64,000 nucleotides of DNA from Georgenia thermotolerans (GTDB taxonomy: Bacteria; Actinomycetota; Actinomycetes; Actinomycetales; Actinomycetaceae). The notes beneath the pieces are model-generated. The model was not told the origin of the DNA. It worked only from the letters and a program-made list of their open reading frames with translations, and did no database searches. Where the stretch lies: positions 62,001 to 126,000 of the forward strand of contig NZ_VUKF01000002.1 of assembly GCF_009193185.1 (NCBI RefSeq), given 5' to 3'. Shown here one piece after another: positions 1-64,000 of this stretch. The translations under genes were made by a program, and so were the position numbers. Positions within the stretch are counted from its first letter, which is position 1. Each line of letters begins with the position of its first letter.

Positions 1-1
1 C

Positions 2-382
2 CTGGCCTACTGGCGCGGGCAGGACTGGTGGGGGGTGGGGCCCGGAGCGCACAGCCACGTCGGCGGCGTGCGGTGGTGGAACGTCAAGCACCCGCGCACC
101 TACGCCCACCGCCTCGAGCAGGGTCTGAGCCCGGCCGCCGGGCGAGAGGTGCTCGACGACGCCACCCGCGAGCTCGAGCGCGTCATGCTCGGTGTGCGCC
201 TCGCCGAGGGGCTCGAGCTGGCCCCGGGCACCGGCGCCGTGCCCGAGCACCTGCGCCCCGTCGTGGCCGACCTCATCGGCCAGGGCCTGATCGACTTCGC
301 CGCCGCCCGCCACGGGCGCATCGCGCTGACGCTGCGGGGCCGACTGCTCGCCGACGTCGTCGTCCGGGCCCTGACGGACTGA
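2..382 (+). CDS. hemW: HemW-like radical SAM protein, C-terminal part
   Basis: The frame is open from the window edge and ends in TGA, giving the last 126 residues of a longer protein. The segment GVGPGAHSHV near the start and the following region with NVKHPRTYAHRL match the C-terminal part of HemW, the heme chaperone of the coproporphyrinogen III oxidase-like radical SAM family. The last 60 residues look like the small winged-helix tail of that family. The radical SAM CxxxCxxC motif lies upstream of the window and cannot be checked. The position before DUF3097 and hrcA is the usual actinobacterial order and supports the call. Confidence 0.85.
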   Translation: MAYWRGQDWWGVGPGAHSHVGGVRWWNVKHPRTYAHRLEQGLSPAAGREVLDDATRELERVMLGVRLAEGLELAPGTGAVPEHLRPVVADLIGQGLIDFAAARHGRIALTLRGRLLADVVVRALTD

Positions 383-427
383 CCCGACGGACTGGCGGGC
401 CGCCGGGGCCGGCGCCTCCGCGCCCGC

Positions 428-1315
428 TCACTCCGGCACCGCGGTGACGAAGTCGATGAGCTCCTCCATCCGCCCGAGCAGGGCGGGGGAGAGGTCCTTG
501 TAGGAGCGCACCGTGCCGAGGATGCGCTTCCACCCCTGGGCGATGTCGGCCTGGTCGGCGTGCGGCCAGCCCAGGCCGGCGAGCGTGCCGACCTTGATGT
601 CGGTCCCGCGCGGGACCCGCGGCCACTCCCGCAGCCCCACCCGCTCGGGGCGCACCGCCTGCCACACGTCCACGTAGGGGTGGCCCAGCACGAGCACGTG
701 CGCGCCCGCCGCGCCGGCGGTCACCTTGGCCGCGATGCGCGACTCCTTCGACCCCGGCACCAGGTGGTCCACCAGCACCCCGGCGCGCCGGGACGGGCCG
801 GGCCGGAAGTCGCGCAGCACCGCCTCGAGGTTGTCCACGCCGTCGAGCAGCTCGACGACGACGCCCTCCACCCGCAGGTCGTCGCCCCAGACCTTCTCCA
901 CCAGCTCGGCGTCGTGGCGGCCCTCGACGTAGATGCGCGAGGCCCGCGCCACCCGGGCGCGCTGCTGCTCCACGGCGATCGAGCCCGACGCCGTGAGCCG
1001 GCGCCCGCCGGCCGTCACCGGCCCGCGCGGCGCGGCGGCCCGGGCCGGCGGGACCAGCCGCACCGGCTTGCCGTCCACCCAGAAGCCGGCCCCCAGCGGG
1101 AAGGTCCGAGTGCGGCCCTTGCGGTCCTCGAGCACCACGACGTGCATCCCGCCGGACTTCTCCACCCGGACCACCGCCCCGACCCAGCCGGTCTGCACCT
1201 CCTCGACCACCAGGCCCTTGTCGGCCGGCTGGTCGCGGGTGGTGGGACGGTGGGCGAAGGCCCCGGCGCGGTGGGGGTCGGAGGCGAGGACGTCGGATCC
1301 GTAGCGGTCGTTCAC
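428..1315 (-). CDS. DUF3097 family protein
   Basis: A 295-residue protein, convergent with hemW and divergent from hrcA. It has the features I associate with DUF3097: an N-terminal SH3-like stretch (GWVGAVVRVEKSGG), a central segment around YVEGRHDAELVEKVWGDDL that resembles a TOPRIM-like core, and a basic end. The function of the family is not established; the TOPRIM-like segment hints at nucleic-acid binding, which is inference. There are no signal peptide or membrane segments. The GTG start is chosen because a TAACCT box lies exactly 6 nt upstream, so the mRNA is probably leaderless. Confidence 0.85.
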   Translation of the reverse strand: MNDRYGSDVLASDPHRAGAFAHRPTTRDQPADKGLVVEEVQTGWVGAVVRVEKSGGMHVVVLEDRKGRTRTFPLGAGFWVDGKPVRLVPPARAAAPRGPVTAGGRRLTASGSIAVEQQRARVARASRIYVEGRHDAELVEKVWGDDLRVEGVVVELLDGVDNLEAVLRDFRPGPSRRAGVLVDHLVPGSKESRIAAKVTAGAAGAHVLVLGHPYVDVWQAVRPERVGLREWPRVPRGTDIKVGTLAGLGWPHADQADIAQGWKRILGTVRSYKDLSPALLGRMEELIDFVTAVPE

Positions 1316-1321
1316 CCAGGC

Positions 1322-1327
1322 AGGTTA
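1322..1327 (-). promoter_or_regulatory. Leaderless -10 box for DUF3097 gene
   Basis: On the reverse strand TAACCT is followed by 6 nt and then the GTG start at 1315. This is the spacing of actinobacterial leaderless promoters. No clear -35 box was seen. Confidence 0.55.
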
Positions 1328-1376
1328 AGGAGGTGTGCGGACCGCCACGACGCGCCCCGCCGCCCGGCGAGTAGAA

Positions 1377-1403
1377 TTAGCACTCAGCACCACGGAGTGC
1401 TAC
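1377..1403 (+). promoter_or_regulatory. CIRCE operator (HrcA binding site)
   Basis: TTAGCACTC, 9 nt spacer, GAGTGCTAC: the CIRCE palindrome with one mismatch in the last base of the right arm. It lies 105 nt upstream of hrcA, so HrcA should repress its own operon with dnaJ and release it on heat shock. This is the only CIRCE copy I saw in the window. Confidence 0.95.
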
Positions 1404-1508
1404 GTGCCGACCACCGGCGGCCCGGCGCGCGGGGCCCGCACACCCGGGCGTGCCGCTGGCCCGCGCGCGTGGCGCGGTGACGCACACTGACCGCGGGAGG
1501 AGGAAGAC

Positions 1509-2528
1509 ATGAGCGACGAGCGCCGCCTGGAGGTTCTGCAGGCGATCGTGCAGGACTACGTCAGCACGCGTGAGCCGGTGGGCTCCCGTGTGCTCGTCGA
1601 GCGCCACCAGCTCGGCGTCTCCCCGGCCACCATCCGCAACGACATGGCGGCGCTGGAGGAGGCCGGGTACATCGCCCAGCCCCACACCTCGGCCGGGCGG
1701 GTGCCCACCGACAAGGGCTACCGCGCCTTCGTCGACCAGATCGCCACGCTCAAGCCGCTCTCGGTGGCCGAGCGGCACGCCATCCAGGAGCTGCTCGACC
1801 ACGCCGTCGACCTCGACGACGTCGTCGAGCGCACCGTGCGCCTGCTCGCCCAGCTCACCCACCAGGTCGCCGTCGTGCAGTACCCGTCGCTGAGCCGCTC
1901 GGCGCTGCGCCACCTCGAGCTCGTCCCGCTGAGCCCGCACCGCCTGCTCGTCGTCATCATCACCGACGCCGGCCGGGTCGAGCAGCGTACGGTGGACACC
2001 CCGGCCGAGATCTCCCCCGGCGTCATCGCCGAGCTGCGCGCCCGGCTCAACGTCGTCAGCGCCGGGCGGCGCCTCAAGGCGATCGTCGGCCCGCTGGCCG
2101 GCCTGCCCGAGCAGTTCGCGCCCGAGCACCGCCACCTCGTGGAGGCGGTGAGCCGGGAGCTGCTCGACACCCTCCACGAGGAGTCCGAGGAGCGCCTGGT
2201 CATGGCCGGCACCGCGAACCTCGCGCGCGCCGACCTGGACTTCACCCGGACCATCGGCCCGGTCCTCGAGGCGCTCGAGGAGCAGGTGGTGCTGCTCAAG
2301 CTCTTCTCCGAGATGGAGGAGGACGCCGTCGCCGTGCGCATCGGGACGGAGAACCACCACGAGGGGCTCGTCGAGGCGTCGATCGTCGCGAGCACCTACG
2401 GTGGGACCGGCCCGGAGGAGGGCGTCGCCCGCCTCGGGGTCCTCGGCCCCACGCGGATGGACTACCCCGGCACCATGGCCGCCGTGCGGGCCGTGGCCCG
2501 GTACCTGTCGCGGATCCTCGCCGGGTGA
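1509..2528 (+). CDS. hrcA: Heat-inducible transcription repressor HrcA
   Basis: A 339-residue protein of normal HrcA length. The N-terminal winged helix is visible ([20 protein letters not shown], then [15 protein letters not shown] at about residues 20-60). It is followed by the GAF-like and inserted dimerisation region typical of the family, ending near [20 protein letters not shown]. The ATG has a GGGAGGAGG-type Shine-Dalgarno just upstream. The CIRCE site upstream and dnaJ downstream form the classical class I heat-shock unit; groEL and dnaK are not in the window. Confidence 0.97.
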
Positions 2529-2616
2529 CCGCGCCCGGCGGTCCGCCGCCGGGCGGCGCGCCCCCAATCCCGCCCCACCGACCCGAAGACTTCAGCCCCC
2601 AGCAGAGAGTGACGTG

Positions 2617-3735
2617 GTGAACGACTACTACGAGATCCTCGGCGTGTCCCGCCAGGCGAGCCCGGAGGAGATCAAGAAGGCCTACCGCAAGCTGGCCCGC
2701 AAGCTCCACCCGGACGTCGCCGGCCCGGACGCCGAGGACAAGTTCAAGGAGGTCACCCGCGCCTACGAGGTGCTCTCGAACCCCGAGAAGCGCCAGATGT
2801 ACGACCTGGGCGGGGAGGGGGCCTTCTCCGGCGCCGGGGGCGCGGGGGCCGGGTTCGGCTTCCAGGACATCTTCGAGACCTTCTTCGGCGCCGCCGCCGG
2901 CGCCCCGCGCGGGCCCGTGCCCCGCGGCCGGCGCGGCCAGGACGCGCTCGTGCGCCTGGACATCGACCTGTCCGAGGCCGTCTTCGGCGCCACCCGCGAG
3001 CTCCAGGTGGACACCGCCGTCATCTGCCCCACCTGCAACGGCACCTGCTGCCGGCCCGGCACCCACCCGCAGACCTGCGAGGTGTGCCACGGGCGCGGCT
3101 CCGTCCAGCGGGTCACCCGCTCCTTCCTCGGCCAGGTCATGTCGACGACGGCGTGCTCGGCCTGCCAGGGCCACGGCACGATCATCCCCGACCCCTGCCA
3201 GGACTGCGCCGGCGAGGGCCGCGTGCGCACCCGCCGCACCCTGCGCGTGGAGGTGCCCGCCGGCGTCGACTCCGGCACCCGCATCCGCATGTCCGGCCAG
3301 GGCGAGGTCGGCCCCGGCGGCGGGCCCGCCGGCGACCTGTACGTCGAGATCCGCGAGCGGCCGCACCCGGTGTTCGTCCGCCGCGGCGACGACCTGCACT
3401 GCACCATGGCCATCCCCATGACCGCCGCCGCCCTGGGCACCGTGCTCCAGCTCGACACCCTCGACGGCTCCCGCGAGATCGATGTCGAGCCCGGCACCCA
3501 GCCCGAGCAGGTCGTCACCCTGCGCGACCTGGGGGTGGGCCACCTCAACCGCGCCGGCCGCGGGGACCTGCACGTCCACCTCGACGTCCAGGTGCCCACC
3601 CGGCTCGACGACCGCCAGCGCGAGCTGCTCGCCGAGCTCGCCGCGCTGCGCGGGGAGGAGCAGCCCGAGCCCCGGCTGGCCGCCACCGGCAGCGGGGTCT
3701 TCTCCAAGCTCCGCGACAAGCTCGCCGGCCGCTGA
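2617..3735 (+). CDS. dnaJ: Chaperone protein DnaJ
   Basis: A 372-residue type I J-protein, co-chaperone of DnaK. It has a J domain with HPD at residues 31-33, a Gly/Phe-rich linker (about 70-105), and a zinc-binding domain (about 137-200) with four Cys pairs; the first is CPTCNGTC rather than the usual CxxCxGxG. Substrate-binding beta domains and a dimerisation tail follow. The frame is open much further upstream. I chose the second of two adjacent GTG codons because it gives the usual start [11 protein letters not shown] and lies about 7 nt after an AGAGAG Shine-Dalgarno. It lies 88 nt after hrcA, as expected for dnaJ2 of Actinobacteria. Confidence 0.95.
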
Positions 3736-3754
3736 GCCGGCCGGGCACCGAGCG

Positions 3755-4567
3755 ATGACCACCGCCGTCTTCCACGCCGCCGGCCTGCTCGACGGCGTGA
3801 GCCCGGGTGCCGTCGTCACCCTCACCGGCGCCGAGGCGCGCCACGCCGCCACGGTGCGGCGCCTGCGCCCCGGCGAGGCGGTCGACCTCGTCGACGGCGC
3901 CGGGCTGCGCGCCGGGGGCACCGTCACCGCGGCGGCCAAGGACGCGCTGAGCGTCGCCGTGGACCGGGTCACCCGCGAGCCGGCGCCGCCCGTGCGGCTC
4001 GTCCTCGTCCAGGCGCTCGCCAAGGGCGGGCGCGACGAGCAGGCCGTGGAGACGGCCACCGAGCTCGGCGTCGACGCCGTCGTGCCGTGGCAGGCGGACC
4101 GCTCGGTCTCGGTCTGGAGCGGCGCGAAGGTGGCCCGGGGCCGGGAGCGGTGGGCCGCCGTCGCCCTCGCCGCCGCCAAGCAGTCCCGCCGGGCCTGGGT
4201 GCCCGAGGTGCGCGAGCCGGTCCCGACCACGCGCCTGGTGGCGGTCGTGGGGGAGTCCGTCGGCGGGGGTGGGGCGGTGCTCGTGCTGCACGAGCAGGCC
4301 ACGACCCCGCTCGCGGCGGCGCACCTGCCGGCGGTCCCCGCCGGGCCGGCCACCGGGGCGGCGGGCGAGGCCCCCGCCCCGGGTGACGGCGCGCCCGAGG
4401 TGCTCGTCGTCGTCGGCCCCGAGGGCGGCATCACCGACGCCGAGGTGGCCGCGCTCGAGGCCGCCGGGGCGCAGCCGGTGCTCCTCGGCCCGCACGTGCT
4501 GCGCACCTCCACCGCCGGGCCCGCCGCCCTGGCGGTGCTCGCCCAGCGGCTCGGCCGCTGGGGCTGA
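3755..4567 (+). CDS. rsmE: 16S rRNA (uracil1498-N3)-methyltransferase RsmE
   Basis: A 270-residue SPOUT-class methyltransferase expected to methylate U1498 of 16S rRNA with SAM. An N-terminal PUA-like part carries GAEARHAATVRRLRPGEAVD. The C-terminal trefoil-knot SAM site is clear: VVVGPEGGITDAE at about residue 217 and LGPHVLRTSTAGPAAL. A short insertion rich in Ala, Gly and Pro before the knot makes it slightly longer than usual. ATG 3755 is chosen from family length; it begins 19 nt after dnaJ, so co-transcription is likely. Confidence 0.93.
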   Translation: MTTAVFHAAGLLDGVSPGAVVTLTGAEARHAATVRRLRPGEAVDLVDGAGLRAGGTVTAAAKDALSVAVDRVTREPAPPVRLVLVQALAKGGRDEQAVETATELGVDAVVPWQADRSVSVWSGAKVARGRERWAAVALAAAKQSRRAWVPEVREPVPTTRLVAVVGESVGGGGAVLVLHEQATTPLAAAHLPAVPAGPATGAAGEAPAPGDGAPEVLVVVGPEGGITDAEVAALEAAGAQPVLLGPHVLRTSTAGPAALAVLAQRLGRWG

Positions 4568-4580
4568 CCCACCGCCCGGC

Positions 4581-4610
4581 GCTCGCCCCACCACCCCGGT
4601 GGGGCGGAGC
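4581..4610 (+). terminator. Hairpin after rsmE
   Basis: CGCCCCACC (4584-4592), a 5-nt loop and GGTGGGGCG (4598-4606) form a 9-bp perfect stem, extended by GCT/AGC around a bulged G. No T tract follows. It lies 13 nt before the TATCCT box of phoH, so it probably ends the upstream transcript. Confidence 0.55.
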
Positions 4611-4685
4611 CGCCCGGGCAGATATCCTGGGGCGGTCCGCCGCCTCGCCGACCAAGGAGAGAAGCAGGGCCCCCGCGCCCGACCC

Positions 4686-5752
<1,067 letters not shown>

Positions 5753-5756
<4 letters not shown>

Positions 5757-6205
5757 GCATCGAGATCAACAACGAGTCCGGCTACGACGTCGACGGCGAG
5801 GAGTTCGCCGCCCTGGCGCGGTACGTCCTCGAGGAGATGCGGGTCCACCCGCAGGCCGAGCTGTCCATCCTCTTCGTCACCTCCGACGTCATGTCCGAGC
5901 TGCACGAGCGGTGGATGGACGAGCCCGGCCCCACCGACGTCCTGTCCTTCCCCATGGACGAGATGCGCCCGGGCCGCGCCGGGGAGGAGCCCCAGCCGGG
6001 CACCCTGGGCGACATCGTGCTGTGCCCCGAGGTGGCGGTGAAGCAGGCCCGCGACGCCGGCCACTCCACCGTCGAGGAGCTGCTGCTGCTCACCACCCAC
6101 GGGATCCTGCACCTCCTGGGCTACGACCACGCCGAGCCGGAGGAGGAGAAGGAGATGTTCGCGCTCCAGCGCCGACTGCTCCTGACCTTCCTCGCCCAGC
6201 GCTGA
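5753..6205 (+). CDS. ybeY: Endoribonuclease YbeY
   Basis: A 150-residue metal-dependent endoribonuclease involved in 16S rRNA 3-prime maturation and ribosome quality control. The zinc-binding signature [11 protein letters not shown] is at about residues 116-126, with the preceding [10 protein letters not shown] motif at about 62. The GTG start overlaps the phoH stop (GTGA), indicating translational coupling. Its place between phoH and the corC-era pair is the standard actinobacterial arrangement. Confidence 0.96.
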
Positions 6206-6215
6206 GGCGGCGGGC

Positions 6216-7538
6216 GTGGACGGTTTGATCGACAACGTCCCGGTGGGCGCCATGGCGCTGCTGGCGCTGATCGGCGTCGCGGTGGGCGCGACCCTCAGCG
6301 CCGGCGAGAGCGCCCTGGTACGCATCACCCGCACCCACGCGGGGGAGCTGCAGGCCTCCGGGCACCGCAACGGCGCCGCCGTCGTCGCGCTCGTGGCGCG
6401 GCGCGAGGTCGCCCTGCGCGCCGTGGCGTTCGTCCGGGTCCTCGCGGACATGACCGCCGCCGTGGCGGTCACCCTCCTCGTCGCCGACCTGCTGCCGCGC
6501 TGGTGGCAGGTGCTGCTGGTGGCGGTCGCGGTGACGGCGCTGCTGCTCGCCGTCGTCGTCGGGGTCAGCCCCCGCCGGCTGGGGCGGCGCAACCCCGACC
6601 GGGTGCTGCTCGTGCTGGCGCCGGCGATGAACGTCCTCGCCGGGATCGGGACGGCGCTGGGCCGGGTCGGCGCGGCGCTCACCCCCGGCTCCCCGCGCAC
6701 CGAGAGCGAGCAGCGCGAGGAGCACCAGGAGGAGCTGCGCGACATGGTCGACCGCGTCAGCGAGTCCGACCAGATCGAGGAGGAGGAACGCGAGCTCCTC
6801 CAGTCCGTCTTCGAGCTCGGCCGCACCCTCACCCGCGAGGTCATGGTCCCGCGCACGGACATGGTCACCATCGACGCCGACGAGCCGCTGGACAGGGCCA
6901 TCACCCTGTTCACCCGCTCGGGCTACTCCCGCGTGCCGGTGGTGGGGGAGTCCACCGACGACCTGCGCGGGGTGCTCTACCTCAAGGACGTCATGCGGCG
7001 GGTCCACCACCGCAACGACACCTCCGGGCTGACCGTCGCCGACGTCATGCGCGAGCCGGTGTTCGTGCCGGAGACCAAGCTCATCGACGACCTGCTGCGC
7101 GAGATGCAGGCCGACAGCATCCACATCGCCATGGTGGTCGACGAGTACGGCGGCATCGCCGGCCTGGTCACCATCGAGGACCTGCTCGAGGAGCTGGTCG
7201 GGGAGATGGTCGACGAGCACGACCGCGCCGAGCCCGAGGTCGAGCCCCTCGACGACGGCGTGGTGCGGGTGCCCGCGCGCCTGCCCGTCGACGAGCTCGG
7301 CGAGCTGTTCGGGCTGGAGATCCACGACGACGACGTCGACTCCGCCGGCGGGCTGCTCGCCAAGGCCCTGGGCAAGGTGCCGCTGCCGGGCGCGGAGGTG
7401 GACGTCCTGGGTCTGCACCTGGTGGCCGAGCGGGCCGAGGGCCGCCGGCGCCGCATCTCCACCATCCTCGCCTCCCGCGCGCCCGAGCCCGCGGAGGGCA
7501 CCGACTTTTCCGACGACGAGGCGCAGGTGCACCGATGA
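6216..7538 (+). CDS. CNNM/CorC-type transporter with CBS domains
   Basis: A 440-residue hemolysin C/CorC family protein. The N-terminal DUF21 region (residues 1-150) has three to four hydrophobic segments and sits in the cytoplasmic membrane. A CBS pair follows (about 205-325, with MVPRTDMVTID and MVVDEYGGIAGLVTIED), then a CorC_HlyC domain to about 425. Family members are linked to magnesium and cobalt efflux; the substrate here is inferred. The GTG start lies 10 nt after ybeY, and the stop overlaps the ATG of era. Confidence 0.92.
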   Translation: MDGLIDNVPVGAMALLALIGVAVGATLSAGESALVRITRTHAGELQASGHRNGAAVVALVARREVALRAVAFVRVLADMTAAVAVTLLVADLLPRWWQVLLVAVAVTALLLAVVVGVSPRRLGRRNPDRVLLVLAPAMNVLAGIGTALGRVGAALTPGSPRTESEQREEHQEELRDMVDRVSESDQIEEEERELLQSVFELGRTLTREVMVPRTDMVTIDADEPLDRAITLFTRSGYSRVPVVGESTDDLRGVLYLKDVMRRVHHRNDTSGLTVADVMREPVFVPETKLIDDLLREMQADSIHIAMVVDEYGGIAGLVTIEDLLEELVGEMVDEHDRAEPEVEPLDDGVVRVPARLPVDELGELFGLEIHDDDVDSAGGLLAKALGKVPLPGAEVDVLGLHLVAERAEGRRRRISTILASRAPEPAEGTDFSDDEAQVHR

Positions 7539-8515
7539 GCTTCCCTTCCGACGACGAGCTCATGGCCGGGCCCAACGCCCTGGAGCCGCACCTCATCGGC
7601 CACGACTGGCCCGAGGACTTCCGGGCGGGCTTCGCCTGCCTGGTGGGCCGGCCCAACGCCGGCAAGTCCACGCTCACCAACGCCCTGGTGGGCCAGAAGG
7701 TCGCCATCACCTCCGGGCGCCCGCAGACCACCCGGCACACCGTGCGCGGGGTGGTGCACCGCGAGCACGGCCAGCTGGTGCTGGTGGACACCCCCGGCCT
7801 GCACCGCCCGCGCACCCTGCTCGGCCAGCGGCTCAACGACCTCGTGCGCGAGACCCTCGCCGAGGTCGACGTCATCGTCTTCTGCCTGCCCGCCGACGAG
7901 AAGATCGGCCCGGGCGACCGGTTCATCGCCCGCGAGCTGACCCAGCAACGCACCCCGGTGATCGCCGTCGCGACCAAGGCCGACAAGGTCTCCCGCGCGG
8001 ACCTGGCGGCGCACCTGCTGGACATCCAGGCGCTGGGCGAGTGGGCCGAGATCGTCCCGGTCTCGGCGGTGCGCGGGGAGCAGGTGGACGTCCTCACGGA
8101 CCTGCTGCTGGCCCGGATGCCGCTGTCCCCGCCGCTGTACCCCTCGGGCGAGCTGACCGACGAGCCGGAGAACGTCATGATCGCCGAGCTCGTCCGCGAG
8201 GCCGCGCTCGAGGGCGTGCGCGACGAGCTGCCGCACTCCCTGGCCGTGGTGGTCGAGGAGGTCACCGAGCGGCCCCGGGAGAAGGGCGACCAGCGCCCGC
8301 CGCTGCTCGACGTCCGGGTCGACATCTACGTCGAGCGAGACTCCCAGAAGGCCATCGTCATCGGCCGCGGCGGCTCCCGGCTGCGGGAGGTGGGCACGCG
8401 GGCGCGCCACGGCATCGAGGCGCTGCTCGGCGCTCGGGTGTACCTCGACCTCCACGTGCGGGTGGCCAAGGACTGGCAGCGCGACCCCAAGCTGCTCCAG
8501 CGCCTGGGGTTCTGA
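7535..8515 (+). CDS. era: GTPase Era
   Basis: A 326-residue ribosome-assembly GTPase that binds the 3-prime end of 16S rRNA. G1 GRPNAGKST (residues 38-46), G3 VDTPGLH and G4 TKAD are intact. The C-terminal KH domain carries IVIGRGGSRLREVG, which places the RNA-binding loop near residue 275. About 20 extra N-terminal residues precede the G domain, common in Actinobacteria. ATGA overlap with the CBS protein gene shows coupling. The first of the dispersed 19-bp repeat arrays begins 17 nt after its stop. Confidence 0.97.
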   Translation: MSFPSDDELMAGPNALEPHLIGHDWPEDFRAGFACLVGRPNAGKSTLTNALVGQKVAITSGRPQTTRHTVRGVVHREHGQLVLVDTPGLHRPRTLLGQRLNDLVRETLAEVDVIVFCLPADEKIGPGDRFIARELTQQRTPVIAVATKADKVSRADLAAHLLDIQALGEWAEIVPVSAVRGEQVDVLTDLLLARMPLSPPLYPSGELTDEPENVMIAELVREAALEGVRDELPHSLAVVVEEVTERPREKGDQRPPLLDVRVDIYVERDSQKAIVIGRGGSRLREVGTRARHGIEALLGARVYLDLHVRVAKDWQRDPKLLQRLGF

Positions 8516-8532
8516 CCCCCCGCCCCCGCGGC

Positions 8533-8595
8533 GAGACGTCAAGTCGGGCGTGAGACGTCAAGTCGGGCGCGAGAGGTCAAGTTGTGCGCGAGAGG
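8533..8595 (+). repeat. 19-bp tandem repeat array, copy A
   Basis: Three units of 19 bp with core GAGACGTCAAG (8533, 8552, 8571; the third reads GAGAGG), then a partial fourth. The array starts 17 nt after the era stop behind a C-rich spacer. The same unit recurs at 31435, 33167, 40981 and 51006. Confidence 0.9.
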
Positions 8596-8690
8596 ACGCG
8601 CGCGTCGACGTCCTGCGGCCCCGCGTAGCGGGCGAGCGCCGTGTGGGCGGCGCCACCGACCCCGCTCCCGGGCGGTGTGGCGCGACCAAC

Positions 8691-8696
8691 TACCCT
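8691..8696 (+). promoter_or_regulatory. Leaderless -10 box for hydrolase gene
   Basis: TACCCT ends 7 nt before GTG 8704, and no Shine-Dalgarno is visible. This fits leaderless transcription. Confidence 0.55.
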
Positions 8697-8703
8697 TGCC
8701 CAG

Positions 8704-10206
8704 GTGAGATACCGGCGGCTGGCGGCGACCATCGTCGTCGTCCTGCTTCTCGGGCTGGTCGGCACCGTGGCCGGCCCCGGGTGGAACCCGCGTCCGCTGG
8801 GCCACACCATCGTCCCGGAGACCGCCGACACCGCCATCGGCTCGGACGCGCTGACCCCGCCGGTGGGCACCTTCGAGGTCCACCGGCAGGTCGTGGACGT
8901 CCGGGTGGAGGACGGGGTGAGCGTCAAGGCCACGATCGCCTCGCCGGTCGGTGCGCGCGGCCTGCGCCCCGGCGTGGTCTTCATGCACGGCGCGGGCACC
9001 GCGACCCACGAGAACTTCGCCGACATCACCACCGACCTGGCCAGCGCCGGCATCGTCACGCTGGTCCCGGACAAGCGCACCGACACCTACACCACCCGCG
9101 ACCGCAACTATGTCGCCATGGCGGCCGACTACCTCGACTCGCTCGAGGTGCTGCGCCGGTGGCCCGGCGTCGACCCCGGCCGGGTCGGCGTCTACGGCGA
9201 GAGCGAGGGCGCCATGTCGGCCCCGATCGCCGCCGCCCACAACCCCGACGTCGCCTTCGTCGTCCTCGTCTCCGCGCCGGTGCTGCCCATCCGCGAGCAG
9301 GGCGCCTTCGCCGCCGACACCTACCTGCGCGAGGTCGGCGTCCCCGACCGGCTCCTGCGGGCCATCCCGCGGCTCGTCGGCGGGCAGTTCCCCGGCGGCG
9401 GCTTCGAGTACTTCGACTTCGACGTCTCGCCCTACCAGCAGCGCATGCGGCAGCCGGTCCTCCTGGTCTACGGCACCGCGGACGCCTCGATGCCGATCGT
9501 CCAGGGGGCGGAGCGGCTCCTCGCCGACCTCGCGGCCGCCCACAACGACCAGTACACGATCCGGTACTACCACGGGGCCAACCACGGCATCCGGGTCGAC
9601 GGCCAGCTCGCCCCGCACTTCACCGAGGACCTCGCCCGGTGGGTGCAGGGGCTGCCGGACACGGCGTCCGCCGAGCCCCGCGTCGCCGGGGCGGAGCCGG
9701 TCCAGCAGTTCCGCGCCGGCCCCGTCGCCAACCCGCGCTGGTACGCCAGCGGCGACATGATCGTGCTGACCCTCGTCGCCGGCTTCGGCCTGCTCGTCCT
9801 CGGGCTGCTCGCCTGGGCGGGCGGCCAGCTCCCGCGCCTGTGGGGCCGGCCGGCCTCGACGACGGCGCCCCCCGTGGGTCGCTACACCCTCGCCCTGGCC
9901 CTCGCCACGGTGGCCACCTGGGTGATCTTCGTGGCCTACCTCGCCGGCGTGGCCGACCTCGCGCTGAACTACCGCACCAACGCCCTGTTCGTCCAGGGCG
10001 GATGGATCGCCGTGCAGGCCGTGGGCATCCTCGCCGCGACGATGCTCGTGCTCACCGTGACCGCCGCGTGGCGGCAGGCCCGGGCCCGGCGCGGCAGCGT
10101 GGTGATGGGCCGCGTCGGCTGGCTCGCCGTCGCCTGCACCGTGCTCGGCTGCGTGGTGCTCCTGCTCTCCGCCGCCTACTGGGGCGTGTACCCGGCGGTG
10201 CCCTGA
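8704..10206 (+). CDS. Membrane-anchored alpha/beta hydrolase
   Basis: A 500-residue protein. An N-terminal membrane anchor or signal (residues 8-24) is followed by an alpha/beta hydrolase domain with the nucleophile elbow GESEG (Ser at about 167), an oxyanion-type segment VVFMHGAGTATHENF, and a likely catalytic His in YYHGANHGIRVDG. The C-terminal 150 residues hold four hydrophobic helices. The domain resembles dienelactone hydrolase/prolyl oligopeptidase-type enzymes; the substrate is unknown and it should act outside the membrane. It opens the region inserted between era and leuA. The GTG start is taken from the upstream TACCCT box and the anchor. Confidence 0.8.
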   Translation: MRYRRLAATIVVVLLLGLVGTVAGPGWNPRPLGHTIVPETADTAIGSDALTPPVGTFEVHRQVVDVRVEDGVSVKATIASPVGARGLRPGVVFMHGAGTATHENFADITTDLASAGIVTLVPDKRTDTYTTRDRNYVAMAADYLDSLEVLRRWPGVDPGRVGVYGESEGAMSAPIAAAHNPDVAFVVLVSAPVLPIREQGAFAADTYLREVGVPDRLLRAIPRLVGGQFPGGGFEYFDFDVSPYQQRMRQPVLLVYGTADASMPIVQGAERLLADLAAAHNDQYTIRYYHGANHGIRVDGQLAPHFTEDLARWVQGLPDTASAEPRVAGAEPVQQFRAGPVANPRWYASGDMIVLTLVAGFGLLVLGLLAWAGGQLPRLWGRPASTTAPPVGRYTLALALATVATWVIFVAYLAGVADLALNYRTNALFVQGGWIAVQAVGILAATMLVLTVTAAWRQARARRGSVVMGRVGWLAVACTVLGCVVLLLSAAYWGVYPAVP

Positions 10207-10344
10207 CGTCGCCGGCCCGCCGGCCCGCCGCCCGGCCGCCCCGGTGCGTGACGCCCGGGATCCGGGCCGCGCCACGGACGGACGGCCGGGGAACGGAACC
10301 GGAAGGCGTGGCACGCTGTGACCCAACCGATCGAGAGGGAACGG

Positions 10345-11115
10345 ATGCTGACCCAGTGGGGCGTGGCCACCGACACCGGCGGCCGCCGCAGCGTCAACGA
10401 GGATGCGGTGCTGGCCCAGCCGCCGGTCTTCGTCGTCGCCGACGGCATGGGCGGGCACGCCCGCGGGGACATGGCGTCCCGGACGGTCGTCGCGGCCCTG
10501 CGCGAGCTCGCCGAGCGGGCCGAGCCGATCGGCAGGTCCGACGTCGAGGACGCCCTCGACCGGGCCGCGCAGGAGATCCGCGCCACGATGGCCGCCGACA
10601 CCGCCACCCCGTTCGCCGGCCCCGAGTCCGTCGCCGGCACCACGGTCGCCGGTGCCGTGCGCACCGAGCGCGACGGCGTCGCGCACTGGCTCGTCCTCAA
10701 CGTCGGCGACTCCCGGGTGTACCGCTTCGCCGAGGGCGAGCTGCGCCAGGTCAGCGTCGACCACTCCCTCGTGCAGGAGATGGTCGACGCCGGCACGCTC
10801 TCCCCGGCGGCGGCGCGCACCCACCCGCGGCGCAACGTCATCACGCGCGCCGTGGGCACCAGCGACGAGGTCGAGGTCGACTTCTGGCTGCTGCCCATCG
10901 AGCCGGGCGAGCGGCTGCTGCTGTGCACCGACGGGCTGATCGGCGAGCTCGAGGACACCGAGATCGCCGAGGTGCTCGCGAACGAGCCGGACCCGTCCCG
11001 GGCCGCCGAGGAGCTGCTGCGCCGCGCCGTGACCGGGGGAGCCAACGACAACGTCACCGTCGTGGTGGTCGACGCCGTGGCCGACGACGCGCCGGGCGGT
11101 GGAGCCGCGGCGTGA
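10345..11115 (+). CDS. PP2C-family Ser/Thr protein phosphatase
   Basis: A 256-residue soluble PP2C phosphatase. Metal-binding and catalytic motifs are all present: SVNEDAVL, VADGMGGHARG, LNVGDSRVYRF, LCTDGLIGELED and GGANDNVTVVVV. It lacks the membrane tail of PstP, so it is a cytoplasmic paralogue. I prefer ATG 10345, preceded by GAGAGGGA and giving the usual start close to the first strand; GTG 10318 adds nine residues. Its stop overlaps the GTG of the FHA gene, and the kinase follows, so it probably reverses that kinase's phosphorylation. Confidence 0.93.
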   Translation: MLTQWGVATDTGGRRSVNEDAVLAQPPVFVVADGMGGHARGDMASRTVVAALRELAERAEPIGRSDVEDALDRAAQEIRATMAADTATPFAGPESVAGTTVAGAVRTERDGVAHWLVLNVGDSRVYRFAEGELRQVSVDHSLVQEMVDAGTLSPAAARTHPRRNVITRAVGTSDEVEVDFWLLPIEPGERLLLCTDGLIGELEDTEIAEVLANEPDPSRAAEELLRRAVTGGANDNVTVVVVDAVADDAPGGGAAA

Positions 11116-12275
11116 TCGGGCACGAGTACCGGCCGGGGACCTGGATCGCCCTGGTCGCGGAGGGCGGCGTCGCGCTCGTTCACCCCGACCTCGGGGACCG
11201 GGCGGCGCGCGAGCTCTGGGAGGCGGCCCGGGCGGGCGCGCGCCTCGGCGACCGGCTGGGCCGGCTCGCCGCGCGGGACGCGGCGGAGCTGCCGGCCTTC
11301 GCCGTGGTCGAGGCGCACCCGGAGGGCCTGCGCGTGCTCGTCCGCGGCGACGTCGTCGTCACGGTCGGCTCCGCGCGCCTGACCGGCGAGGGGCACGCCC
11401 CTGTTCACGACGTGGTGCTGCCAGGGGAGGCCGGCTTCGCGATGACAGCCGCCGGGGCGCCGCCGGACGCCAACCCCGCGGCCACCTGGTTGCCGCTCGC
11501 CGGCGGGATCGTGCACGCCACGCAGGTGCGCACCTTCGACACCCGCGAGCACCGGCAGGTGGGGGCGCACGCGCTCCGAGGCGCCGATGCAGAGCCGGGT
11601 CTTCCGAGCTCGCCGGCGCTGGCGGCGCTCGTCGGAGCTGGTGGGGGCGACGCTCTGGAGGACACCGCGATCGAGCCGGCGGAGGACGACGCCGACCTCA
11701 CCTGGGCGAGCGAGCCGGGGGCGCCGCTCGCCGGCGGTCTCGCGGTCCCGACCCGCGCCAGCGGTCTCCCTGGCGCGACCTACACGATCGACATCCCGGA
11801 GGAGGACCGCCTGCCCGGACCGATCGGGCCTGCGGCGCGGACCGCCGACGCCCCGGAACCGCCCCTTCCTCCCGCCGTCGCGCAGGTGCCCGGACCGCGC
11901 CCGCCGTCCGCGGCACTCGCCGCGGAGCCCCTCCTCGAGCTCGTCCTCCCCACGGGTCCGCGCGTGCCGGTCACCGGCCCGGTCGTCCTCGGCCGGGCGC
12001 CGGAAGCCGGCCGCGTCCCGGGCGACGAGGTCCCCCGGCTGGTCGCGGTGCCCAACCCCGAGCGCGGCGTCTCCACCACGCACGCGGAGGTCCGCCCGGC
12101 CGGCGACTACGTCGTCGTCACCGACCTCGGCTCGACCAACGGCACCGTCCTGCACCTGCCCGGCCGGCCGCCGCAGCGGCTGCGGCCCGGCACGGGCGTC
12201 CCCGTCCCACCGGGCGGGGTGGTCGAGCTCGGTGCGGAGGTGCGCGTCGTCGTCGAGCGCGCGGAGGTGCGATGA
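11112..12275 (+). CDS. FHA domain protein
   Basis: A 387-residue protein. The first 120 residues form an unassigned domain (starting IGHEYRPGTWIALVAEGG). A long Pro/Ala-rich acidic linker follows, and a C-terminal FHA domain (about 280-375) keeps the phosphothreonine-binding residues: LGRAP, VSTTHAEV with the SxxH pair, and GSTNGT. It should recognise a phosphorylated partner, most simply the kinase encoded next. No membrane segment is evident. GTG overlaps the phosphatase stop and its own stop overlaps the kinase ATG. Confidence 0.88.
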   Translation: MIGHEYRPGTWIALVAEGGVALVHPDLGDRAARELWEAARAGARLGDRLGRLAARDAAELPAFAVVEAHPEGLRVLVRGDVVVTVGSARLTGEGHAPVHDVVLPGEAGFAMTAAGAPPDANPAATWLPLAGGIVHATQVRTFDTREHRQVGAHALRGADAEPGLPSSPALAALVGAGGGDALEDTAIEPAEDDADLTWASEPGAPLAGGLAVPTRASGLPGATYTIDIPEEDRLPGPIGPAARTADAPEPPLPPAVAQVPGPRPPSAALAAEPLLELVLPTGPRVPVTGPVVLGRAPEAGRVPGDEVPRLVAVPNPERGVSTTHAEVRPAGDYVVVTDLGSTNGTVLHLPGRPPQRLRPGTGVPVPPGGVVELGAEVRVVVERAEVR

Positions 12276-13813
12276 GCCCGAAGCGCGCCCCCGGCCGGCC
12301 GCCGGAGCTCCCGGGCTACTCCTACGAGCGGCTGCTCGGCTCCGGCGGCTTCGCCGACGTCTACCTCTACACCCAGCTCATGCCGCGCCGTCCGGTCGCG
12401 GTCAAGGTGCTCACCGCCGAGGCGCTGCGCGAACAGACGCCCGAGCAGCTCCTCGCCGAGGCCGACCTCATGGCCCGGCTGTCCTCCCACCCCTCGATCG
12501 TGGGCGTCCACGACGCCGGTCGGGCCCGGGACGGGCGGCCCTACCTCGTCATGCAGTACTGCCCGCTGCCCAGCCTCGCAGAGCGCGTCAAGGCCCGCCC
12601 TCTCGGAGTGCCCGAGGCACTCAGCATCGGGGTGCGCCTGGCGGGCGCCGTCGAGACCGCGCACCGCGCGGGCATCGTCCACCGGGACATCAAGCCCGCG
12701 AACGTCCTCACCACCGAGTACGGACGGCCGGCCCTGACCGACTTCGGCATCGCGGGAGCGGCGGGGGAGGCCGCCTCCGACGGCGCGGGCGTCTCCGTGC
12801 CGTGGGCGCCGCCGGAGGCGCTCGACGGCGAGGGGACCGGCGGGGTCGCCGGGGACGTCTACTCCCTCGGGGCCACGATCTACACCCTGCTCGCCGGCCG
12901 CGCCCCCTTCCACCGCCCCGCGGGGCCGAACACCCGCCTCGACCACATGACCCGGATCCGCCGGGACCCGGTCCCGCCCCTGGACCGGGCCGACGTCCCC
13001 CGCTCGCTCGAGGCGGTGCTCGCCCGCGCCATGGCGAAGCAGCCGGCCCGCCGTTACGCCTCGGCCCTCGACCTGGCCCGGGCCCTTCAGGCCGTGGAGC
13101 AGGAGCTGCGCCTGGCCATGACGGACGTCGAGGTGCCGGACACCTCCTGGATGGCCGCGGCTCCGCCCGCCGAGGCCGCCGCGCGCACGGTGGTGCACGG
13201 CGTCGTCACGGTGGACCCCGCGGGCGCAGACTCCACGCGGACCCGTGCGGTGCGCACCGCCGACGGCGACCTCGACCGCCGCCCGGACGCCACGGTCCCC
13301 GCCGGTGCGGCAGGAACGGTCCGGCCCGCCGACGAGGGCCCCACCGTGCGACGTCCGACCACCGGGCCGGAGACGACCGCCGGCAGGCACACGGCCTCAC
13401 CGCCCCGGCGGCGGGGACGGGTGCTGGTGGCGGCCGGGGTCGTGGCCGCGGTCCTGCTCGGCGGCGTCGTCGGCGCCGGGGCGCTGCGCGGGGACCCCGG
13501 GTCGGAGCCAACGACCCCGGCCGGCACCGCGATCCCCATCCCCGAGCGGGTGGCCGCCCCGGTGGGACTGAGCGGCGCCCGCGACGGCGACACGGTCGCC
13601 TTCACCTGGCAGGCGCCCGCCGAGCACGCCGGCGCCACCGGGCTGAGCTACACCTGGCAGCGCGCCGAACCGGGTGCCGAGCAGCAGGTGCACGTGGCGA
13701 GAGAGCCCGGCGTCATCCTCGACGACGCCGCCGGCCAGGTGTGCCTCGCCGTCAAGGTGCGCCTGCCCAACGGCACGACCTCGACCGAGCCTGCCGTCGC
13801 GTGCGTGCCGTGA
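12272..13813 (+). CDS. Transmembrane Ser/Thr protein kinase (PknB-like)
   Basis: A 513-residue Hanks-type kinase. Residues 15-280 hold the kinase fold: LLGSGGFADVY loop, VAVKV lysine (about 44), HRDIKPANV (137-145), DFGIAG (157-162), and a P+1 loop VPWAPPEA. All catalytic residues are present. A Thr/Pro-rich juxtamembrane linker leads to one membrane helix at about 383-403 and a short external domain of about 105 residues resembling a fibronectin-type fold (PVGLSGARDGDTVAFTWQAP). PASTA repeats are absent, so it does not look like the cell-wall sensing PknB. It overlaps the FHA gene by 4 nt. Confidence 0.92.
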   Translation: MSPKRAPGRPPELPGYSYERLLGSGGFADVYLYTQLMPRRPVAVKVLTAEALREQTPEQLLAEADLMARLSSHPSIVGVHDAGRARDGRPYLVMQYCPLPSLAERVKARPLGVPEALSIGVRLAGAVETAHRAGIVHRDIKPANVLTTEYGRPALTDFGIAGAAGEAASDGAGVSVPWAPPEALDGEGTGGVAGDVYSLGATIYTLLAGRAPFHRPAGPNTRLDHMTRIRRDPVPPLDRADVPRSLEAVLARAMAKQPARRYASALDLARALQAVEQELRLAMTDVEVPDTSWMAAAPPAEAAARTVVHGVVTVDPAGADSTRTRAVRTADGDLDRRPDATVPAGAAGTVRPADEGPTVRRPTTGPETTAGRHTASPPRRRGRVLVAAGVVAAVLLGGVVGAGALRGDPGSEPTTPAGTAIPIPERVAAPVGLSGARDGDTVAFTWQAPAEHAGATGLSYTWQRAEPGAEQQVHVAREPGVILDDAAGQVCLAVKVRLPNGTTSTEPAVACVP

Positions 13814-13921
13814 GCGCAGCCCGTGTGCCGTCGGTCACCCCTGGCGGACACGCCGCTTCGATGACGGCCGCGACGGCAGGTGGGCTGGTAGGTCCTGGTG
13901 TGAAGAGGGAAGGAGGGACGC

Positions 13922-14623
13922 ATGGGCATGCAGCTGGAGTTCTGCGGTGAGTGGTTCCGGGTCGCCGAGGACGAGCCGTTCCTCATCGGGCGCGAAGGCG
14001 TCCTCGAGATCGACGACAACCCCTACCTGCACCGGCGCTTCCTCACGGTGACCCGCCACGACGACCTGTGGTGGCTGGAGAACCACGGCTCGCGGCTGTC
14101 GGCGACGGTGGCGGACCTGGAGGGCAACACCCAGGCCTGGCTCGCCCCCGGCGCGCGTCTCCCGCTCGTCTACGCCCGGACCACCGTGCTGTTCACCGCG
14201 GGCCCGACGACCTACGAGCTCACCCTCGTCAACGACGAGCCCGCCTATCTGCCCACCCAGCCGGCCGAGGAGGTCGAGGTGGGGGAGACCACCATCGGCC
14301 CGGTCACGCTGACGGAGAGCCAGCGCCTGCTCATCCTGGCGCTGGCCGAGCCGGTGCTCAGCGGGCGCGGCTCGACGGCGACGATCCCCACCTCCGCCGA
14401 GGCCGCGCAGCGGCTGGGCTGGGCCCTCACGCGCTTCAACCGCAAGCTCGACAACGTCTGCGACAAGCTGCACCGCTACGGCGTGCGGGGCCTGCGCGGC
14501 GGTCCGAGCAAGCTGGCGGTCAACCGGCGCGCCCGCCTCGTCGAGCACGCCGTCGCCTCCCGGCTCGTCGTGCCCGAGCAGCTGCCCCTGCTGGACGCCG
14601 CCCGCGACGTCGCCGACGACTGA
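13922..14623 (+). CDS. FHA-like protein with winged-helix C-terminus
   Basis: A 233-residue protein. Residues 1-100 resemble an FHA fold: FLIGREGVLEI keeps the GR motif, but the SxxH and NG positions are replaced (NPYLHRRFLTV, ENHGSRLS), so phosphothreonine binding is doubtful. Residues about 125-215 look like a winged helix (LTESQRLLILALAEP, TSAEAAQRLGWALTRFNRKL). A GGGAAGGAGG-type Shine-Dalgarno precedes ATG 13922. It lies 108 nt downstream of the kinase, so it may be co-transcribed. It could be a transcription factor or adaptor of this module; that is inference. Confidence 0.82.
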   Translation: MGMQLEFCGEWFRVAEDEPFLIGREGVLEIDDNPYLHRRFLTVTRHDDLWWLENHGSRLSATVADLEGNTQAWLAPGARLPLVYARTTVLFTAGPTTYELTLVNDEPAYLPTQPAEEVEVGETTIGPVTLTESQRLLILALAEPVLSGRGSTATIPTSAEAAQRLGWALTRFNRKLDNVCDKLHRYGVRGLRGGPSKLAVNRRARLVEHAVASRLVVPEQLPLLDAARDVADD

Positions 14624-14729
14624 CCGCGCGGGACGTCTGACTCGCGCGCTCGGCACAGGCGGCCAGGCGAAGGCGGCGCATCGCGGCAGTCGCGGACGCT
14701 GACGGGCGGCGCGGGGCCCGCTCCGGCGC

Positions 14730-15536
14730 CTACAGCACCGCCTGCAGGAAGGCCTGTGTCCGTTCCTCGCCAGGGTCGCTGAACATCACTCCGGGCGGCG
14801 CGTCCTCCACGATCCGTCCCTGGTCGAACATCAGCACGCGGTCGGAGACCTCGGCGGCGAACTGCATCTCGTGGGTGACGATGAGCATCGTGATGTCGGT
14901 GCTGCGCGCGACGTCCCGCAGCACGCCAAGCACCTCACCGACCAGCTCCGGGTCGAGGGCGGAGGTGACCTCGTCGAGCAGCAGGATCTCCGGGTCCATC
15001 GCGAGGGCGCGTGCGATGGCGACGCGCTGCTGCTGCCCGCCCGAGAGGCGCGTGGGGTGCGCGTGGGCCTTGTCCGCCAGCCCCACCTGGTCGAGCAGCT
15101 CGCGCGCCCGCCGCTCCGCCTCGCCCTTGGACCGTCCGAGCACGTGGACGGGCGCCTCGGTGATGTTCTCCAGCACCGTCATGTTGGGGAAGAGGTTGAA
15201 CTGCTGGAAGACCATGCCGATCTTGGTCGTCAGCCGGGCGACGTCCTTCGGTCGGCGCTCGACCCGGCGACCGCCCCGCAGCTCGTGGGTCAGCGGATCG
15301 CCGTCGACGTAGATGAAGCCGTCGGTGAGATGCTCGAGGGTCATCACGAGGCGCAGGATCGTCGTCTTCCCGGAGCCCGAGGGGCCGATGAGGGTGACGC
15401 GTTCCCCCTTCGCCACCTCGAAGTTCAGGCCGTCCAGCACCGTGTGGTCGCCGAACCGCTTGACGACGTTCTCGAACCGCAGGGCGGGGAGGACGGCCGT
15501 GCCGGCGGGCCCCCTGGTGGTATCAGTAGCGGGCAA
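14730..15536 (-). CDS. ehuA: Polar amino acid/ectoine-type ABC transporter ATPase
   Basis: A 268-residue ATPase of the polar amino-acid uptake group. Walker A GPSGSGKTT is at residues 51-59, signature LSGGQQQRVAIARAL at about 163, Walker B ILLLDEVTSALD at about 188, and the H-loop IVTHEM follows. The TTG start overlaps the end of the permease gene by 14 nt, the last step of a four-gene operon (binding protein, two permeases, ATPase). The two permeases resemble EhuC and EhuD, so ectoine/hydroxyectoine is the best substrate guess. It could equally serve another amino-acid-like solute. Confidence 0.85.
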   Translation of the reverse strand: MPATDTTRGPAGTAVLPALRFENVVKRFGDHTVLDGLNFEVAKGERVTLIGPSGSGKTTILRLVMTLEHLTDGFIYVDGDPLTHELRGGRRVERRPKDVARLTTKIGMVFQQFNLFPNMTVLENITEAPVHVLGRSKGEAERRARELLDQVGLADKAHAHPTRLSGGQQQRVAIARALAMDPEILLLDEVTSALDPELVGEVLGVLRDVARSTDITMLIVTHEMQFAAEVSDRVLMFDQGRIVEDAPPGVMFSDPGEERTQAFLQAVL

Positions 15537-16173
15537 GGCGTGCTTCCAATCTCCTGAGGAGGACCGACGTGGGGTAGCTGGCCGCGAGGAAGATCAGGCC
15601 GGCCAGGGTGAAGGCCTCGACGTAGACGAACGTGCGAGACCCGTACACCTCCGCCCGGCTCACCATCTCGACCACGAAGATGACCGTGAGGAACGGCGTG
15701 TCCTTGAACATCGAGATCACCCACGTGCCGAGCGCCGGGACCGTGGTGCGCAGGGCCTGCGGGATGATGACCTTTCCCCAGGTGCGCGCGGGCGACATGC
15801 TGAGCGCGGTGGCCGCCTCCCACTGCCCGCGCGGCACGGCGTCGATGCCCGAGCGGTAGACCTCGGCCATGTAGGTGGCGTAGTGGATCCCCAGGACGGC
15901 GATGCCGATGGTCAGGGCGTCCAGGTCGTTGAACGTGTAGTAGACGAAGAGCAGCTGGATGACGATCGGCGTCATCCGGACGAACTCCATGACCCAGTGA
16001 ACGGGCCTGGCGATCCACGCCGGCGCCAGGCGGCGGACGAGGGCGACCACCAGCCCGAGCACGGCCGCGATGAGGGAGCCCAGCACGGTCGCGACGAGCG
16101 TGACCTGGACGAACGCCTCCAACAGCTGCGGCAGGACATCGGCCGCACGGTCCCAGCTCCAGATGTCTCTCAT
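15523..16173 (-). CDS. ehuD: ABC transporter permease, EhuD-like
   Basis: A 216-residue permease with five predicted membrane helices. The EAA loop is GQWEAATALSMSPARTWGKV, the coupling helix of the HisM/EhuD group. The FVRMTPIVIQLLFVYY and FKDTPFLTVI segments are typical of ectoine-type EhuD. Its ATG overlaps the stop of the preceding permease (ATGA). It should form the membrane pore together with that permease. Confidence 0.83.
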   Translation of the reverse strand: MRDIWSWDRAADVLPQLLEAFVQVTLVATVLGSLIAAVLGLVVALVRRLAPAWIARPVHWVMEFVRMTPIVIQLLFVYYTFNDLDALTIGIAVLGIHYATYMAEVYRSGIDAVPRGQWEAATALSMSPARTWGKVIIPQALRTTVPALGTWVISMFKDTPFLTVIFVVEMVSRAEVYGSRTFVYVEAFTLAGLIFLAASYPTSVLLRRLEARLARY

Positions 16174-16892
16174 CGGGTCATCACCCCCGCCGGCGCGGCC
16201 GCCGTCGGCACGGGCGCCGGCACGTCGACGGGCCCCTGGCCGAGCCGGCGCTTCGCGCGCCGCTCGATCGCGTTGGCCGCGAGGACGATCGCGCCGGCGA
16301 TGAGGAAGTAGAGCACCATGCCCACGCCGTAGGAGAAGAAGGTGTCATGCGTCGTCTTGCGGAGCTGCTCGGTCACGTAGGTGATGTCGTGCATGAGGAT
16401 GATGTAGGCGACCGCCGTGCCCTTCAGGAGCATCACCAACAGGTTGCTCAGCGAGGGGATCATGATCGCCCACGCCTGGGGCCAGATGATCTTCCGGAGC
16501 TTCCGGCCGGGCCGCATGCTCAGTGCGGTCGCCGCCTCCCACTGGCCGCGGGGCACGGAGTTGATCGCCCCGCGCACCACCTCGGCCCCGTAGGCGCCGT
16601 AGTTGAGCCCGAGGGCGAGCACCCCGGTGACCAGCGAGTCGAGGGTGACGCCGAGGCGCGGCAGGACGTAGAAGAGCCAGAACAGCTGGACGAGCAGGGA
16701 CGTGCCACGGAAGAACTCGATGAGCACGCGTGCCGTGCCCCGCACGAGCCGGACCTCGCTGCGGGCCGTCAGGCCCAGCGTCACCGCGATGACGAACGCC
16801 AGCGCGCCGCCGCCGAGCGTCAGCTGCAGGGTGATGACCACCCCGTCAGCAAGGCTCGGCAGCGCCGCGACCAGTGCGTCGAGGTTGTCCAA
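16170..16892 (-). CDS. ehuC: ABC transporter permease, EhuC-like
   Basis: A 240-residue permease with five predicted helices. IEFFRGTSLLVQLFWLFYVL and GAYGAEVVRGAINSVPRGQW match the EhuC type, and the EAA loop follows. It begins with TTG only 2 nt after the binding-protein stop, so translation is probably coupled. The C-terminal 25 residues form a basic then Ala/Pro-rich cytoplasmic tail. Confidence 0.82.
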   Translation of the reverse strand: MDNLDALVAALPSLADGVVITLQLTLGGGALAFVIAVTLGLTARSEVRLVRGTARVLIEFFRGTSLLVQLFWLFYVLPRLGVTLDSLVTGVLALGLNYGAYGAEVVRGAINSVPRGQWEAATALSMRPGRKLRKIIWPQAWAIMIPSLSNLLVMLLKGTAVAYIILMHDITYVTEQLRKTTHDTFFSYGVGMVLYFLIAGAIVLAANAIERRAKRRLGQGPVDVPAPVPTAAAPAGVMTR

Positions 16893-16894
16893 CG

Positions 16895-17800
16895 TCAGCC
16901 CAGCTGCCCGGAGCAGAGCTGCTCGGTGGTCAGGTCGCCGGTGGGGCGCTCGGCCGCCGTGAAGCCGAAGTCGCCGACGACGTCGAGGTAGGACTGCTCG
17001 TCACCGACGATCTTCGCCAGCTCCTCGTTGTACGCGTCGCGCAGCTCCGTGTCGGCGTCCCGGAACACGGTCCCGCCGGCGCCGACCTGCTCCTCGCCGT
17101 CGATCTCGGCCACGAAGGACTCGGTGACCTCGACGGGGGCGGCGACGTTGTTCTCCTTCATCCAGTTCAGCGAGATGCCGGTGAGCGCGAAGACGTCGGC
17201 GCGTCCGTTGACCACGGCGTCCATGCCGTCCTGGGGGCCGCCGACCTCCATCGGCGAGATTCCCAGGTCCGTGGCGTAGGTGGCCTCGATCGCCCCGCTC
17301 ATGGCGGCCATCTGCGCCTCGGCGTCGACGATCGACTGCATGTCGCTCAGGCCCAGCGGGTTGCCCTCGGGGACCATCAGCGCAGTGGTGTACATGAACT
17401 CCGGGTCGGAGAACGAGGCCTGCTCGCAGCGTTCGGGAAGGATCGACATCCCGGCGGCGATGACGTCGAACCGGCCGGCGTTCAGTCCCTGGATGAGCTG
17501 GCCGAACTCCGCCTGGACGCCCTTGACGTTCTCCACGCCGAGCTCGCTCCAGATCTTCTCGTGCAGGGCCACGGTGGCCCCGGTGAGCTCACCGCCGTCC
17601 TCGAAGCTGTACGGCGCCTCCCCGGCGAAGCCGACGGTCACGGTGCCCTTGTCCCGGAGCTGGTCGAGCGTGAGGGCGGCGCCGGCGGCGGTGCCGCCGT
17701 CAGCGGCCCCGCCGCTGCTCCCGCAGGCGGCGAGCCCGACGGCGAGCGCTCCGGCAGTGACGGCGGCCGCGGCCCTGCGGCGCGTCGTGGTGGTCATCAT
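16895..17800 (-). CDS. ehuB: Solute-binding lipoprotein, EhuB-like
   Basis: A 301-residue family 3 solute-binding protein. A basic N-terminus and hydrophobic core end in a lipobox (AVGLAAC), predicting a membrane-tethered lipoprotein. VGFAGEAPYSFEDGGELTGA and GLNAGRFDVIAAGMSILPERC follow the pattern of EhuB proteins, which bind ectoine and hydroxyectoine. The ligand pocket aromatics cannot be confirmed by eye. It is the first gene of the reverse-strand operon, and its promoter lies at 17898-17926. Confidence 0.83.
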   Translation of the reverse strand: MMTTTTRRRAAAAVTAGALAVGLAACGSSGGAADGGTAAGAALTLDQLRDKGTVTVGFAGEAPYSFEDGGELTGATVALHEKIWSELGVENVKGVQAEFGQLIQGLNAGRFDVIAAGMSILPERCEQASFSDPEFMYTTALMVPEGNPLGLSDMQSIVDAEAQMAAMSGAIEATYATDLGISPMEVGGPQDGMDAVVNGRADVFALTGISLNWMKENNVAAPVEVTESFVAEIDGEEQVGAGGTVFRDADTELRDAYNEELAKIVGDEQSYLDVVGDFGFTAAERPTGDLTTEQLCSGQLG

Positions 17801-17897
17801 GGTCCCTTCGGTCGGACGAGGCAGAGCCTCCCGGGTCCGCCGCCGTCCTGGCGTGCGGCACCGGACGGGTCACCCCGAGTGGTGATGGCGCCCGGCC

Positions 17898-17926
17898 ACG
17901 CTAGGGAGGCCTCCTCCGTGCCTCAA
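17898..17926 (-). promoter_or_regulatory. Promoter of the ehu operon, with palindrome
   Basis: On the reverse strand TTGAGG (17926-17921), a 17-nt spacer and TAGCGT (17903-17898) form a sigma-70-like promoter about 90 nt upstream of the binding-protein gene. The spacer contains the perfect palindrome GGAGGCCTCC (17905-17914), a candidate operator. Confidence 0.55.
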
Positions 17927-18410
17927 CCAGGTGCGAGAGCACGCCGAGCGATGACCACGGACCGGGACGAGACCCGACGCAACCCGCGGAATGGTGCGGA
18001 TCACTCGTGGGCTGCGAGCCACTCCGAACGAACTCTTTACCTTCCGATTTGACAACATTTTCGTTATGCCGTTGTTACTTTAGGCCCGATATTCGTCCGG
18101 ATCGTGAGACGGTGCCGGTGCCGCGGAGCCGTCGACAGGGCGGTGCCGTCAGCCGGGGCGGTACCGGTGCACCGACCTCCGCGCCGGGCCGGCGGACAGC
18201 TCCGGGAACGGGCCACGGCCTCCGGCGAGCCCCCAATCCGGACGACAACCGTGCGCTACCATCACAGCGGCCGCAGCTCCCGCCGTCGTCTCCCTGCTGG
18301 ACGTCCTCCGCCCGCGCCCAGCCGCCACGAGACCGGTACGGCACGAGCAGCACCAGAGGGCCAGCAACCAAGCCGCCGGCGGAGGCGGCCGACGCCGGGG
18401 GGAGCACGAC
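17927..18410. other. Divergent intergenic region before the giant surface protein
   Basis: No gene seen. The stretch 18030-18090 is far more AT-rich than its surroundings and holds TTGACA at 18049-18054 (forward strand) and the imperfect inverted repeat TGACAAC/GTTGTTA (18050-18056, 18071-18077). This is a candidate promoter and operator, leaving an untranslated leader of about 320 nt before GTG 18411. The -10 box is not clear. Confidence 0.45.
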
Positions 18411-21400
18411 GTGGGACTGTGGGCGCGCCTGCGACACCCCGCGCCCGTCGGCTCCCGTCGCGCGGCCCGCCGCCGCGCCGCCCGCCGGCGCACGGCGAGC
18501 ATCGCCACCCTGTCGCTGGTGGTCTCCGGCGTCGTCGTGGCCAGCACCCTCTACGACGGCGTCGCCACCGCCGACGTCGACCTCAACGACGGCGGCGTGT
18601 GGGTGACCAGCTCCAGCGAGCTGCGGGTGGGCCGCGTCAACTACCCGGTCCAGCAGCTCGACGGCGCGGTGACGGCCACGAGCGCGGACCTCGACGTCCT
18701 GCAGGAGGGCCAGGACGTCTTCGTCGTCGACCACGGCGCCGGCGTCCTCGAGCAGCTCGACCCCACCACGGTGTCCACCACCGGCGCGATCACCCTGCCC
18801 GCCCGCCGCGAGGTCGCGCTCGGCGGCGGCGTCGTCGGCGTCCTCGACGTCGGCACGGGCGCCCTGCGCACCGCGCCGGCCACCGCCGTCGCCACCCTCG
18901 GCGAGCCGGACGCCCCCGCCCAGGCGTCCCTCGGCCCCGACGCCGTCATGACCGTCGGCAAGGACGGCACGGCCTACGGCGTCTCCACCGCCGAGGCCAC
19001 CCTCGTCGCCGTCCCCGAGGGCACCGAGCGTCCCGCGCCGCCGCCGTCGGGTGAGGAACCGCCCCCGCCCGAGGCCGCAGGCCTCGGTGTCGACCCCGCC
19101 ACCCTCGACGGCGCCGACACCCAGGTCACCGCCGTCGGCGACGAGCCCGTCGTCCTCGCGCACACGGACGACGCGCTCCTCGTCCTGCGTCCCGGCCACG
19201 AGCCGGTCGACCTGACCGGCCTCGGCCTCGACACCACCGCCGTCGCCCTCCAGCAGCCGAGCGGTCGCGGCGACGACGTCGTGCTCGCCACCGCCGACGC
19301 CCTGGTGCGCGTGCCGCTCGGCCGCGGCGAGCCCGAGGTCGTCCCCGCCGGGGTCCTCGGCCCGCCCGCCGCGCCGGTCGTCGTCGGCGGCTGCGCCCAC
19401 GCCGCCTGGGCCGGCGGACGCCCGCTCTACCTGCGCCAGTGCGACGGCGCCGCACCCACCCAGGCGGAGATCCCCGCCACGGCGAGCGCGGCCGAGCTGA
19501 GCTTCCGCACCAACCGCGACCTCGTCGTCCTCAACGACACGCTCAGCGGGTCCGTCTACCTCGTCGACGACGCGATGACCATCGTCGACAACTGGGACGA
19601 CGTCACCCCGCCCGAGGCCGACGACGCCGAGGAGGAGGAGTCCCAGCAGAACCTCACCGACGAGGTCCCGCTGGACCGGGAGGCGGAGAACCAACCGCCC
19701 GTCGCCCAGGACGACCGCCTCGGCGTGCGCCCCGGCTCCACCACCGTCCTGGAGCTGCTGGCCAACGACACCGACCCCGACGGCGACCTGCTCACCATCA
19801 CCGCGTTCGAGGACGCCCCGGCAGCCCTCGGCACGGTGCGCCCCGTGCTCGGCGGCCGTGCCCTGCAGATCGAGGCGCCGGCGGGCGCCACCGGCAGCGG
19901 CTCCTTCGGCTACACCGTCGACGACGGCCGCGGCGGTCAGGCCGAGGCGGTCGCCACCGTCACGGTCGTCCCGCCGGGCGCCAACACCGCCCCCGAGCAG
20001 GTCCGGCCCACCACGCTGACCCTGACCTCCGGGGCCACCGGCAGCCTCAACGTCCTCGCCGACATGCGCGACCCCGACGGCGACCCGCTCGTCGTCACCG
20101 GCGCCGCCTGGACCTCCGACGACGTCGTGCGGCACAGCCCCGACGGCGTGCTCACCTTCGAGGACACCGGCACCGCGCCGGGCCGCAAGGAGGTCGTCGT
20201 CACCGTCTCCGACGGGCGGGCGAGCACCGACGTCGTCGTCGGCGTCGACGTGCGCGCCGAGGCCGGGCTGCCGCCGGTGCCGGTCTTCGACTACGTCACG
20301 GCGACCGTCGGGCGGCCCGTCGTCGTCGCGCCGGTGGCCAACGACACCGACCCCGACGGGGAGACCCTCCGGCTGGCGAACGTCACCGGCGACGACGACG
20401 CGCGGGTGGTCCCGGACTACGACGCCGGCACCTTCCGGTTCACCAGCGACACCCCGGGCGCGCACTACCTCACCTACGTCGTCGTCGACGACGGCGGGGC
20501 GAGCGCGACCGGGCTGGTGCGCGTCGAGGTCACCGAGTCCGCCCCGGGCGCCCCGGTCGCCGTGCGCGACAGCGCCCTGCTCCCCGCCGGTGGCACCGCG
20601 CTGGTCGACGTCCTCGCCAACGACGAGGACCCCGCCGGCGGCCTCCTCGCCGTCCAGCAGGTCGAGGTCCCCGAGGACTCCGGCCTCGTCGTCGCCGTCC
20701 TCGAGCACCGCCTCCTCAAGATCACCGCCCGGCAGGCCCTCACCGCCGCCACCTCCGTGCGCTACACGGTCACCGGGGAGACGGGGCAGGCGCAGGGCGA
20801 GGTCGTCGTCCTGCCGGTCGCGCCGGAGGCCGCCGCGCCGCCGGACGCCCAGCCCGACGTGGCGAACGTGCGCGCCGGCGACGTCGTCACGATCCCGGTG
20901 CTGCAGAACGACACCCACCCGGCCGGCCTCGACCTCACCATCACCGGGCTCACCGAGACGCCCGAGCAGGGGCTGTTCTTCGTCGCCGGCGACACGGTGC
21001 GCGTCCGGGCCCCCGAGGAGCCGGGAACCCTCAGCGCCGTCTACACGGTCACCGACACCACGGGCGTGTCCGACTCCGCCCGCATCACGGTCCACGTCCA
21101 GGCCGACGCCGCGACGAACTCCGCGCCGTTGCCCGTGCCGGTGGAGACCCGCGCCTTCGCCGGCGAGCGCGTCCGCATCCAGGTGCCCCTGTTCGGCATC
21201 GACCCCGACGGCGACTCCGTCCAGCTCCTCGGCACCAACCAGCCCCCGCGGCTGGGACGCATCGTCGAGGTCGGACCGAGCTACCTCGACTACGAGGCCT
21301 ACGGCCCCGCCGCGGGGGCCGACACCGGCGCGGGCAACGACACGTTCAGCTACACCGTGCGCGACCGCCTCGGCCTGGTCGCCACCGCCGAGGTGCGGGT

Positions 21401-24400
21401 CGGCGTGGTGCCGGCCCCGGACACCAACAACGCACCCCAGGCGGGGAACGACCGGGTCCAGGTCCGCCCCGGCCGGACGGTCGAGGTCGACGTCCTCGCC
21501 AACGACACCGATCCCGACGGCGACGCGCTCACCCTCGCCGAGGACGCCCCGGTCGACCCCGTCGACGGCCTGGACGTCACCGCCCGGGACGGGCAGGTGC
21601 AGGTCACCGCGCCGGACCAGCCGGGCACCTTCGCCGTCGCCTACCACGTCACCGACGGGCGCGGCGGCCGGGACTCGGGCGTGCTCACCGTCCACGTCGC
21701 CCCCGACGCCCCGCTGCGCCCGCCGCTGGCGCGCGACGACCTCGTCGAGCCCGCCGACATCATCGACCACGACGCCGTCACCGTCCCGGTCCTCGACAAC
21801 GACGACGACCCCGACGGCACCGCCGCGGCCCTGCGCGTGACCCTGCCCGACGCCCCGGAGGGCGTGCGGGTGGCCGGCGACCGGGTCCGCGCCCCGGTCC
21901 TGCCGACCCGCCAGGTGCTCACCTACCAGGTCACCGACATCGACGGGAACAGCGCCTACGCCTTCGTCGACGTCCCCGGCGTCGCCGACACCGGCCCGAT
22001 CCTGCGCACCGACGCCGACCCGGTCGAGGTGCGCACCGGGCAGACGGTCACCCTGTCGCTGGCCGACCACGTCGTCTCGCCCAGCGGGCGGCCAGTGCGG
22101 CTCACCGAGACCGGCACCGTCACCGCCACCGGCTCCGACGGCGAGGAGGCGCGGGTGGACGACACCACGCTGGAGTTCACCTCCGCGCCGGGGTTCGCCG
22201 GACCCGCCTCGCTGACCTTCGAGGCCACCGACGCCCCCGTCGGCGGGGAGGGCCTGACCTCGGTGCTCACCCTGCCCATCACCGTGCTGCCCGACGGCGG
22301 CAACACCCCGCCGGCCGTGCGTGGCACCGCCGTGCAGGTCGCCGCGGCGGAGGAGCCGACGTCGCTCAACCTCGCCGAGCTCGTCGAGGACCCCGACGCC
22401 GGGGACTTCCGGCGGCTGGAGTACCGGCTGGAGTCGGTGCCCGAGGGCTTCGACGCAGACCTGGACGGCCCGTTCCTCAGCGTCTCCGCCCCCGCCGGCG
22501 TCCCGGTCGGCACCACCGGCGACGTCGTCGTCGCCGTCGCCGACCCGGTCAACCCGCCCGTGCTCGGGCGCGTGAGCGCCGAGGTGGTCGCCTCCACCCG
22601 GGACCTGCCCGTCGCCCCCGACGTGGACCTCGGCACCGTGGACCAGGGCGAGACCGTCACCGCCGACGTCCTCGCCGGGGCGTTCAACCCCTTCCCGGAC
22701 ACCCCGCTGCGCGTCGTCGGCGCCCGCGTCGAGTCCGGCGACGCGCAGGTGAGCACGGCCGCCGGAGAGGTACTCGTGACCCCCGGCGCCGGCTTCGTCG
22801 GCCGCGCGGTGGTGCGCTACACCCTCCAGGACGCCACCGGTGACCCGCAGCGGCAGGCCGAGGGCCGGGTGACGATGCAGGTCGTGGGCGTCCCGGAGCG
22901 GCCCGCCCCGCCCAGGGTGGAGGAGCTGCGCGACGGCGCGGTGGTCCTCTCGTGGAGCGCCCCGAACGACAACGGCGCCGCGATCACCGGCTACACCGTC
23001 CGTGCCGGCGGCACGGCCACCCGGTGCGCCTCGACCACCTGCACCGTCACCGGGCTCACCAACGGCGCCGCGTACACCTTCACGGTCACCGCGACCAACG
23101 CGGCGGGCGACTCCGCCCCCTCGGCGCCGTCCGCGCCCGCCCGCCCCGACGTGCGGCCCGAGCGGCCCGCGCCGCCCTCGGTCGCCTTCGGCGACGGCGA
23201 GCTGCGGGTGACCTGGCGGCCCCCGGCCAGCACCGGCTCGCCGGTGCAGGCCTACGACCTCCAGATCTCCCCGGCGGTGGGCTCGGGCCAGGTGCGCGTC
23301 AGCGGCACCAGCCACACCTGGACCGGCCTGACCAACGGCCAGGAGTACCGGGTGCGGCTGCGCGCCCACAACGCCGCCCCCGATCCCTCCGAGTGGTCCG
23401 CCTGGTCGGCCGGCGCGGTGCCGGCCGGCGTGCCGGGCGCCCCCCAGCCGCCCCGCCTCGACCGGGTCGACAACCCCGAGGCCGCGCAGGTCCAGGGCAG
23501 CTGGCGGGCGCCGGAGGCCAACGGCGCCCCGGTCTCGGAGTACCGGGCCACCATCTACCGCGACGGCGCGCCGTTCCGCGAGCTCACCGTGCCCGGCACG
23601 ACGACGCGCCTCACCGCCGACGCCCCGCCCGGGGCCCACTACACGATGACCGTCGCCGCCCGGAACAAGGCCGGCTGGGGCCCGGCGTCGCAGCCGTCCC
23701 AGAAGGTGCGCACGGTCCTGCGCCCCGGCGCCCCCGGAACGGTGACCGCGACGCCCACGGGCAAGGACGGCGAGGTCCGGCTCAGCTTCCCCGACGCCGA
23801 GGACCACGGCGAGCCGCTCCTCGGCTACCAGGTCAGGGTCTCCGGCGGCACCCTGAGCCTGTGGCAGCCGCTGGCCCCGGACCGCACGGTCCGCGGCCTG
23901 GTCGACGGCGCGAGCTACACCTTCCGGGTGCGGGCGGTGAACCTCTTCCCCGGGGACGAGTCGGCGCCGTCCAACCCGGCCGTGCCCTTCGGCCCGCTCG
24001 CCGACCCGACGCTGACGGCGGCCGGCACCCCCGGCGGCGTCACCGTCCGGTGGGCCGCGCCCGACCCGAACGGGCGCCGGCTCACCGCCACCGAGCTGCG
24101 CGTGCGCGCCGCCGACGGCGGCTGGGGACCGTGGGAGCCGGTCGGGGCCACCGGGGAGCGGGCCGTGCCGGCCCCGCCGGCGGCGAGCGTGCGCGCCGAG
24201 GTGCGGGTGTCGCGCGAGGACGGCGCCCGGGCCACCGCCGCCGCGGAGGCGCGCGCCGGGGACCCGCGGGTCGCGGTGAGCCGCACCCGCCCGGCCAGCG
24301 GGCAGCCGGGCTGCGGGCACCCCTCCTGCGCCTACCTGGACGTGGAGTACTGGGACCTGCCGCCGGGGGAGTACACCGCCACCTTCTACGCCTCCCGCGA

Positions 24401-24566
24401 GGGCCTCCGCCCGGTCGCGACCGTCACGGGCCGCCTCCAGGGCCACGGCATCCTCCGGTCCGACCACTACCGCGGCTACCCCAACGAGACGGTGCGCGTG
24501 GACCTGACCGGTCCGGGCGTGCACGAGTCCGCCAGCCTCAGCTGGTGGGGCGGGCCGGTGACGTAA
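18411..24566 (+). CDS. Giant anchored surface protein with cadherin-like and fibronectin III repeats
   Basis: A 2051-residue protein. A strongly basic N-terminus (Arg-rich, residues 15-28) precedes one membrane helix (about 29-48), so the bulk should be outside. Residues 55-420 look like a beta-propeller-type domain. About eleven Ig/cadherin-like repeats follow (430-1490), marked by variants of NDTDPDGD, a calcium-binding signature. Five fibronectin III-like domains span about 1490-1940, and a final domain has a Cys pair (GQPGCGHPSC, about 1965). There is no LPxTG motif. GTG 18411 has a GGGGGGAG Shine-Dalgarno. The moxR, DUF58 and tgpA-like genes follow in the same direction. A role in adhesion or envelope scaffolding is inference. 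Confidence 0.88.
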   Translation: MGLWARLRHPAPVGSRRAARRRAARRRTASIATLSLVVSGVVVASTLYDGVATADVDLNDGGVWVTSSSELRVGRVNYPVQQLDGAVTATSADLDVLQEGQDVFVVDHGAGVLEQLDPTTVSTTGAITLPARREVALGGGVVGVLDVGTGALRTAPATAVATLGEPDAPAQASLGPDAVMTVGKDGTAYGVSTAEATLVAVPEGTERPAPPPSGEEPPPPEAAGLGVDPATLDGADTQVTAVGDEPVVLAHTDDALLVLRPGHEPVDLTGLGLDTTAVALQQPSGRGDDVVLATADALVRVPLGRGEPEVVPAGVLGPPAAPVVVGGCAHAAWAGGRPLYLRQCDGAAPTQAEIPATASAAELSFRTNRDLVVLNDTLSGSVYLVDDAMTIVDNWDDVTPPEADDAEEEESQQNLTDEVPLDREAENQPPVAQDDRLGVRPGSTTVLELLANDTDPDGDLLTITAFEDAPAALGTVRPVLGGRALQIEAPAGATGSGSFGYTVDDGRGGQAEAVATVTVVPPGANTAPEQVRPTTLTLTSGATGSLNVLADMRDPDGDPLVVTGAAWTSDDVVRHSPDGVLTFEDTGTAPGRKEVVVTVSDGRASTDVVVGVDVRAEAGLPPVPVFDYVTATVGRPVVVAPVANDTDPDGETLRLANVTGDDDARVVPDYDAGTFRFTSDTPGAHYLTYVVVDDGGASATGLVRVEVTESAPGAPVAVRDSALLPAGGTALVDVLANDEDPAGGLLAVQQVEVPEDSGLVVAVLEHRLLKITARQALTAATSVRYTVTGETGQAQGEVVVLPVAPEAAAPPDAQPDVANVRAGDVVTIPVLQNDTHPAGLDLTITGLTETPEQGLFFVAGDTVRVRAPEEPGTLSAVYTVTDTTGVSDSARITVHVQADAATNSAPLPVPVETRAFAGERVRIQVPLFGIDPDGDSVQLLGTNQPPRLGRIVEVGPSYLDYEAYGPAAGADTGAGNDTFSYTVRDRLGLVATAEVRVGVVPAPDTNNAPQAGNDRVQVRPGRTVEVDVLANDTDPDGDALTLAEDAPVDPVDGLDVTARDGQVQVTAPDQPGTFAVAYHVTDGRGGRDSGVLTVHVAPDAPLRPPLARDDLVEPADIIDHDAVTVPVLDNDDDPDGTAAALRVTLPDAPEGVRVAGDRVRAPVLPTRQVLTYQVTDIDGNSAYAFVDVPGVADTGPILRTDADPVEVRTGQTVTLSLADHVVSPSGRPVRLTETGTVTATGSDGEEARVDDTTLEFTSAPGFAGPASLTFEATDAPVGGEGLTSVLTLPITVLPDGGNTPPAVRGTAVQVAAAEEPTSLNLAELVEDPDAGDFRRLEYRLESVPEGFDADLDGPFLSVSAPAGVPVGTTGDVVVAVADPVNPPVLGRVSAEVVASTRDLPVAPDVDLGTVDQGETVTADVLAGAFNPFPDTPLRVVGARVESGDAQVSTAAGEVLVTPGAGFVGRAVVRYTLQDATGDPQRQAEGRVTMQVVGVPERPAPPRVEELRDGAVVLSWSAPNDNGAAITGYTVRAGGTATRCASTTCTVTGLTNGAAYTFTVTATNAAGDSAPSAPSAPARPDVRPERPAPPSVAFGDGELRVTWRPPASTGSPVQAYDLQISPAVGSGQVRVSGTSHTWTGLTNGQEYRVRLRAHNAAPDPSEWSAWSAGAVPAGVPGAPQPPRLDRVDNPEAAQVQGSWRAPEANGAPVSEYRATIYRDGAPFRELTVPGTTTRLTADAPPGAHYTMTVAARNKAGWGPASQPSQKVRTVLRPGAPGTVTATPTGKDGEVRLSFPDAEDHGEPLLGYQVRVSGGTLSLWQPLAPDRTVRGLVDGASYTFRVRAVNLFPGDESAPSNPAVPFGPLADPTLTAAGTPGGVTVRWAAPDPNGRRLTATELRVRAADGGWGPWEPVGATGERAVPAPPAASVRAEVRVSREDGARATAAAEARAGDPRVAVSRTRPASGQPGCGHPSCAYLDVEYWDLPPGEYTATFYASREGLRPVATVTGRLQGHGILRSDHYRGYPNETVRVDLTGPGVHESASLSWWGGPVT

Positions 24567-24642
24567 CGTCACAGCCACCATGGCGTCCTCGCCCGGCCGG
24601 CATGGCACTCCGGTCGCGCCCCACCCCTGCAGGAAGGACCCG

Positions 24643-25626
24643 ATGACCACGACCACCGCCGCAGCGGTCATGACCCCGGCCCAGGCCGCCTGGTTCCGGG
24701 AGTCGTTCGCGCGCATCGTGGACAACGTGGGCCGCGCGGTCCTCGGCAAGGACGACGTCGTCCGGCTCGTGGTCACCGCGCTGCTCGCCGGCGGCCACGT
24801 GCTCCTCGAGGACTACCCCGGCACCGGCAAGACCCAGCTGGCCCGGGCGCTGGGGCAGAGCCTGCGCACGAGCACCAGCCGCATCCAGTTCACCCCCGAC
24901 CTGCTGCCCTCGGACGTCACCGGGGTGTCGATCTTCGACCCGCGCACCCAGACCTTCGCGTTCCACCGCGGGCCGGTCTTCGCCGGCGTCGTCCTCGCCG
25001 ACGAGATCAACCGCGCCTCGCCCAAGACGCAGGCGGCGCTGCTGGAGGTCATGGAGGAGGGCCGGGTGACGGTCGACGGCGTGGCGCACCCGGTGGGCGA
25101 GCCGTTCGTCGTCCTCGCCACCCAGAACCCCGTCGAGCAGGCCGGCACCTATCGCCTGCCGGAGGCCCAGCTCGACCGGTTCCTCGTCAAGACCTCGATC
25201 GGCTACCCCGACCACGCCGCCGCCGTCGAGATCCTCGCCGGCGCCGCCGTGCGCGACCGCGCCGCCGCCGTCGAGCCGGTGGTCTCCGGCGACGACGTCG
25301 CCGAGCTCGTGCGCCTGGCCGGCACGGTGCACGTCGAGCCCGCCGTGCTCGGCTACGTCGCGACGCTGGCCGAGGAGACCCGGCGCGCGCCCGGCGTGGC
25401 GCTGGGGGTCTCGGTGCGCGGGGCCCTGGCCCTGGTCCGCGCGGCGAAAACGTGGGCGGCCGCCCGCGGGCGCAGCTACGTCGTGCCCGACGACGTCAAG
25501 GACCTGGCGCACCCCGTGCTCGCCCACCGGCTCGTGCTCGATCCCGAGGCGGAGTTCGACGGCGCCACCGCCGCGGAGGCCCTCGACGCGGTGCTCGCCG
25601 CGGTCCCGGTGCCCGCCGAGCGGTGA
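24643..25626 (+). CDS. MoxR-type AAA+ ATPase
   Basis: A 327-residue AAA+ protein of the MoxR group. Walker A DYPGTGKTQL is at about residues 57-66, Walker B VVLADEINRASPKTQ at about 114, and sensor 1 lies in VVLATQNPVEQ. MoxR ATPases act as chaperones that remodel or mature partner complexes. Here the partner is presumably the DUF58 protein, whose GTG overlaps the stop. ATG 24643 is chosen for the AGGAAGGA Shine-Dalgarno. It lies 76 nt after the giant surface protein gene. Confidence 0.94.
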   Translation: MTTTTAAAVMTPAQAAWFRESFARIVDNVGRAVLGKDDVVRLVVTALLAGGHVLLEDYPGTGKTQLARALGQSLRTSTSRIQFTPDLLPSDVTGVSIFDPRTQTFAFHRGPVFAGVVLADEINRASPKTQAALLEVMEEGRVTVDGVAHPVGEPFVVLATQNPVEQAGTYRLPEAQLDRFLVKTSIGYPDHAAAVEILAGAAVRDRAAAVEPVVSGDDVAELVRLAGTVHVEPAVLGYVATLAEETRRAPGVALGVSVRGALALVRAAKTWAAARGRSYVVPDDVKDLAHPVLAHRLVLDPEAEFDGATAAEALDAVLAAVPVPAER

Positions 25627-26843
25627 GCGGGCTCCTGCGGCCCGCGGGCTGGACGGTCCTCGCGCTCGGCGTCGCCGCGACGGCGGCCGGATGGGTGCTG
25701 GGCTGGCTCGAGCTCGCGGCGCTCGGGGCGGCCCTGCTCGCCGTCCTGGCCGCGGCGCTGACGTTCACCGTCGGCCGCCAGCCCTACGCCGTCGACCTCC
25801 GCCTCTCGGCCCACCGGGTGGTCGTGGGGGAGCGGGCGCTGGGCGCCGTCGTCGTGCGCAACACCGCCGCCCGGGCGGCGCTGCCGGCCCGGCTGGAGCT
25901 GCCCGTCGGCGCCGCCGAGGCCGCCTTCGCCCTCCCGGTCCTGCCGGCCGGTGGCGAGCACGAGGAGGTCGTCGCGATCCCCACCGCCCGGCGGGCGGTG
26001 ATCGACGTCGGCCCCGTCCGCTCGGTGCGCGGCGACCCGTTCGGCCTCCTGCGCCGGGCCGTGCCGTGGACCGACGTCCACGAGCTCTACGTCCACCCGC
26101 GCACCGTGCGCCTGGCCGCCCGCGCCGCCGGGCTGCTGCACGACCTCGAGGGCCGGCCCACCCGCGAGGTCACCACCTCCGACCTGTCCTTCCACGCCCT
26201 GCGCGAGTACCTGCCCGGGGACGACCGCCGCCACGTGCACTGGCGCAGCTCCGCGCGCACCGGCACCCTCATGGTCCGTCAGTACGAGGAGAGCCGCCGC
26301 ACGCACCTCGTCCTCGCGCTCAGCGGCGACGCCCGCGACTACGCCGGTGCCGAGGAGGTGGAGGTGGCGGTCTCGGCCGCGGCCTCCCTCGCGCTGCAGG
26401 CGTTCGCCGAGGACGCCGACCTCACGGCCCTGACCAGCGGCGGGGCGCTGCCGGTCGCCGCGCCCCGGCCCCTGCTCGACGCCCTCACCCGGCTGCAGGC
26501 CGCGCCCGGGACGGGCGGCGTGGCGGCCCTGGCGCGCGCGGCGGCTCAGGTCGAGCGCGCCTCGCTGGTGGTGCTGGTGTGCGGCTCGATCGTGCCGGTG
26601 CGCGACCTGCGCGCCGCCGGCGCGGTGCTGCCGGTCGGCGTGCGCGCGGTCGCGGTGCGGGTTCTCACCGACGCGCCCGAGCGGCCGGAGGCCGAGGGCG
26701 CCCTGGCCCCGGACTCCTCGGCGGCGCACCGCACCGCCGAGGAGTCCGGGCGCGCCGACGTGCGCCGGGTGGGGGCGGTCACGGTGGTCACCGTCGCCGC
26801 CCTCGAGGACCTGCCCCGCGCGCTCCGGGCGGCCGCGCGATGA
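25623..26843 (+). CDS. DUF58 domain protein
   Basis: A 406-residue protein. Two close membrane helices (about 5-50) are followed by a beta-sandwich-like region. The DUF58 core is around DDRRHVHWRSSARTGTLMVR (about residue 200), leading into a von Willebrand A-like half. In other bacteria such proteins work with MoxR and a TgpA-like membrane protein, which is exactly the local gene order. It overlaps both neighbours by 4 nt (GTGA, ATGA). The function is unknown beyond that association. Confidence 0.9.
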   Translation: MSGLLRPAGWTVLALGVAATAAGWVLGWLELAALGAALLAVLAAALTFTVGRQPYAVDLRLSAHRVVVGERALGAVVVRNTAARAALPARLELPVGAAEAAFALPVLPAGGEHEEVVAIPTARRAVIDVGPVRSVRGDPFGLLRRAVPWTDVHELYVHPRTVRLAARAAGLLHDLEGRPTREVTTSDLSFHALREYLPGDDRRHVHWRSSARTGTLMVRQYEESRRTHLVLALSGDARDYAGAEEVEVAVSAAASLALQAFAEDADLTALTSGGALPVAAPRPLLDALTRLQAAPGTGGVAALARAAAQVERASLVVLVCGSIVPVRDLRAAGAVLPVGVRAVAVRVLTDAPERPEAEGALAPDSSAAHRTAEESGRADVRRVGAVTVVTVAALEDLPRALRAAAR

Positions 26844-29176
26844 GCACCGGCTCAGTGGGCGGGCTGCTGCGCCGGCACGGCGCCGACCTGGTCGTGCTGC
26901 CGCTCCTGGTTCTGCTCGCCCTCGTCCCGCTCGGACCGGCCTTCGGCACCGGCCACCTCGTCGCGGCCACAGTCGGCGGGGCGCTGCTCGGCGCCGGCGT
27001 CGCCGTGGCCGGCGCGGTGCTGCGCTGGGGCGCGTCGACGGTGCTCGCCGCCGCCGTCGTCGTCCTGACGCTGTGCTCCGCGCTGGCCGCGCCAACCACC
27101 GCGGTGGGCGGCGTCGTCCCCACCCTGGCCACCGTCGGCGCCGTCGGGCGGGGCGTGGTGACGTCCTGGAAGGAGATCGTCACGGTCCTGCCGCCGCTCG
27201 GCGCCGGCGGGGCCGTGCTCACCGCGCCGTACCTGCTGGCCTTCACGGGCACCCTCGTCGCCCTCACCGTGGCGCTGCGCACGGCCCGGCCGGCCTGGGC
27301 GGTGCTCGCCCCCGGCCTCGTGCTGCCCGTCGCGATCCTGCTCGGCACCGCCGAGGCCTCCGGCGCCGCGGTCGTGGGGACGGGCGGGGCGCTGATCGGG
27401 CTGGTGTGGGCGCGGTGGCGGGCCGGGCGGGTGCACGCCGGCCGGCTGCGCGCGGCGGCGGTGCTGGTGCTCGTCGGTGCGGTGGCCGGCGGCGGCGTGG
27501 CGGCGGTGGCCCCGCCGTCCGGCCCCCGGGTGGTGCTGCGCGACGTCCTCGAGCCGCCCCCGGACCCGCGGGACTACCCCAGCCCGCTCGCCGGGTTCCG
27601 CAGCTACGTCAAGGATCACCGCGACGAGGCGGTGCTCACCGTCGCGGGGCTGCCCGCGGACACCCGGGTGCGCCTGGCGGTGCTCGACGCCTACGACGGC
27701 ACCGCGTGGGCCGTCTCGGGCGAGGCCGCCTCCGGCACCTTCCGGCGGGTCGGGGAGCGCATCGAGCCGGACCTGCCCGGCGGGCTCGACCGGCTGCACG
27801 TGACGGTGGGGGAGTACGCCGGCGTGTGGGTGCCCATGGTCGGCCGACCCTACGACGTCGACTTCGCCGCCCCCCGGCTCGGGGCGTCGTTCTACGTCAA
27901 CCGCGGCACGGGCACGGGGCTGACGACGGTGGGCCTGCGCCCCGGGGACACCTACGAGCTGCTCGCGGCGCCGGTGCGGGAGCCGACCGACTCCGAGCTC
28001 GAGGGCGCGCCCCTCGCCGTGGTGCCGCTGCCCGCGGCGCGCTACCCCGAGGTGGCCGGCACCGCCGCCGCCCGGATGGTGGCCGACGCCCGCACCCCGC
28101 TCGCGCAGATCCGCGCGATCGAGTCGGGCCTGCAGCAGGGCTACTACTCCCACGGCCTCGAGGGCGACACGCCGTCGCTGCCCGGTCACGGCGCGGCCCG
28201 GATCGACGCGCTGCTCGGGGGCGAGGCGATGGTCGGCGACGAGGAGCAGTACGCCGCCGCCATGGCGCTGATGCTCCGTGCCATCGGGATCCCGTCCCGG
28301 GTGGTCATGGGTTTCGCCGCGCCGGCCGGCGCGACCGGTGCCCAGGCGCCGGGCGACCCGGCCGGTGCCCAGGCGCCGGGCGACGCGGCCGGGAGCGTGG
28401 CGCTGACCGGCGACGACGTCACCGCCTGGGTGGAGGTGCCCTTCGAGGGGCACGGCTGGGTGCCGTTCTTCCCCACCCCGGACGAGGACCGCATCTGGCA
28501 GCAGGAGTCCCCGACGCCGCAGAACCGCCCGCAGCCGCAGGTGCTCCAGCCCCCGCCGCCGGCGCCCGAGCCGCCGGACGCCCCGCCGTCGGACCGGCGG
28601 GAGGTCGACACCGATGACGAGCCGGAGGACGACGCCGGCTGGCCGCAGGCGCTGCTCGTCGCCGCCGGGGTGGTCGGCGGGCTCCTCGTGCTCGTCTCCC
28701 CGCTGCTGCTGGTGCTGGCGCTCAAGGCGCGCCGGCGCGCCCGCCGCCGGTCGAGCGGCACCCCCTCCCAGCGCGTGGCCGGCGGGTGGGCCGAGCTCGT
28801 CGACGCCGCCGCAGACCTCGGCGTGCCCGTGCGCCGCGGGGCCACGCGGCTGGAGGCCGCCCGGGAGGTCGCCGGCGCCCTCGCGGTGCCGCCGGGGCTT
28901 GCCGCCGGGACGGCGGAGCTGGCCGAACGCGCCGACGCGGGTACCTTCGCGGCGGGCGAGCCGGACGACGGGGCCGTCGAGGGCTACTGGCGTGACGTCG
29001 CGGCGGCGCTCGCCGGCCTGGGCCGAGCCGTCGGGCGACGCCGCTGGTGGCGCGCCCGGGTCTCGCCCCGCTCGCTGCGGCGGCCCCGCCAGAGCCGGAC
29101 CGGCCCGTCCGTGCCCGACCGTCGACCGCGTGCCCAAGCACCTCGCCGCGAGCGTTTGCGCAGGTCAGAGCGGTGA
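26840..29176 (+). CDS. TgpA-like membrane protein with inactivated transglutaminase domain
   Basis: A 778-residue protein. About seven membrane helices (residues 10-230) precede a large external domain, then one more helix (about 610-635) and a cytoplasmic tail. The transglutaminase core is recognisable (MALMLRAIGIPSRVVMGF), but the catalytic positions are changed: the Cys of the GxCxxYA motif is Glu 468 (GDEEQYA), the His of HAWVEV is Thr 528, and the Asp of the DPTP motif is Phe 544. It should therefore be catalytically dead. A 27-bp tandem duplication at 28335-28384 repeats nine residues in a loop. It is the last gene of the MoxR-DUF58 run. Confidence 0.9.
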   Translation: MSTGSVGGLLRRHGADLVVLPLLVLLALVPLGPAFGTGHLVAATVGGALLGAGVAVAGAVLRWGASTVLAAAVVVLTLCSALAAPTTAVGGVVPTLATVGAVGRGVVTSWKEIVTVLPPLGAGGAVLTAPYLLAFTGTLVALTVALRTARPAWAVLAPGLVLPVAILLGTAEASGAAVVGTGGALIGLVWARWRAGRVHAGRLRAAAVLVLVGAVAGGGVAAVAPPSGPRVVLRDVLEPPPDPRDYPSPLAGFRSYVKDHRDEAVLTVAGLPADTRVRLAVLDAYDGTAWAVSGEAASGTFRRVGERIEPDLPGGLDRLHVTVGEYAGVWVPMVGRPYDVDFAAPRLGASFYVNRGTGTGLTTVGLRPGDTYELLAAPVREPTDSELEGAPLAVVPLPAARYPEVAGTAAARMVADARTPLAQIRAIESGLQQGYYSHGLEGDTPSLPGHGAARIDALLGGEAMVGDEEQYAAAMALMLRAIGIPSRVVMGFAAPAGATGAQAPGDPAGAQAPGDAAGSVALTGDDVTAWVEVPFEGHGWVPFFPTPDEDRIWQQESPTPQNRPQPQVLQPPPPAPEPPDAPPSDRREVDTDDEPEDDAGWPQALLVAAGVVGGLLVLVSPLLLVLALKARRRARRRSSGTPSQRVAGGWAELVDAAADLGVPVRRGATRLEAAREVAGALAVPPGLAAGTAELAERADAGTFAAGEPDDGAVEGYWRDVAAALAGLGRAVGRRRWWRARVSPRSLRRPRQSRTGPSVPDRRPRAQAPRRERLRRSER

Positions 29177-29274
29177 TGGGGAGTTGTCCCCATCCGCGAG
29201 GGGCGACAACGGGCGGGTCGGCCGAGTATCAATGAGGGCAGTGACACACCGCGGGCTCCGGCCCGGGGGTCCGC

Positions 29275-29348
29275 CGCCCGCAGGGGGAGCGACGGACCTG
29301 GGGGAGTCCCCGACGGCGGTGGTCACGTCGCCCGCAGGGGGAGCGACG
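29275..29348 (+). repeat. 20-bp exact direct repeat
   Basis: CGCCCGCAGGGGGAGCGACG occurs at 29275-29294 and again at 29329-29348, 54 bp apart, in the gap between the tgpA-like gene and leuA. The second copy spans the loop and part of the right arm of the hairpin described next. Confidence 0.8.
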
Positions 29349-29358
29349 TGACCACCGC
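29316..29358 (+). terminator. 16-bp perfect hairpin
   Basis: GCGGTGGTCACGTCGC (29316-29331) pairs without mismatch with 29343-29358 around an 11-nt loop. It is probably the end of the MoxR-DUF58-TgpA transcript. The following bases (TGTTGCGTGTCC) are only moderately T-rich. Confidence 0.6.
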
Positions 29359-29533
29359 TGTTGCGTGTCCGGGCCCGGTGGCCGGGGCGCTCCGGCCCCA
29401 CCACCGCCGGCCGCTCCCGCCGACCGCGGAGGCACCCGAGCGGCCGCCCGCGCCGACCGCCGTCGTCCCCGGATGCTGAGACGAGCCGGACCGGAACGTG
29501 ACGCGACCCGCCGCGCGCGCTAACCTCGCAGAC

Positions 29534-29596
29534 GTGCGCAGGGCTCGCCCCGAGCAGCACCAGCTGCTCCTTCCGTGCCGCGACGAGGCCTCCTGA
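29534..29596 (+). CDS. leuA leader peptide
   Basis: A 20-codon open frame (GTG to TGA) reading VRRARPEQHQLLLPCRDEAS. It has three consecutive Leu codons (ctg ctc ctt) at positions 11-13, just before an attenuator-like hairpin whose left arm overlaps its end. Leader peptides of this kind upstream of leuA are known in Actinobacteria: ribosome stalling at Leu codons when leucyl-tRNA is scarce prevents termination. No strong Shine-Dalgarno is visible, and GTG lies 67 nt upstream of the leuA hairpin end, so the start is inferred. Confidence 0.65.
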   Translation: MRRARPEQHQLLLPCRDEAS

Positions 29597-29625
29597 GGCC
29601 GGCTCCTCGTCGCGGCGGTTGTTGT
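29578..29625 (+). promoter_or_regulatory. leuA transcription attenuator
   Basis: CCGCGACGAGG (29578-29588) pairs perfectly with CCTCGTCGCGG (29605-29615); an alternative inner stem GGCCTC/GAGGCC exists in the loop. A moderately T-rich run (CGGTTGTTGT) follows. A ribosome stalled at the Leu codons 8-14 nt upstream would be expected to change the pairing, the usual logic of leucine attenuation. Confidence 0.65.
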
Positions 29626-29663
29626 GCCTGGCCACCCGCACAGACGACGAGGAACCGATCACG

Positions 29664-31421
29664 ATGAAGACGCAAGGCCCCATCCGCGCACAGCAGCCCT
29701 CCGGCATGCCGGTGACGAAGTACCGCCCCTTCCACGAGGTCAACCCGGTCAGCCTGCCCGACCGGCAGTGGCCCGCCCGCCGCATCACGCACGCCCCTCG
29801 GTGGCTGTCCACCGACCTGCGCGACGGCAACCAGGCCCTCATCGAGCCGATGAACCCCGAGCGCAAGCGCGCGATGTTCGACCTGCTCGTGAGGATGGGC
29901 TACAAGGAGATCGAGATCGGCTTCCCGGCCGCCTCGCAGACGGACTTCGACTTCGTGCGCTCGCTCGTCGAGGACGACGCCGTCCCCGAGGACGTCACGG
30001 TCTCGGTGCTCACCCAGTCGCGCCCCGAGCTGATCCACCGCACCATCGACTCGCTCGTCGGCTTCCCGCGGGCCACCGTGCACCTGTACAACGCCACCGC
30101 CCCGGTCTTCCGCGAGATCGTCTTCCGCAACGACCGCGAGGCCACCAAGGAGCTGGCCGTCGCGGGCACCCGCGAGGTCCTGGCCTACGCCGAGAAGGTC
30201 CTCAGCGACGAGACCGTCTTCGGCTACCAGTACTCGCCGGAGATCTTCGTCGACACCGAGATCGAGTACGCCCTCGAGGTCTCCGAGGCCGTCATCGCCA
30301 CCTGGCAGCCCGACGGCGACCGTGAGCTCATCCTCAACCTGCCCGCCACGGTCGAGCGGGCCACGCCCAACGTCTACGCCGACCAGATCGAGTGGATGTG
30401 CCGCCACCTGTCGCGCCGGGACGCCGTCGCGGTGTCCCTGCACCCGCACAACGACCGCGGCACCGGCGTCGCCGCCGCCGAGCTGGGCCTGCTCGCCGGC
30501 GCCGACCGGGTCGAGGGCTGCCTGTTCGGGCAGGGCGAGCGCACCGGCAACGTCGACCTGGTCACCCTCGGCCTGAACCTGTTCAGCCAGGGCATCGACC
30601 CGATGATCGACTTCTCCGACATCGACGCCGTGCGCCGCACCGTCGAGCAGTGCACCCAGATGGACGTCCACCCCCGCCACCCCTACGGCGGCGACCTCGT
30701 CTACACCTCCTTCTCCGGCTCCCACCAGGACGCCATCAAGAAGGGCTTCACGGTGCGCGAGGAGAAGGTGGCCGCCGCCGGCGGCGACGAGAGCGCCGTC
30801 GTCTGGGAGCTGCCCTACCTGCCGATCGACCCCAAGGACGTCGGGCGCAGCTACGAGGCCGTCGTGCGCGTGAACTCCCAGTCCGGCAAGGGCGGGGTCG
30901 CCTACCTGCTGTCCTCCACCCGCCACCTCGACCTGCCGCGCCGCCTCCAGATCGAGCTGTCCGGCATCGTCCAGAAGCACACCGACGCCTACGGCGGGGA
31001 GATCGACGCCGAGCAGCTGTGGTCGATCTTCGCCGACGAGTACCTCCCGCACACCGCCGCCATGGGCCTGACGCCCTGGGGCCGCTTCGCGCTCAAGGGC
31101 ACGACGGTGACGACGGCGGGCGAGGGCACCGACGCGGTGCTCACCGTCACGCTGGTCGACGGCGGGGAGGAGAAGGTCGTCGCCGCCACCGGCAACGGGC
31201 CCATCGACGCCTTCGTCAACGCCCTGGCCGAGGTCGGGGTGGACGTGCACGTGCTCGACTACGCCGAGCACGCCCTGTCCGAGGGCGGGGACGCCACCGC
31301 CGCGGCCTACCTCGAGTGCGAGGTGGACGGCCAGGTGCTGTGGGGTGTGGGCATCGACCCCTCGACGATGACCGCGTCGTTCAAGGCGATCGTCTCCGCC
31401 GTCAACCGCGCCCAGCGCTGA
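29664..31421 (+). CDS. leuA: 2-isopropylmalate synthase
   Basis: A 585-residue enzyme condensing acetyl-CoA with 2-ketoisovalerate, the first step of leucine synthesis. The TIM-barrel active site is seen in LSTDLRDGNQALIEPM (about residues 51-66, Arg-Asp pair) and the metal-binding VSLHPHNDRGTG (about 260) and GCLFGQGERTGN. A C-terminal LeuA dimer/allosteric domain (about 440-585) makes it the long actinobacterial form subject to leucine feedback. ATG 29664 follows a GAGGA Shine-Dalgarno. The upstream leader peptide and attenuator predict control by leucine supply. Confidence 0.97.
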   Translation: MKTQGPIRAQQPSGMPVTKYRPFHEVNPVSLPDRQWPARRITHAPRWLSTDLRDGNQALIEPMNPERKRAMFDLLVRMGYKEIEIGFPAASQTDFDFVRSLVEDDAVPEDVTVSVLTQSRPELIHRTIDSLVGFPRATVHLYNATAPVFREIVFRNDREATKELAVAGTREVLAYAEKVLSDETVFGYQYSPEIFVDTEIEYALEVSEAVIATWQPDGDRELILNLPATVERATPNVYADQIEWMCRHLSRRDAVAVSLHPHNDRGTGVAAAELGLLAGADRVEGCLFGQGERTGNVDLVTLGLNLFSQGIDPMIDFSDIDAVRRTVEQCTQMDVHPRHPYGGDLVYTSFSGSHQDAIKKGFTVREEKVAAAGGDESAVVWELPYLPIDPKDVGRSYEAVVRVNSQSGKGGVAYLLSSTRHLDLPRRLQIELSGIVQKHTDAYGGEIDAEQLWSIFADEYLPHTAAMGLTPWGRFALKGTTVTTAGEGTDAVLTVTLVDGGEEKVVAATGNGPIDAFVNALAEVGVDVHVLDYAEHALSEGGDATAAAYLECEVDGQVLWGVGIDPSTMTASFKAIVSAVNRAQR

Positions 31422-31434
31422 CCCCTCCTGCCGC

Positions 31435-31491
31435 GAGACGTCAACTTGGGCGCGAGACGTCAAGTCGGGCACGAGACGTCAACTCCGGCGC
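31435..31491 (+). repeat. 19-bp tandem repeat array, copy B
   Basis: Three 19-bp units (31435, 31454, 31473) with core GAGACGTCAA, starting 13 nt after the leuA stop behind a short C-rich spacer. Variation between units is confined mostly to the last seven positions. Confidence 0.9.
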
Positions 31492-31561
31492 CGTCCCGGC
31501 CCGCGCCGTCGTCCGCCCGTGACGACGGCGCGGGCTGCGGGCGGCCTGCAAGCGGACCTGG

Positions 31562-31567
31562 GATGAT
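31562..31567 (+). promoter_or_regulatory. Leaderless -10 box for recO
   Basis: GATGAT followed by 6 nt and GTG 31574. No Shine-Dalgarno precedes the start, so a leaderless mRNA is likely. Confidence 0.5.
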
Positions 31568-31573
31568 GGACGC

Positions 31574-32305
31574 GTGAAGCTCTACCGGGACGAGGCCGTG
31601 GTGCTGCGCACCCACAAGCTCGGGGAGGCCGACCGCATCATCACCCTGCTCACCCGGGAGCACGGCCAGGTGCGCGCGGTGGCCAAGGGGGTAAGGCGCA
31701 CGACGAGCAAGTTCGGCGCCCGCCTGGAGCCGTTCGGCATCGTCGACGTCCAGCTCCACCTCGGCCGCAACCTGGACACCATCACCCAGGTGGACACCCT
31801 CGCCCCGTATGGGCGGGCGATCTGCGCGGACTACTCGCTGTACACGACGGCGACGGCGATGGTGGAGACGGCGGGCCGGCTCACCGAGATCGAGCGCGAG
31901 CCCGCCCCGCAGCAGTACCTCCTGCTGATCGGGGCGCTGCACGCGCTGGCCACCCGCCGGCACGCCGCGTCGCTGGTGCTCGACTCCTACCTGCTGCGCG
32001 CGCTCGCCGTCGCCGGCTGGGCCCCGAGCTGCTACGACTGCGCCCAGTGCGGGGCGGAGGGCCCGCACCGCGCGTTCAACCCCGCCCTGGGCGGGGCGCT
32101 GTGCGACAGCTGCCGCGTGCCCGGTTCGGCCGCCCCCGACCGCGAGACGGTGGCGCTGCTCGGCGCACTGCTCTCCGGGGACTGGGCGCGCGCCGACCTG
32201 TCCGACCCGCGCCAGCGCAAGGAGGCCTCCGGCCTGGTGGCGGCCTATCTCCAGTGGCACCTCGAGCGCCAGCTGCGCTCCCTGCGGATGGTGGAGCGCG
32301 CGTGA
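31574..32305 (+). CDS. recO: DNA repair protein RecO
   Basis: A 243-residue recombination mediator that helps load RecA at single-strand gaps with RecR. The OB-fold N-terminus is seen in [20 protein letters not shown] and [19 protein letters not shown]. The zinc-binding Cys set is CYDCAQCG and LCDSCR (about residues 154-180). Length and motif order are normal. The stop overlaps the GTG of uppS, a common actinobacterial pair. Confidence 0.96.
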
Positions 32306-33168
32306 ACGAGTTCGAGAGCACCCTGCGGACCTTCCCGGCGGCCGTGGCGTCGTCGGAGGGCCCCGGCGCCCCGCCGGACGGCACCCGCCGGCGCCCCGTG
32401 CCCCCGCCCCCACATCCGTCGGGCGAGCGGGCCCCGCTCATGGACCCGCGGTTCGTGCCCCGGCACGTCGCCGTCGTCATGGACGGCAACGGCCGGTGGG
32501 CCAACGCCCGCGGCCTGCCGCGCACCGAGGGGCACAAGGCCGGCGAGGCCGCGCTGCTCGAGGTCGTCGCCGGTGCCATCGAGCTGGGCATCACCCACGT
32601 CTCCGCCTACGCCTTCTCCACCGAGAACTGGAAGCGCTCGCCCGAGGAGGTCCGCTTCCTCATGGGCTTCAACCGCGACGTGCTGCACCGGCGCCGGGAC
32701 CAGATGGACGCCTGGGGCGTGCGGGTGCGGTGGGCCGGGCGGCGTCCGCGGCTGTGGCGCTCGGTGATCAGCGAGCTCGAGCGGGCCGAGGAGCAGACCC
32801 GGGACAACAGCGTCTGCACGCTGACGATGTGCGTGAACTACGGCGGGCGGGCCGAGATCGCCGACGCCGCCAAGGCCATCGCTCAGGAGGTCGCCGCGGG
32901 CCGGCTGGACCCGGCGAAGGTGACGGAGAAGACCGTCGCCCGCTACCTCGACGAGCCGGAGCTGCCCGACGTCGACATGTTCCTGCGCACCGGCGGGGAG
33001 CAGCGCACGAGCAACTTCATGCTGTGGCAGTCCGCCTACGCCGAGATGGTCTTCATCGACGACGCCTGGCCCGACGTCGACCGGCGCACCCTGTGGCGGG
33101 CGGTGGAGACCTACGCCCGGCGCGACCGGCGCTACGGCGGCGCCGTCGACAAGCCGGTCGCGCGCTAG
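32302..33168 (+). CDS. uppS: Isoprenyl transferase (undecaprenyl diphosphate synthase type)
   Basis: A 288-residue cis-prenyltransferase making the lipid carrier for cell-wall synthesis. The catalytic [10 protein letters not shown] is at about residues 57-66, with FSTENWKRS, the substrate-binding [16 protein letters not shown], and the acidic [13 protein letters not shown]. About 45 residues rich in Pro and Arg precede the fold; ATG 32440 would remove them, but GTG 32302 overlaps the recO stop and is preferred. The 3-prime end overlaps the convergent DedA-like gene by 4 bp. Confidence 0.94.
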
Positions 33169-33719
33169 CTGACGTCTCGCGCACTACTTGACGTCTCGCG
33201 AGGGGGGAGTGCGGGATCGGCCGCGCCGGGGGCGCGGTGGCGGCGCCGCACCAGCACGGTCGCGACGACGACCACGGCCAGCGCCGCGATGCCCGCCAGG
33301 CCCCACGGCGAGCCGGCCGCCGCGGCGAGGGCCGCCTCCCACACGGCGAAGCCGATCGTGGAGTAGATCGCGGCCCAGGCCAGCGCGCCGGGCACCTGCA
33401 CGAGGGAGTAGCGCGGCCAGGAGATGCGCAGCACCCCCGCGCCGGCGTTGACCATCGTCTGGAAGCCCACGGTGAGGTAGGAGAAGGGGACGACGACGAG
33501 CCCCCAGCGCCGGATGGCCGCGATGCCGCGCTCGGTGCCCTCGCCCTGCAGCCAGGCGTGCGCGCGCAGCCGCCACCCGCCGGTGGGGCGGGTGCGCCGC
33601 AGCGCCTGCTCCGTCACCACCCGCCCGAGCCAGTAGGTCCCCTGGCCGCGCAGCGTGGCGCCGAGGTACAGGAACACGAAGACCAGCCAGAACGGCCAGC
33701 TCGCCAGGAAGTCCGGCAC
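33165..33719 (-). CDS. DedA/VTT-family membrane protein
   Basis: A 184-residue membrane protein with about four helices. [46 protein letters not shown] and [15 protein letters not shown] match DedA (SNARE-associated/VTT) proteins, some of which act in lipid-carrier flipping. GTG 33719 has an excellent GGAAGGAGG Shine-Dalgarno. The last residues ([11 protein letters not shown]) are encoded by a copy of the 19-bp repeat, so the tail was probably gained by read-through into the repeat. It starts 29 nt after zur, as a likely fifth gene of the zinc operon. Confidence 0.87.
33167..33197 (-). repeat. 19-bp repeat, copy C (inside dedA-like gene end)
   Basis: Reverse orientation: a full unit with core GAGACGTCAAGTAGTGCGC at 33197-33179 and a partial unit at 33178-33167. 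It codes for the C-terminal tail of the DedA-like protein and lies at the convergent end of uppS. Confidence 0.85.
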
Positions 33720-33748
33720 TCGCTCCTCCTTCCGGGCCCCGCCCGCCC

Positions 33749-34147
33749 TCAGCTCTGGTACTCCTGCGCGGCGCACGCCGCGCAGGTGCCGAACAGCTCG
33801 GCGGTGTGGTCGACCGCGACGAAGCCGTGCTCGCGCGCCATGCGTGCCGCCCAGCGTTCCACGGCCTCGCCGCCCACCTCCACCGTGCGCCCGCACGAGC
33901 GGCACACGAGGTGGTGATGGTGCTCCTGGCGTTCGCAGCGCCGGTACAGGCTCTCGCCGTCGTCCATGCGCAGCACGTCGACCTCGCCGGTCTCGGCCAG
34001 CGACTGCAGCGTGCGGTAGACCGTGGCCAGCCCCACCGTCTGCCCGCCCTCGCGCAGCATCTCGTGCAGCTGCTGGGCGCTGCGGAAGTCCTGGGTCTGG
34101 GCGAGCAGGTCGCTCACCGCCGAGCGCTGGCGCGTCATCCTCAACAT
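33749..34147 (-). CDS. zur: Fur-family regulator, Zur type
   Basis: A 132-residue Fur-family repressor. The N-terminal winged helix (RMTRQRSAVSDLLAQTQDFR, then VGLATVYRTLQSLAE) is followed by a metal/dimer domain with EHHHHLVCRSCGRTVEV and the second Cys pair CAACAAQ, the structural zinc site. As the last gene of znuACB it is almost certainly the zinc sensor, and two Zur-like boxes lie at the operon start. The ATG overlaps the znuB stop by 1 nt (TGATG) and has AAGGAGG 7 nt upstream. Confidence 0.92.
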   Translation of the reverse strand: MLRMTRQRSAVSDLLAQTQDFRSAQQLHEMLREGGQTVGLATVYRTLQSLAETGEVDVLRMDDGESLYRRCERQEHHHHLVCRSCGRTVEVGGEAVERWAARMAREHGFVAVDHTAELFGTCAACAAQEYQS

Positions 34148-35061
34148 CACACGGCCTCCTTGACCTCGACGTCGTCCTCCACGTCCACGTGCGGCTCCGC
34201 GGCCCGCGGCGCGCGCACCAGCACCGGGCGCAGCGTGGCGACGACGGCGTAGGTCAGCACGGCCAGCACGACGATCGTCGCCCCGGGGGACAGCGGCAGG
34301 AAGTAGGTCACGGTCAGCCCGACGACGCTCACCACGGCCCCGATGACCATCGCCACGGTCATCGTGGCCCGGAAGGAGCGGGCCAGGAGCTGGGAGATCG
34401 CCACCGGCACGATCATCACCGCCGAGACCAGCAGCACCCCGACCACCCGCATCGACACGGACACGGTCATCGCGGCCATGACCGCGACGAGGATGTTCAG
34501 CCCGCGCACCGGCAGCCCGCTGGCCCGGGCGTACTCCTCGTCGTGGCTCAGGGCGAACAGCGCCGGGCGCAGGCCGAGGCCGGCGCCGAGGATGAGCACC
34601 GCGAGCCCGACGGTGAGCCACACGTCCGTGACCGACACGGTGGAGATGGAGCCGAACAGGTAGCTGTTGAGGTTCGCCGTCGTCCCGCCGGCGATGCCGA
34701 TAATCAGCACGCCGCCGGCGATGCCGCCGTAGAAGAGCAGCGCGAGGGCGAGGTCCCCGGTCGTCTTGCCGCGGGCGCGCACCACCTCGATGAGCACGGC
34801 GCCGGCGACGGCGGCGGCGATCGCCCCCGGCACGGCGAGGACGTCGCGCGGGGTCAGCCCGGCGATGCTGCCCGCGAGCCAGCCGACGGCGACGCCGGTC
34901 AGGGCCACGTGGCCGATGCCGTCGCCGAGCAGGGCCAGGCGCCGCTGGACGAGGTAGGTGCCCATGACGGGGGCGGAGACGCCGACGAGGACCGCCACCA
35001 GCAGCGCGCGCTGCATGAGCGGGGTGGACAGCATGAGCACGAGCGTGTCGAAGAAGCCCAT
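34147..35061 (-). CDS. znuB: Zinc ABC transporter permease ZnuB
   Basis: A 304-residue permease of the ABC-3 (zinc/manganese) family with about eight helices. YLVQRRLALLGDGIGHVALTGVAVG is split by the membrane, and the conserved SHDEEYARASGLPVRGLN loop (about residue 160) contacts the ATPase. The acidic C-terminus (VDVEDDVEVKEAV) is unusual. The ATG overlaps the znuC stop as TGATG. Confidence 0.92.
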   Translation of the reverse strand: MGFFDTLVLMLSTPLMQRALLVAVLVGVSAPVMGTYLVQRRLALLGDGIGHVALTGVAVGWLAGSIAGLTPRDVLAVPGAIAAAVAGAVLIEVVRARGKTTGDLALALLFYGGIAGGVLIIGIAGGTTANLNSYLFGSISTVSVTDVWLTVGLAVLILGAGLGLRPALFALSHDEEYARASGLPVRGLNILVAVMAAMTVSVSMRVVGVLLVSAVMIVPVAISQLLARSFRATMTVAMVIGAVVSVVGLTVTYFLPLSPGATIVVLAVLTYAVVATLRPVLVRAPRAAEPHVDVEDDVEVKEAV

Positions 35062-35921
35062 CACAGCTCCACGCGGAGGTTGGGCACGTGCGCGGGCCGG
35101 TGGCCCGCGTCCGCGTGCGGGTGGACGTGGTCGTGCTCGGGGGTGTCGTGGCCCGCCGCGGGGGTGGGGCGGGCGCCGTCGTGGACCACGCGGCCGTGCC
35201 GCAGCACGATCGCCCGCTCGAGCAGCGGGCCGAGCTCGCCGAGCTCGTGCAGGACGACGAGGATCGTCGTGCCGCGGCCGTGCAGCGCCTCGAGGGTGGC
35301 GGCCAGGGCGTCCTTGGACCGCTTGTCGATGCCGGCGAGCGGCTCGTCGAGGATGAGCAGGTCCGGGTCGCGCACGAGGGCGCGGGCGATGAGCACGCGC
35401 TGGTGCTGGCCGCCGGAGAAGACCTGGACGCTGTCGTCGGCCCGGTCGGCGAGCCCGACCTGGTCCAGGGCGGCCAGCGCCCGCTGGCGCGCCCCGCGGG
35501 GCAGCCGCAGGCGCCGGTTGCCGATGAGCCCGGAGACGACCACCTCGAGGGCGGTGGCCGGCACGCCCGCGCCGGAGGTGACCCGCTGGGGCACGTACCC
35601 GATGCGGTCCCAGGGCACCGCGCCGTGGCGGGCGGTGACGTCCCGCCCGAACAGCTGGGCGTGCCCGCGGGTGATCGGCACGATGCCGACCAGGGACTTC
35701 ACGAGCGTGGACTTGCCCGAGCCGTTCGCCCCGAGCAGCGCGACGATCTCCCCGCGCCGCACGGTGAAGGACACCCCGCGCAGGATGGTGGAGGTGCCGA
35801 GGGTGACGCCCAGCTCCGCGACGGCGACGGGGACGTCGTCGGGCGGGACGGCGTCCGGGCGGGCGCCGTCGGTCTGCGGGCCCGCGACGGCGGCGCCGTC
35901 GCGGTGGCGGGTCATGCGCAT
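35061..35921 (-). CDS. znuC: Zinc ABC transporter ATP-binding protein ZnuC
   Basis: A 286-residue ATPase: Walker A GANGSGKST (about residues 68-76), signature FSGGQHQRVLIARAL (about 163), Walker B LLILDEPLAGID (about 186). The C-terminal tail is His-rich (HDHVHPHADAGHRPAH), consistent with zinc handling. ATG 35921 is chosen because an AGGAGG Shine-Dalgarno sits 7 nt upstream; it overlaps the znuA end by 10 nt. Confidence 0.93.
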   Translation of the reverse strand: MRMTRHRDGAAVAGPQTDGARPDAVPPDDVPVAVAELGVTLGTSTILRGVSFTVRRGEIVALLGANGSGKSTLVKSLVGIVPITRGHAQLFGRDVTARHGAVPWDRIGYVPQRVTSGAGVPATALEVVVSGLIGNRRLRLPRGARQRALAALDQVGLADRADDSVQVFSGGQHQRVLIARALVRDPDLLILDEPLAGIDKRSKDALAATLEALHGRGTTILVVLHELGELGPLLERAIVLRHGRVVHDGARPTPAAGHDTPEHDHVHPHADAGHRPAHVPNLRVEL

Positions 35922-36946
35922 CGCAGCGCCTCCTGGAGGGTCTCGAGGTTGTGGTGCATCGCCGCGCGGTAGTCCACGTCGGTGTTGACCTGGACGTCGA
36001 GGGGGTCGAGCAGCGCGACGTGGACGCCGAGGTCCTCGGCGAGGGTGGTCGCGATGGCGGAGAAGCCCGGCTCGGCGAAGATGGTCCGCACGCCGTGCGC
36101 CTCGATGTCCGCGGCGATCTGCGCGACGCGGGCGGGGGAGGGCTCGGACTCGGGGTCGAGCCCGGCGACGGGGACCTGGGTGAGGTCGTAGCGCTCGGCG
36201 AGGTAGCCGAAGGCCTGGTGGGACACGACGATGGTGCGGCTGGCGCAGTGGGCGAGCCCGGCGGTGAACTCGGCGTCGAGCGCCTCCTGCTCGGCGGTGA
36301 ACCGGGCGGCGTTCGCCTGGTAGTCGGCGGCGTGGGCCGGGTCGAGGCGGGCCAGCTCGTCGGCGACGGCGACCCCGACGTCGGCCAGCCGGAGCGGGTC
36401 GAGCCAGAAGTGGGGGTCCACGCCGCCGTGGTCGTGCCCGTGGGCGTCGTGGGCGGCCGCGTCCTGAGGGGCCGGTTGCGCGTCCGCATGGGCGTCGTCG
36501 TCGGGCGCACCGTCCGCCTCGGCGTGGTCGTCGTGCGCACCGTCCGCCTCGGCGTGGCCGTGCCCGTCGTGCGCCGCGTCCTCCTCCCCGGGCGTCAGCA
36601 GCTGCGCCGGGCCGGCCACGTCCAGCGCCGTCGGCCTGGTCTGCGTCACGGCGTCGTCGACGGCGGCCTGGAAGCCGGAGAGGTAGACGACCAGGTCCGC
36701 GGAGTCGAGGCGGGCGACGGTGTACGGGGAGAGCTCGAGGTCGTGCGCGTCCACGCCCGGCGGGGTGACGGAGCGGACCGCCACGTGGTCCCCGCCCACC
36801 TGGGCGGTGACGTACTGCAGCGGGTAGATCGCGGCCATGACCTGGAGAGGGCCGGTGTCGGCGGCGGCCTCCCGCGCCGGGGCGCACGCGGCGAGGAGCG
36901 TGCCGGCGGCGGCGAGCAGGGCCGCGGCACGTCGGGAGGGCTTCAT
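35912..36946 (-). CDS. znuA: Zinc-binding lipoprotein ZnuA
   Basis: A 344-residue cluster A-I metal-binding protein. The signal peptide ends in the lipobox GTLLAAC, so it is tethered to the membrane. Candidate zinc ligands lie in [27 protein letters not shown] and IFAEPGFS. Between them is a long His/Asp-rich loop (about residues 125-180), the zinc-scavenging loop typical of zinc rather than manganese members. ATG 36946 gives a normal signal peptide; ATG 36955 adds three residues. A Zur box overlaps the start, so repression by zinc is expected. Confidence 0.93.
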
Positions 36947-36982
36947 GAGGATCATTCTCAGGGCGAATGAGAACCATCGTCA
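36946..36982. promoter_or_regulatory. Tandem Zur boxes at znuA start
   Basis: Box 1 TGAGGATCATTCTCA (36946-36960) is a 7-1-7 palindrome with one mismatch and covers the znuA start codon. Box 2 TGAGAACCATCGTCA (36968-36982) is weaker. The centres are 22 bp apart, two helical turns, so two Zur dimers could bind on one face. Confidence 0.75.
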
Positions 36983-37124
36983 ACTGCGCGAGGTGTGGGG
37001 GCCGCCACGCACAGGCCGCCGTCCCGCCCGGGACCGGCGGGCCGGATCTGACCCGGGCCGGGCAACATGGTTAGGTGGGGGCATCGTGGGCGGGACCGCG
37101 CACTCGCGCCCGTCCCGCCCGTCG

Positions 37125-37173
37125 CCCGCGCCCGCCAGGCGCGGGTCCGATGCCCGCACCCGCCAGGTGCGGG
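37125..37173 (+). promoter_or_regulatory. Two covarying hairpins before glyS
   Basis: CCCGCGCC-CGCCA-GGCGCGGG (37125-37145) and CCCGCACC-CGCCA-GGTGCGGG (37153-37173): two 8-bp stems with the same 5-nt loop, 28 bp apart, with one compensated pair change (G-C to A-T). They lie between a TTAGGT box (37070-37075) and the glyS start, so they would form in the leader RNA. Confidence 0.6.
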
Positions 37174-37199
37174 CCCGCACCATGAACCGGAGTGAACAC

Positions 37200-38585
37200 G
37201 TGGCCGCACCCTCGCGACTCGACAACGTCATCAACCTCGCCAAGCGGCGGGGCTTCGTCTACCCCTCGGGGGAGATCTACGGCGGGACCCGCTCCGCCTG
37301 GGACTACGGCCCGCTGGGCGTCGAGCTCAAGGAAAACATCAAGAAGCAGTGGTGGCGCGCCATGGTCACCTCCCGTGACGACGTGGTGGGCCTGGACTCC
37401 TCGGTCATCCTGCCGCGCCAGGTCTGGGTGGCCTCCGGCCACGTGGGGGTGTTCACCGACCCGCTCACCGAGTGCCTGAGCTGCCACAAGCGCTTCCGTG
37501 CGGACCAGATGGAGGAGGAGTACGAGGAGAAGAAGGGCCACGCCCCGGCCAACGGCCTCGCCGACATCGCCTGCCCCAACTGCGGCACCCGCGGGCAGTG
37601 GACCGAGCCGCGCGACTTCAACATGATGCTCAAGACCTTCCTCGGCGCCGTCGAGGACGAGACCGGGCTGCACTACCTGCGCCCGGAGACCGCACAGGGC
37701 ATCTTCGTCAACTTCGCCAACGTCATGACCTCGGCGCGCAAGAAGCCGCCGTTCGGCATCGGCCAGATCGGCAAGTCCTTCCGCAACGAGATCACCCCGG
37801 GCAACTTCATCTTCCGCACCCGCGAGTTCGAGCAGATGGAGATGGAGTTCTTCGTCGAGCCCGGCACGGACGCGGAGTGGCACCAGTACTGGATCGACGC
37901 CCGCACGCAGTGGTACACGGACCTGGGCATCGACGGCGCGAACCTGCGCCACTACGAGCACCCGCAGGAGAAGCTCTCCCACTACTCCACCCGCACCGTC
38001 GACATCGAGTACCGCTTCGGCTTCCAGGGCAGCGAGTGGGGCGAGCTCGAGGGCATCGCCAACCGCACCAACTTCGACCTCACCACGCACTCGGAGCACT
38101 CCGGTCAGGACCTGAGCTACTTCGACCAGGCCAAGAACGAGCGCTGGGTGCCCTACGTCATCGAGCCGGCCGCGGGCCTGACCCGCTCGCTCATGGCCTT
38201 CCTGGTGGACGCCTACACCGAGGACGAGGCGCCCAACACCAAGGGCGGGGTGGACAAGCGCACCGTGCTGCGCCTGGACCCGCGCCTGGCCCCGGTCAAG
38301 GCCGCGGTCCTGCCGCTCTCGCGCAACGAGCGCCTCTCGCCGGTCGCCCGCGACCTCGCCCAGGAGCTGCGCGGGTACTGGAACGTCGAGTTCGACGACG
38401 CCGGCGCCGTGGGCCGGCGCTACCGCCGCCAGGACGAGGTCGGCACCCCGTTCTGCATCACGGTCGACTTCGACTCCCTCGAGGACCAGGCCGTCACGGT
38501 GCGTGAGCGCGACACCATGGCCCAGGAGCGCATCGGCCTGGACCAGGTGCGCGGCTACCTCGCTCAGCGCCTGCCCGGCTGCTGA
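37200..38585 (+). CDS. glyS: Glycine--tRNA ligase (single-chain dimeric type)
   Basis: A 461-residue class II synthetase of the alpha2 type that charges tRNA-Gly. Motif 2 ([20 protein letters not shown]) and motif 3 ([16 protein letters not shown]) are clear, and the zinc-like Cys set is CLSC with CPNC (about residues 90-130). The C-terminal anticodon-binding domain starts near [16 protein letters not shown] 37200 is preferred: GGAG ends 7 nt upstream and it gives the usual [22 protein letters not shown] 37182 adds six residues without a Shine-Dalgarno. Confidence 0.96.
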
Positions 38586-38791
38586 CCCGCCTCGGCGCGG
38601 CCGGGGCGTTGTCCCGGTCGCCGCGGGACGGCAGCAGGCTTCCCGCGCCTCGGCCGGCGGCCGGTTCCTCGGACCGGTCGCCGGCCGAGTGCGCGCGAAC
38701 GCGCGCACCGATCCGTCGGCGGGCGCGCCGACGAGGTGATACACCGGGGACAGGGCCGCGCACGTGCGGCTGGGCTCCGGAGGTGTGGGCG

Positions 38792-39625
38792 ATGGCTGTC
38801 TCAGGTTCGGGCCCGCGCCGGTTCGCCGTTCGCGCGGCCCTGGGTCTGCTGGCCGCCGTCGCCCTGGTGGGGTGCACCGACGAACCGGCCCCCAGCGAGT
38901 CCTCGCCGGCGACGGCCGGGCCCGGCCCGGCGCCGCCCTCCGCCAGTGCCCCGGCACCATCCGCCTCAGCGGGCACCGGTGCAGACGGCGCGGCCTCGCC
39001 GGGCAGCACCGGTGCCGCGGCCCCGCCGGGCGGCACCGGCTGCGCGGCCACCGGCGCCGCGGTGCCGGACGGGGCCGCCTCCGCCCCGACCGTCGACCTC
39101 GACGGCGACGGCGCGCCGGACGCCCTGTGGCTCTCCGCCGGGGTCCCGCGGATCCTGGGTGTGCGCACCCACTCCGGGGCGGTGTTCTCCGTGGAGTTCT
39201 CCAGCGGGGCGCCTCAGGCCGCCCGGGCGCAGGGCCAGCGGCTCGCCGACGGCTCGGCGATCATCCTGCTCGACACCGGCCGCGCGGTGCCGCTCTACGC
39301 CGTCGTCGACTGCGCCATCGTCCCCACCCGCAACGTCCAGGGCCACCAGTACACCTTCGACCTCGGCTTCACCGGCTACGGCACGGGCGTCAGCTGCGAG
39401 GACGTCGGCAAGGGCCTGCAGCTCGTCGGGTGGAACGCCACCAGCGCCACCGGCGACAGGTTCGAGGTGACCCGCACGCCCATCGAGCTCGCCGACCACG
39501 GAGCCCGGGCGACGAACGGCCCGACCACGACCGTGGCCCGAGGCGTGCCCGTGGACGACTCCGCGGTCACCGCCGCGCACGGCGTCAGCTGCGACGGGGC
39601 GCCGCCTCCCGTCGTCGAGCCGTGA
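38792..39625 (+). CDS. Putative lipoprotein of unknown function
   Basis: A 277-residue protein. The signal peptide ends in a lipobox-like ALVGC (about residue 28), followed by a long Ser/Ala/Pro/Gly linker (30-90). The folded part begins with VDLDGDGAPDALWL, an EF-hand-like calcium loop of the kind found in FG-GAP or VCBS domains, and carries several Cys (CAAT, DCAIV, SCEDV, SCDGA) that could form disulfides. No further family recognised. ATG 38792 is chosen for the GGAGG 9 nt upstream. It stands alone between glyS and dusB. Confidence 0.8.
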   Translation: MAVSGSGPRRFAVRAALGLLAAVALVGCTDEPAPSESSPATAGPGPAPPSASAPAPSASAGTGADGAASPGSTGAAAPPGGTGCAATGAAVPDGAASAPTVDLDGDGAPDALWLSAGVPRILGVRTHSGAVFSVEFSSGAPQAARAQGQRLADGSAIILLDTGRAVPLYAVVDCAIVPTRNVQGHQYTFDLGFTGYGTGVSCEDVGKGLQLVGWNATSATGDRFEVTRTPIELADHGARATNGPTTTVARGVPVDDSAVTAAHGVSCDGAPPPVVEP

Positions 39626-39722
39626 CCCGGCGGCCGGGCGCGATCGCCATCCCGCTCGCGGCCAGAAAGCCATGGTGGTCGCAGGTCACACCCCGGCCGG
39701 GTTGGGCGCTCCGGACGCCTCG

Positions 39723-39735
39723 GGGACAATGTCCC
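39723..39735 (+). promoter_or_regulatory. dusB leaderless promoter with palindrome
   Basis: GACAAT (39725-39730) lies 6 nt before GTG 39737, fitting a leaderless start. The same bases form the perfect palindrome GGGACA-A-TGTCCC (39723-39735), a possible operator on the -10 box. Confidence 0.45.
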
Positions 39736-39736
39736 G

Positions 39737-40963
39737 GTGACTGAGCTGCAGATCGGCGCCGTGCGCCTGGGGAGCCCGGTGGTCCTCGCCCCGATGGCCG
39801 GGGTGACCAACCCGCCGTTCCGGCAGCTGTGCCGCGAGGCGGGGGTGGAGGGGCTGCGGGCCGCCACCGGCACCGCCCCCACGGCCGCGCCGGCCAACGG
39901 CACCCACGCGCCCGCCGGGCTGTACGTCACGGAGATGATCACCTCCCGCGCCCTCGTCGAGCGCACCCCCGAGACGATGCGGATGATCACGCCCGACCCG
40001 GCCGAGCCGGTGCGCTCGGTCCAGCTCTATGGCGTCGACCCCGCCACCATCGCCGCGGCCATCCGCATCCTCGTGGCGGAGGACCGCGCCGACCACGTCG
40101 ACCTCAACTTCGGCTGCCCGGTGCCCAAGGTCACCCGCAAGGGCGGCGGCGGCGCGCTGCCGTGGAAGCGGGACCTGTTCGACGCCATCGTCACCGACGC
40201 CGTCGCCGCCGCCCGCGACGCCTCCGCGGGCCGCGACCACGAGGTGCCGGTGACCGTCAAGATGCGCATGGGCATCGACGACGACCACCTCACCTACCTC
40301 GACGCCGGCCGGCTCGCCGAGCGCGCGGGCGTCGCCGCGGTCGCCCTGCACGCCCGCACGGTCGCCCAGCACTACTCCGGCCAGGCCCGGTGGGAGCACA
40401 TCGCCCGCCTCAAGGAGGCCGTGACGACCATCCCGGTGCTGGGCAACGGCGACATCTGGTCCGCCGAGGACGCCGAGGAGCTCATGACGCAGACGGGCTG
40501 CGACGGCGTCGTCGTCGGCCGCGGCTGCCAGGGCCGGCCGTGGCTGTTCACCGACCTCGTCGCCGCCGGGCACGGCTCCGACGTCCGGGTCCGGCCCGGC
40601 CTGGCGGAGGTCGCCGCCGTCATCCGCCGCCACGCCGAGCTCATGGTCGAGCACTTCGGCGAGGAGGGGCGGGCGCTGCGCGAGATGCGCAAGCACATGG
40701 CCTGGTACCTCAAGGGCTACGTCGTGGGCGGGCCCACCCGTCACGACCTCGGCATGGTCTCCTCGCTCGCCGAGCTCGACGACCGCCTGGCCGCCCTCGA
40801 CCTCGCCCAGCCCTATCCCGGCGCCGGCGCCGAGGGCCCGCGCGGGCGGGCGGGCAGCGCGAAGCAGCCGCACCTGCCCGACGGGTGGCTCACCAGCCGC
40901 GACATGGACGCCGGGCTGCGGGCCATGCTCGCCGAGGCCGAGCTGTCGGTCTCGGGAGGCTGA
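39737..40963 (+). CDS. dusB: tRNA-dihydrouridine synthase
   Basis: A 408-residue FMN enzyme reducing uridines in tRNA. LAPMAGVTNPPFRQLC (about residue 16) begins the barrel, the catalytic Cys is in LNFGCPVPKVTRKGGGGAL (about 122), and VTVKMRMGIDDDHLTY and GNGDIWSAEDA bind FMN. A small helical domain ends near residue 375. The N-terminal region carries an Ala/Thr-rich insertion (ATGTAPTAAPANGTHAP). The repeat array D starts 17 nt after the stop. Confidence 0.95.
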   Translation: MTELQIGAVRLGSPVVLAPMAGVTNPPFRQLCREAGVEGLRAATGTAPTAAPANGTHAPAGLYVTEMITSRALVERTPETMRMITPDPAEPVRSVQLYGVDPATIAAAIRILVAEDRADHVDLNFGCPVPKVTRKGGGGALPWKRDLFDAIVTDAVAAARDASAGRDHEVPVTVKMRMGIDDDHLTYLDAGRLAERAGVAAVALHARTVAQHYSGQARWEHIARLKEAVTTIPVLGNGDIWSAEDAEELMTQTGCDGVVVGRGCQGRPWLFTDLVAAGHGSDVRVRPGLAEVAAVIRRHAELMVEHFGEEGRALREMRKHMAWYLKGYVVGGPTRHDLGMVSSLAELDDRLAALDLAQPYPGAGAEGPRGRAGSAKQPHLPDGWLTSRDMDAGLRAMLAEAELSVSGG

Positions 40964-40980
40964 CCCCGACCGCCCCCGGC

Positions 40981-41123
40981 GAGACGTCAAGTTCTCCACA
41001 TCATCTTCGGAGGAAAACTTGACGTCTCACGACGCACGTGACATCTCGACGCCAGCTTGACGTCTCGCGACGCACGTGACGTCTCGACGCCAACTTGACG
41101 TCTCGATGCCAACTTGACGTCTC
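40981..41123. repeat. 19-bp repeat array D with inverted copy (hairpin)
   Basis: One forward unit (GAGACGTCAAGTT, 40981-40993) faces a reverse copy (41016-41028), making a perfect 13-bp stem extended by CTCC/GGAG inside. Five further reverse units of exactly 19 bp follow (41029-41047, 41048-41066, 41067-41085, 41086-41104, 41105-41123). The array lies between the convergent dusB and glucosidase genes and should act as a two-sided terminator or structured RNA. Confidence 0.92.
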
Positions 41124-41135
41124 ACGGGGGAGGGG

Positions 41136-42896
<1,761 letters not shown>

Positions 42897-43244
42897 GGTT
42901 CTCCAGGCGGGTCGGGCGCACGTGTGGCGCGGTCGGCGGAGACACGGGTGGTGCGGTGGTCGGTGCGCCGGGCGGCGCGGGGCGCGCCGGGTGGCGCGCG
43001 GTCGTGCAGGCGTGCCGGGTGGCGCGCGGTCGTGCAGGGGCGGCGTGTGGCCCGGCGGGAGTGGTCCGCCGGCCGCGCGACGCGACCGGCCCACCGGGCC
43101 GGCAACCCGCGGGTCGGGCACGGCCTCCGGTACCCCGCGAATGCCCCTGACCGCTCCGGCCACCCTGGGTACGCGACGTCGCCGCTGTCCGCTTCGCACG
43201 CTATGTCGGGCGGCGACCGGGTGTCCAGGCGGGCGCCGCGCCGC
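42897..43244. other. Gap between glucosidase and LacI genes with a 25-bp direct repeat
   Basis: No gene seen. A 25-bp sequence beginning GCCGGGTGGCGCGCGG occurs twice, at 42986-43010 and 43014-43038 (period 28). The reverse-strand promoter of the glucosidase gene should lie here, but no clear -10/-35 pair was found. Confidence 0.6.
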
Positions 43245-44273
43245 TCAGATCAGCGTGCCGGTGAGTCCGGGCGCCGCCGCCGTGGACCCGCGCACGATGA
43301 GCTCGGGCACGAACAGCAGGTCGCTGCGCGGCACCGCCTCCCCGCCGATCTCGGCCACCAGCGTGGTCACGGCCGCCTGGCACATCGCGCCGACCGGCTG
43401 GCGGATGGTGGTCAGCGGCGGGTCGGTGAAGGCGATGAGCGCCGAGTCGTCGTAGCCGACCACGGACAGGTCCTCCGGCACCCGCAGCCCGCGCGAGCGG
43501 GCCGCCCGGACCACGCCGAGCGCCATCAGGTCCGAGCCGCAGATGACGGCGGTGCACCCGGCGTCGAGGAGCATCGAGCCGGCGCTGAGCCCGCCCTCGA
43601 CGGTGAACAGGGTGGTCACCACGGCCGGGTCGGCGACCTCGAGGTAGGTCGCCATGGCCTCGCGGAACCCGTCGCGCTTGCGCTGGGCCGGCACGAACCG
43701 GTCCGGCCCGACGGCCAGCCCGACCGTGCGGTGGCCCTGGGAGGCGAGGTGGCGCACGGCGAGGTCCATGCTGCCGCGGTCGTCGGTGGAGAACGACGGC
43801 GCGTCGATGGCCGGGTTGTGCCCGTTGAGCAGCACGAACGGCAGCCCGCGCTCCCGCAGCCGCAGGTACCGGGAGGGGTCGGCGTGGGTGTCGGCGTGCA
43901 GCCCGGAGACGAACACGATGCCGTCGACGCCGTGCTCGAGGAGCATCTCGACGTAGGCGTCCTCGGTGGTCCCGCCGGGGGACTGCGTGCACAGCAGCGG
44001 CGTGTAGCCGTCGATGGCGAGCATCGACTCCACCGCCTGCGCGAAGGCCGGGAACACCGGGTTGGACAGCTCGGGCACCACGAGGCCGACCAGGCCGGCC
44101 GAGCGCGCGCCGAGCTTGTCGGGGCGCTCGTAGCCGAGCAGGTCCAGCGCGGCGAGCACCGCCCGGCGGGTCTCGGCGGCCACGCCGGGCTTGCCGTTGA
44201 GCACGCGCGAGACAGTCGCGGTGCTGACGCCGGCCTGCTCGGCGACGTCGGTGAGCCTGGTGCGCCCTTGCAT
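43245..44273 (-). CDS. LacI-family transcriptional regulator
   Basis: A 342-residue repressor. The N-terminal HTH and hinge are TRLTDVAEQAGVSTATVSRV followed by LNGKPGVAAETRRAVLAAL. The periplasmic-binding-like sugar domain includes VGLVVPELSNPVFPAF and LSVVGYDDSALIAFTDPPLT. ATG 44273 is chosen for its AGGACCAGG context and the usual short lead into the HTH; an upstream start adds 14 basic residues. It is divergent from malE and most likely binds the TGCAA palindrome in the malE promoter, responding to a maltose-like sugar. Confidence 0.92.
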   Translation of the reverse strand: MQGRTRLTDVAEQAGVSTATVSRVLNGKPGVAAETRRAVLAALDLLGYERPDKLGARSAGLVGLVVPELSNPVFPAFAQAVESMLAIDGYTPLLCTQSPGGTTEDAYVEMLLEHGVDGIVFVSGLHADTHADPSRYLRLRERGLPFVLLNGHNPAIDAPSFSTDDRGSMDLAVRHLASQGHRTVGLAVGPDRFVPAQRKRDGFREAMATYLEVADPAVVTTLFTVEGGLSAGSMLLDAGCTAVICGSDLMALGVVRAARSRGLRVPEDLSVVGYDDSALIAFTDPPLTTIRQPVGAMCQAAVTTLVAEIGGEAVPRSDLLFVPELIVRGSTAAAPGLTGTLI

Positions 44274-44341
44274 CCTGGTCCTACTTCTTGCTCGGGTGTG
44301 CGCGTCCCTGCGCACGATGGAAACTGATGCCTGAAAGTTAC

Positions 44342-44379
44342 TGCAAGTGGTTGCACCGGCGCCACCACTCTTCTACTGT
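44342..44379 (+). promoter_or_regulatory. malE promoter with LacI-type operator
   Basis: TTGCAC (44351-44356), a 17-nt spacer and TACTGT (44374-44379) form a good sigma-70-like promoter. The palindrome TGCAAGTGGTTGCA (44342-44355) overlaps the -35 box, the right place for repression by the divergent LacI protein. Confidence 0.75.
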
Positions 44380-44464
44380 CGAACCCATCCGAAATTGCCC
44401 TTGAGCAGCGTTGACGGGGCATTTCGCGGATGAAACGGACAACATTCTCTTACAGGAGCTGAAG

Positions 44465-45700
44465 ATGCGACGAAGCATCACCCTCGTGGCCGCGGTCGGT
44501 GCGACCCTGGCCCTGGCCGCCTGCTCGGGCGGCTCCACCGACGACTCCTCCGCCAGCCCGGCCGCGGAGGAGACCAGCGCCGCCGCCGACGGCGGCTCCC
44601 TGACCATCTGGGTCGACGAGACGCGCCAGCCGGCCGTGGAGGCCGCCGCGGCGAAGTTCGAGGAGGAGACCGGCGCCAGCGTCGAGACCGTCCTCAAGAA
44701 CTTCGACGACATCCGCGCCGACTTCAACGCCCAGGTGCCCACCGGCAAGGGCCCGGACATCACCGTCGGCGCCCACGACTGGCTCGGGGAGCTCACCGCG
44801 AACGGCGTGGCCGCCCCGATCGAGCTGGGCGACAAGGCCGCGGAGTTCGAGCCGGTGGCCGTGGAGGCGTTCAGCAAGGACGGCCAGGTGTACGGCCTGC
44901 CCTACGCCGTCGAGAACATCGCCCTCATCCGCAACACCGCCCTCGCCGCGGAGGCGCCGGCGACCTGGGACGACGCCGTCGCGGCCGGCAAGGCCGCGGG
45001 CACCACCTACCCGATCCTGCTGCAGATGGGCGAGGAGGGGGACCCGTACACGATGTACCCCCTGCAGACCTCCTTCGGCGCCCCGGTGTTCACCCAGAAC
45101 GACGACGGCACGTACAAGCCCGAGCTGGCGCTGGGCGGCGAGGCGGGCAACGCCTTCGCGCAGTTCCTCGCCGCGCAGGGCGCCGCGGGCGTGCTCGACC
45201 CGGCCATCACCTACGACATCGCCGTCGAGGCCTTCGCCAAGGGCGAGTCGCCGTTCATCGTCGGCGGGCCGTGGATGATCGCCAGCTTCAAGGACCTCGA
45301 CCTGGCCATCGACCCCATCCCGAGCGCCGGCGGCCAGCCCGCCCAGCCGTTCGTCGGCGTCGCCGGCTTCTACGTCAACGCCCAGAGCGACAACTCCCTG
45401 CTCGCCAACGACTTCCTCGTCAACTACATGGCCACCGAGGAGGCGCAGCTGGCCCTCTACGAGGCCGGCGACCGCCCGCCCGCCCTGATCGCCGCGGCCG
45501 ACGCCGCGTCCGAGAACCCCGTCACCGCCGGGTTCCGGGACGTCGGCGCCGACGCCCTGCCGATGCCGTCCATCCCCGAGATGGGCTCGGTGTGGGAGTT
45601 CTGGGGCGTGACCGAGGCCGCCATCGTCAGCGGCGCCCAGGAGCCCGTCGCGGCCTGGGAGAAGATGGTCGCCGACATCCAGGGCGCGCTCGGCGCCTGA
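44465..45700 (+). CDS. malE: Maltose/maltodextrin-binding lipoprotein
   Basis: A 411-residue extracellular solute-binding protein, family 1. The signal peptide ends in the lipobox LALAAC (about residue 20), followed by a Ser/Ala linker. LTIWVDETRQPAVEAAAAKFEEETG, GPDITVGAHDWLGELTANG and YGLPYAVENIALIRN match MalE-type proteins. ATG 44465 follows a CAGGAG Shine-Dalgarno. It heads the malEFG operon behind a LacI operator. The ligand is inferred from the neighbours (glucosidase, MalF with a P2-like loop). Confidence 0.92.
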   Translation: MRRSITLVAAVGATLALAACSGGSTDDSSASPAAEETSAAADGGSLTIWVDETRQPAVEAAAAKFEEETGASVETVLKNFDDIRADFNAQVPTGKGPDITVGAHDWLGELTANGVAAPIELGDKAAEFEPVAVEAFSKDGQVYGLPYAVENIALIRNTALAAEAPATWDDAVAAGKAAGTTYPILLQMGEEGDPYTMYPLQTSFGAPVFTQNDDGTYKPELALGGEAGNAFAQFLAAQGAAGVLDPAITYDIAVEAFAKGESPFIVGGPWMIASFKDLDLAIDPIPSAGGQPAQPFVGVAGFYVNAQSDNSLLANDFLVNYMATEEAQLALYEAGDRPPALIAAADAASENPVTAGFRDVGADALPMPSIPEMGSVWEFWGVTEAAIVSGAQEPVAAWEKMVADIQGALGA

Positions 45701-45706
45701 CCGACC

Positions 45707-45740
45707 CGAGGGCGTGCGGCCTGGCGGCCGCACGCCCTCG
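45707..45740 (+). terminator. Intercistronic hairpin malE-malF
   Basis: CGAGGGCGTGCGGCC (45707-45721) pairs perfectly with 45726-45740 around the loop TGGC: a 15-bp stem 7 nt after the malE stop, with no T tract. Such hairpins stabilise or partly terminate the message so that the binding protein is made in excess over the permeases. Confidence 0.75.
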
Positions 45741-45833
45741 CCGCACCCCGCTGCCGGCGCCCCGCCGCCCCTCCGGGCGGCGACGTCGGCGCCACCCTGG
45801 CCGGCCGCGACGCCGCGGCCCGACGGAGGACCG

Positions 45834-47444
45834 ATGACCCCCCAGCCCCTGCCCACCATCCCGCGCCGCCGGTGGCGGCCCGACCGGCGCGGCCCGCTCT
45901 CCCACGCGCGGAACTTCGCGCCGGGCTTCCTCGTGAAGCTGTTCCTCGTGGGCCTCGTCGACGCGCTGGGCGTCTACGTGGTGCTGGCCGCCTGGGCGCA
46001 GGAGTCCTACGGGATCCTCTGGGCGATGGTGGGCCTGCTCCTGGTCACCAACTACGTGTACTTCGGCCGCCGGATGCTCGCGGCCAAGTACCTGCTGCCG
46101 GGCCTGGCCTTCCTGCTGGTGTTCCAGATCTTCGTCGCCGTCTACACCGCCTACGTCGCCTTCACCAACTACGGCGACGGGCACAACTCCACCAAGGCCC
46201 ACGCCGTCGAGGCGCTGCTCGTCCAGAACGAGCGCCGGGTGGAGGGCTCCGACGCCTACCCGCTGACCGTCCTGGCCGACGGCGAGCAGCTCGCCTTCGC
46301 CGTCGTCACCCGGGACGGCGAGGTGCGCGTGGGCAGCGCGGACGCCCCGCTCGAGACCGTCCACGACGCCACGACGGCCGACGGGACCGTCACCGCGGTG
46401 CCGGGCTACCAGGTGCTGGACCGGCAGGAGATCCTGCGGCGGCAGGCCGACGTGACCGCCCTGCGGGTGCCGGTCTCCGACGACCCGGCCGACGGGTCGG
46501 TCCGCACCCAGGACGCGCGCAACGGGTACGTCTACCTCTCCACCCTGGAGTACGACGAGGCCGCCGACACCATGACGGACACGGCCACCGGGACCGTCTA
46601 CCGGCCCAACGACGAGGGCCAGTTCGAGGCCGCGGACGGCTCGGTGCTGCCGGTGGGGTGGCGCGTCGTCGTCGGGTTCGAGAACTTCGTGACCGCGTTC
46701 GGCGACGAGCGGTACGCCCAGCCGTTCGTGAAGATCCTGGTGTGGAACTTCGCGCTGGCGCTGCTCTCCGTCGTCAGCACCTTCCTCCTCGGGCTCTTCC
46801 TGGCCATCGTGCTCAACGACGGGCGGGTGCGCGGGCGGCGGCTCTACCGGACCCTGCTGATCCTGCCGTACGCCTTCCCCTCCTTCCTCGCCTTCCTGAT
46901 GTTCCGCGGGATGCTCAACGAGCGGTTCGGGTTCGTCAACCAGGTGCTGCTCGGCGGCGCCGACGTCCCGTGGCTGACCGACCCGTGGCTGGCGAAGGCG
47001 GCGGTGCTGCTGGTCAACCTGTGGGTGGGCTTCCCCTACATGTTCCTCATCTGCACCGGCGCGCTGCAGTCGATCCCGGCCGACGTCATGGAGGCCGCCG
47101 CGATCGACGGCGCCGGCCGGTTCACCACCTGGCGCCGGATCACCCTGCCGCTGCTGCTGGTCTCCACCGCGCCGCTGCTCATCTCCTCCTTCGCCTTCAA
47201 CTTCAACAACTTCAGCCTGATCTACATGCTCACCGGCGGGGGGCCGCGCTTCGCCGACGCCTCCGTGCCCCTGGGGCACACCGACATCCTCATCTCGATG
47301 GTGTACTCGGTCTCCGGCGTGGACGGTTCGGCCCCGAAGAACTACGGGCTGGCCAGCGCGCTGTCGATCGTCATCTTCCTCATCGTCGGCCTGATCTCCG
47401 CCCTCGCGTTCCGGCAGACGCGCAAGCTCGAGGAGTACAACTGA
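45834..47444 (+). CDS. malF: Maltose ABC transporter permease MalF
   Basis: A 536-residue permease with about eight helices. Two N-terminal helix pairs are followed by a large external domain (about residues 110-285), equivalent to the P2 loop that docks MalE in enteric MalF. The EAA loop is EAAAIDGAGRFTTWRRITLPLL (split as EAAAIDGAG and RRITLPLL, about residue 420). The ATG has a CGGAGGA Shine-Dalgarno. The length and the P2-like domain favour maltose/maltodextrin over other sugar permeases. Confidence 0.9.
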   Translation: MTPQPLPTIPRRRWRPDRRGPLSHARNFAPGFLVKLFLVGLVDALGVYVVLAAWAQESYGILWAMVGLLLVTNYVYFGRRMLAAKYLLPGLAFLLVFQIFVAVYTAYVAFTNYGDGHNSTKAHAVEALLVQNERRVEGSDAYPLTVLADGEQLAFAVVTRDGEVRVGSADAPLETVHDATTADGTVTAVPGYQVLDRQEILRRQADVTALRVPVSDDPADGSVRTQDARNGYVYLSTLEYDEAADTMTDTATGTVYRPNDEGQFEAADGSVLPVGWRVVVGFENFVTAFGDERYAQPFVKILVWNFALALLSVVSTFLLGLFLAIVLNDGRVRGRRLYRTLLILPYAFPSFLAFLMFRGMLNERFGFVNQVLLGGADVPWLTDPWLAKAAVLLVNLWVGFPYMFLICTGALQSIPADVMEAAAIDGAGRFTTWRRITLPLLLVSTAPLLISSFAFNFNNFSLIYMLTGGGPRFADASVPLGHTDILISMVYSVSGVDGSAPKNYGLASALSIVIFLIVGLISALAFRQTRKLEEYN

Positions 47445-47445
47445 C

Positions 47446-48366
47446 ATGGCCACCGACCTCGCCCGCGCCGCCGACCGCACCGCCGGCCGCGCCCCGGGCC
47501 ACCCCGCCGCGAACCGCATGGGCCGGCGCCGCTGGTTCTCCGAGATCGGCTGGCGCCACGTCGTCGGCGTCCTCGCCGTCGTCTTCGCCGCCTTCCCGCT
47601 GGTCTACGTCCTCTCGGCGTCGCTGAGCGAGGGCGGCACGCTGACCGGGTCCAACGCCCTCTTCGAGGAGGTGAGCCTGGGCAACTACGCCGCCCTCAAC
47701 GACTCGCCGTTCTGGACGTGGATGCTCAACACCCTGTTCATCGGCGGGACGACGGCGGTCGGCACCGTGCTCATGGGCGCCGCGGCGGCCTACGCCTTCT
47801 CCCGCTTCCGGTTCACCGGCCGGCGAGCCGGCCTCACGGCGATGCTCGTCATCCAGATGTTCCCGCAGATGCTCGCCTTCATCGCGATCTTCCTGCTGCT
47901 GCTCGGGCTCGGGAACGTCGTGCCGATCCTCGGGCTGAACAGCAAGCTCGCGCTGATCTGCGTCTACCTGGCCGGGGCGATGGGCGTGAACACCTTCCTC
48001 ATGTACGGGTTCTTCAACACCGTCCCCAAGGAGCTCGACGAGGCAGCGCGGATCGACGGCGCCAGCCACGCCCAGATCTACTGGACGATCGTGCTGCGGC
48101 TCGTGGCGCCGATGCTGGCCATCGTGGGCCTGCTGTCGTTCATCTTCACCCTCAACGAGTTCATCATCGCCCGGGTGGTGCTGCAGTCCGAGCGCAACTG
48201 GACCTTGGCGGTGGGGCTGTACGGGTGGGTCTCGGAGCTCCTCGAGGCGAACTGGGGGCTGTTCGCCGCCGGCGCGGTCATCTCCGCGCTGCCGGTGCTC
48301 GTGCTGTTCCAGCTCCTCCAGCGCTTCATCGTCGGGGGGCTGACGACCGGGTCGGTCAAGGGCTGA
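47446..48366 (+). CDS. malG: Maltose ABC transporter permease MalG
   Basis: A 306-residue permease with six helices. The EAA loop DEAARIDGASHAQIYWTIVL is at about residues 200-220, and the C-terminal QRFIVGGLTTGSVKG matches MalG, where the end reaches into the MalF/MalE pore. It begins 1 nt after the malF stop, so translation is coupled. No ATPase gene (malK/msiK) follows; the ATPase must come from elsewhere on the chromosome. Confidence 0.92.
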   Translation: MATDLARAADRTAGRAPGHPAANRMGRRRWFSEIGWRHVVGVLAVVFAAFPLVYVLSASLSEGGTLTGSNALFEEVSLGNYAALNDSPFWTWMLNTLFIGGTTAVGTVLMGAAAAYAFSRFRFTGRRAGLTAMLVIQMFPQMLAFIAIFLLLLGLGNVVPILGLNSKLALICVYLAGAMGVNTFLMYGFFNTVPKELDEAARIDGASHAQIYWTIVLRLVAPMLAIVGLLSFIFTLNEFIIARVVLQSERNWTLAVGLYGWVSELLEANWGLFAAGAVISALPVLVLFQLLQRFIVGGLTTGSVKG

Positions 48367-48391
48367 GCGCCCTCCCCGTCACCGGCCGCGC

Positions 48392-49603
48392 TCAGGACAT
48401 CGCCAGCCACACCGTGGTGTCCGGCGGCACCGTCGCCTCCCCGCCCACCGGCGCGGGCAGGTCCGCGCTGGCGTGGAGGATCTCCCGCTCGGCGGGGACG
48501 ACCACCGCCTCGACGCCGAGGTTGACCAGCACGAGCACCTCGCGGTTGAGGAAGGCCAGCGTGCCCGCAGGGGCGTCGATCCAGCCCACCGGCCCGGTGC
48601 CCAGCCGCAGCTCGTCGCGCAGGCGCAGCCCGCGGCGGTAGCGCTCGAAGCGGGAGTCGGCCCGGCCCTTCTGCGCGGCGACCGCCGCGGCGGTCGCCCG
48701 CACGGCCGCGGCGACGTCGCCCGCCTGGCGCAGGCCCACCGCCTCGCCCAGGTGCAGGTAGGCGGTGCCGGGCAGGGCGAGCATGAGCGCCGCGGCCGCG
48801 TCGTGGCGGCGCTCCAGGGCGGCGGCGTCGAGGTCGCCCCACTCGGCGGGGGCGGACAGCGCCGCGGTCGCCAGCGTCCAGCCCGCCGGCGCCCCGACCG
48901 GGTCGCGCAGCGTGTAGGCGTCGGTGATCGCGGCCCGCAGCGCCTGCGGGCGCCACGGGGTGACGACGAGGCGGTCGTCGCGGGTGACGTGGAGCCAGTC
49001 CTCGTGCAGGTGGGCGGCCAGGGCGGCGCGGTCCCGGGCGGTGCCGCCGCCGGTGAGGATGACGTCCTCGCCGTGCTCGGCGATGAGCGCGTGCAGCGCA
49101 CCGAGCTCGATGCCCGCGTGGCTGTGCGGGCCGAGCGGGGGCACCGGGCGGGTCGCGGAGATGAGGTCGATGCCGTCGATGCCCCGGTGCAGCCACGCGG
49201 TGCACCGGGCGAGGTGCCAGGCGGCGGCGTCGGTCTGCGGCGGGGCGTCGGTGCCGGCCAGGGCGACGAGGACCTTGATGCCGCGCTGGTGGGCGCGGCG
49301 CACGAACGCCTCGACGACCCCGCGCGCCGGCTCGGTGCCGGGGTCCAGGCCCGGGCAGTGCACCTCGATGGCGTCAGCGCCCAGCCGCGCCACGTGCGAG
49401 ATCTCCGCCGTCAGCGCCTCCAGGCCGGCCAGGTCCGCCTCGCCGCGCACCTGGAGGACGACGGCGTGCTGCCACCAGGCGGTGGGCCGCCGGGTGCTGC
49501 GGTGGACCACGGTGGTCGTGGTGACGTCGCCGAGCCGGGGCGCCCGCCGGTCGGGCGCCTGCTCGCCGGGCGTCGCCTGCGCCGTCGTCTCGTGGTCCGT
49601 CAC
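48392..49603 (-). CDS. Catalytically inactive GH13 paralogue
   Basis: A 403-residue protein that aligns with the GH13 glucosidase encoded at 41136-42896: same start of the barrel (WWQHAVVLQV), same helix LGADAIEV, same ending VPPDTTVWL. The catalytic regions are all lost: region II reads GIDLISAT (nucleophile Asp to Ile), region III ILTGGGT (Glu to Gly) and region IV WTLATAALS (Asp lost), while region I is VLVALAG. The frame is intact over 400 codons. It is convergent with malG. A sugar-sensing or scaffolding role is inference. GTG 49603 follows CACAAT by 6 nt. Confidence 0.82.
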   Translation of the reverse strand: MTDHETTAQATPGEQAPDRRAPRLGDVTTTTVVHRSTRRPTAWWQHAVVLQVRGEADLAGLEALTAEISHVARLGADAIEVHCPGLDPGTEPARGVVEAFVRRAHQRGIKVLVALAGTDAPPQTDAAAWHLARCTAWLHRGIDGIDLISATRPVPPLGPHSHAGIELGALHALIAEHGEDVILTGGGTARDRAALAAHLHEDWLHVTRDDRLVVTPWRPQALRAAITDAYTLRDPVGAPAGWTLATAALSAPAEWGDLDAAALERRHDAAAALMLALPGTAYLHLGEAVGLRQAGDVAAAVRATAAAVAAQKGRADSRFERYRRGLRLRDELRLGTGPVGWIDAPAGTLAFLNREVLVLVNLGVEAVVVPAEREILHASADLPAPVGGEATVPPDTTVWLAMS

Positions 49604-49647
49604 GGCGCCATTGTGGACCACGCGCCGCCGGCGCACCCGCCATCCCG

Positions 49648-49653
49648 TAGGCT
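49648..49653 (+). promoter_or_regulatory. Leaderless -10 box for dgt
   Basis: TAGGCT followed by 6 nt and GTG 49660; no Shine-Dalgarno is present. Confidence 0.6.
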
Positions 49654-49659
49654 CCTGGC

Positions 49660-50988
49660 GTGCCCCAGGAGTCGTCAGCCCTCGATCATGGCGTCCGGGC
49701 TCACGCCTCCGCCGAGCCCCGCCGCCCCGAGGCCTACACCCGCCGCGATCGCGAGCGCCGCTGGTCCGAGCCGGCGAAGAACCCCCGGCGGACGGCCTTC
49801 GAGCGGGACCGGGCGCGGGTGCTGCACTCCTCGGCGCTGCGCCGCCTGGGCGCCAAGACTCAGGTGCTGGGCCCGACCAGCGACGACTTCGTCCGCACCC
49901 GGCTGACCCACTCGCTCGAGGTCGCCCAGGTGGGTCGCGAGCTCGGCAAGGCGCTGGGCTGCGATCCCGACGTCGTCGACGCCGCGTGCCTCTCCCACGA
50001 CCTGGGCCACCCACCCTTCGGCCACAACGGCGAGCGGGCGCTGGACGAGGTCGCGGCGGGGATCGGCGGGTTCGAGGGCAACGCCCAGACCCTGCGGCTG
50101 CTGACCCGGCTGGAGCCGAAGACCGTCGGCGAGGACGGCACCAGCGCCGGCCTCAACCTCACCCGCGCGAGCCTGGACGCGGCCACCAAGTACCCGTGGC
50201 GCCGCGGCGACGGGCCACCCCGCGCCGACGGCACCCCGACGCCCAAGTTCGGCGTCTACGAGGATGACCTGCCGGTCTTCGACTGGCTGCGCGAGGGGGC
50301 CCCGGCCGGGCGGCGCTGCCTCGAGGCGCAGGTCATGGACCTCGCCGACGACATCGCCTACAGCGTGCACGACGTCGAGGACGCCATCGTCGGCGGCCGG
50401 GTGGACCTGGCGCGGCTGCGCCGGGCCGGGGAGCAGGAGCGCGTGGTCGGCCAGGTGCGGGCCTGGTACGACCCGCCGGTCGACGACGACACCCTCGGGG
50501 CGGCCCTCGACCGGCTGGTGGGCCTGCCGATCTGGATGCCCGCCTTCGACGGCTCGCGGCGCGACCTGGCCGGCATCAAGAACATGACGAGCCAGCTCAT
50601 CGGCCGGTTCTGCGGCGCGGCCGAGGCCGCCACCCGCGCGACCTACGGCGAGGGGCGGCTCACCCGCTACGCCGCCGACCTGGTCGTGCCGCCGGAGACG
50701 CTGGCCGAGATCGTCGTGCTCAAGGGCGTCGCGGCCCTGTACGTCATGGCCCCGCGCGAGCTCGAGCCGCTGTACCTGGCCCAGCGCACCATCATCTTCG
50801 ACCTGGTCGACGCGCTGCTGGAGACCGGCGACCGGCACCTCGAGCCGCCCTTCGTCGGTGACTTCCGCGCCGCGGCCGAGGACGCCGCGCGGCTGCGGGT
50901 GGTCGTCGACCAGGTGGCCTCGCTCACCGACACCTCGGCGAACCAGTGGCACGCCCGCCTGCGCGGGATGCTCTCGGAGGTCTTCTGA
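49660..50988 (+). CDS. dgt: Deoxyguanosinetriphosphate triphosphohydrolase-like protein
   Basis: A 442-residue HD-domain dNTP triphosphohydrolase. The metal site is seen in [20 protein letters not shown] and [19 protein letters not shown] (His-Asp at about 112-113), with a second His in [23 protein letters not shown] and [20 protein letters not shown] are family signatures. It hydrolyses dNTPs to deoxynucleoside and triphosphate. Its place directly before dnaG is conserved in Actinobacteria. The repeat array E begins 17 nt after the stop. Confidence 0.95.
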
Positions 50989-51005
50989 CGCCCCGCCCCG
51001 CCGGC

Positions 51006-51054
51006 GAGACGTCAAGTAGTGCGCGAGACGTCAAGTCCGTCACGAGGCGTCATG
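51006..51054 (+). repeat. 19-bp tandem repeat array, copy E
   Basis: Units at 51006 and 51025 with core GAGACGTCAAG, plus a partial third (GAGGCGTCATG, 51044). The array starts 17 nt after the dgt stop behind the C-rich spacer. Confidence 0.88.
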
Positions 51055-51104
51055 GGTTGCGCCACCCCCGGGGACACGCGCCCGGGTGCGTCGGTATCGC
51101 CACC

Positions 51105-51110
51105 TACACT
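51105..51110 (+). promoter_or_regulatory. Leaderless -10 box for dnaG
   Basis: TACACT followed by 6 nt and ATG 51117; no Shine-Dalgarno. Confidence 0.65.
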
Positions 51111-51116
51111 GACGCC

Positions 51117-53303
51117 ATGGCAGGCCTGATCCGACGCGAGGACATCGACGCGGTCCGCGAGCGCGCCCGGATCGAGGAGATCGTCGGCACCTACGTCACC
51201 CTCAAGTCCGCCGGCGTGGGCTCGATGAAGGGCCTGTGCCCCTTCCACGACGAGCGCACCGCCTCCTTCCACGTCCGCCCCCAGCTCGGCCTGTGGCACT
51301 GCTTCGGCTGCGACGAGGGCGGCGACGTCATCTCCTTCGTGCAGAAGATCGACCACCTGTCCTTCACCGAGGCGGTGGAGATGCTGGCCGGGAAGGTCGG
51401 CGTCCAGCTGCGATACGAGGACGGCGGCACGGGCCGGCCCCGGGAGGAACCGGGGCGGCGCCAGCGCCTCGTCGACGCCCACCGCGTCGCCGAGGAGTTC
51501 TTCGCCGGCCAGCTGGACAGCCCCGAGGGCGAGGCCGGGCGCCGGTTCCTCGCCGAGCGCGGCTTCGACCGCCAGGCCGCGGCGACCTTCGGCGTCGGCT
51601 ACGCCCCCAAGGGCTGGGACCACCTGCTGCGCCACCTGCGCGGGCGCGGTTTCACCGAGGCCGAGCTGACCGCCTCCGGGCTCGTCTCGCAGGGCAACCG
51701 GGGGATCTACGACCGCTTCCGCGGCCGCCTCGTCTGGCCGATCCGCGACATCACCGGGGAGACGGTCGGCTTCGGCGCCCGCCGCCTCTATGACGACGAC
51801 CAGGGGCCCAAGTACCTCAACACCCCCGAGACGCCGATCTACAAGAAGTCGCACGTGCTCTACGGCCTGGACCTGGCCAAGCGCACCATCGCCAAGGAGC
51901 GGCGCGTCGTCGTCGTCGAGGGCTACACCGACGTCATGGCCGCCCACCTGGCGGGCGTCGGCACCGCCGTGGCCACGTGCGGGACGGCGTTCGGCACCGA
52001 CCACGTCAAGATCGTCCGCCGCCTGCTGGGTGACACCGCCGACGTCGCCGCCGGGGTGATCTTCGCCTCCGGCGCCACCCGGGGCGGCGAGGTGATCTTC
52101 ACCTTCGACGGCGACGCCGCCGGGCAGAAGGCCGCGCTGCGCGCCTTCGAGGAGGACCAGCGCTTCGCGTCCCAGACGTTCGTCGCCGTCGGGCCCGACG
52201 GGCTGGACCCGTGCGACCTGCGCCTGCAGCGCGGCGACGCCGCGGTGCGCGAGCTCATCGCCGGCCGGCAGCCGCTGTTCGCCTTCGCGATCCGGTCGGT
52301 CCTGGGCCAGCTCGACCTGGCGACGGCGGAGGGCCGGGTGGCCGCCCTGCGCGCGGCCGCGCCCGTGGTCGCCGGCATCCGCGACCAGGCGCTGCGCTGG
52401 GAGTACACCCGCGAGCTCGCCGGGTGGCTGGGCATGGACGAGCCGACCGTGCGCAGCGCCGTCCACGCCGCGGAGCGGGCCCAGGGGCGGGTCGACCTCA
52501 CGCCGCCCCCGCCCGACGGCGGTCCCGGCGGGGGGTTCGGCGGGCGCCGTCAGGGCGCCCCGGGCGGCCGCCCCGAGGGCCGCTGGGACGGCCGGCAGGC
52601 GGCTCGGGGCGGGGCACCGGGCCGGGCCGGGCGCGACGGCGGGTTCCGCGGCCGCGAGGGTGGCTTCCGGGACGGCCCGGGCGGGCGCGACGGCGGCTTC
52701 CGGGACGGCGGCCGCCCCTCCTTCCAGGACCGCGGCTACCCGGACCGTGCGACCGCGCCGGGCACGATGCCCGGCGGCCAGCGCCCGCCCCGGGAGGACC
52801 CGGTCGCCCGCCTCGAGCGGCAGGTGCTCGAGGTGGTCCTCCAGCTGCCCCAGCACGCCCTCGGCGCCGGCTTCGACGACCTCGCCCCGGACACCTTCAC
52901 CGTCCCGGCCTACCGGGGGGTGCACGACGCCATCCGCGCCGCGGGGGGCACCCTCGCGTACGGCCAGGAGGTCGAGCGCTACGCGGCCCAGCACCCCGGC
53001 GGGGACGCCGCCCGGCACGCGGCGGGCTGGTGGGCCGAGCAGGTCCGCGAGAACGCCGTCGGCCCGGTGGCCGGCGTGATCACCGAGCTGGCCGTGGCCC
53101 CGCTGCCGGAGGACCGGCCCGAGGCGCTGTCCGGCTACGCCCGCGGCGTGCTCGTGGCCCTGATCCGGATGGGCCTGACCCGCGAGATCGCCGACGTCAA
53201 GGGACGGCTGCAGCGCACCGACCCGAACGACCCGGCCTACGCCGACGTGTTCGCGGCCCTGATGGAGCTGGAGAACCGCCGCCGCGCGCTCAGCGTGGAC
53301 TGA
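51117..53303 (+). CDS. dnaG: DNA primase DnaG
   Basis: A 728-residue primase. The N-terminal zinc finger is CPFH and CFGC (about residues 41-65); the TOPRIM core has VVVEGYTDVMAAH and IFTFDGDAAGQKAAL, with a short extra segment (DVAAGVIFASGATR) between them. The C-terminal helicase-binding domain (about 560-728) follows a linker of about 100 residues (461-560) rich in Gly, Arg and Pro, with repeated RDGGFR-type motifs. The linker is longer and more RG-rich than usual. ATG 51117 is set by the leaderless box 6 nt upstream. Confidence 0.96.
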   Translation: MAGLIRREDIDAVRERARIEEIVGTYVTLKSAGVGSMKGLCPFHDERTASFHVRPQLGLWHCFGCDEGGDVISFVQKIDHLSFTEAVEMLAGKVGVQLRYEDGGTGRPREEPGRRQRLVDAHRVAEEFFAGQLDSPEGEAGRRFLAERGFDRQAAATFGVGYAPKGWDHLLRHLRGRGFTEAELTASGLVSQGNRGIYDRFRGRLVWPIRDITGETVGFGARRLYDDDQGPKYLNTPETPIYKKSHVLYGLDLAKRTIAKERRVVVVEGYTDVMAAHLAGVGTAVATCGTAFGTDHVKIVRRLLGDTADVAAGVIFASGATRGGEVIFTFDGDAAGQKAALRAFEEDQRFASQTFVAVGPDGLDPCDLRLQRGDAAVRELIAGRQPLFAFAIRSVLGQLDLATAEGRVAALRAAAPVVAGIRDQALRWEYTRELAGWLGMDEPTVRSAVHAAERAQGRVDLTPPPPDGGPGGGFGGRRQGAPGGRPEGRWDGRQAARGGAPGRAGRDGGFRGREGGFRDGPGGRDGGFRDGGRPSFQDRGYPDRATAPGTMPGGQRPPREDPVARLERQVLEVVLQLPQHALGAGFDDLAPDTFTVPAYRGVHDAIRAAGGTLAYGQEVERYAAQHPGGDAARHAAGWWAEQVRENAVGPVAGVITELAVAPLPEDRPEALSGYARGVLVALIRMGLTREIADVKGRLQRTDPNDPAYADVFAALMELENRRRALSVD

Positions 53304-53417
53304 GGGGACATCGTCGCGGCGTTGCGCGTGCACGAGCGCGGCATCGCGGCCAATGTTGTACCTGAAGAACGTCGGGCGCGCCGCCCGGTCAGGACCGCCG
53401 TCGGGAGGGGCACGGTT

Positions 53418-54167
53418 ATGGGGGAGCAGCTGCTGCCTCGCACAGCGCCCGTCCACTCCCTCCGCCGTTTCCTCGCTCGGCTGCACCCCGCACGCCGCAC
53501 CCCCGGCGGCGACGCCGTCGGCGGCCTGGGGGCGATGGCGGTCGTCGGCGCCGTGGCCATCCTCGCCACCGCGGCGCTCGTCCTCGGGATCATCGCCGTC
53601 TGGCCCACCCAGGGGCAGCACCCGCGCACCTCGGCCACCCGGCCCCCCGAGGGGGCCGTGCTCGGCGCCGAGGGCCGCCCGGACGTCATGGCGCCCGGCG
53701 CCGGGCCGCTGACCGGCCGCCTCCAGCCCCCGGGCACCACGGGCGGGGCGACGGACGAGGCCCGGGTCCGGCTGGGCCAGCCCGCCCGGGTCGGGACCTG
53801 GGAGGTCGCCGTCCGGCGCACGGACCTGCGCGAGTTCGCCGCCGCGGACGGACTCTCCTCGCCGGGGCGGGGAGAGCGCGTGCTGGAGGCGCAGGTGACC
53901 GTCACCAACGACGGCGCGGCGCCGGCGGACCCGGGCCTGGATCTCCTCGTCGGGTACCTCGGCCCGGACGGGGTGGAGTACAACGGCGACGCCGGCGGAG
54001 TGTGCCCGACGCGGGAGGCGGTCTTCGGGCGCGGCAAGATCCCGCCGGGGGAGACGGTGCGCGGCAGCGTCTGCCTGGGTGTGCCGGCCCGCGCCGTCGA
54101 GGGCGGGGCGTGGGTGCTGCGCACCCCGGCGGAGTACGCGCGGCCGAAGGTGTTCGCCGCCCGGTAG
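53418..54167 (+). CDS. Membrane-anchored DUF4352-like protein
   Basis: A 249-residue protein with one membrane helix at about residues 38-60 after a basic cytoplasmic start, a Pro/Gly linker, and an external beta-sandwich (about 115-249). VGTWEVAVRRTDLREF, EAQVTVTNDGAAPAD and the Cys pair VCPTRE/GSVCLGV follow the DUF4352 (telokin-like) pattern. The function of that family is unknown. ATG 53418 is chosen for GGAGGGG 7 nt upstream. It stands alone, convergent with the nitroreductase gene. Confidence 0.8.
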   Translation: MGEQLLPRTAPVHSLRRFLARLHPARRTPGGDAVGGLGAMAVVGAVAILATAALVLGIIAVWPTQGQHPRTSATRPPEGAVLGAEGRPDVMAPGAGPLTGRLQPPGTTGGATDEARVRLGQPARVGTWEVAVRRTDLREFAAADGLSSPGRGERVLEAQVTVTNDGAAPADPGLDLLVGYLGPDGVEYNGDAGGVCPTREAVFGRGKIPPGETVRGSVCLGVPARAVEGGAWVLRTPAEYARPKVFAAR

Positions 54168-54169
54168 GG

Positions 54170-54194
54170 GGCCGGCAGGCGGCGGCCGCCGGCC
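54170..54194. terminator. Convergent-gene hairpin
   Basis: GGCCGGC (54170-54176) pairs with GCCGGCC (54188-54194) in the gap between convergent genes; no T tract. Confidence 0.4.
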
Positions 54195-54267
54195 GTGAGA
54201 GCGAGGTTCGCCGCGTGGCCGGGAACGGCCCGATGGGCCGGGCCCGGCCACGCGACGATCGTGGGGC

Positions 54268-54891
54268 TCAGAGGGCCGAGACGACCTCGTCGAAGGGCAG
54301 GCGCGGCAGGCGGTCCCGGAAGGCGTTCTCGGCGGGCTTGCCGATGTTGACCGCGACCAGGACGCGGTGGCGCCCGTCCGGGAAGAACTCGCGGGAGACC
54401 GCCTCGGCGTCGAAGCCGGTCATCGGTCCGGCGGCCAGCCCGGCGGCCCGGATGCCGATGATCGCGTAGCCCACCTGCAGGCCGGCGTTGAGCTCGGCCA
54501 TGCGGGCGCGCGACGCCTCGTCGCCGGCGAGCATGTCCCGCGCACCGGGGTTGTGCGGGAACGTGCGCGGCAGCTCCTCGTGGAAGTCGATGTCCGCCGC
54601 GAGGAGGGCGGTCGCGGGGGCGGCCGCCGTCTTCGCCCGGTTGCCCTCGGCCATGTGCGGCAGGAGTCGCTCCTTCGCCTCGGCGGAGCGGACCACGACG
54701 ACGCGCAGCGGCTGGGTGTTCATCGCCGTGGGCGCCCACTTGACGAGCTCGAAGATCGCGGCGAGCTGCTCGTCCGTGACGGGCTCGTCCGTGAAGGCGT
54801 TGGCGGTGCGGGCCTCGCGGAAGAGCAGGTCCTGGGCGTCCTCGTCGAGGAGCAGCGCGTCGGCGATGCGAAGATCAGTTGAAGTACTCAC
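54268..54891 (-). CDS. Nitroreductase family protein, RutE-like
   Basis: A 207-residue FMN-dependent nitroreductase close to the malonic semialdehyde reductase (RutE/HadB) group: ADALLLDEDAQDLLFREART, VKWAPTAMNTQPLRVVVVRS, GYAIIGIRAAGLAAGPMTGFD and ADIDFHEELPRTFPHNPGAR. The natural substrate is uncertain; other rut genes are absent. GTG 54891 gives a normal length; GTG 54906 adds five residues. Single gene with its own promoter. Confidence 0.9.
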   Translation of the reverse strand: MSTSTDLRIADALLLDEDAQDLLFREARTANAFTDEPVTDEQLAAIFELVKWAPTAMNTQPLRVVVVRSAEAKERLLPHMAEGNRAKTAAAPATALLAADIDFHEELPRTFPHNPGARDMLAGDEASRARMAELNAGLQVGYAIIGIRAAGLAAGPMTGFDAEAVSREFFPDGRHRVLVAVNIGKPAENAFRDRLPRLPFDEVVSAL

Positions 54892-55014
54892 GCCTAGTGC
54901 AGCCACGGCCGTGGCCCGGCGATTCCGCAGCGCGGCGTGATTGATGCCATAGCCAGCCCGCGTGTCAGCCGCCGTCGCGCGGCGCGGCCCGGGACCGGTG
55001 GGGCGTGTTGACCC

Positions 55015-55212
55015 TCAGTTGCTCCCGCTGGCGTCGTCGCAGGACGGGCACAGGCGGACCTCGACGTCCTCGGCGGCGCCCCGCCCGACCCGGCGCAGCG
55101 GCTCCTCGTGGGTGCCGCACACGGCGCACAGGTGGGCGCGACGGGGCCAGGCGTCGGAGAGCTCGAGCATCCCGAGCGCGCCGTCGCCCAGGCGGATGGC
55201 GTGAAAGGTCAC
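55015..55212 (-). CDS. Small zinc-ribbon-like protein
   Basis: A 65-residue protein with two Cys pairs (CAVC at about 36-39 and CPSC at about 57-60), a probable zinc ribbon, and an acidic Asp/Ser tail. No family recognised. GTG 55212 is preferred: an AT-rich box TACTTA lies 5 nt upstream, fitting a leaderless start. The frame is also open to a TTG at 55248. It stands alone between the nitroreductase gene and tRNA-Asn. Confidence 0.6.
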   Translation of the reverse strand: MTFHAIRLGDGALGMLELSDAWPRRAHLCAVCGTHEEPLRRVGRGAAEDVEVRLCPSCDDASGSN

Positions 55213-55512
55213 ATGAATAAGTATGTCGTTTGTCCGATTCGTTGCCAAGTGCCCTCCGGGCTAGGGGCACACTCACCGGACCTGCCGGGCCGCGGAAGAC
55301 GCTCCTGGAACTTCTCGACCTCGAGGTCATCCTCCGGAGCCGAACGGCGGCTGGGGAGGAGCCTTGTCGGCGCCCGGGGGCCGTGCCGACTGGGGCCCCG
55401 GCGGCCGCACCCGGTGGGCGCCCGGTGGCGCCCCGGCGGACGCGCGACGCTAGCGGCGGATGGGACAGCCATGAACGCGAGAGGCCCGGAACCGTGGAGG
55501 TTCCGGGCCGTG

Positions 55513-55588
<76 letters not shown>

Positions 55589-55652
55589 TCGCCGGATAGG
55601 ACTCTAGCAAACAATCCGACCCCCTCTTGACCGCGAGGGGGCCGCTGCGCCG

Positions 55653-56156
55653 TTATGTGGGGAGTCCCACAGCGGCGCGCGCCCGGCTCTCGAGGGCGTC
55701 GATCACCCGGCGTTCGTCCTCGTCGCCCTGGAGCGGCCCCTGCGCGGTGAGCTGGGAGAACAGCGCGCCGTCCTCGCCCCGCCGGATCTGCGCCCGCAGC
55801 AAGGTGCCGTGCGGGGTCTCCGCGGTCTCGGTGTGGACCACGGAGGACTGCACGCGCTCGCGCACCGCGGCGGTGAAGGTCTCCACGTCGTCCGAGGCCG
55901 TGGTCAGGACGAGGGGCGGCTGGGCGCCGTCGACCCAGGAGACGGTGAACCGACGCAGCTCACCGTCCCACCTGCCGTGCTGGACGGCGTGCCAGGGGTG
56001 GTGGGCACGGATGCCCGCCGCGTCGGCGACGAGCAGGGCGCCGGTCGACACCACGGCCCAGGACCCGTCCTGGAGCTCGGCGACGGCGAGCGCGTCGTGC
56101 GGCTTGAGCTGCGCCGCCACCTCGCGCGGCAGTCTGTGGCCTCGGCGGAAGATCAT
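55653..56156 (-). CDS. Conserved actinobacterial hypothetical protein
   Basis: A 167-residue soluble protein with no signal or membrane segment. The fold looks mixed alpha/beta with a PH-like beta run (VAELQDGSWAVVSTGALLVAD, FTVSWVDGAQPPLVLTTASDD). No function is known to me. ATG 56156 is chosen because TACCGT lies 7 nt upstream (leaderless); GTG 56165 is an alternative. It lies between the two tRNA genes, divergent from the second. Confidence 0.75.
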   Translation of the reverse strand: MIFRRGHRLPREVAAQLKPHDALAVAELQDGSWAVVSTGALLVADAAGIRAHHPWHAVQHGRWDGELRRFTVSWVDGAQPPLVLTTASDDVETFTAAVRERVQSSVVHTETAETPHGTLLRAQIRRGEDGALFSQLTAQGPLQGDEDERRVIDALESRARAAVGLPT

Positions 56157-56227
56157 GGGTGCCACGGTAGCCGGGCGCGCCCCGGTAGGGTGGACGGCGC
56201 CGTCGTCGCGCTCTCGCAGTGCGGCAC

Positions 56228-56301
56228 GCCCCTGTAGCTCAGCTGGTCAGAGCAGCGAACTCATAATTCGTCGGTCGCGGGTTCAAGTCCCGCCGGGGGC
56301 A
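56228..56301 (+). tRNA. tRNA with CAT anticodon (Met, possibly Ile2)
   Basis: Cloverleaf of 74 nt: acceptor GCCCCTG/CGGGGGC, D stem GCTC/GAGC, anticodon stem GCGAA/TTCGT with loop CTCATAA, T arm GCGGG/CCCGC, discriminator A. CCA is not encoded (genomic CCG follows). It is not the initiator. An elongator Met is the simple call, but the T arm and variable loop also resemble the lysidine-modified Ile2 type, so identity is open. Confidence 0.9.
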
Positions 56302-56462
56302 CCGCCGCCTTTCGGCGGCCTGCCGTCAGCCCGGCGGACGGGACAGCCGGCCCGGCGAATGCCGTCGCGTCGCATCCCGTCCCCGCGGCTAGCCTCGTGC
56401 AGGCGGCTCCCTCGCGTCGCCGGGGCGGTCGTGGTCGTATCGACATCGGGGGAGGAAAGCCC

Positions 56463-57236
56463 GTGGAGGAGTGGTCTACACAAGCCGAGCTCGGTGAGCG
56501 GCTCGGCATCGACGCCCAGGCAGTCGGGGAGCTCCTGGTCGCCGCCGGACTGAAGGCCGGCCGGCACGCGACGGATGACGCGTTGGACCGGGGCCTCGCG
56601 GCACCCGACGTGACGGCGCTCGGGCGACCGTTCGTCCGGTGGCGGGCCGCCGAGGTCCTGCCCCTCATCGAGCCGTTGGTGCCGCGCATCGCTCCGCCGG
56701 CCGCCAGCGAGGCGCCCGCGCGGACCTCACGACGGACGACGCCCGCGCAGTCCGCGCGACGGTCCGCGGCCCCGGCGCGGCCCGTGCGGGGAGGGGGGAC
56801 GACCTTCGACGTCGTGGTCGCGCTGCAGGCCGTCGCCGACCCGAACCCCGGCCCGACCGGGTGGGCGTATGTGAATCAGGAGACCTGGACACCCGCGTCA
56901 GGTGCGCTGCCCTTCGGGACGGATCGGGAGGGGGAGCTGACCGCCACGGTTCATCTGCTGGACGAGTCGCCGGCGGGCGCCAACCTGCTGATCAGGACGG
57001 CGTCCGAGTATCTCGTGAAGACCGCGACGGTGTGGGCGCCGAACTGGAAGCGCAACGGGTGGAGGAAGCGCAACGGGGAGACCCCGGCGAACCTCGACCT
57101 GATCCAGCTACTGCTCGCCAAGATCGAGGCGCGAGCGGGGCGCACCAGGTTCGGGCACGCCGCTGCGGACGACGAGTTCGTCATGGCGGCCGCCCAGAGG
57201 GCGGCCGAGGCGGCACGGGAGGTCGGCCGCTCGTAG
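56463..57236 (+). CDS. Degenerate RNase H-fold protein with N-terminal HTH-like domain
   Basis: A 257-residue protein. Residues 1-65 (STQAELGERLGIDAQAVGEL and WRAAEVLPLIEPL) look like a small helix-turn-helix domain, followed by a basic Thr/Ser/Pro linker. Residues 112-257 align with RNase HI: NPGPTGWAY (128-136), GELTA with Glu 158, TASEY (179-183), NWKRNGW (194-200), NLDLIQLLL and a late GHAAADDEF. Three of four catalytic carboxylates are missing: Asp 10 to Gln 122, Asp 70 to Ala 180, Asp 134 to Met 241; only the Glu remains. It should not cleave RNA/DNA hybrids. GTG 56463 has GGGGAGGA 7 nt upstream. Confidence 0.75.
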   Translation: MEEWSTQAELGERLGIDAQAVGELLVAAGLKAGRHATDDALDRGLAAPDVTALGRPFVRWRAAEVLPLIEPLVPRIAPPAASEAPARTSRRTTPAQSARRSAAPARPVRGGGTTFDVVVALQAVADPNPGPTGWAYVNQETWTPASGALPFGTDREGELTATVHLLDESPAGANLLIRTASEYLVKTATVWAPNWKRNGWRKRNGETPANLDLIQLLLAKIEARAGRTRFGHAAADDEFVMAAAQRAAEAAREVGRS

Positions 57237-57251
57237 GCGCTGAACAGCGCT

Positions 57252-57290
57252 GCAGAGGGCGGCGGGGCGTCCGCACCCGCCGCCCTCTGC
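57252..57290 (+). terminator. 15-bp perfect hairpin after the RNase H-like gene
   Basis: GCAGAGGGCGGCGGG (57252-57266) pairs without mismatch with 57276-57290 around a 9-nt loop, 15 nt after the stop. No T tract, as is usual in this genome. Confidence 0.8.
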
Positions 57291-57820
57291 CGTCGTCGGC
57301 GCTCGCCTGAGCGCTGTGCATCGGCTGCGGGTGGAGGCCGCCCAGGCCCCATGTCGGCCGAGCGTCCCGATCGTGGCGCCATATCGACAACGACGGCCTT
57401 GTCCCAGGGCTTCGTCCTCACCGGCTTCTGTCAGGGCCGGCATCGGCGGGCCCGGTTCATCCTGGCCGGTTGGGGGGGGGTCCCGCCCGGGGGCTCCCTC
57501 CTGGTCCATCGCGTCGGGCGTCCGCCGGCGCCCTGGTCAGGGCTTCCGCCGGCGCGCTCGCCAGGGCACCGTTCGGTGCCTTCCGGCGAGATCGAGGGAC
57601 TACCGCCGTCGGTGAGCATCGCGGCTCATCGACGGCGATGACGCCGGCGGTCGCGCTTCCCGGCTGCGCACGGTCGGGGCATTCCTCGGCCCGAGAGCCC
57701 GATCGGGGCCCGGGAGACTGACCACTGTCGCAATACGTCGTAGCCGCCTCGAAAGAATGTGGCCCCCTTATTGCGACAACGGTAATTGCCGCGGACTCCA
57801 AGGAAAATCGCACCTCACGC
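57291..57820. other. Gene-poor stretch
   Basis: No convincing gene. The reading frames here are short and have unusual composition. The stretch includes a run of nine G residues at about 57472-57480 and becomes AT-richer after 57720, where an inverted repeat lies. Confidence 0.6.
57726..57778. repeat. 10-bp inverted repeat in AT-richer DNA
   Basis: TGTCGCAATA (57726-57735) and TATTGCGACA (57769-57778) are perfect inverted copies 33 bp apart, upstream of the promoter for the small gene at 57982. They may be a regulator site or a recombination site. Confidence 0.7.
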
Positions 57821-57849
57821 TTGCGGCCTTTCGAGAAATCGCCTATGGT
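57821..57849 (+). promoter_or_regulatory. Promoter of the small gene at 57982
   Basis: TTGCGG (57821-57826), 17-nt spacer, TATGGT (57844-57849). The predicted start near 57856 leaves an untranslated leader of about 125 nt. Confidence 0.55.
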
Positions 57850-57981
57850 CGATGGACATCATCGTAAACAATCCGGCAGCGTGGCCGTGCTCACTTTTCC
57901 ACCGAAAGGCGCTGCAAGCATCCCGGTGAATGTGGGCCGCGAGTGGACACGTGCCGGAACTTTGGGTTCAAGGAGGGAAAA

Positions 57982-58212
57982 ATGAGTGCTGAGCAGTTCG
58001 GTCTGCCTGCCGCGCCGGAGGGCCTTGTGTGGTCGTTGCGTCGGCGTGGCGAGTCGGTACAGCTGCGCCTGCGGACCCGCGGGGTGTGGCCCAAGGTCGT
58101 CGCGGCGTGGAGCACCGATGCGTTCTCGAGGCTGTCTCCCGACCCCGGCACCGCGCTGAAGGAGATCGCCACGCAGATCAAGGCGAACGCCGGATATTCC
58201 ACCGCCGCCTAA
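57982..58212 (+). CDS. Small protein of unknown function
   Basis: A 76-residue protein starting MSAEQFGLPAAPEGLVW, with a basic centre (SLRRRGESVQLRLRTRG) and a Trp-containing helix (WPKVVAAWSTDAF). There is no signal, Cys or membrane segment, and no family is recognised. It has one of the strongest Shine-Dalgarno sequences in the window (AGGAGGGAAAA before ATG), its own promoter and a strong terminator, so expression is very likely. The surrounding DNA is AT-richer than the backbone, suggesting recent gain. Confidence 0.78.
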   Translation: MSAEQFGLPAAPEGLVWSLRRRGESVQLRLRTRGVWPKVVAAWSTDAFSRLSPDPGTALKEIATQIKANAGYSTAA

Positions 58213-58216
58213 GAAT

Positions 58217-58262
58217 CGTCGAGGTGTGCCCGGCCCTGGCCGGGCACACCGGGTTCTCGACG
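58217..58262 (+). terminator. Strong nested terminator hairpin
   Basis: GGTGTGCCCGGCC (58223-58235) pairs perfectly with 58238-58250 around a 2-nt loop, and an outer stem CGTCGAG/CTCGACG (58217-58223, 58256-58262) encloses it. It lies 4 nt after the small gene. Confidence 0.85.
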
Positions 58263-58737
58263 TCATGTGGAGTCGGCGAGCGGCATTCGACGAGAAACGG
58301 AGTGAGTTCCCTGAGATCGGTTCACGCGGGAGCACGGGTCGAGGAATCCCGCCTGCCCGCGACGCATGCGCACAACGCGGTCCCGCATTTCCAGCAGGGC
58401 CGCCGGTACGGCGCTCGCCTGGCTGGCGGGCATCAAGGCGGGGCGCACGCAGCGGACATCGTGGAGGAGTGGGGATGGCACTCCTTCCCCGCGAGTGATC
58501 CGCCGGCGAACTGGTAGGGCGCAACGGAGGGCCCGCACCGGCCGGTGGGCGTCGCGAGAACAGGCGACACCGCGGTCGCTCGGCAGGGCAGCCTGAGCGG
58601 CGGCCACCGACCGGGATCCGTCGAGGGCTGTCCCAGCGCCGGCCAGGCGGGGGTGATGCGAGAGGGCGAGACGGTTCTTGTGTCCCCGCCCGGCCGGTCG
58701 CCGCATCATAGGAACCGTCCTCGTCCCTGGAGGCGCC
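58263..58737. other. Stretch without a supported gene
   Basis: Overlapping short frames on both strands have no start signals, motifs or sensible composition. It may hold the promoter of the P-type ATPase gene near its end; a remnant gene cannot be excluded. Confidence 0.5.
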
Positions 58738-61452
58738 ATGGACGACGCGCCGCCGCCGGCCGACCACGCCGCAGATCCGGAGGAGGCCCTCGATCGGCTG
58801 CTGCGCGACCTGCGCAGCCGACGTGACGGTCTCTCGGATCGCGAGGCCGCCCGTCGGCTGGTGGCGGTCGGACCGAACGAGCTGGTCCGGCGCGGCGGTC
58901 CGACCTGGCCCGGTCAGCTGCTCGACCAGCTCGTCCATCCGCTGGCGTTGCTCCTGTGGGCGGCCGCGGTCCTGGCCTATGTGAGCGGGAGCCCGCCGCT
59001 CGCCGTCGCCATCGTCGTGGTGGTGGCCGTCAACGCGGTGTTCGCGCTCGTCCAGGAGCGCCACGCCGAACGGGCGGTCGAGGCCCTCGCCCAGTACCTC
59101 CCACCCCACGCCCGAGCGGTGCGGGAGGGGCGCACACGGGTGATCGACGCGCGCGAGCTCGTCCCGGGCGACGTCATCGCCGTCGGTGAGGGCGACCGGG
59201 TCTCGGCCGACGCCCGCGTGCTCAGCGGCAGTGTCGAGATGGACCTGTCCCCGCTCACGGGGGAGTCCATGCCCGTGCTGCGCTCGCCCGCGCCCGGACC
59301 GCGTGGGCTCCCGCTGCTCGAGGCCCGAGACCTGCTCTTCAGCGGGACGGCGTGCGTCGCGGGCGAGGCCCTCGCGGTCGTCTACGCCACCGGGATGCGC
59401 ACCGAGTTCGGGCGCATCGCCGGGCTCTCGCAACGCGTGCGGCACGAGCCGAGCCCGCTGGAGCAGCAGGTCCGCCGGGTCGCGCGACTGATCGCCGTGG
59501 TCGCCGTCGGGATGGCCGCGGCCTTCATCCCCCTCGGCACCCTGTTGGCGGGCTTGTCCGTGGCCGACACGCTGACGTTCGCGATCAGCCTGCTGGTGGC
59601 CAACGTGCCGGAGGGCCTGCTGCCGACGATCACCCTCGCGCTCGCGGTGGGCGTGCGCGTCCTGGCCCGGCGCGGTGCGGTCGTCAAGCGGCTCTCCGCC
59701 GTCGAGACCCTGGGGTCCACCAGCGTCATCTGCACGGACAAGACCGGCACGCTCACCCTGAACCAGATGCGGGTGGTCCGGTGGTGCACCGGCACCGGCA
59801 CCGGCGCCGACGCGCGAATCTCCGACGCCGTGGCCCCACCCGTTCCGGACCGGCTGTGCCGGGCCAGCGTGTCATGCACCAACGCCACGCTGGATCGAGC
59901 CGGACGGGGAGCCGGCGACCCGACGGAGGTGGCGCTGCTGCGCTTTGCGGCCGAGGCCGGACACGGCGGGCCCGATCACACCGCCCGCGTGCGTCAGTAC
60001 CCCTTCGACCCCACCCTCCGGCGCATGTCCACCCTGGACCGACTGGACGGCGGACTCTACGTGGCCACGAAGGGCGCCCCGGAGGAGGTGATCGCCCGGT
60101 GCACGTGGGTTGCCACCGCCGACGGCGAGGACCTTCCGCTGACGCCGGACACCCGCGCGGCGCTCGCCGCGGTGGTGGACGCGTGGGCCCGCGAGGGCCT
60201 GCGCCTGCTCGCGGTGGCGGACCGGGAGCTTCCCGAGCTGGACCCGCTCACCGCCGAGCGGGCGCAGGTGGAGGCCGACCTCACCCTCCTCGGCCTGGTG
60301 GCCATGCAGGACCCGCCGCGCCCGGAGGTCCGCGACGCGGTCGCCCGCTGCCACAGCGCCGGCATCCGGCTCATCGTGGTGACCGGCGACCACGGCCTGA
60401 CCGCCCAGGGCGTGGCCGCCCAGGTGGGCATCGGCGGGCCCGACGTGCCGGTCGTCACCGGCCGGGAGCTCGAGGCGATGACCGAGGTCGAGCTCGACGC
60501 GCTCCTCGACCGGAACCGGGAGGTCATCTTCGCCCGGAGCTCGCCCGAGGCGAAGCTGCGCATCGCCGACGCGCTGCGGGACCAGGGGTACGTGGTGGCG
60601 ATGACCGGCGACGGGGTCAACGACGCCCCGGCGCTGCGGCGGGCCGACATCGGCGTGGCGATGGGCCGCTCGGGCACCGACGTGGCGCGCGAGGCCTCCA
60701 CCATGGTCCTCACCGACGACAACTTCGCCACCATCGTCACGGCGGTGGAGGCCGGACGTCGGGTGTACGACAACGTCCGGAAGTTCATCGTCTACATCTT
60801 CGCGCACGCCACCCCCGAGGTCGTGCCCTTCCTCATGTACGCGCTCTCCGGGGGACAGATCCCCCTTCCCCTGACGGTGATGCAGATCCTCGCCATCGAC
60901 CTGGGCACCGAGACGCTCCCTGCGCTGGCGCTGGGCCGCGAGCGCGGCGAACCGGACCTCATGGACCGTCCGCCCCGTCGCCGGCACGCCAACGTCATCG
61001 ACGGCGTCATGCTGGCGCGGGCGTGGGGGCTGCTCGGCGGGGTCTCCGCGCTGCTGGTGTCGACGCTGTTCCTGATCACGCTCGCCCACGGGGGCTGGGT
61101 GCCCGGCACCGCGGTGGACCAGGGGCCGCTGCACGAGGTGTGGCGACAGGCCACCACCATGACCTTTCTCGGGATCGTCGCCTGCCAGATCGGCACGGCC
61201 ATGGCCGCCCGCACCACCCACACCTCCCTGCGCCGCATCGGCCTGACCACCAACCCGGCGCTGCTGTGGGGCATCGCCTTCGAGGTCGCCTTCGCCGCCG
61301 CCGTCGTCCTCCTGCCGCCCCTGCAGGTGGTGTTCGGCACCGCCGTCCCGGAGCCCTGGCAGGCGGCCCTGCTGGTGCCCCTGCCGGTCTTCGTCTGGGG
61401 CGCCGACGAGGCGTGGCGATGGGCGCGCCGCACCCGGCCCGCCCGGCGGTGA
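58738..61452 (+). CDS. P2-type cation-transporting ATPase
   Basis: A 904-residue P-type ATPase with about ten membrane helices. SPLTGES (actuator), [19 protein letters not shown] (helix 4 ion site, about residue 290), [11 protein letters not shown] (phosphorylated Asp at about 334), KGAPEE and [20 protein letters not shown] are all intact. The PEGLL motif and [17 protein letters not shown] near helix 6 resemble the Na+/K+- and H+/K+-ATPase branch more than heavy-metal pumps; calcium is the other option. ATG 58738 has TGGAGG 5 nt upstream. It starts a cluster with a small lipoprotein and an alcohol dehydrogenase. Confidence 0.93.
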
Positions 61453-61582
61453 GGTGAACCCGGTCGGCCGGGGGAGCGGCGCGACGGTTCCGGTCCCCGG
61501 CACCGCCCCCGCGGCCTACCCTGCGACCACGTCCGCCCGCCGCCGGTGACCCCCGTCGGCGAGGCCAGCCTCAGGAGGCGCC

Positions 61583-61924
61583 ATGCGTTCCGAGCCCGCG
61601 ACGCCCTCGGCGTCGGGTCCCCGCCGGCCGAGCCGCAGACGCGTCGGCATGGCGCTCATCGCGGCCGGCGTCCTGGTGCTGGCCGCGTGCGCCGCCGGGC
61701 CCAACCCGGTCGCCGGCGCCGGCGAGGCGGGATTCTGGTCGGGCCTGTGGCAGGGGCTGATCAGCCCGATCACGTTCGTCGTCTCGCTGTTCAACGACAA
61801 CGTGAGCATCTACGAGGTGCGCAACAACGGGAACTGGTACGACTTCGGCTTCATGCTCGGCGTCTCCGCCGTCTTCTCCGGGCCGGCAGGCGGCGCCGCC
61901 CGCCGCCGGGCGCCGGCCGGCTGA
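61583..61924 (+). CDS. Small membrane lipoprotein family protein
   Basis: A 113-residue protein. Residues 20-36 form a hydrophobic segment ending in a lipobox (LVLAAC). The core (GFWSGLWQGLISPITFVVSLFN, split by a Gln, then IYEVRNNGNWYDFGFMLGVSAVFSG) recalls a small bacterial family whose members share the NNGNWYDFGF motif; the function is unknown. ATG 61583 has an AGGAGGCGCC start context like that of the ATPase gene. The ending is Ala/Arg-rich. Confidence 0.8.
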   Translation: MRSEPATPSASGPRRPSRRRVGMALIAAGVLVLAACAAGPNPVAGAGEAGFWSGLWQGLISPITFVVSLFNDNVSIYEVRNNGNWYDFGFMLGVSAVFSGPAGGAARRRAPAG

Positions 61925-61951
61925 GCGGCCCACGCCCGGCGGCGAACCCGC

Positions 61952-63010
61952 TCAGCGGGAGATGACGACCTTCAGGGCCTTGGTCTCGGCCGCCCGGCCG
62001 AAGGTGTCGTAGGCGTCGAGCATCTGCTCCAGGGAGAAGTGGTGCGTCGCGAACTTCTCCGCCGGGATCTTGTGCTGCGCGACCAGCTTGAGCAGCATCG
62101 GCGTGGTGTTGGTGCTCACCAGGCCGGTGGTGATAGTGACGTCCTTGATCCACAGGTCCTGCATCGCCAACTCCACCGGGTGCCCGTGGACGCCGACGTT
62201 CGCCACGTGCCCGCCGGGCCGGATCAGCTCGGTGCACGCCTGCAGCGTCGCCGGGATGCCCACCGCCTCCACCGCCACGTCGACGCCCAGCCCGTCGTCG
62301 GTGAGCTTGCGGACGTCCTCCTGCCAGCCGTCGCGGCCGCTGTTGACCCCGTCGGTGGCCCCGAAGGACTTCGCCTGCTCGATCCGGTTGTCGTCGAGGT
62401 CCACGGCGATCACGCGGGAGGCGCCGTAGAGCCCCACGGTCATCATCACGGCCAGGCCGATCGGGCCCGAGCCGACGACGGCGACGACGTCGCCGGGCTT
62501 GACCGCCCCGTTGCGCACCCCGATCTCGAACCCGGTGGGCAGGATGTCCGAGAGCATGACGGCCGCCTCGTCGCTGATGCCCTCGGGGAGCTTGTAGACG
62601 GAGGTGTCGGCGAAGGGGACGCGCACGTACTCCGCCTGGGTGCCGTCGATGAGGTGGCCGAAGATCCAGCCGATGCCGCTCGCGCCCTCCTCGGCGAGGC
62701 AGTGGGCGTACAGGCCCTGCGCGCAGTACGAGCACCGCCCGCAGGCGCTGATGCACGACAGCAGCACCCGGTCGCCGACCGCCACCGTGGTGACGGCGTC
62801 GCCCACCTCGGTCACGGTGCCCACGCCCTCGTGGCCGAGGATGCGCCCGTCGGTGACCGCGGCGACGTCGCCCTTGAGGATGTGCAGGTCCGTGCCGCAG
62901 ATCGTGGTGGTGTCGATCCGCACGATGATGTCCGTCGGGGCCTGGATCGTCGGGTCCGGCACGTCCTCCCAGGCCTTCTCGCCCGGACCGTGGTAAACCA
63001 GCGCCTTCAT
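61952..63010 (-). CDS. Zinc-dependent alcohol dehydrogenase
   Basis: A 352-residue medium-chain dehydrogenase. Catalytic zinc ligands are in TTTICGTDLHI (Cys 39) and GHEGVG (His about 60); the structural zinc loop is CGRCSYCAQGLYAHC. The Rossmann motif VVGSGPIGLAVMM precedes VIAVDLDDNR, whose acidic residue favours NAD over NADP. IDGTQAEYVRVPFADTSVYKLP is typical of the isopropanol/threonine dehydrogenase-like subgroup; the substrate is not determined. ATG 63010 has GAGGGAG 7 nt upstream. Convergent with the small lipoprotein gene. Confidence 0.94.
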   Translation of the reverse strand: MKALVYHGPGEKAWEDVPDPTIQAPTDIIVRIDTTTICGTDLHILKGDVAAVTDGRILGHEGVGTVTEVGDAVTTVAVGDRVLLSCISACGRCSYCAQGLYAHCLAEEGASGIGWIFGHLIDGTQAEYVRVPFADTSVYKLPEGISDEAAVMLSDILPTGFEIGVRNGAVKPGDVVAVVGSGPIGLAVMMTVGLYGASRVIAVDLDDNRIEQAKSFGATDGVNSGRDGWQEDVRKLTDDGLGVDVAVEAVGIPATLQACTELIRPGGHVANVGVHGHPVELAMQDLWIKDVTITTGLVSTNTTPMLLKLVAQHKIPAEKFATHHFSLEQMLDAYDTFGRAAETKALKVVISR

Positions 63011-63255
63011 GTCGCGACTCCCTCGTCGTCTGGGCCGGCCCTGGCCGGGCCGGGGAGCGCGTGCGCGCCCGCTCTCAGCCTGACCCATTCCGGGGCACCC
63101 CGACCAGGACTTGGGGCCCACGACATCGACGCATCGCCGGGCCGTCGGCGCGGGCGTCCCGCTGACCTGCGGCGTCCCCGCGCGGCACGTGGACTCACAC
63201 GCGCGCCCCAGCGGGAGCCCAGCCCCCTCCCAGCGAAACGGAGCACGGTGTCCCC

Positions 63256-64000
63256 ATGGCCACCGTCAGCGCCCCCGCCCGTCCCGGCACCCGCGCCGCC
63301 GGCCCCACCCGGCGCGTGCCGACCTGGTGGCGCGACGCGGCCGGGCTGCTCGCCTGGGGCTCGATGCTCGTCGTCGTCGCGCTGTGGGTGCGCGGCGGCG
63401 GCCTGCAGGACCTCACCGGCGGGACAGGCGCGGCGCTGACGACGTCCGGGCGGCTCACCGGGCTCGTCGCCGCCGACCTCATGCTCGTCCAGGTCGCGCT
63501 CATGGCCCGGGTGCCCTTCGTCGAGCGCTCCTACGGCCAGGACGAGCTGGCGCGGCGCCATCGCCTGGTCGGCTTCACCTCCTTCTGGCTCCTGGTCGCC
63601 CACATCGTCCTGACCGTGCTGGGGTACGCGACCTCCGCCCGCACGGGTGCCTGGGCCACGGCGTGGGACATGGTGCGGACCTACCCCGGCATGCTGCTCG
63701 CCGCGGCGGGCACCGCCCTCACGGTCCTCGTCGTGGTGACCTCCGTCCGCGCGGCCCGGCGCCGCAGCCGCTACGAGTCCTGGCACCTCGTCCACCTCTA
63801 CGGCTACCTCGGCGCGTTCCTCGTCGTCCCGCACATGGTGTGGACCGGGCGGGACTTCCTTACCGCGCCGCTCGCGAGCGCCTACTGGTGGACCGCGTGG
63901 GCGCTCGTGGCGCTGGCCGTGCTGGTGTTCCGGGTGGCGCTGCCGCTGTGGCGCACCGGCCGGCACCGGGTGGTGGTCGAGCGGGTCGTCTGGGAGGGGC
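63256..64000 (+). CDS. Ferric-reductase-like membrane oxidoreductase, N-terminal part
   Basis: The frame is open from ATG 63256 to the window end (248 residues so far). It shows six hydrophobic segments and the heme-binding His pattern of the ferric reductase-like transmembrane domain: RRHRLVGFTSFWLLVAHIVL (split by Phe), then YESWHLVHLYGYLGAFLVVPHM. Family proteins continue with FAD- and NAD-binding domains and often a 2Fe-2S domain, which would lie beyond the window. The start is inferred from a basic N-terminus before helix 1; no strong Shine-Dalgarno is visible. Confidence 0.85.
   Translation, partial: MATVSAPARPGTRAAGPTRRVPTWWRDAAGLLAWGSMLVVVALWVRGGGLQDLTGGTGAALTTSGRLTGLVAADLMLVQVALMARVPFVERSYGQDELARRHRLVGFTSFWLLVAHIVLTVLGYATSARTGAWATAWDMVRTYPGMLLAAAGTALTVLVVVTSVRAARRRSRYESWHLVHLYGYLGAFLVVPHMVWTGRDFLTAPLASAYWWTAWALVALAVLVFRVALPLWRTGRHRVVVERVVWEG

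What the first reader, a model, noticed from the sequence alone, without database searches (positions are those of the whole stretch)
8533..51054. A dispersed 19-bp tandem repeat family at gene ends
Units of exactly 19 bp with core GAGACGTCAAG followed by variable bases and GCGC occur in five arrays (8533, 31435, 33167, 40981, 51006), with two to six units each. All sit at gene ends. The core is kept while the other positions drift, suggesting selection or mobility. I know no described element with this sequence.
Basis: seen in the sequence. Interest (0 to 1): 0.85.

Follow-up and report, generated by a model that had tools for sequence, protein, structure and literature searches.

The report
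Species-dialect tandem repeats after stop codons
An actinobacterium and some close relatives carry, just after the stop codons of dozens of genes, short runs of a 19-letter repeat that each species spells its own way; it resembles the known REP repeats but differs in build, and probably acts at the ends of messages, which remains to be tested.

Summary
GAGACGTCAAG occurs 97 times in the genome, the reversed control 0 times; 62 of 65 clusters hold two or more 19-bp units. Arrays start about 15-25 bp after stop codons, behind a C-rich leader; gaps between divergent genes are avoided. Two further genomes of the genus (G002, G007) show the same placement with their own spelling (dialect). A generic tandem pattern gives 195, 147 and 109 hits in the three rich genomes, but 3 and 7 in the sister species G003 and G001, and 6 hits in 5 of 247 other genomes of the order against 3 control hits. 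At orthologous gene ends arrays recur in the same place and orientation, in the host's own dialect. G003 shows decayed traces at 3 of 11 gaps and none at 8. No RAYT transposase in 9 genus genomes. Best reading: a REP-like 3'-UTR element kept by selection with a trans-acting partner; the function is inferred. A miniature mobile repeat is the main rival. New variant of a known kind.

The parts
8533..8589 (+). array A: three 19-bp units, 17 bp after the era stop codon; decayed trace at the same place in G003
8516..8532 (+). C-rich leader between the era stop codon and array A
31435..31491 (+). array B: three units, 13 bp after the leuA stop codon
33160..33197 (-). array C: two units in the convergent gap, overlapping the uppS stop codon; may form the last codons and stop of the minus-strand gene
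   Evidence: G007 and G008 carry units of their own dialect at this place
40981..40999 (+). array D, plus arm: one unit 17 bp after the dusB stop codon, inverted to the next part across 10 bp
41010..41123 (-). array D, minus arm: six units, sense to the convergent glycosidase-like gene, 12 bp after its stop codon
51006..51062 (+). array E: three units, the last degenerate, 17 bp after the dgt stop codon and 54 bp before dnaG; G007 has an array at the same place
50989..51005 (+). C-rich leader between the dgt stop codon and array E

Best explanation
A REP-like 3'-UTR element: a C-rich leader of about 10-20 nt after the stop codon, then usually two to eight 19-nt units. In the transcript the units can pair (in G000 and G007 the near-palindromic GAYGTC of neighbouring units; in G002 and G007 GAG with CTC inside a unit), and facing arrays of convergent genes can form longer hairpins. 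It most likely acts at the 3' end of the message (end formation or protection from decay), with a trans-acting partner that reads the core GAGnnGTCA and changes or is lost between species. Shown: sequence, placement, orientation bias (clear in G007, weak in G000, absent in tandem gaps of G002), leader, dialects, shared positions, concerted change, decay in G003. Inferred: transcription of the arrays, pairing in vivo, the partner, the function.
For: In tandem gene gaps the median distance to the upstream stop is 17.5, 15 and 33 bp, to the downstream start 113, 96 and 151 bp (G000, G002, G007; n 36, 14, 19 runs). Divergent gaps: 7 of 110 gaps with arrays, 89 of 267 without, Fisher p 5e-9 (gaps of at least 50 bp in the loci). 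Sense to antisense in tandem gaps 25:12, 8:7, 17:2; in convergent gaps nearer the own-sense stop 17:6, 13:3, 15:3. Leader (sense runs 5-40 bp from a stop, n 38, 16, 26) 61-70% C and 17-21% G, against 40-45% C and 33-38% G in the 16 nt after array-less stops; the 16 nt before antisense arrays (n 14, 12, 3) have 50-56% C. Of 8 G000 array gaps with a syntenic G007 gap 5 have an array there, in matching orientation, against 0 of 7 array-less gaps (p 0.026). In the 6 shared locus pairs computed, units are closer to other loci of their own genome than to the same locus in the other species. Position 4, left free by the search, is A or G in 238 of 246 G000 units and 100 of 100 G007 units, but 102 of 153 in G002, where three GAG/CTC pairs stand at 91-99%. 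Sister genomes 195/3 and 147/7, with decayed traces in G003, suggest a partner lost.
Against: No transcript data. Arrays alone are weak RNA hairpins (mean z -0.58 to -1.19), and in G002 and G007 the other strand scores similarly. Compensated double changes are nearly absent (2, 1 and 0 cells). Whether arrays stand in for hairpin terminators is inconclusive: raw energies differ in G000 and G007 (p 0.011, 0.005; G002 p 0.17 with 2 array gaps), shuffle-corrected z does not (pooled p 0.19). Antisense runs in tandem gaps: 12 of 37, 7 of 15, 2 of 19. Some arrays lie inside called genes (6 of 75 runs). No partner was found or could be sought by whole-proteome comparison.
Confidence: 0.42

Rival explanations
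1. Miniature mobile repeats: a selfish REP-like element copied by an unknown transposase, tolerated mainly behind stop codons; tandem units arise by slippage and dialects by bursts of copying.
For: REP elements have this placement, often provide stop codons and occur inside dnaE2 and ligase genes (PMC3733652, section 15); here too a unit supplies a stop codon (L151) and arrays lie in-frame in an error-prone DNA polymerase gene and in ligD. No significant trace at 8 of 11 syntenic gaps of the sister G003. Copy number differs sharply between sisters.
Against: No Y1 transposase (RAYT) match in 9 of 9 genus genomes. Orthologous positions with matching orientation in different dialects need replacement in place, not fresh insertion. 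C-rich leader also before antisense arrays. Target duplications were not tested.
Confidence: 0.3
2. Double-stranded DNA sites for an architectural or topology protein (gyrase, a nucleoid protein, or a polar transcription roadblock) placed where transcription ends.
For: Core with fixed 19-bp period; GAG-N10-CTC dyad in G002 and G007; gene-end placement and avoidance of divergent gaps; concerted change as expected of sites for one protein.
Against: The C-rich leader and, in G007, the sense bias point to the transcript; in G000 the dyad is lost while inter-unit pairing is kept. No protein found.
Confidence: 0.2
3. Neutral debris: relics of one old repeat kept alike only by slippage.
For: Local amplification of odd variants, e.g. 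about six near-identical units in G002 L206; degenerate last units in several arrays.
Against: In the unit next to an exact core (not chosen for its sequence) each letter of GAG and GTCA is kept in 81-91 of 97 cases, while position 13 of that unit is random, though neighbours are partly tandem copies; placement bias in three genomes.
Confidence: 0.08

Closest known systems
REP elements / BIMEs (GTAG and CGTC families; PMC3733652: abstract, passages, sections 6 and 15 read)
   Same: dispersed, high copy, close after the 3' ends of genes, in unidirectional and convergent gaps; may supply stop codons; intragenic copies in dnaE2 and ligase genes; inverted pairs
   Different: here direct 19-bp tandem units rather than one 8-9 bp stem with a small loop; no unpaired GTAG/CGTC tag in the predicted folds; no RAYT in the genus; C-rich leader; host dialects at shared positions
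Neisserial DNA uptake sequences and their dialects (PMC3630211: passages read)
   Same: a short word with species dialects; inverted pairs linked with terminators
   Different: DUS are single 10-12-mers (length recalled), commonly intragenic, not 19-bp arrays; uptake not testable here
TAACTGA direct repeats of Beggiatoaceae (PMC4679880: passages read)
   Same: mostly intergenic tandem direct repeats, two to six units, with an orientation bias
   Different: 7-bp unit, mostly upstream of start codons

Membership tests
REP element | 20-40 bp palindromic stem-loop unit | tested here: inconclusive
   a single unit was not folded alone; three GAG/CTC pairs inside the unit 20-40% in G000, 91-99% in G002, 90-97% in G007; all six GACGTC pairs between neighbours in 74% of 176, 13% of 115, 77% of 61 (consensus folds)
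REP element | placement after coding regions, rare in divergent gaps | tested here: met
   (divergent avoidance not significant in G002 alone, p 0.13)
REP element | RAYT (Y1 transposase) in the genome (GTAG REPs; [quoted passage not shown]
   PF01797: 0 of 9 genus genomes; control positive in 5 of 14
REP element | unpaired GTAG or CGTC tag at one end | tested here: inconclusive
   the units hold CGTC, TGTC or GGTC, but largely paired in the predicted consensus folds; CGTC REPs are reported with TGTC and CCTC variants too
DNA uptake sequence | takes part in DNA uptake | not testable with these tools
   -
intrinsic terminator | stable hairpin followed by a U run | tested here: not met
   array z -0.58 to -1.19; no T run after the five window arrays, by eye
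IS ends / MITE | terminal inverted repeats with target duplication | not tested
   only indirect: no match of array sequence in plasmids or of the tandem pattern in viral contigs
known structured RNA | match to an Rfam family | tested here: not met
   0 matches at gathering score in window 30000-52000; array A and other loci were not searched

The most novel reading that the evidence does not exclude
A genus-level 3'-end system in which one trans-acting factor reads a 19-nt array behind many genes; factor and arrays co-evolve into species dialects at fixed gene ends, and losing the factor lets all arrays decay together.
Probability: 0.3. Interest if true: 0.8.

Novelty: new variant of a known kind. 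Interest (0 to 1): 0.62.

Why it matters
Sister genomes that differ 195 to 3 and 147 to 7 in these arrays are a natural experiment on what gene-end repeats do and how dispersed short repeats change in concert. Comparing RNA 3' ends in rich and poor sisters would make the long-open question of REP-like function directly testable, and might reveal a marker of 3' ends in high-GC actinobacteria.

Tried and rejected
RAYT/REP membership. Plasmid or viral origin (no match). Other genera: exact tandem pair 0 of 50; with 1 mismatch 0 of 395; generic pattern 5 of 247 genomes with 6 hits, 3 control hits; orders other than the own were not searched. Arrays as replacement of hairpin terminators: inconclusive. 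RNA covariation: nearly no compensated changes. A likeness of GACGTCAAGTC to 16S rRNA is recalled, not tested; the G007 dialect loses it. The lone exact hits in a gene that looks like secE (recalled, not searched; L127, and L181 in G003) look like coding coincidence.

Limits. Genes come from a codon-usage caller of my own. G000 loci were chosen by the exact core (97 of 97 sites), so arrays without it (e.g. C19:29184) are missing from the placement counts. For G002 31 regions and for G007 27 were fetched by repeat position, from capped lists. The core is part of the search word, so its constancy there is partly chosen. Gene-level sharing (7 genes G000-G007, 4 G000-G002, 2 G002-G007) rests partly on regions fetched by synteny, and my expected 0.5-0.8 per pair is a hand estimate; one search is the test free of that choice, but it leaves out site C, where G007 also has arrays. 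drop sites without two matching flanks; one search also gaps over 1200 bp. One search computed concerted change for 6 locus pairs only (five of the 10 pairs, and L139/L250). The output was cut in the middle.

Full report
What is there. The window holds five gene-end arrays with a 19-bp period. It lies in a 4.64-Mb draft genome, G000. Its Era protein is closest, among the loci returned, to Oceanitalea stevensii and Georgenia satyanarayanai (81% identity; records very near the window may be left out there), so the organism is probably a Georgenia or near it. The exact core occurs 97 times in the genome, the reversed control 0 times. A weight-matrix scan of the regions round all 97 sites gave 65 clusters with 261 units, 3 of the clusters single units.

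Placement. With my own codon-usage gene caller, 50 runs of G000 have a sense gene upstream; 40 of the 50 begin 4-29 bp after its stop, five begin inside its last codons, and five lie 37-551 bp off. In L151 a unit supplies the stop codon. With a stricter definition (70 runs in G000, 38 in G002, 39 in G007, 0 in reversed controls), distances to the upstream stop are much shorter than to the downstream start in all three genomes, and divergent gaps are avoided in the pooled data (7 of 110 against 89 of 267); in G002 alone this is not significant (p 0.13). The orientation bias in tandem gaps is strong in G007 (17:2), weak in G000 (25:12, p 0.047) and absent in G002 (8:7). A C-rich, G-poor leader precedes sense arrays and, somewhat weaker, antisense arrays.

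Facing arrays. In five G000 loci (window 40981/41010, L109, L116, L122, L126) the innermost units face each other across exactly 10 bp with largely complementary arms; in five other facing pairs the gap is 32-106 bp.

Dialects. The generic pattern GAGnnGTCA-N10-GAGnnGTCA gives 195 (G000), 147 (G002), 109 (G007), 7 (G001), 3 (G003) and 0 in G004, G005, G006 and G008, with one control hit in all nine. Unit consensuses: G000 GAGACGTCAAGTAGGGCGC, G002 GAGACGTCAAGTCCTCCGC, G007 GAGATGTCATCTCCTCCGC, with about 13 of 19 bases shared between loci of a genome. In G007 most of the arrays printed have two units, the second ending after GAGATGTCATC, which makes a roughly 28-bp imperfect palindrome (consensus fold). 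G008 has a relative, GAGCGGTCAAGTACTCGCA, outside the strict 19-bp pattern. In the order sample outside the genus the pattern is near control: 6 hits in 5 of 247 genomes, 3 control hits in 3.

History. A tree from 23 proteins, rooted at the midpoint, gives ((G008,(G007,(G000,G003))),((G005,G006),(G004,(G002,G001)))), every fork with SH-aLRT 99 or 100. Rich and poor genomes are thus sisters twice. Among gaps fetched by synteny, 5 of 8 G000 array gaps also have arrays in G007, in matching orientation, against 0 of 7 array-less gaps (p 0.026); for G002 2 of 7 against 0 of 6 (p 0.46); G003 0 of 8, G008 0 of 8, G001 0 of 4, G004, G005 and G006 0 of 5 each by this count. G003, the closest relative, was then tested by alignment against shuffles at 11 gaps (13 runs): three show decayed copies, at L139:3005-3080 (0 of 300 shuffles as good; three units still in register), L154:6236-6349 (0 of 300, partly over a called gene) and window 8533 (1 of 300); the other eight gaps, among them the window sites B, C, D and E, show no significant trace. 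In the 6 shared locus pairs computed, units resemble other loci of their own genome more than the same locus in the other species: concerted evolution.

Structure. In G000 neighbouring units keep all six pairs of GACGTC in 74% of 176 neighbours and have lost the GAG/CTC pairing inside the unit (20-40%); G002 is the reverse (13%, and 91-99%); G007 has both (77%, and 90-97%). Position 4 is A or G in 238 of 246 units of G000 but in 102 of 153 of G002. So each of the three dialects keeps one way of pairing, and A-to-G at position 4 keeps it as a G-U pair in the sense RNA only (inference). This favours an RNA element but is no proof: compensated changes are nearly absent, and a DNA-binding protein would fit as well.

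Genes. Upstream genes in the window are era, leuA, uppS, dusB and dgt; elsewhere, among the few looked at, a pseudouridine synthase, a tyrosine recombinase, IspD, a DivIC-like and a NUDIX protein. No functional class stands out in this small set. Six of 75 runs lie inside called genes: two in an error-prone DNA polymerase (L148), one in ligD between two domains (L132), one behind the domains of a HAD-like hydrolase (L118), one lone unit in L127 and one in L153 not examined. The REP paper names dnaE2 and a DNA ligase among genes holding REPs (PMC3733652, section 15), a close parallel.

Comparison. The whole picture is nearest to REP elements, but the unit is a direct 19-bp repeat, no tag stands unpaired in the predicted folds and no RAYT is present, so I call it REP-like and do not file it as REP. 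Searches for prior description were made; only open PubMed Central papers are held. That REPs close to stop codons affect translation is recalled, not read here.

Noticed in passing
L186 (G006), site orthologous to window 33160: A different gene-end repeat, ACGACGAGGG at a period of roughly 22 bp, after uppS in G006, with a weaker version in G005; possibly an analogous family with another core.
   Followed up: partly
L030, about 3925-4000; L029 same place: Downstream of era in G. satyanarayanai an inverted pair GAGTACGCACCTACGGTC / GACCGTAAGTGCGTACTC stands beside a reverse-strand gene that looks like a DUF559-type nuclease (recalled, not searched); Oceanitalea has a similar layout.
   Followed up: no
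L189 (G001), after dgt: About 1.2 kb inserted between dgt and dnaG in G001, looking like an IS110-type transposase gene (recalled, not searched).
   Followed up: no
L206 (G002): One array drifted to GAGGGGGCACTTCCTCC and amplified about six times: local slippage spreads variants.
   Followed up: no
L139:7618-7898: An array in a divergent gap recurs in the same orientation in G000, G002 and G007, with a related word in G008; an unannotated transcript may end there.
   Followed up: partly
window 55212-58861: A gene-poor stretch with tRNA-Asn and tRNA-Met and only weak gene calls.
   Followed up: no
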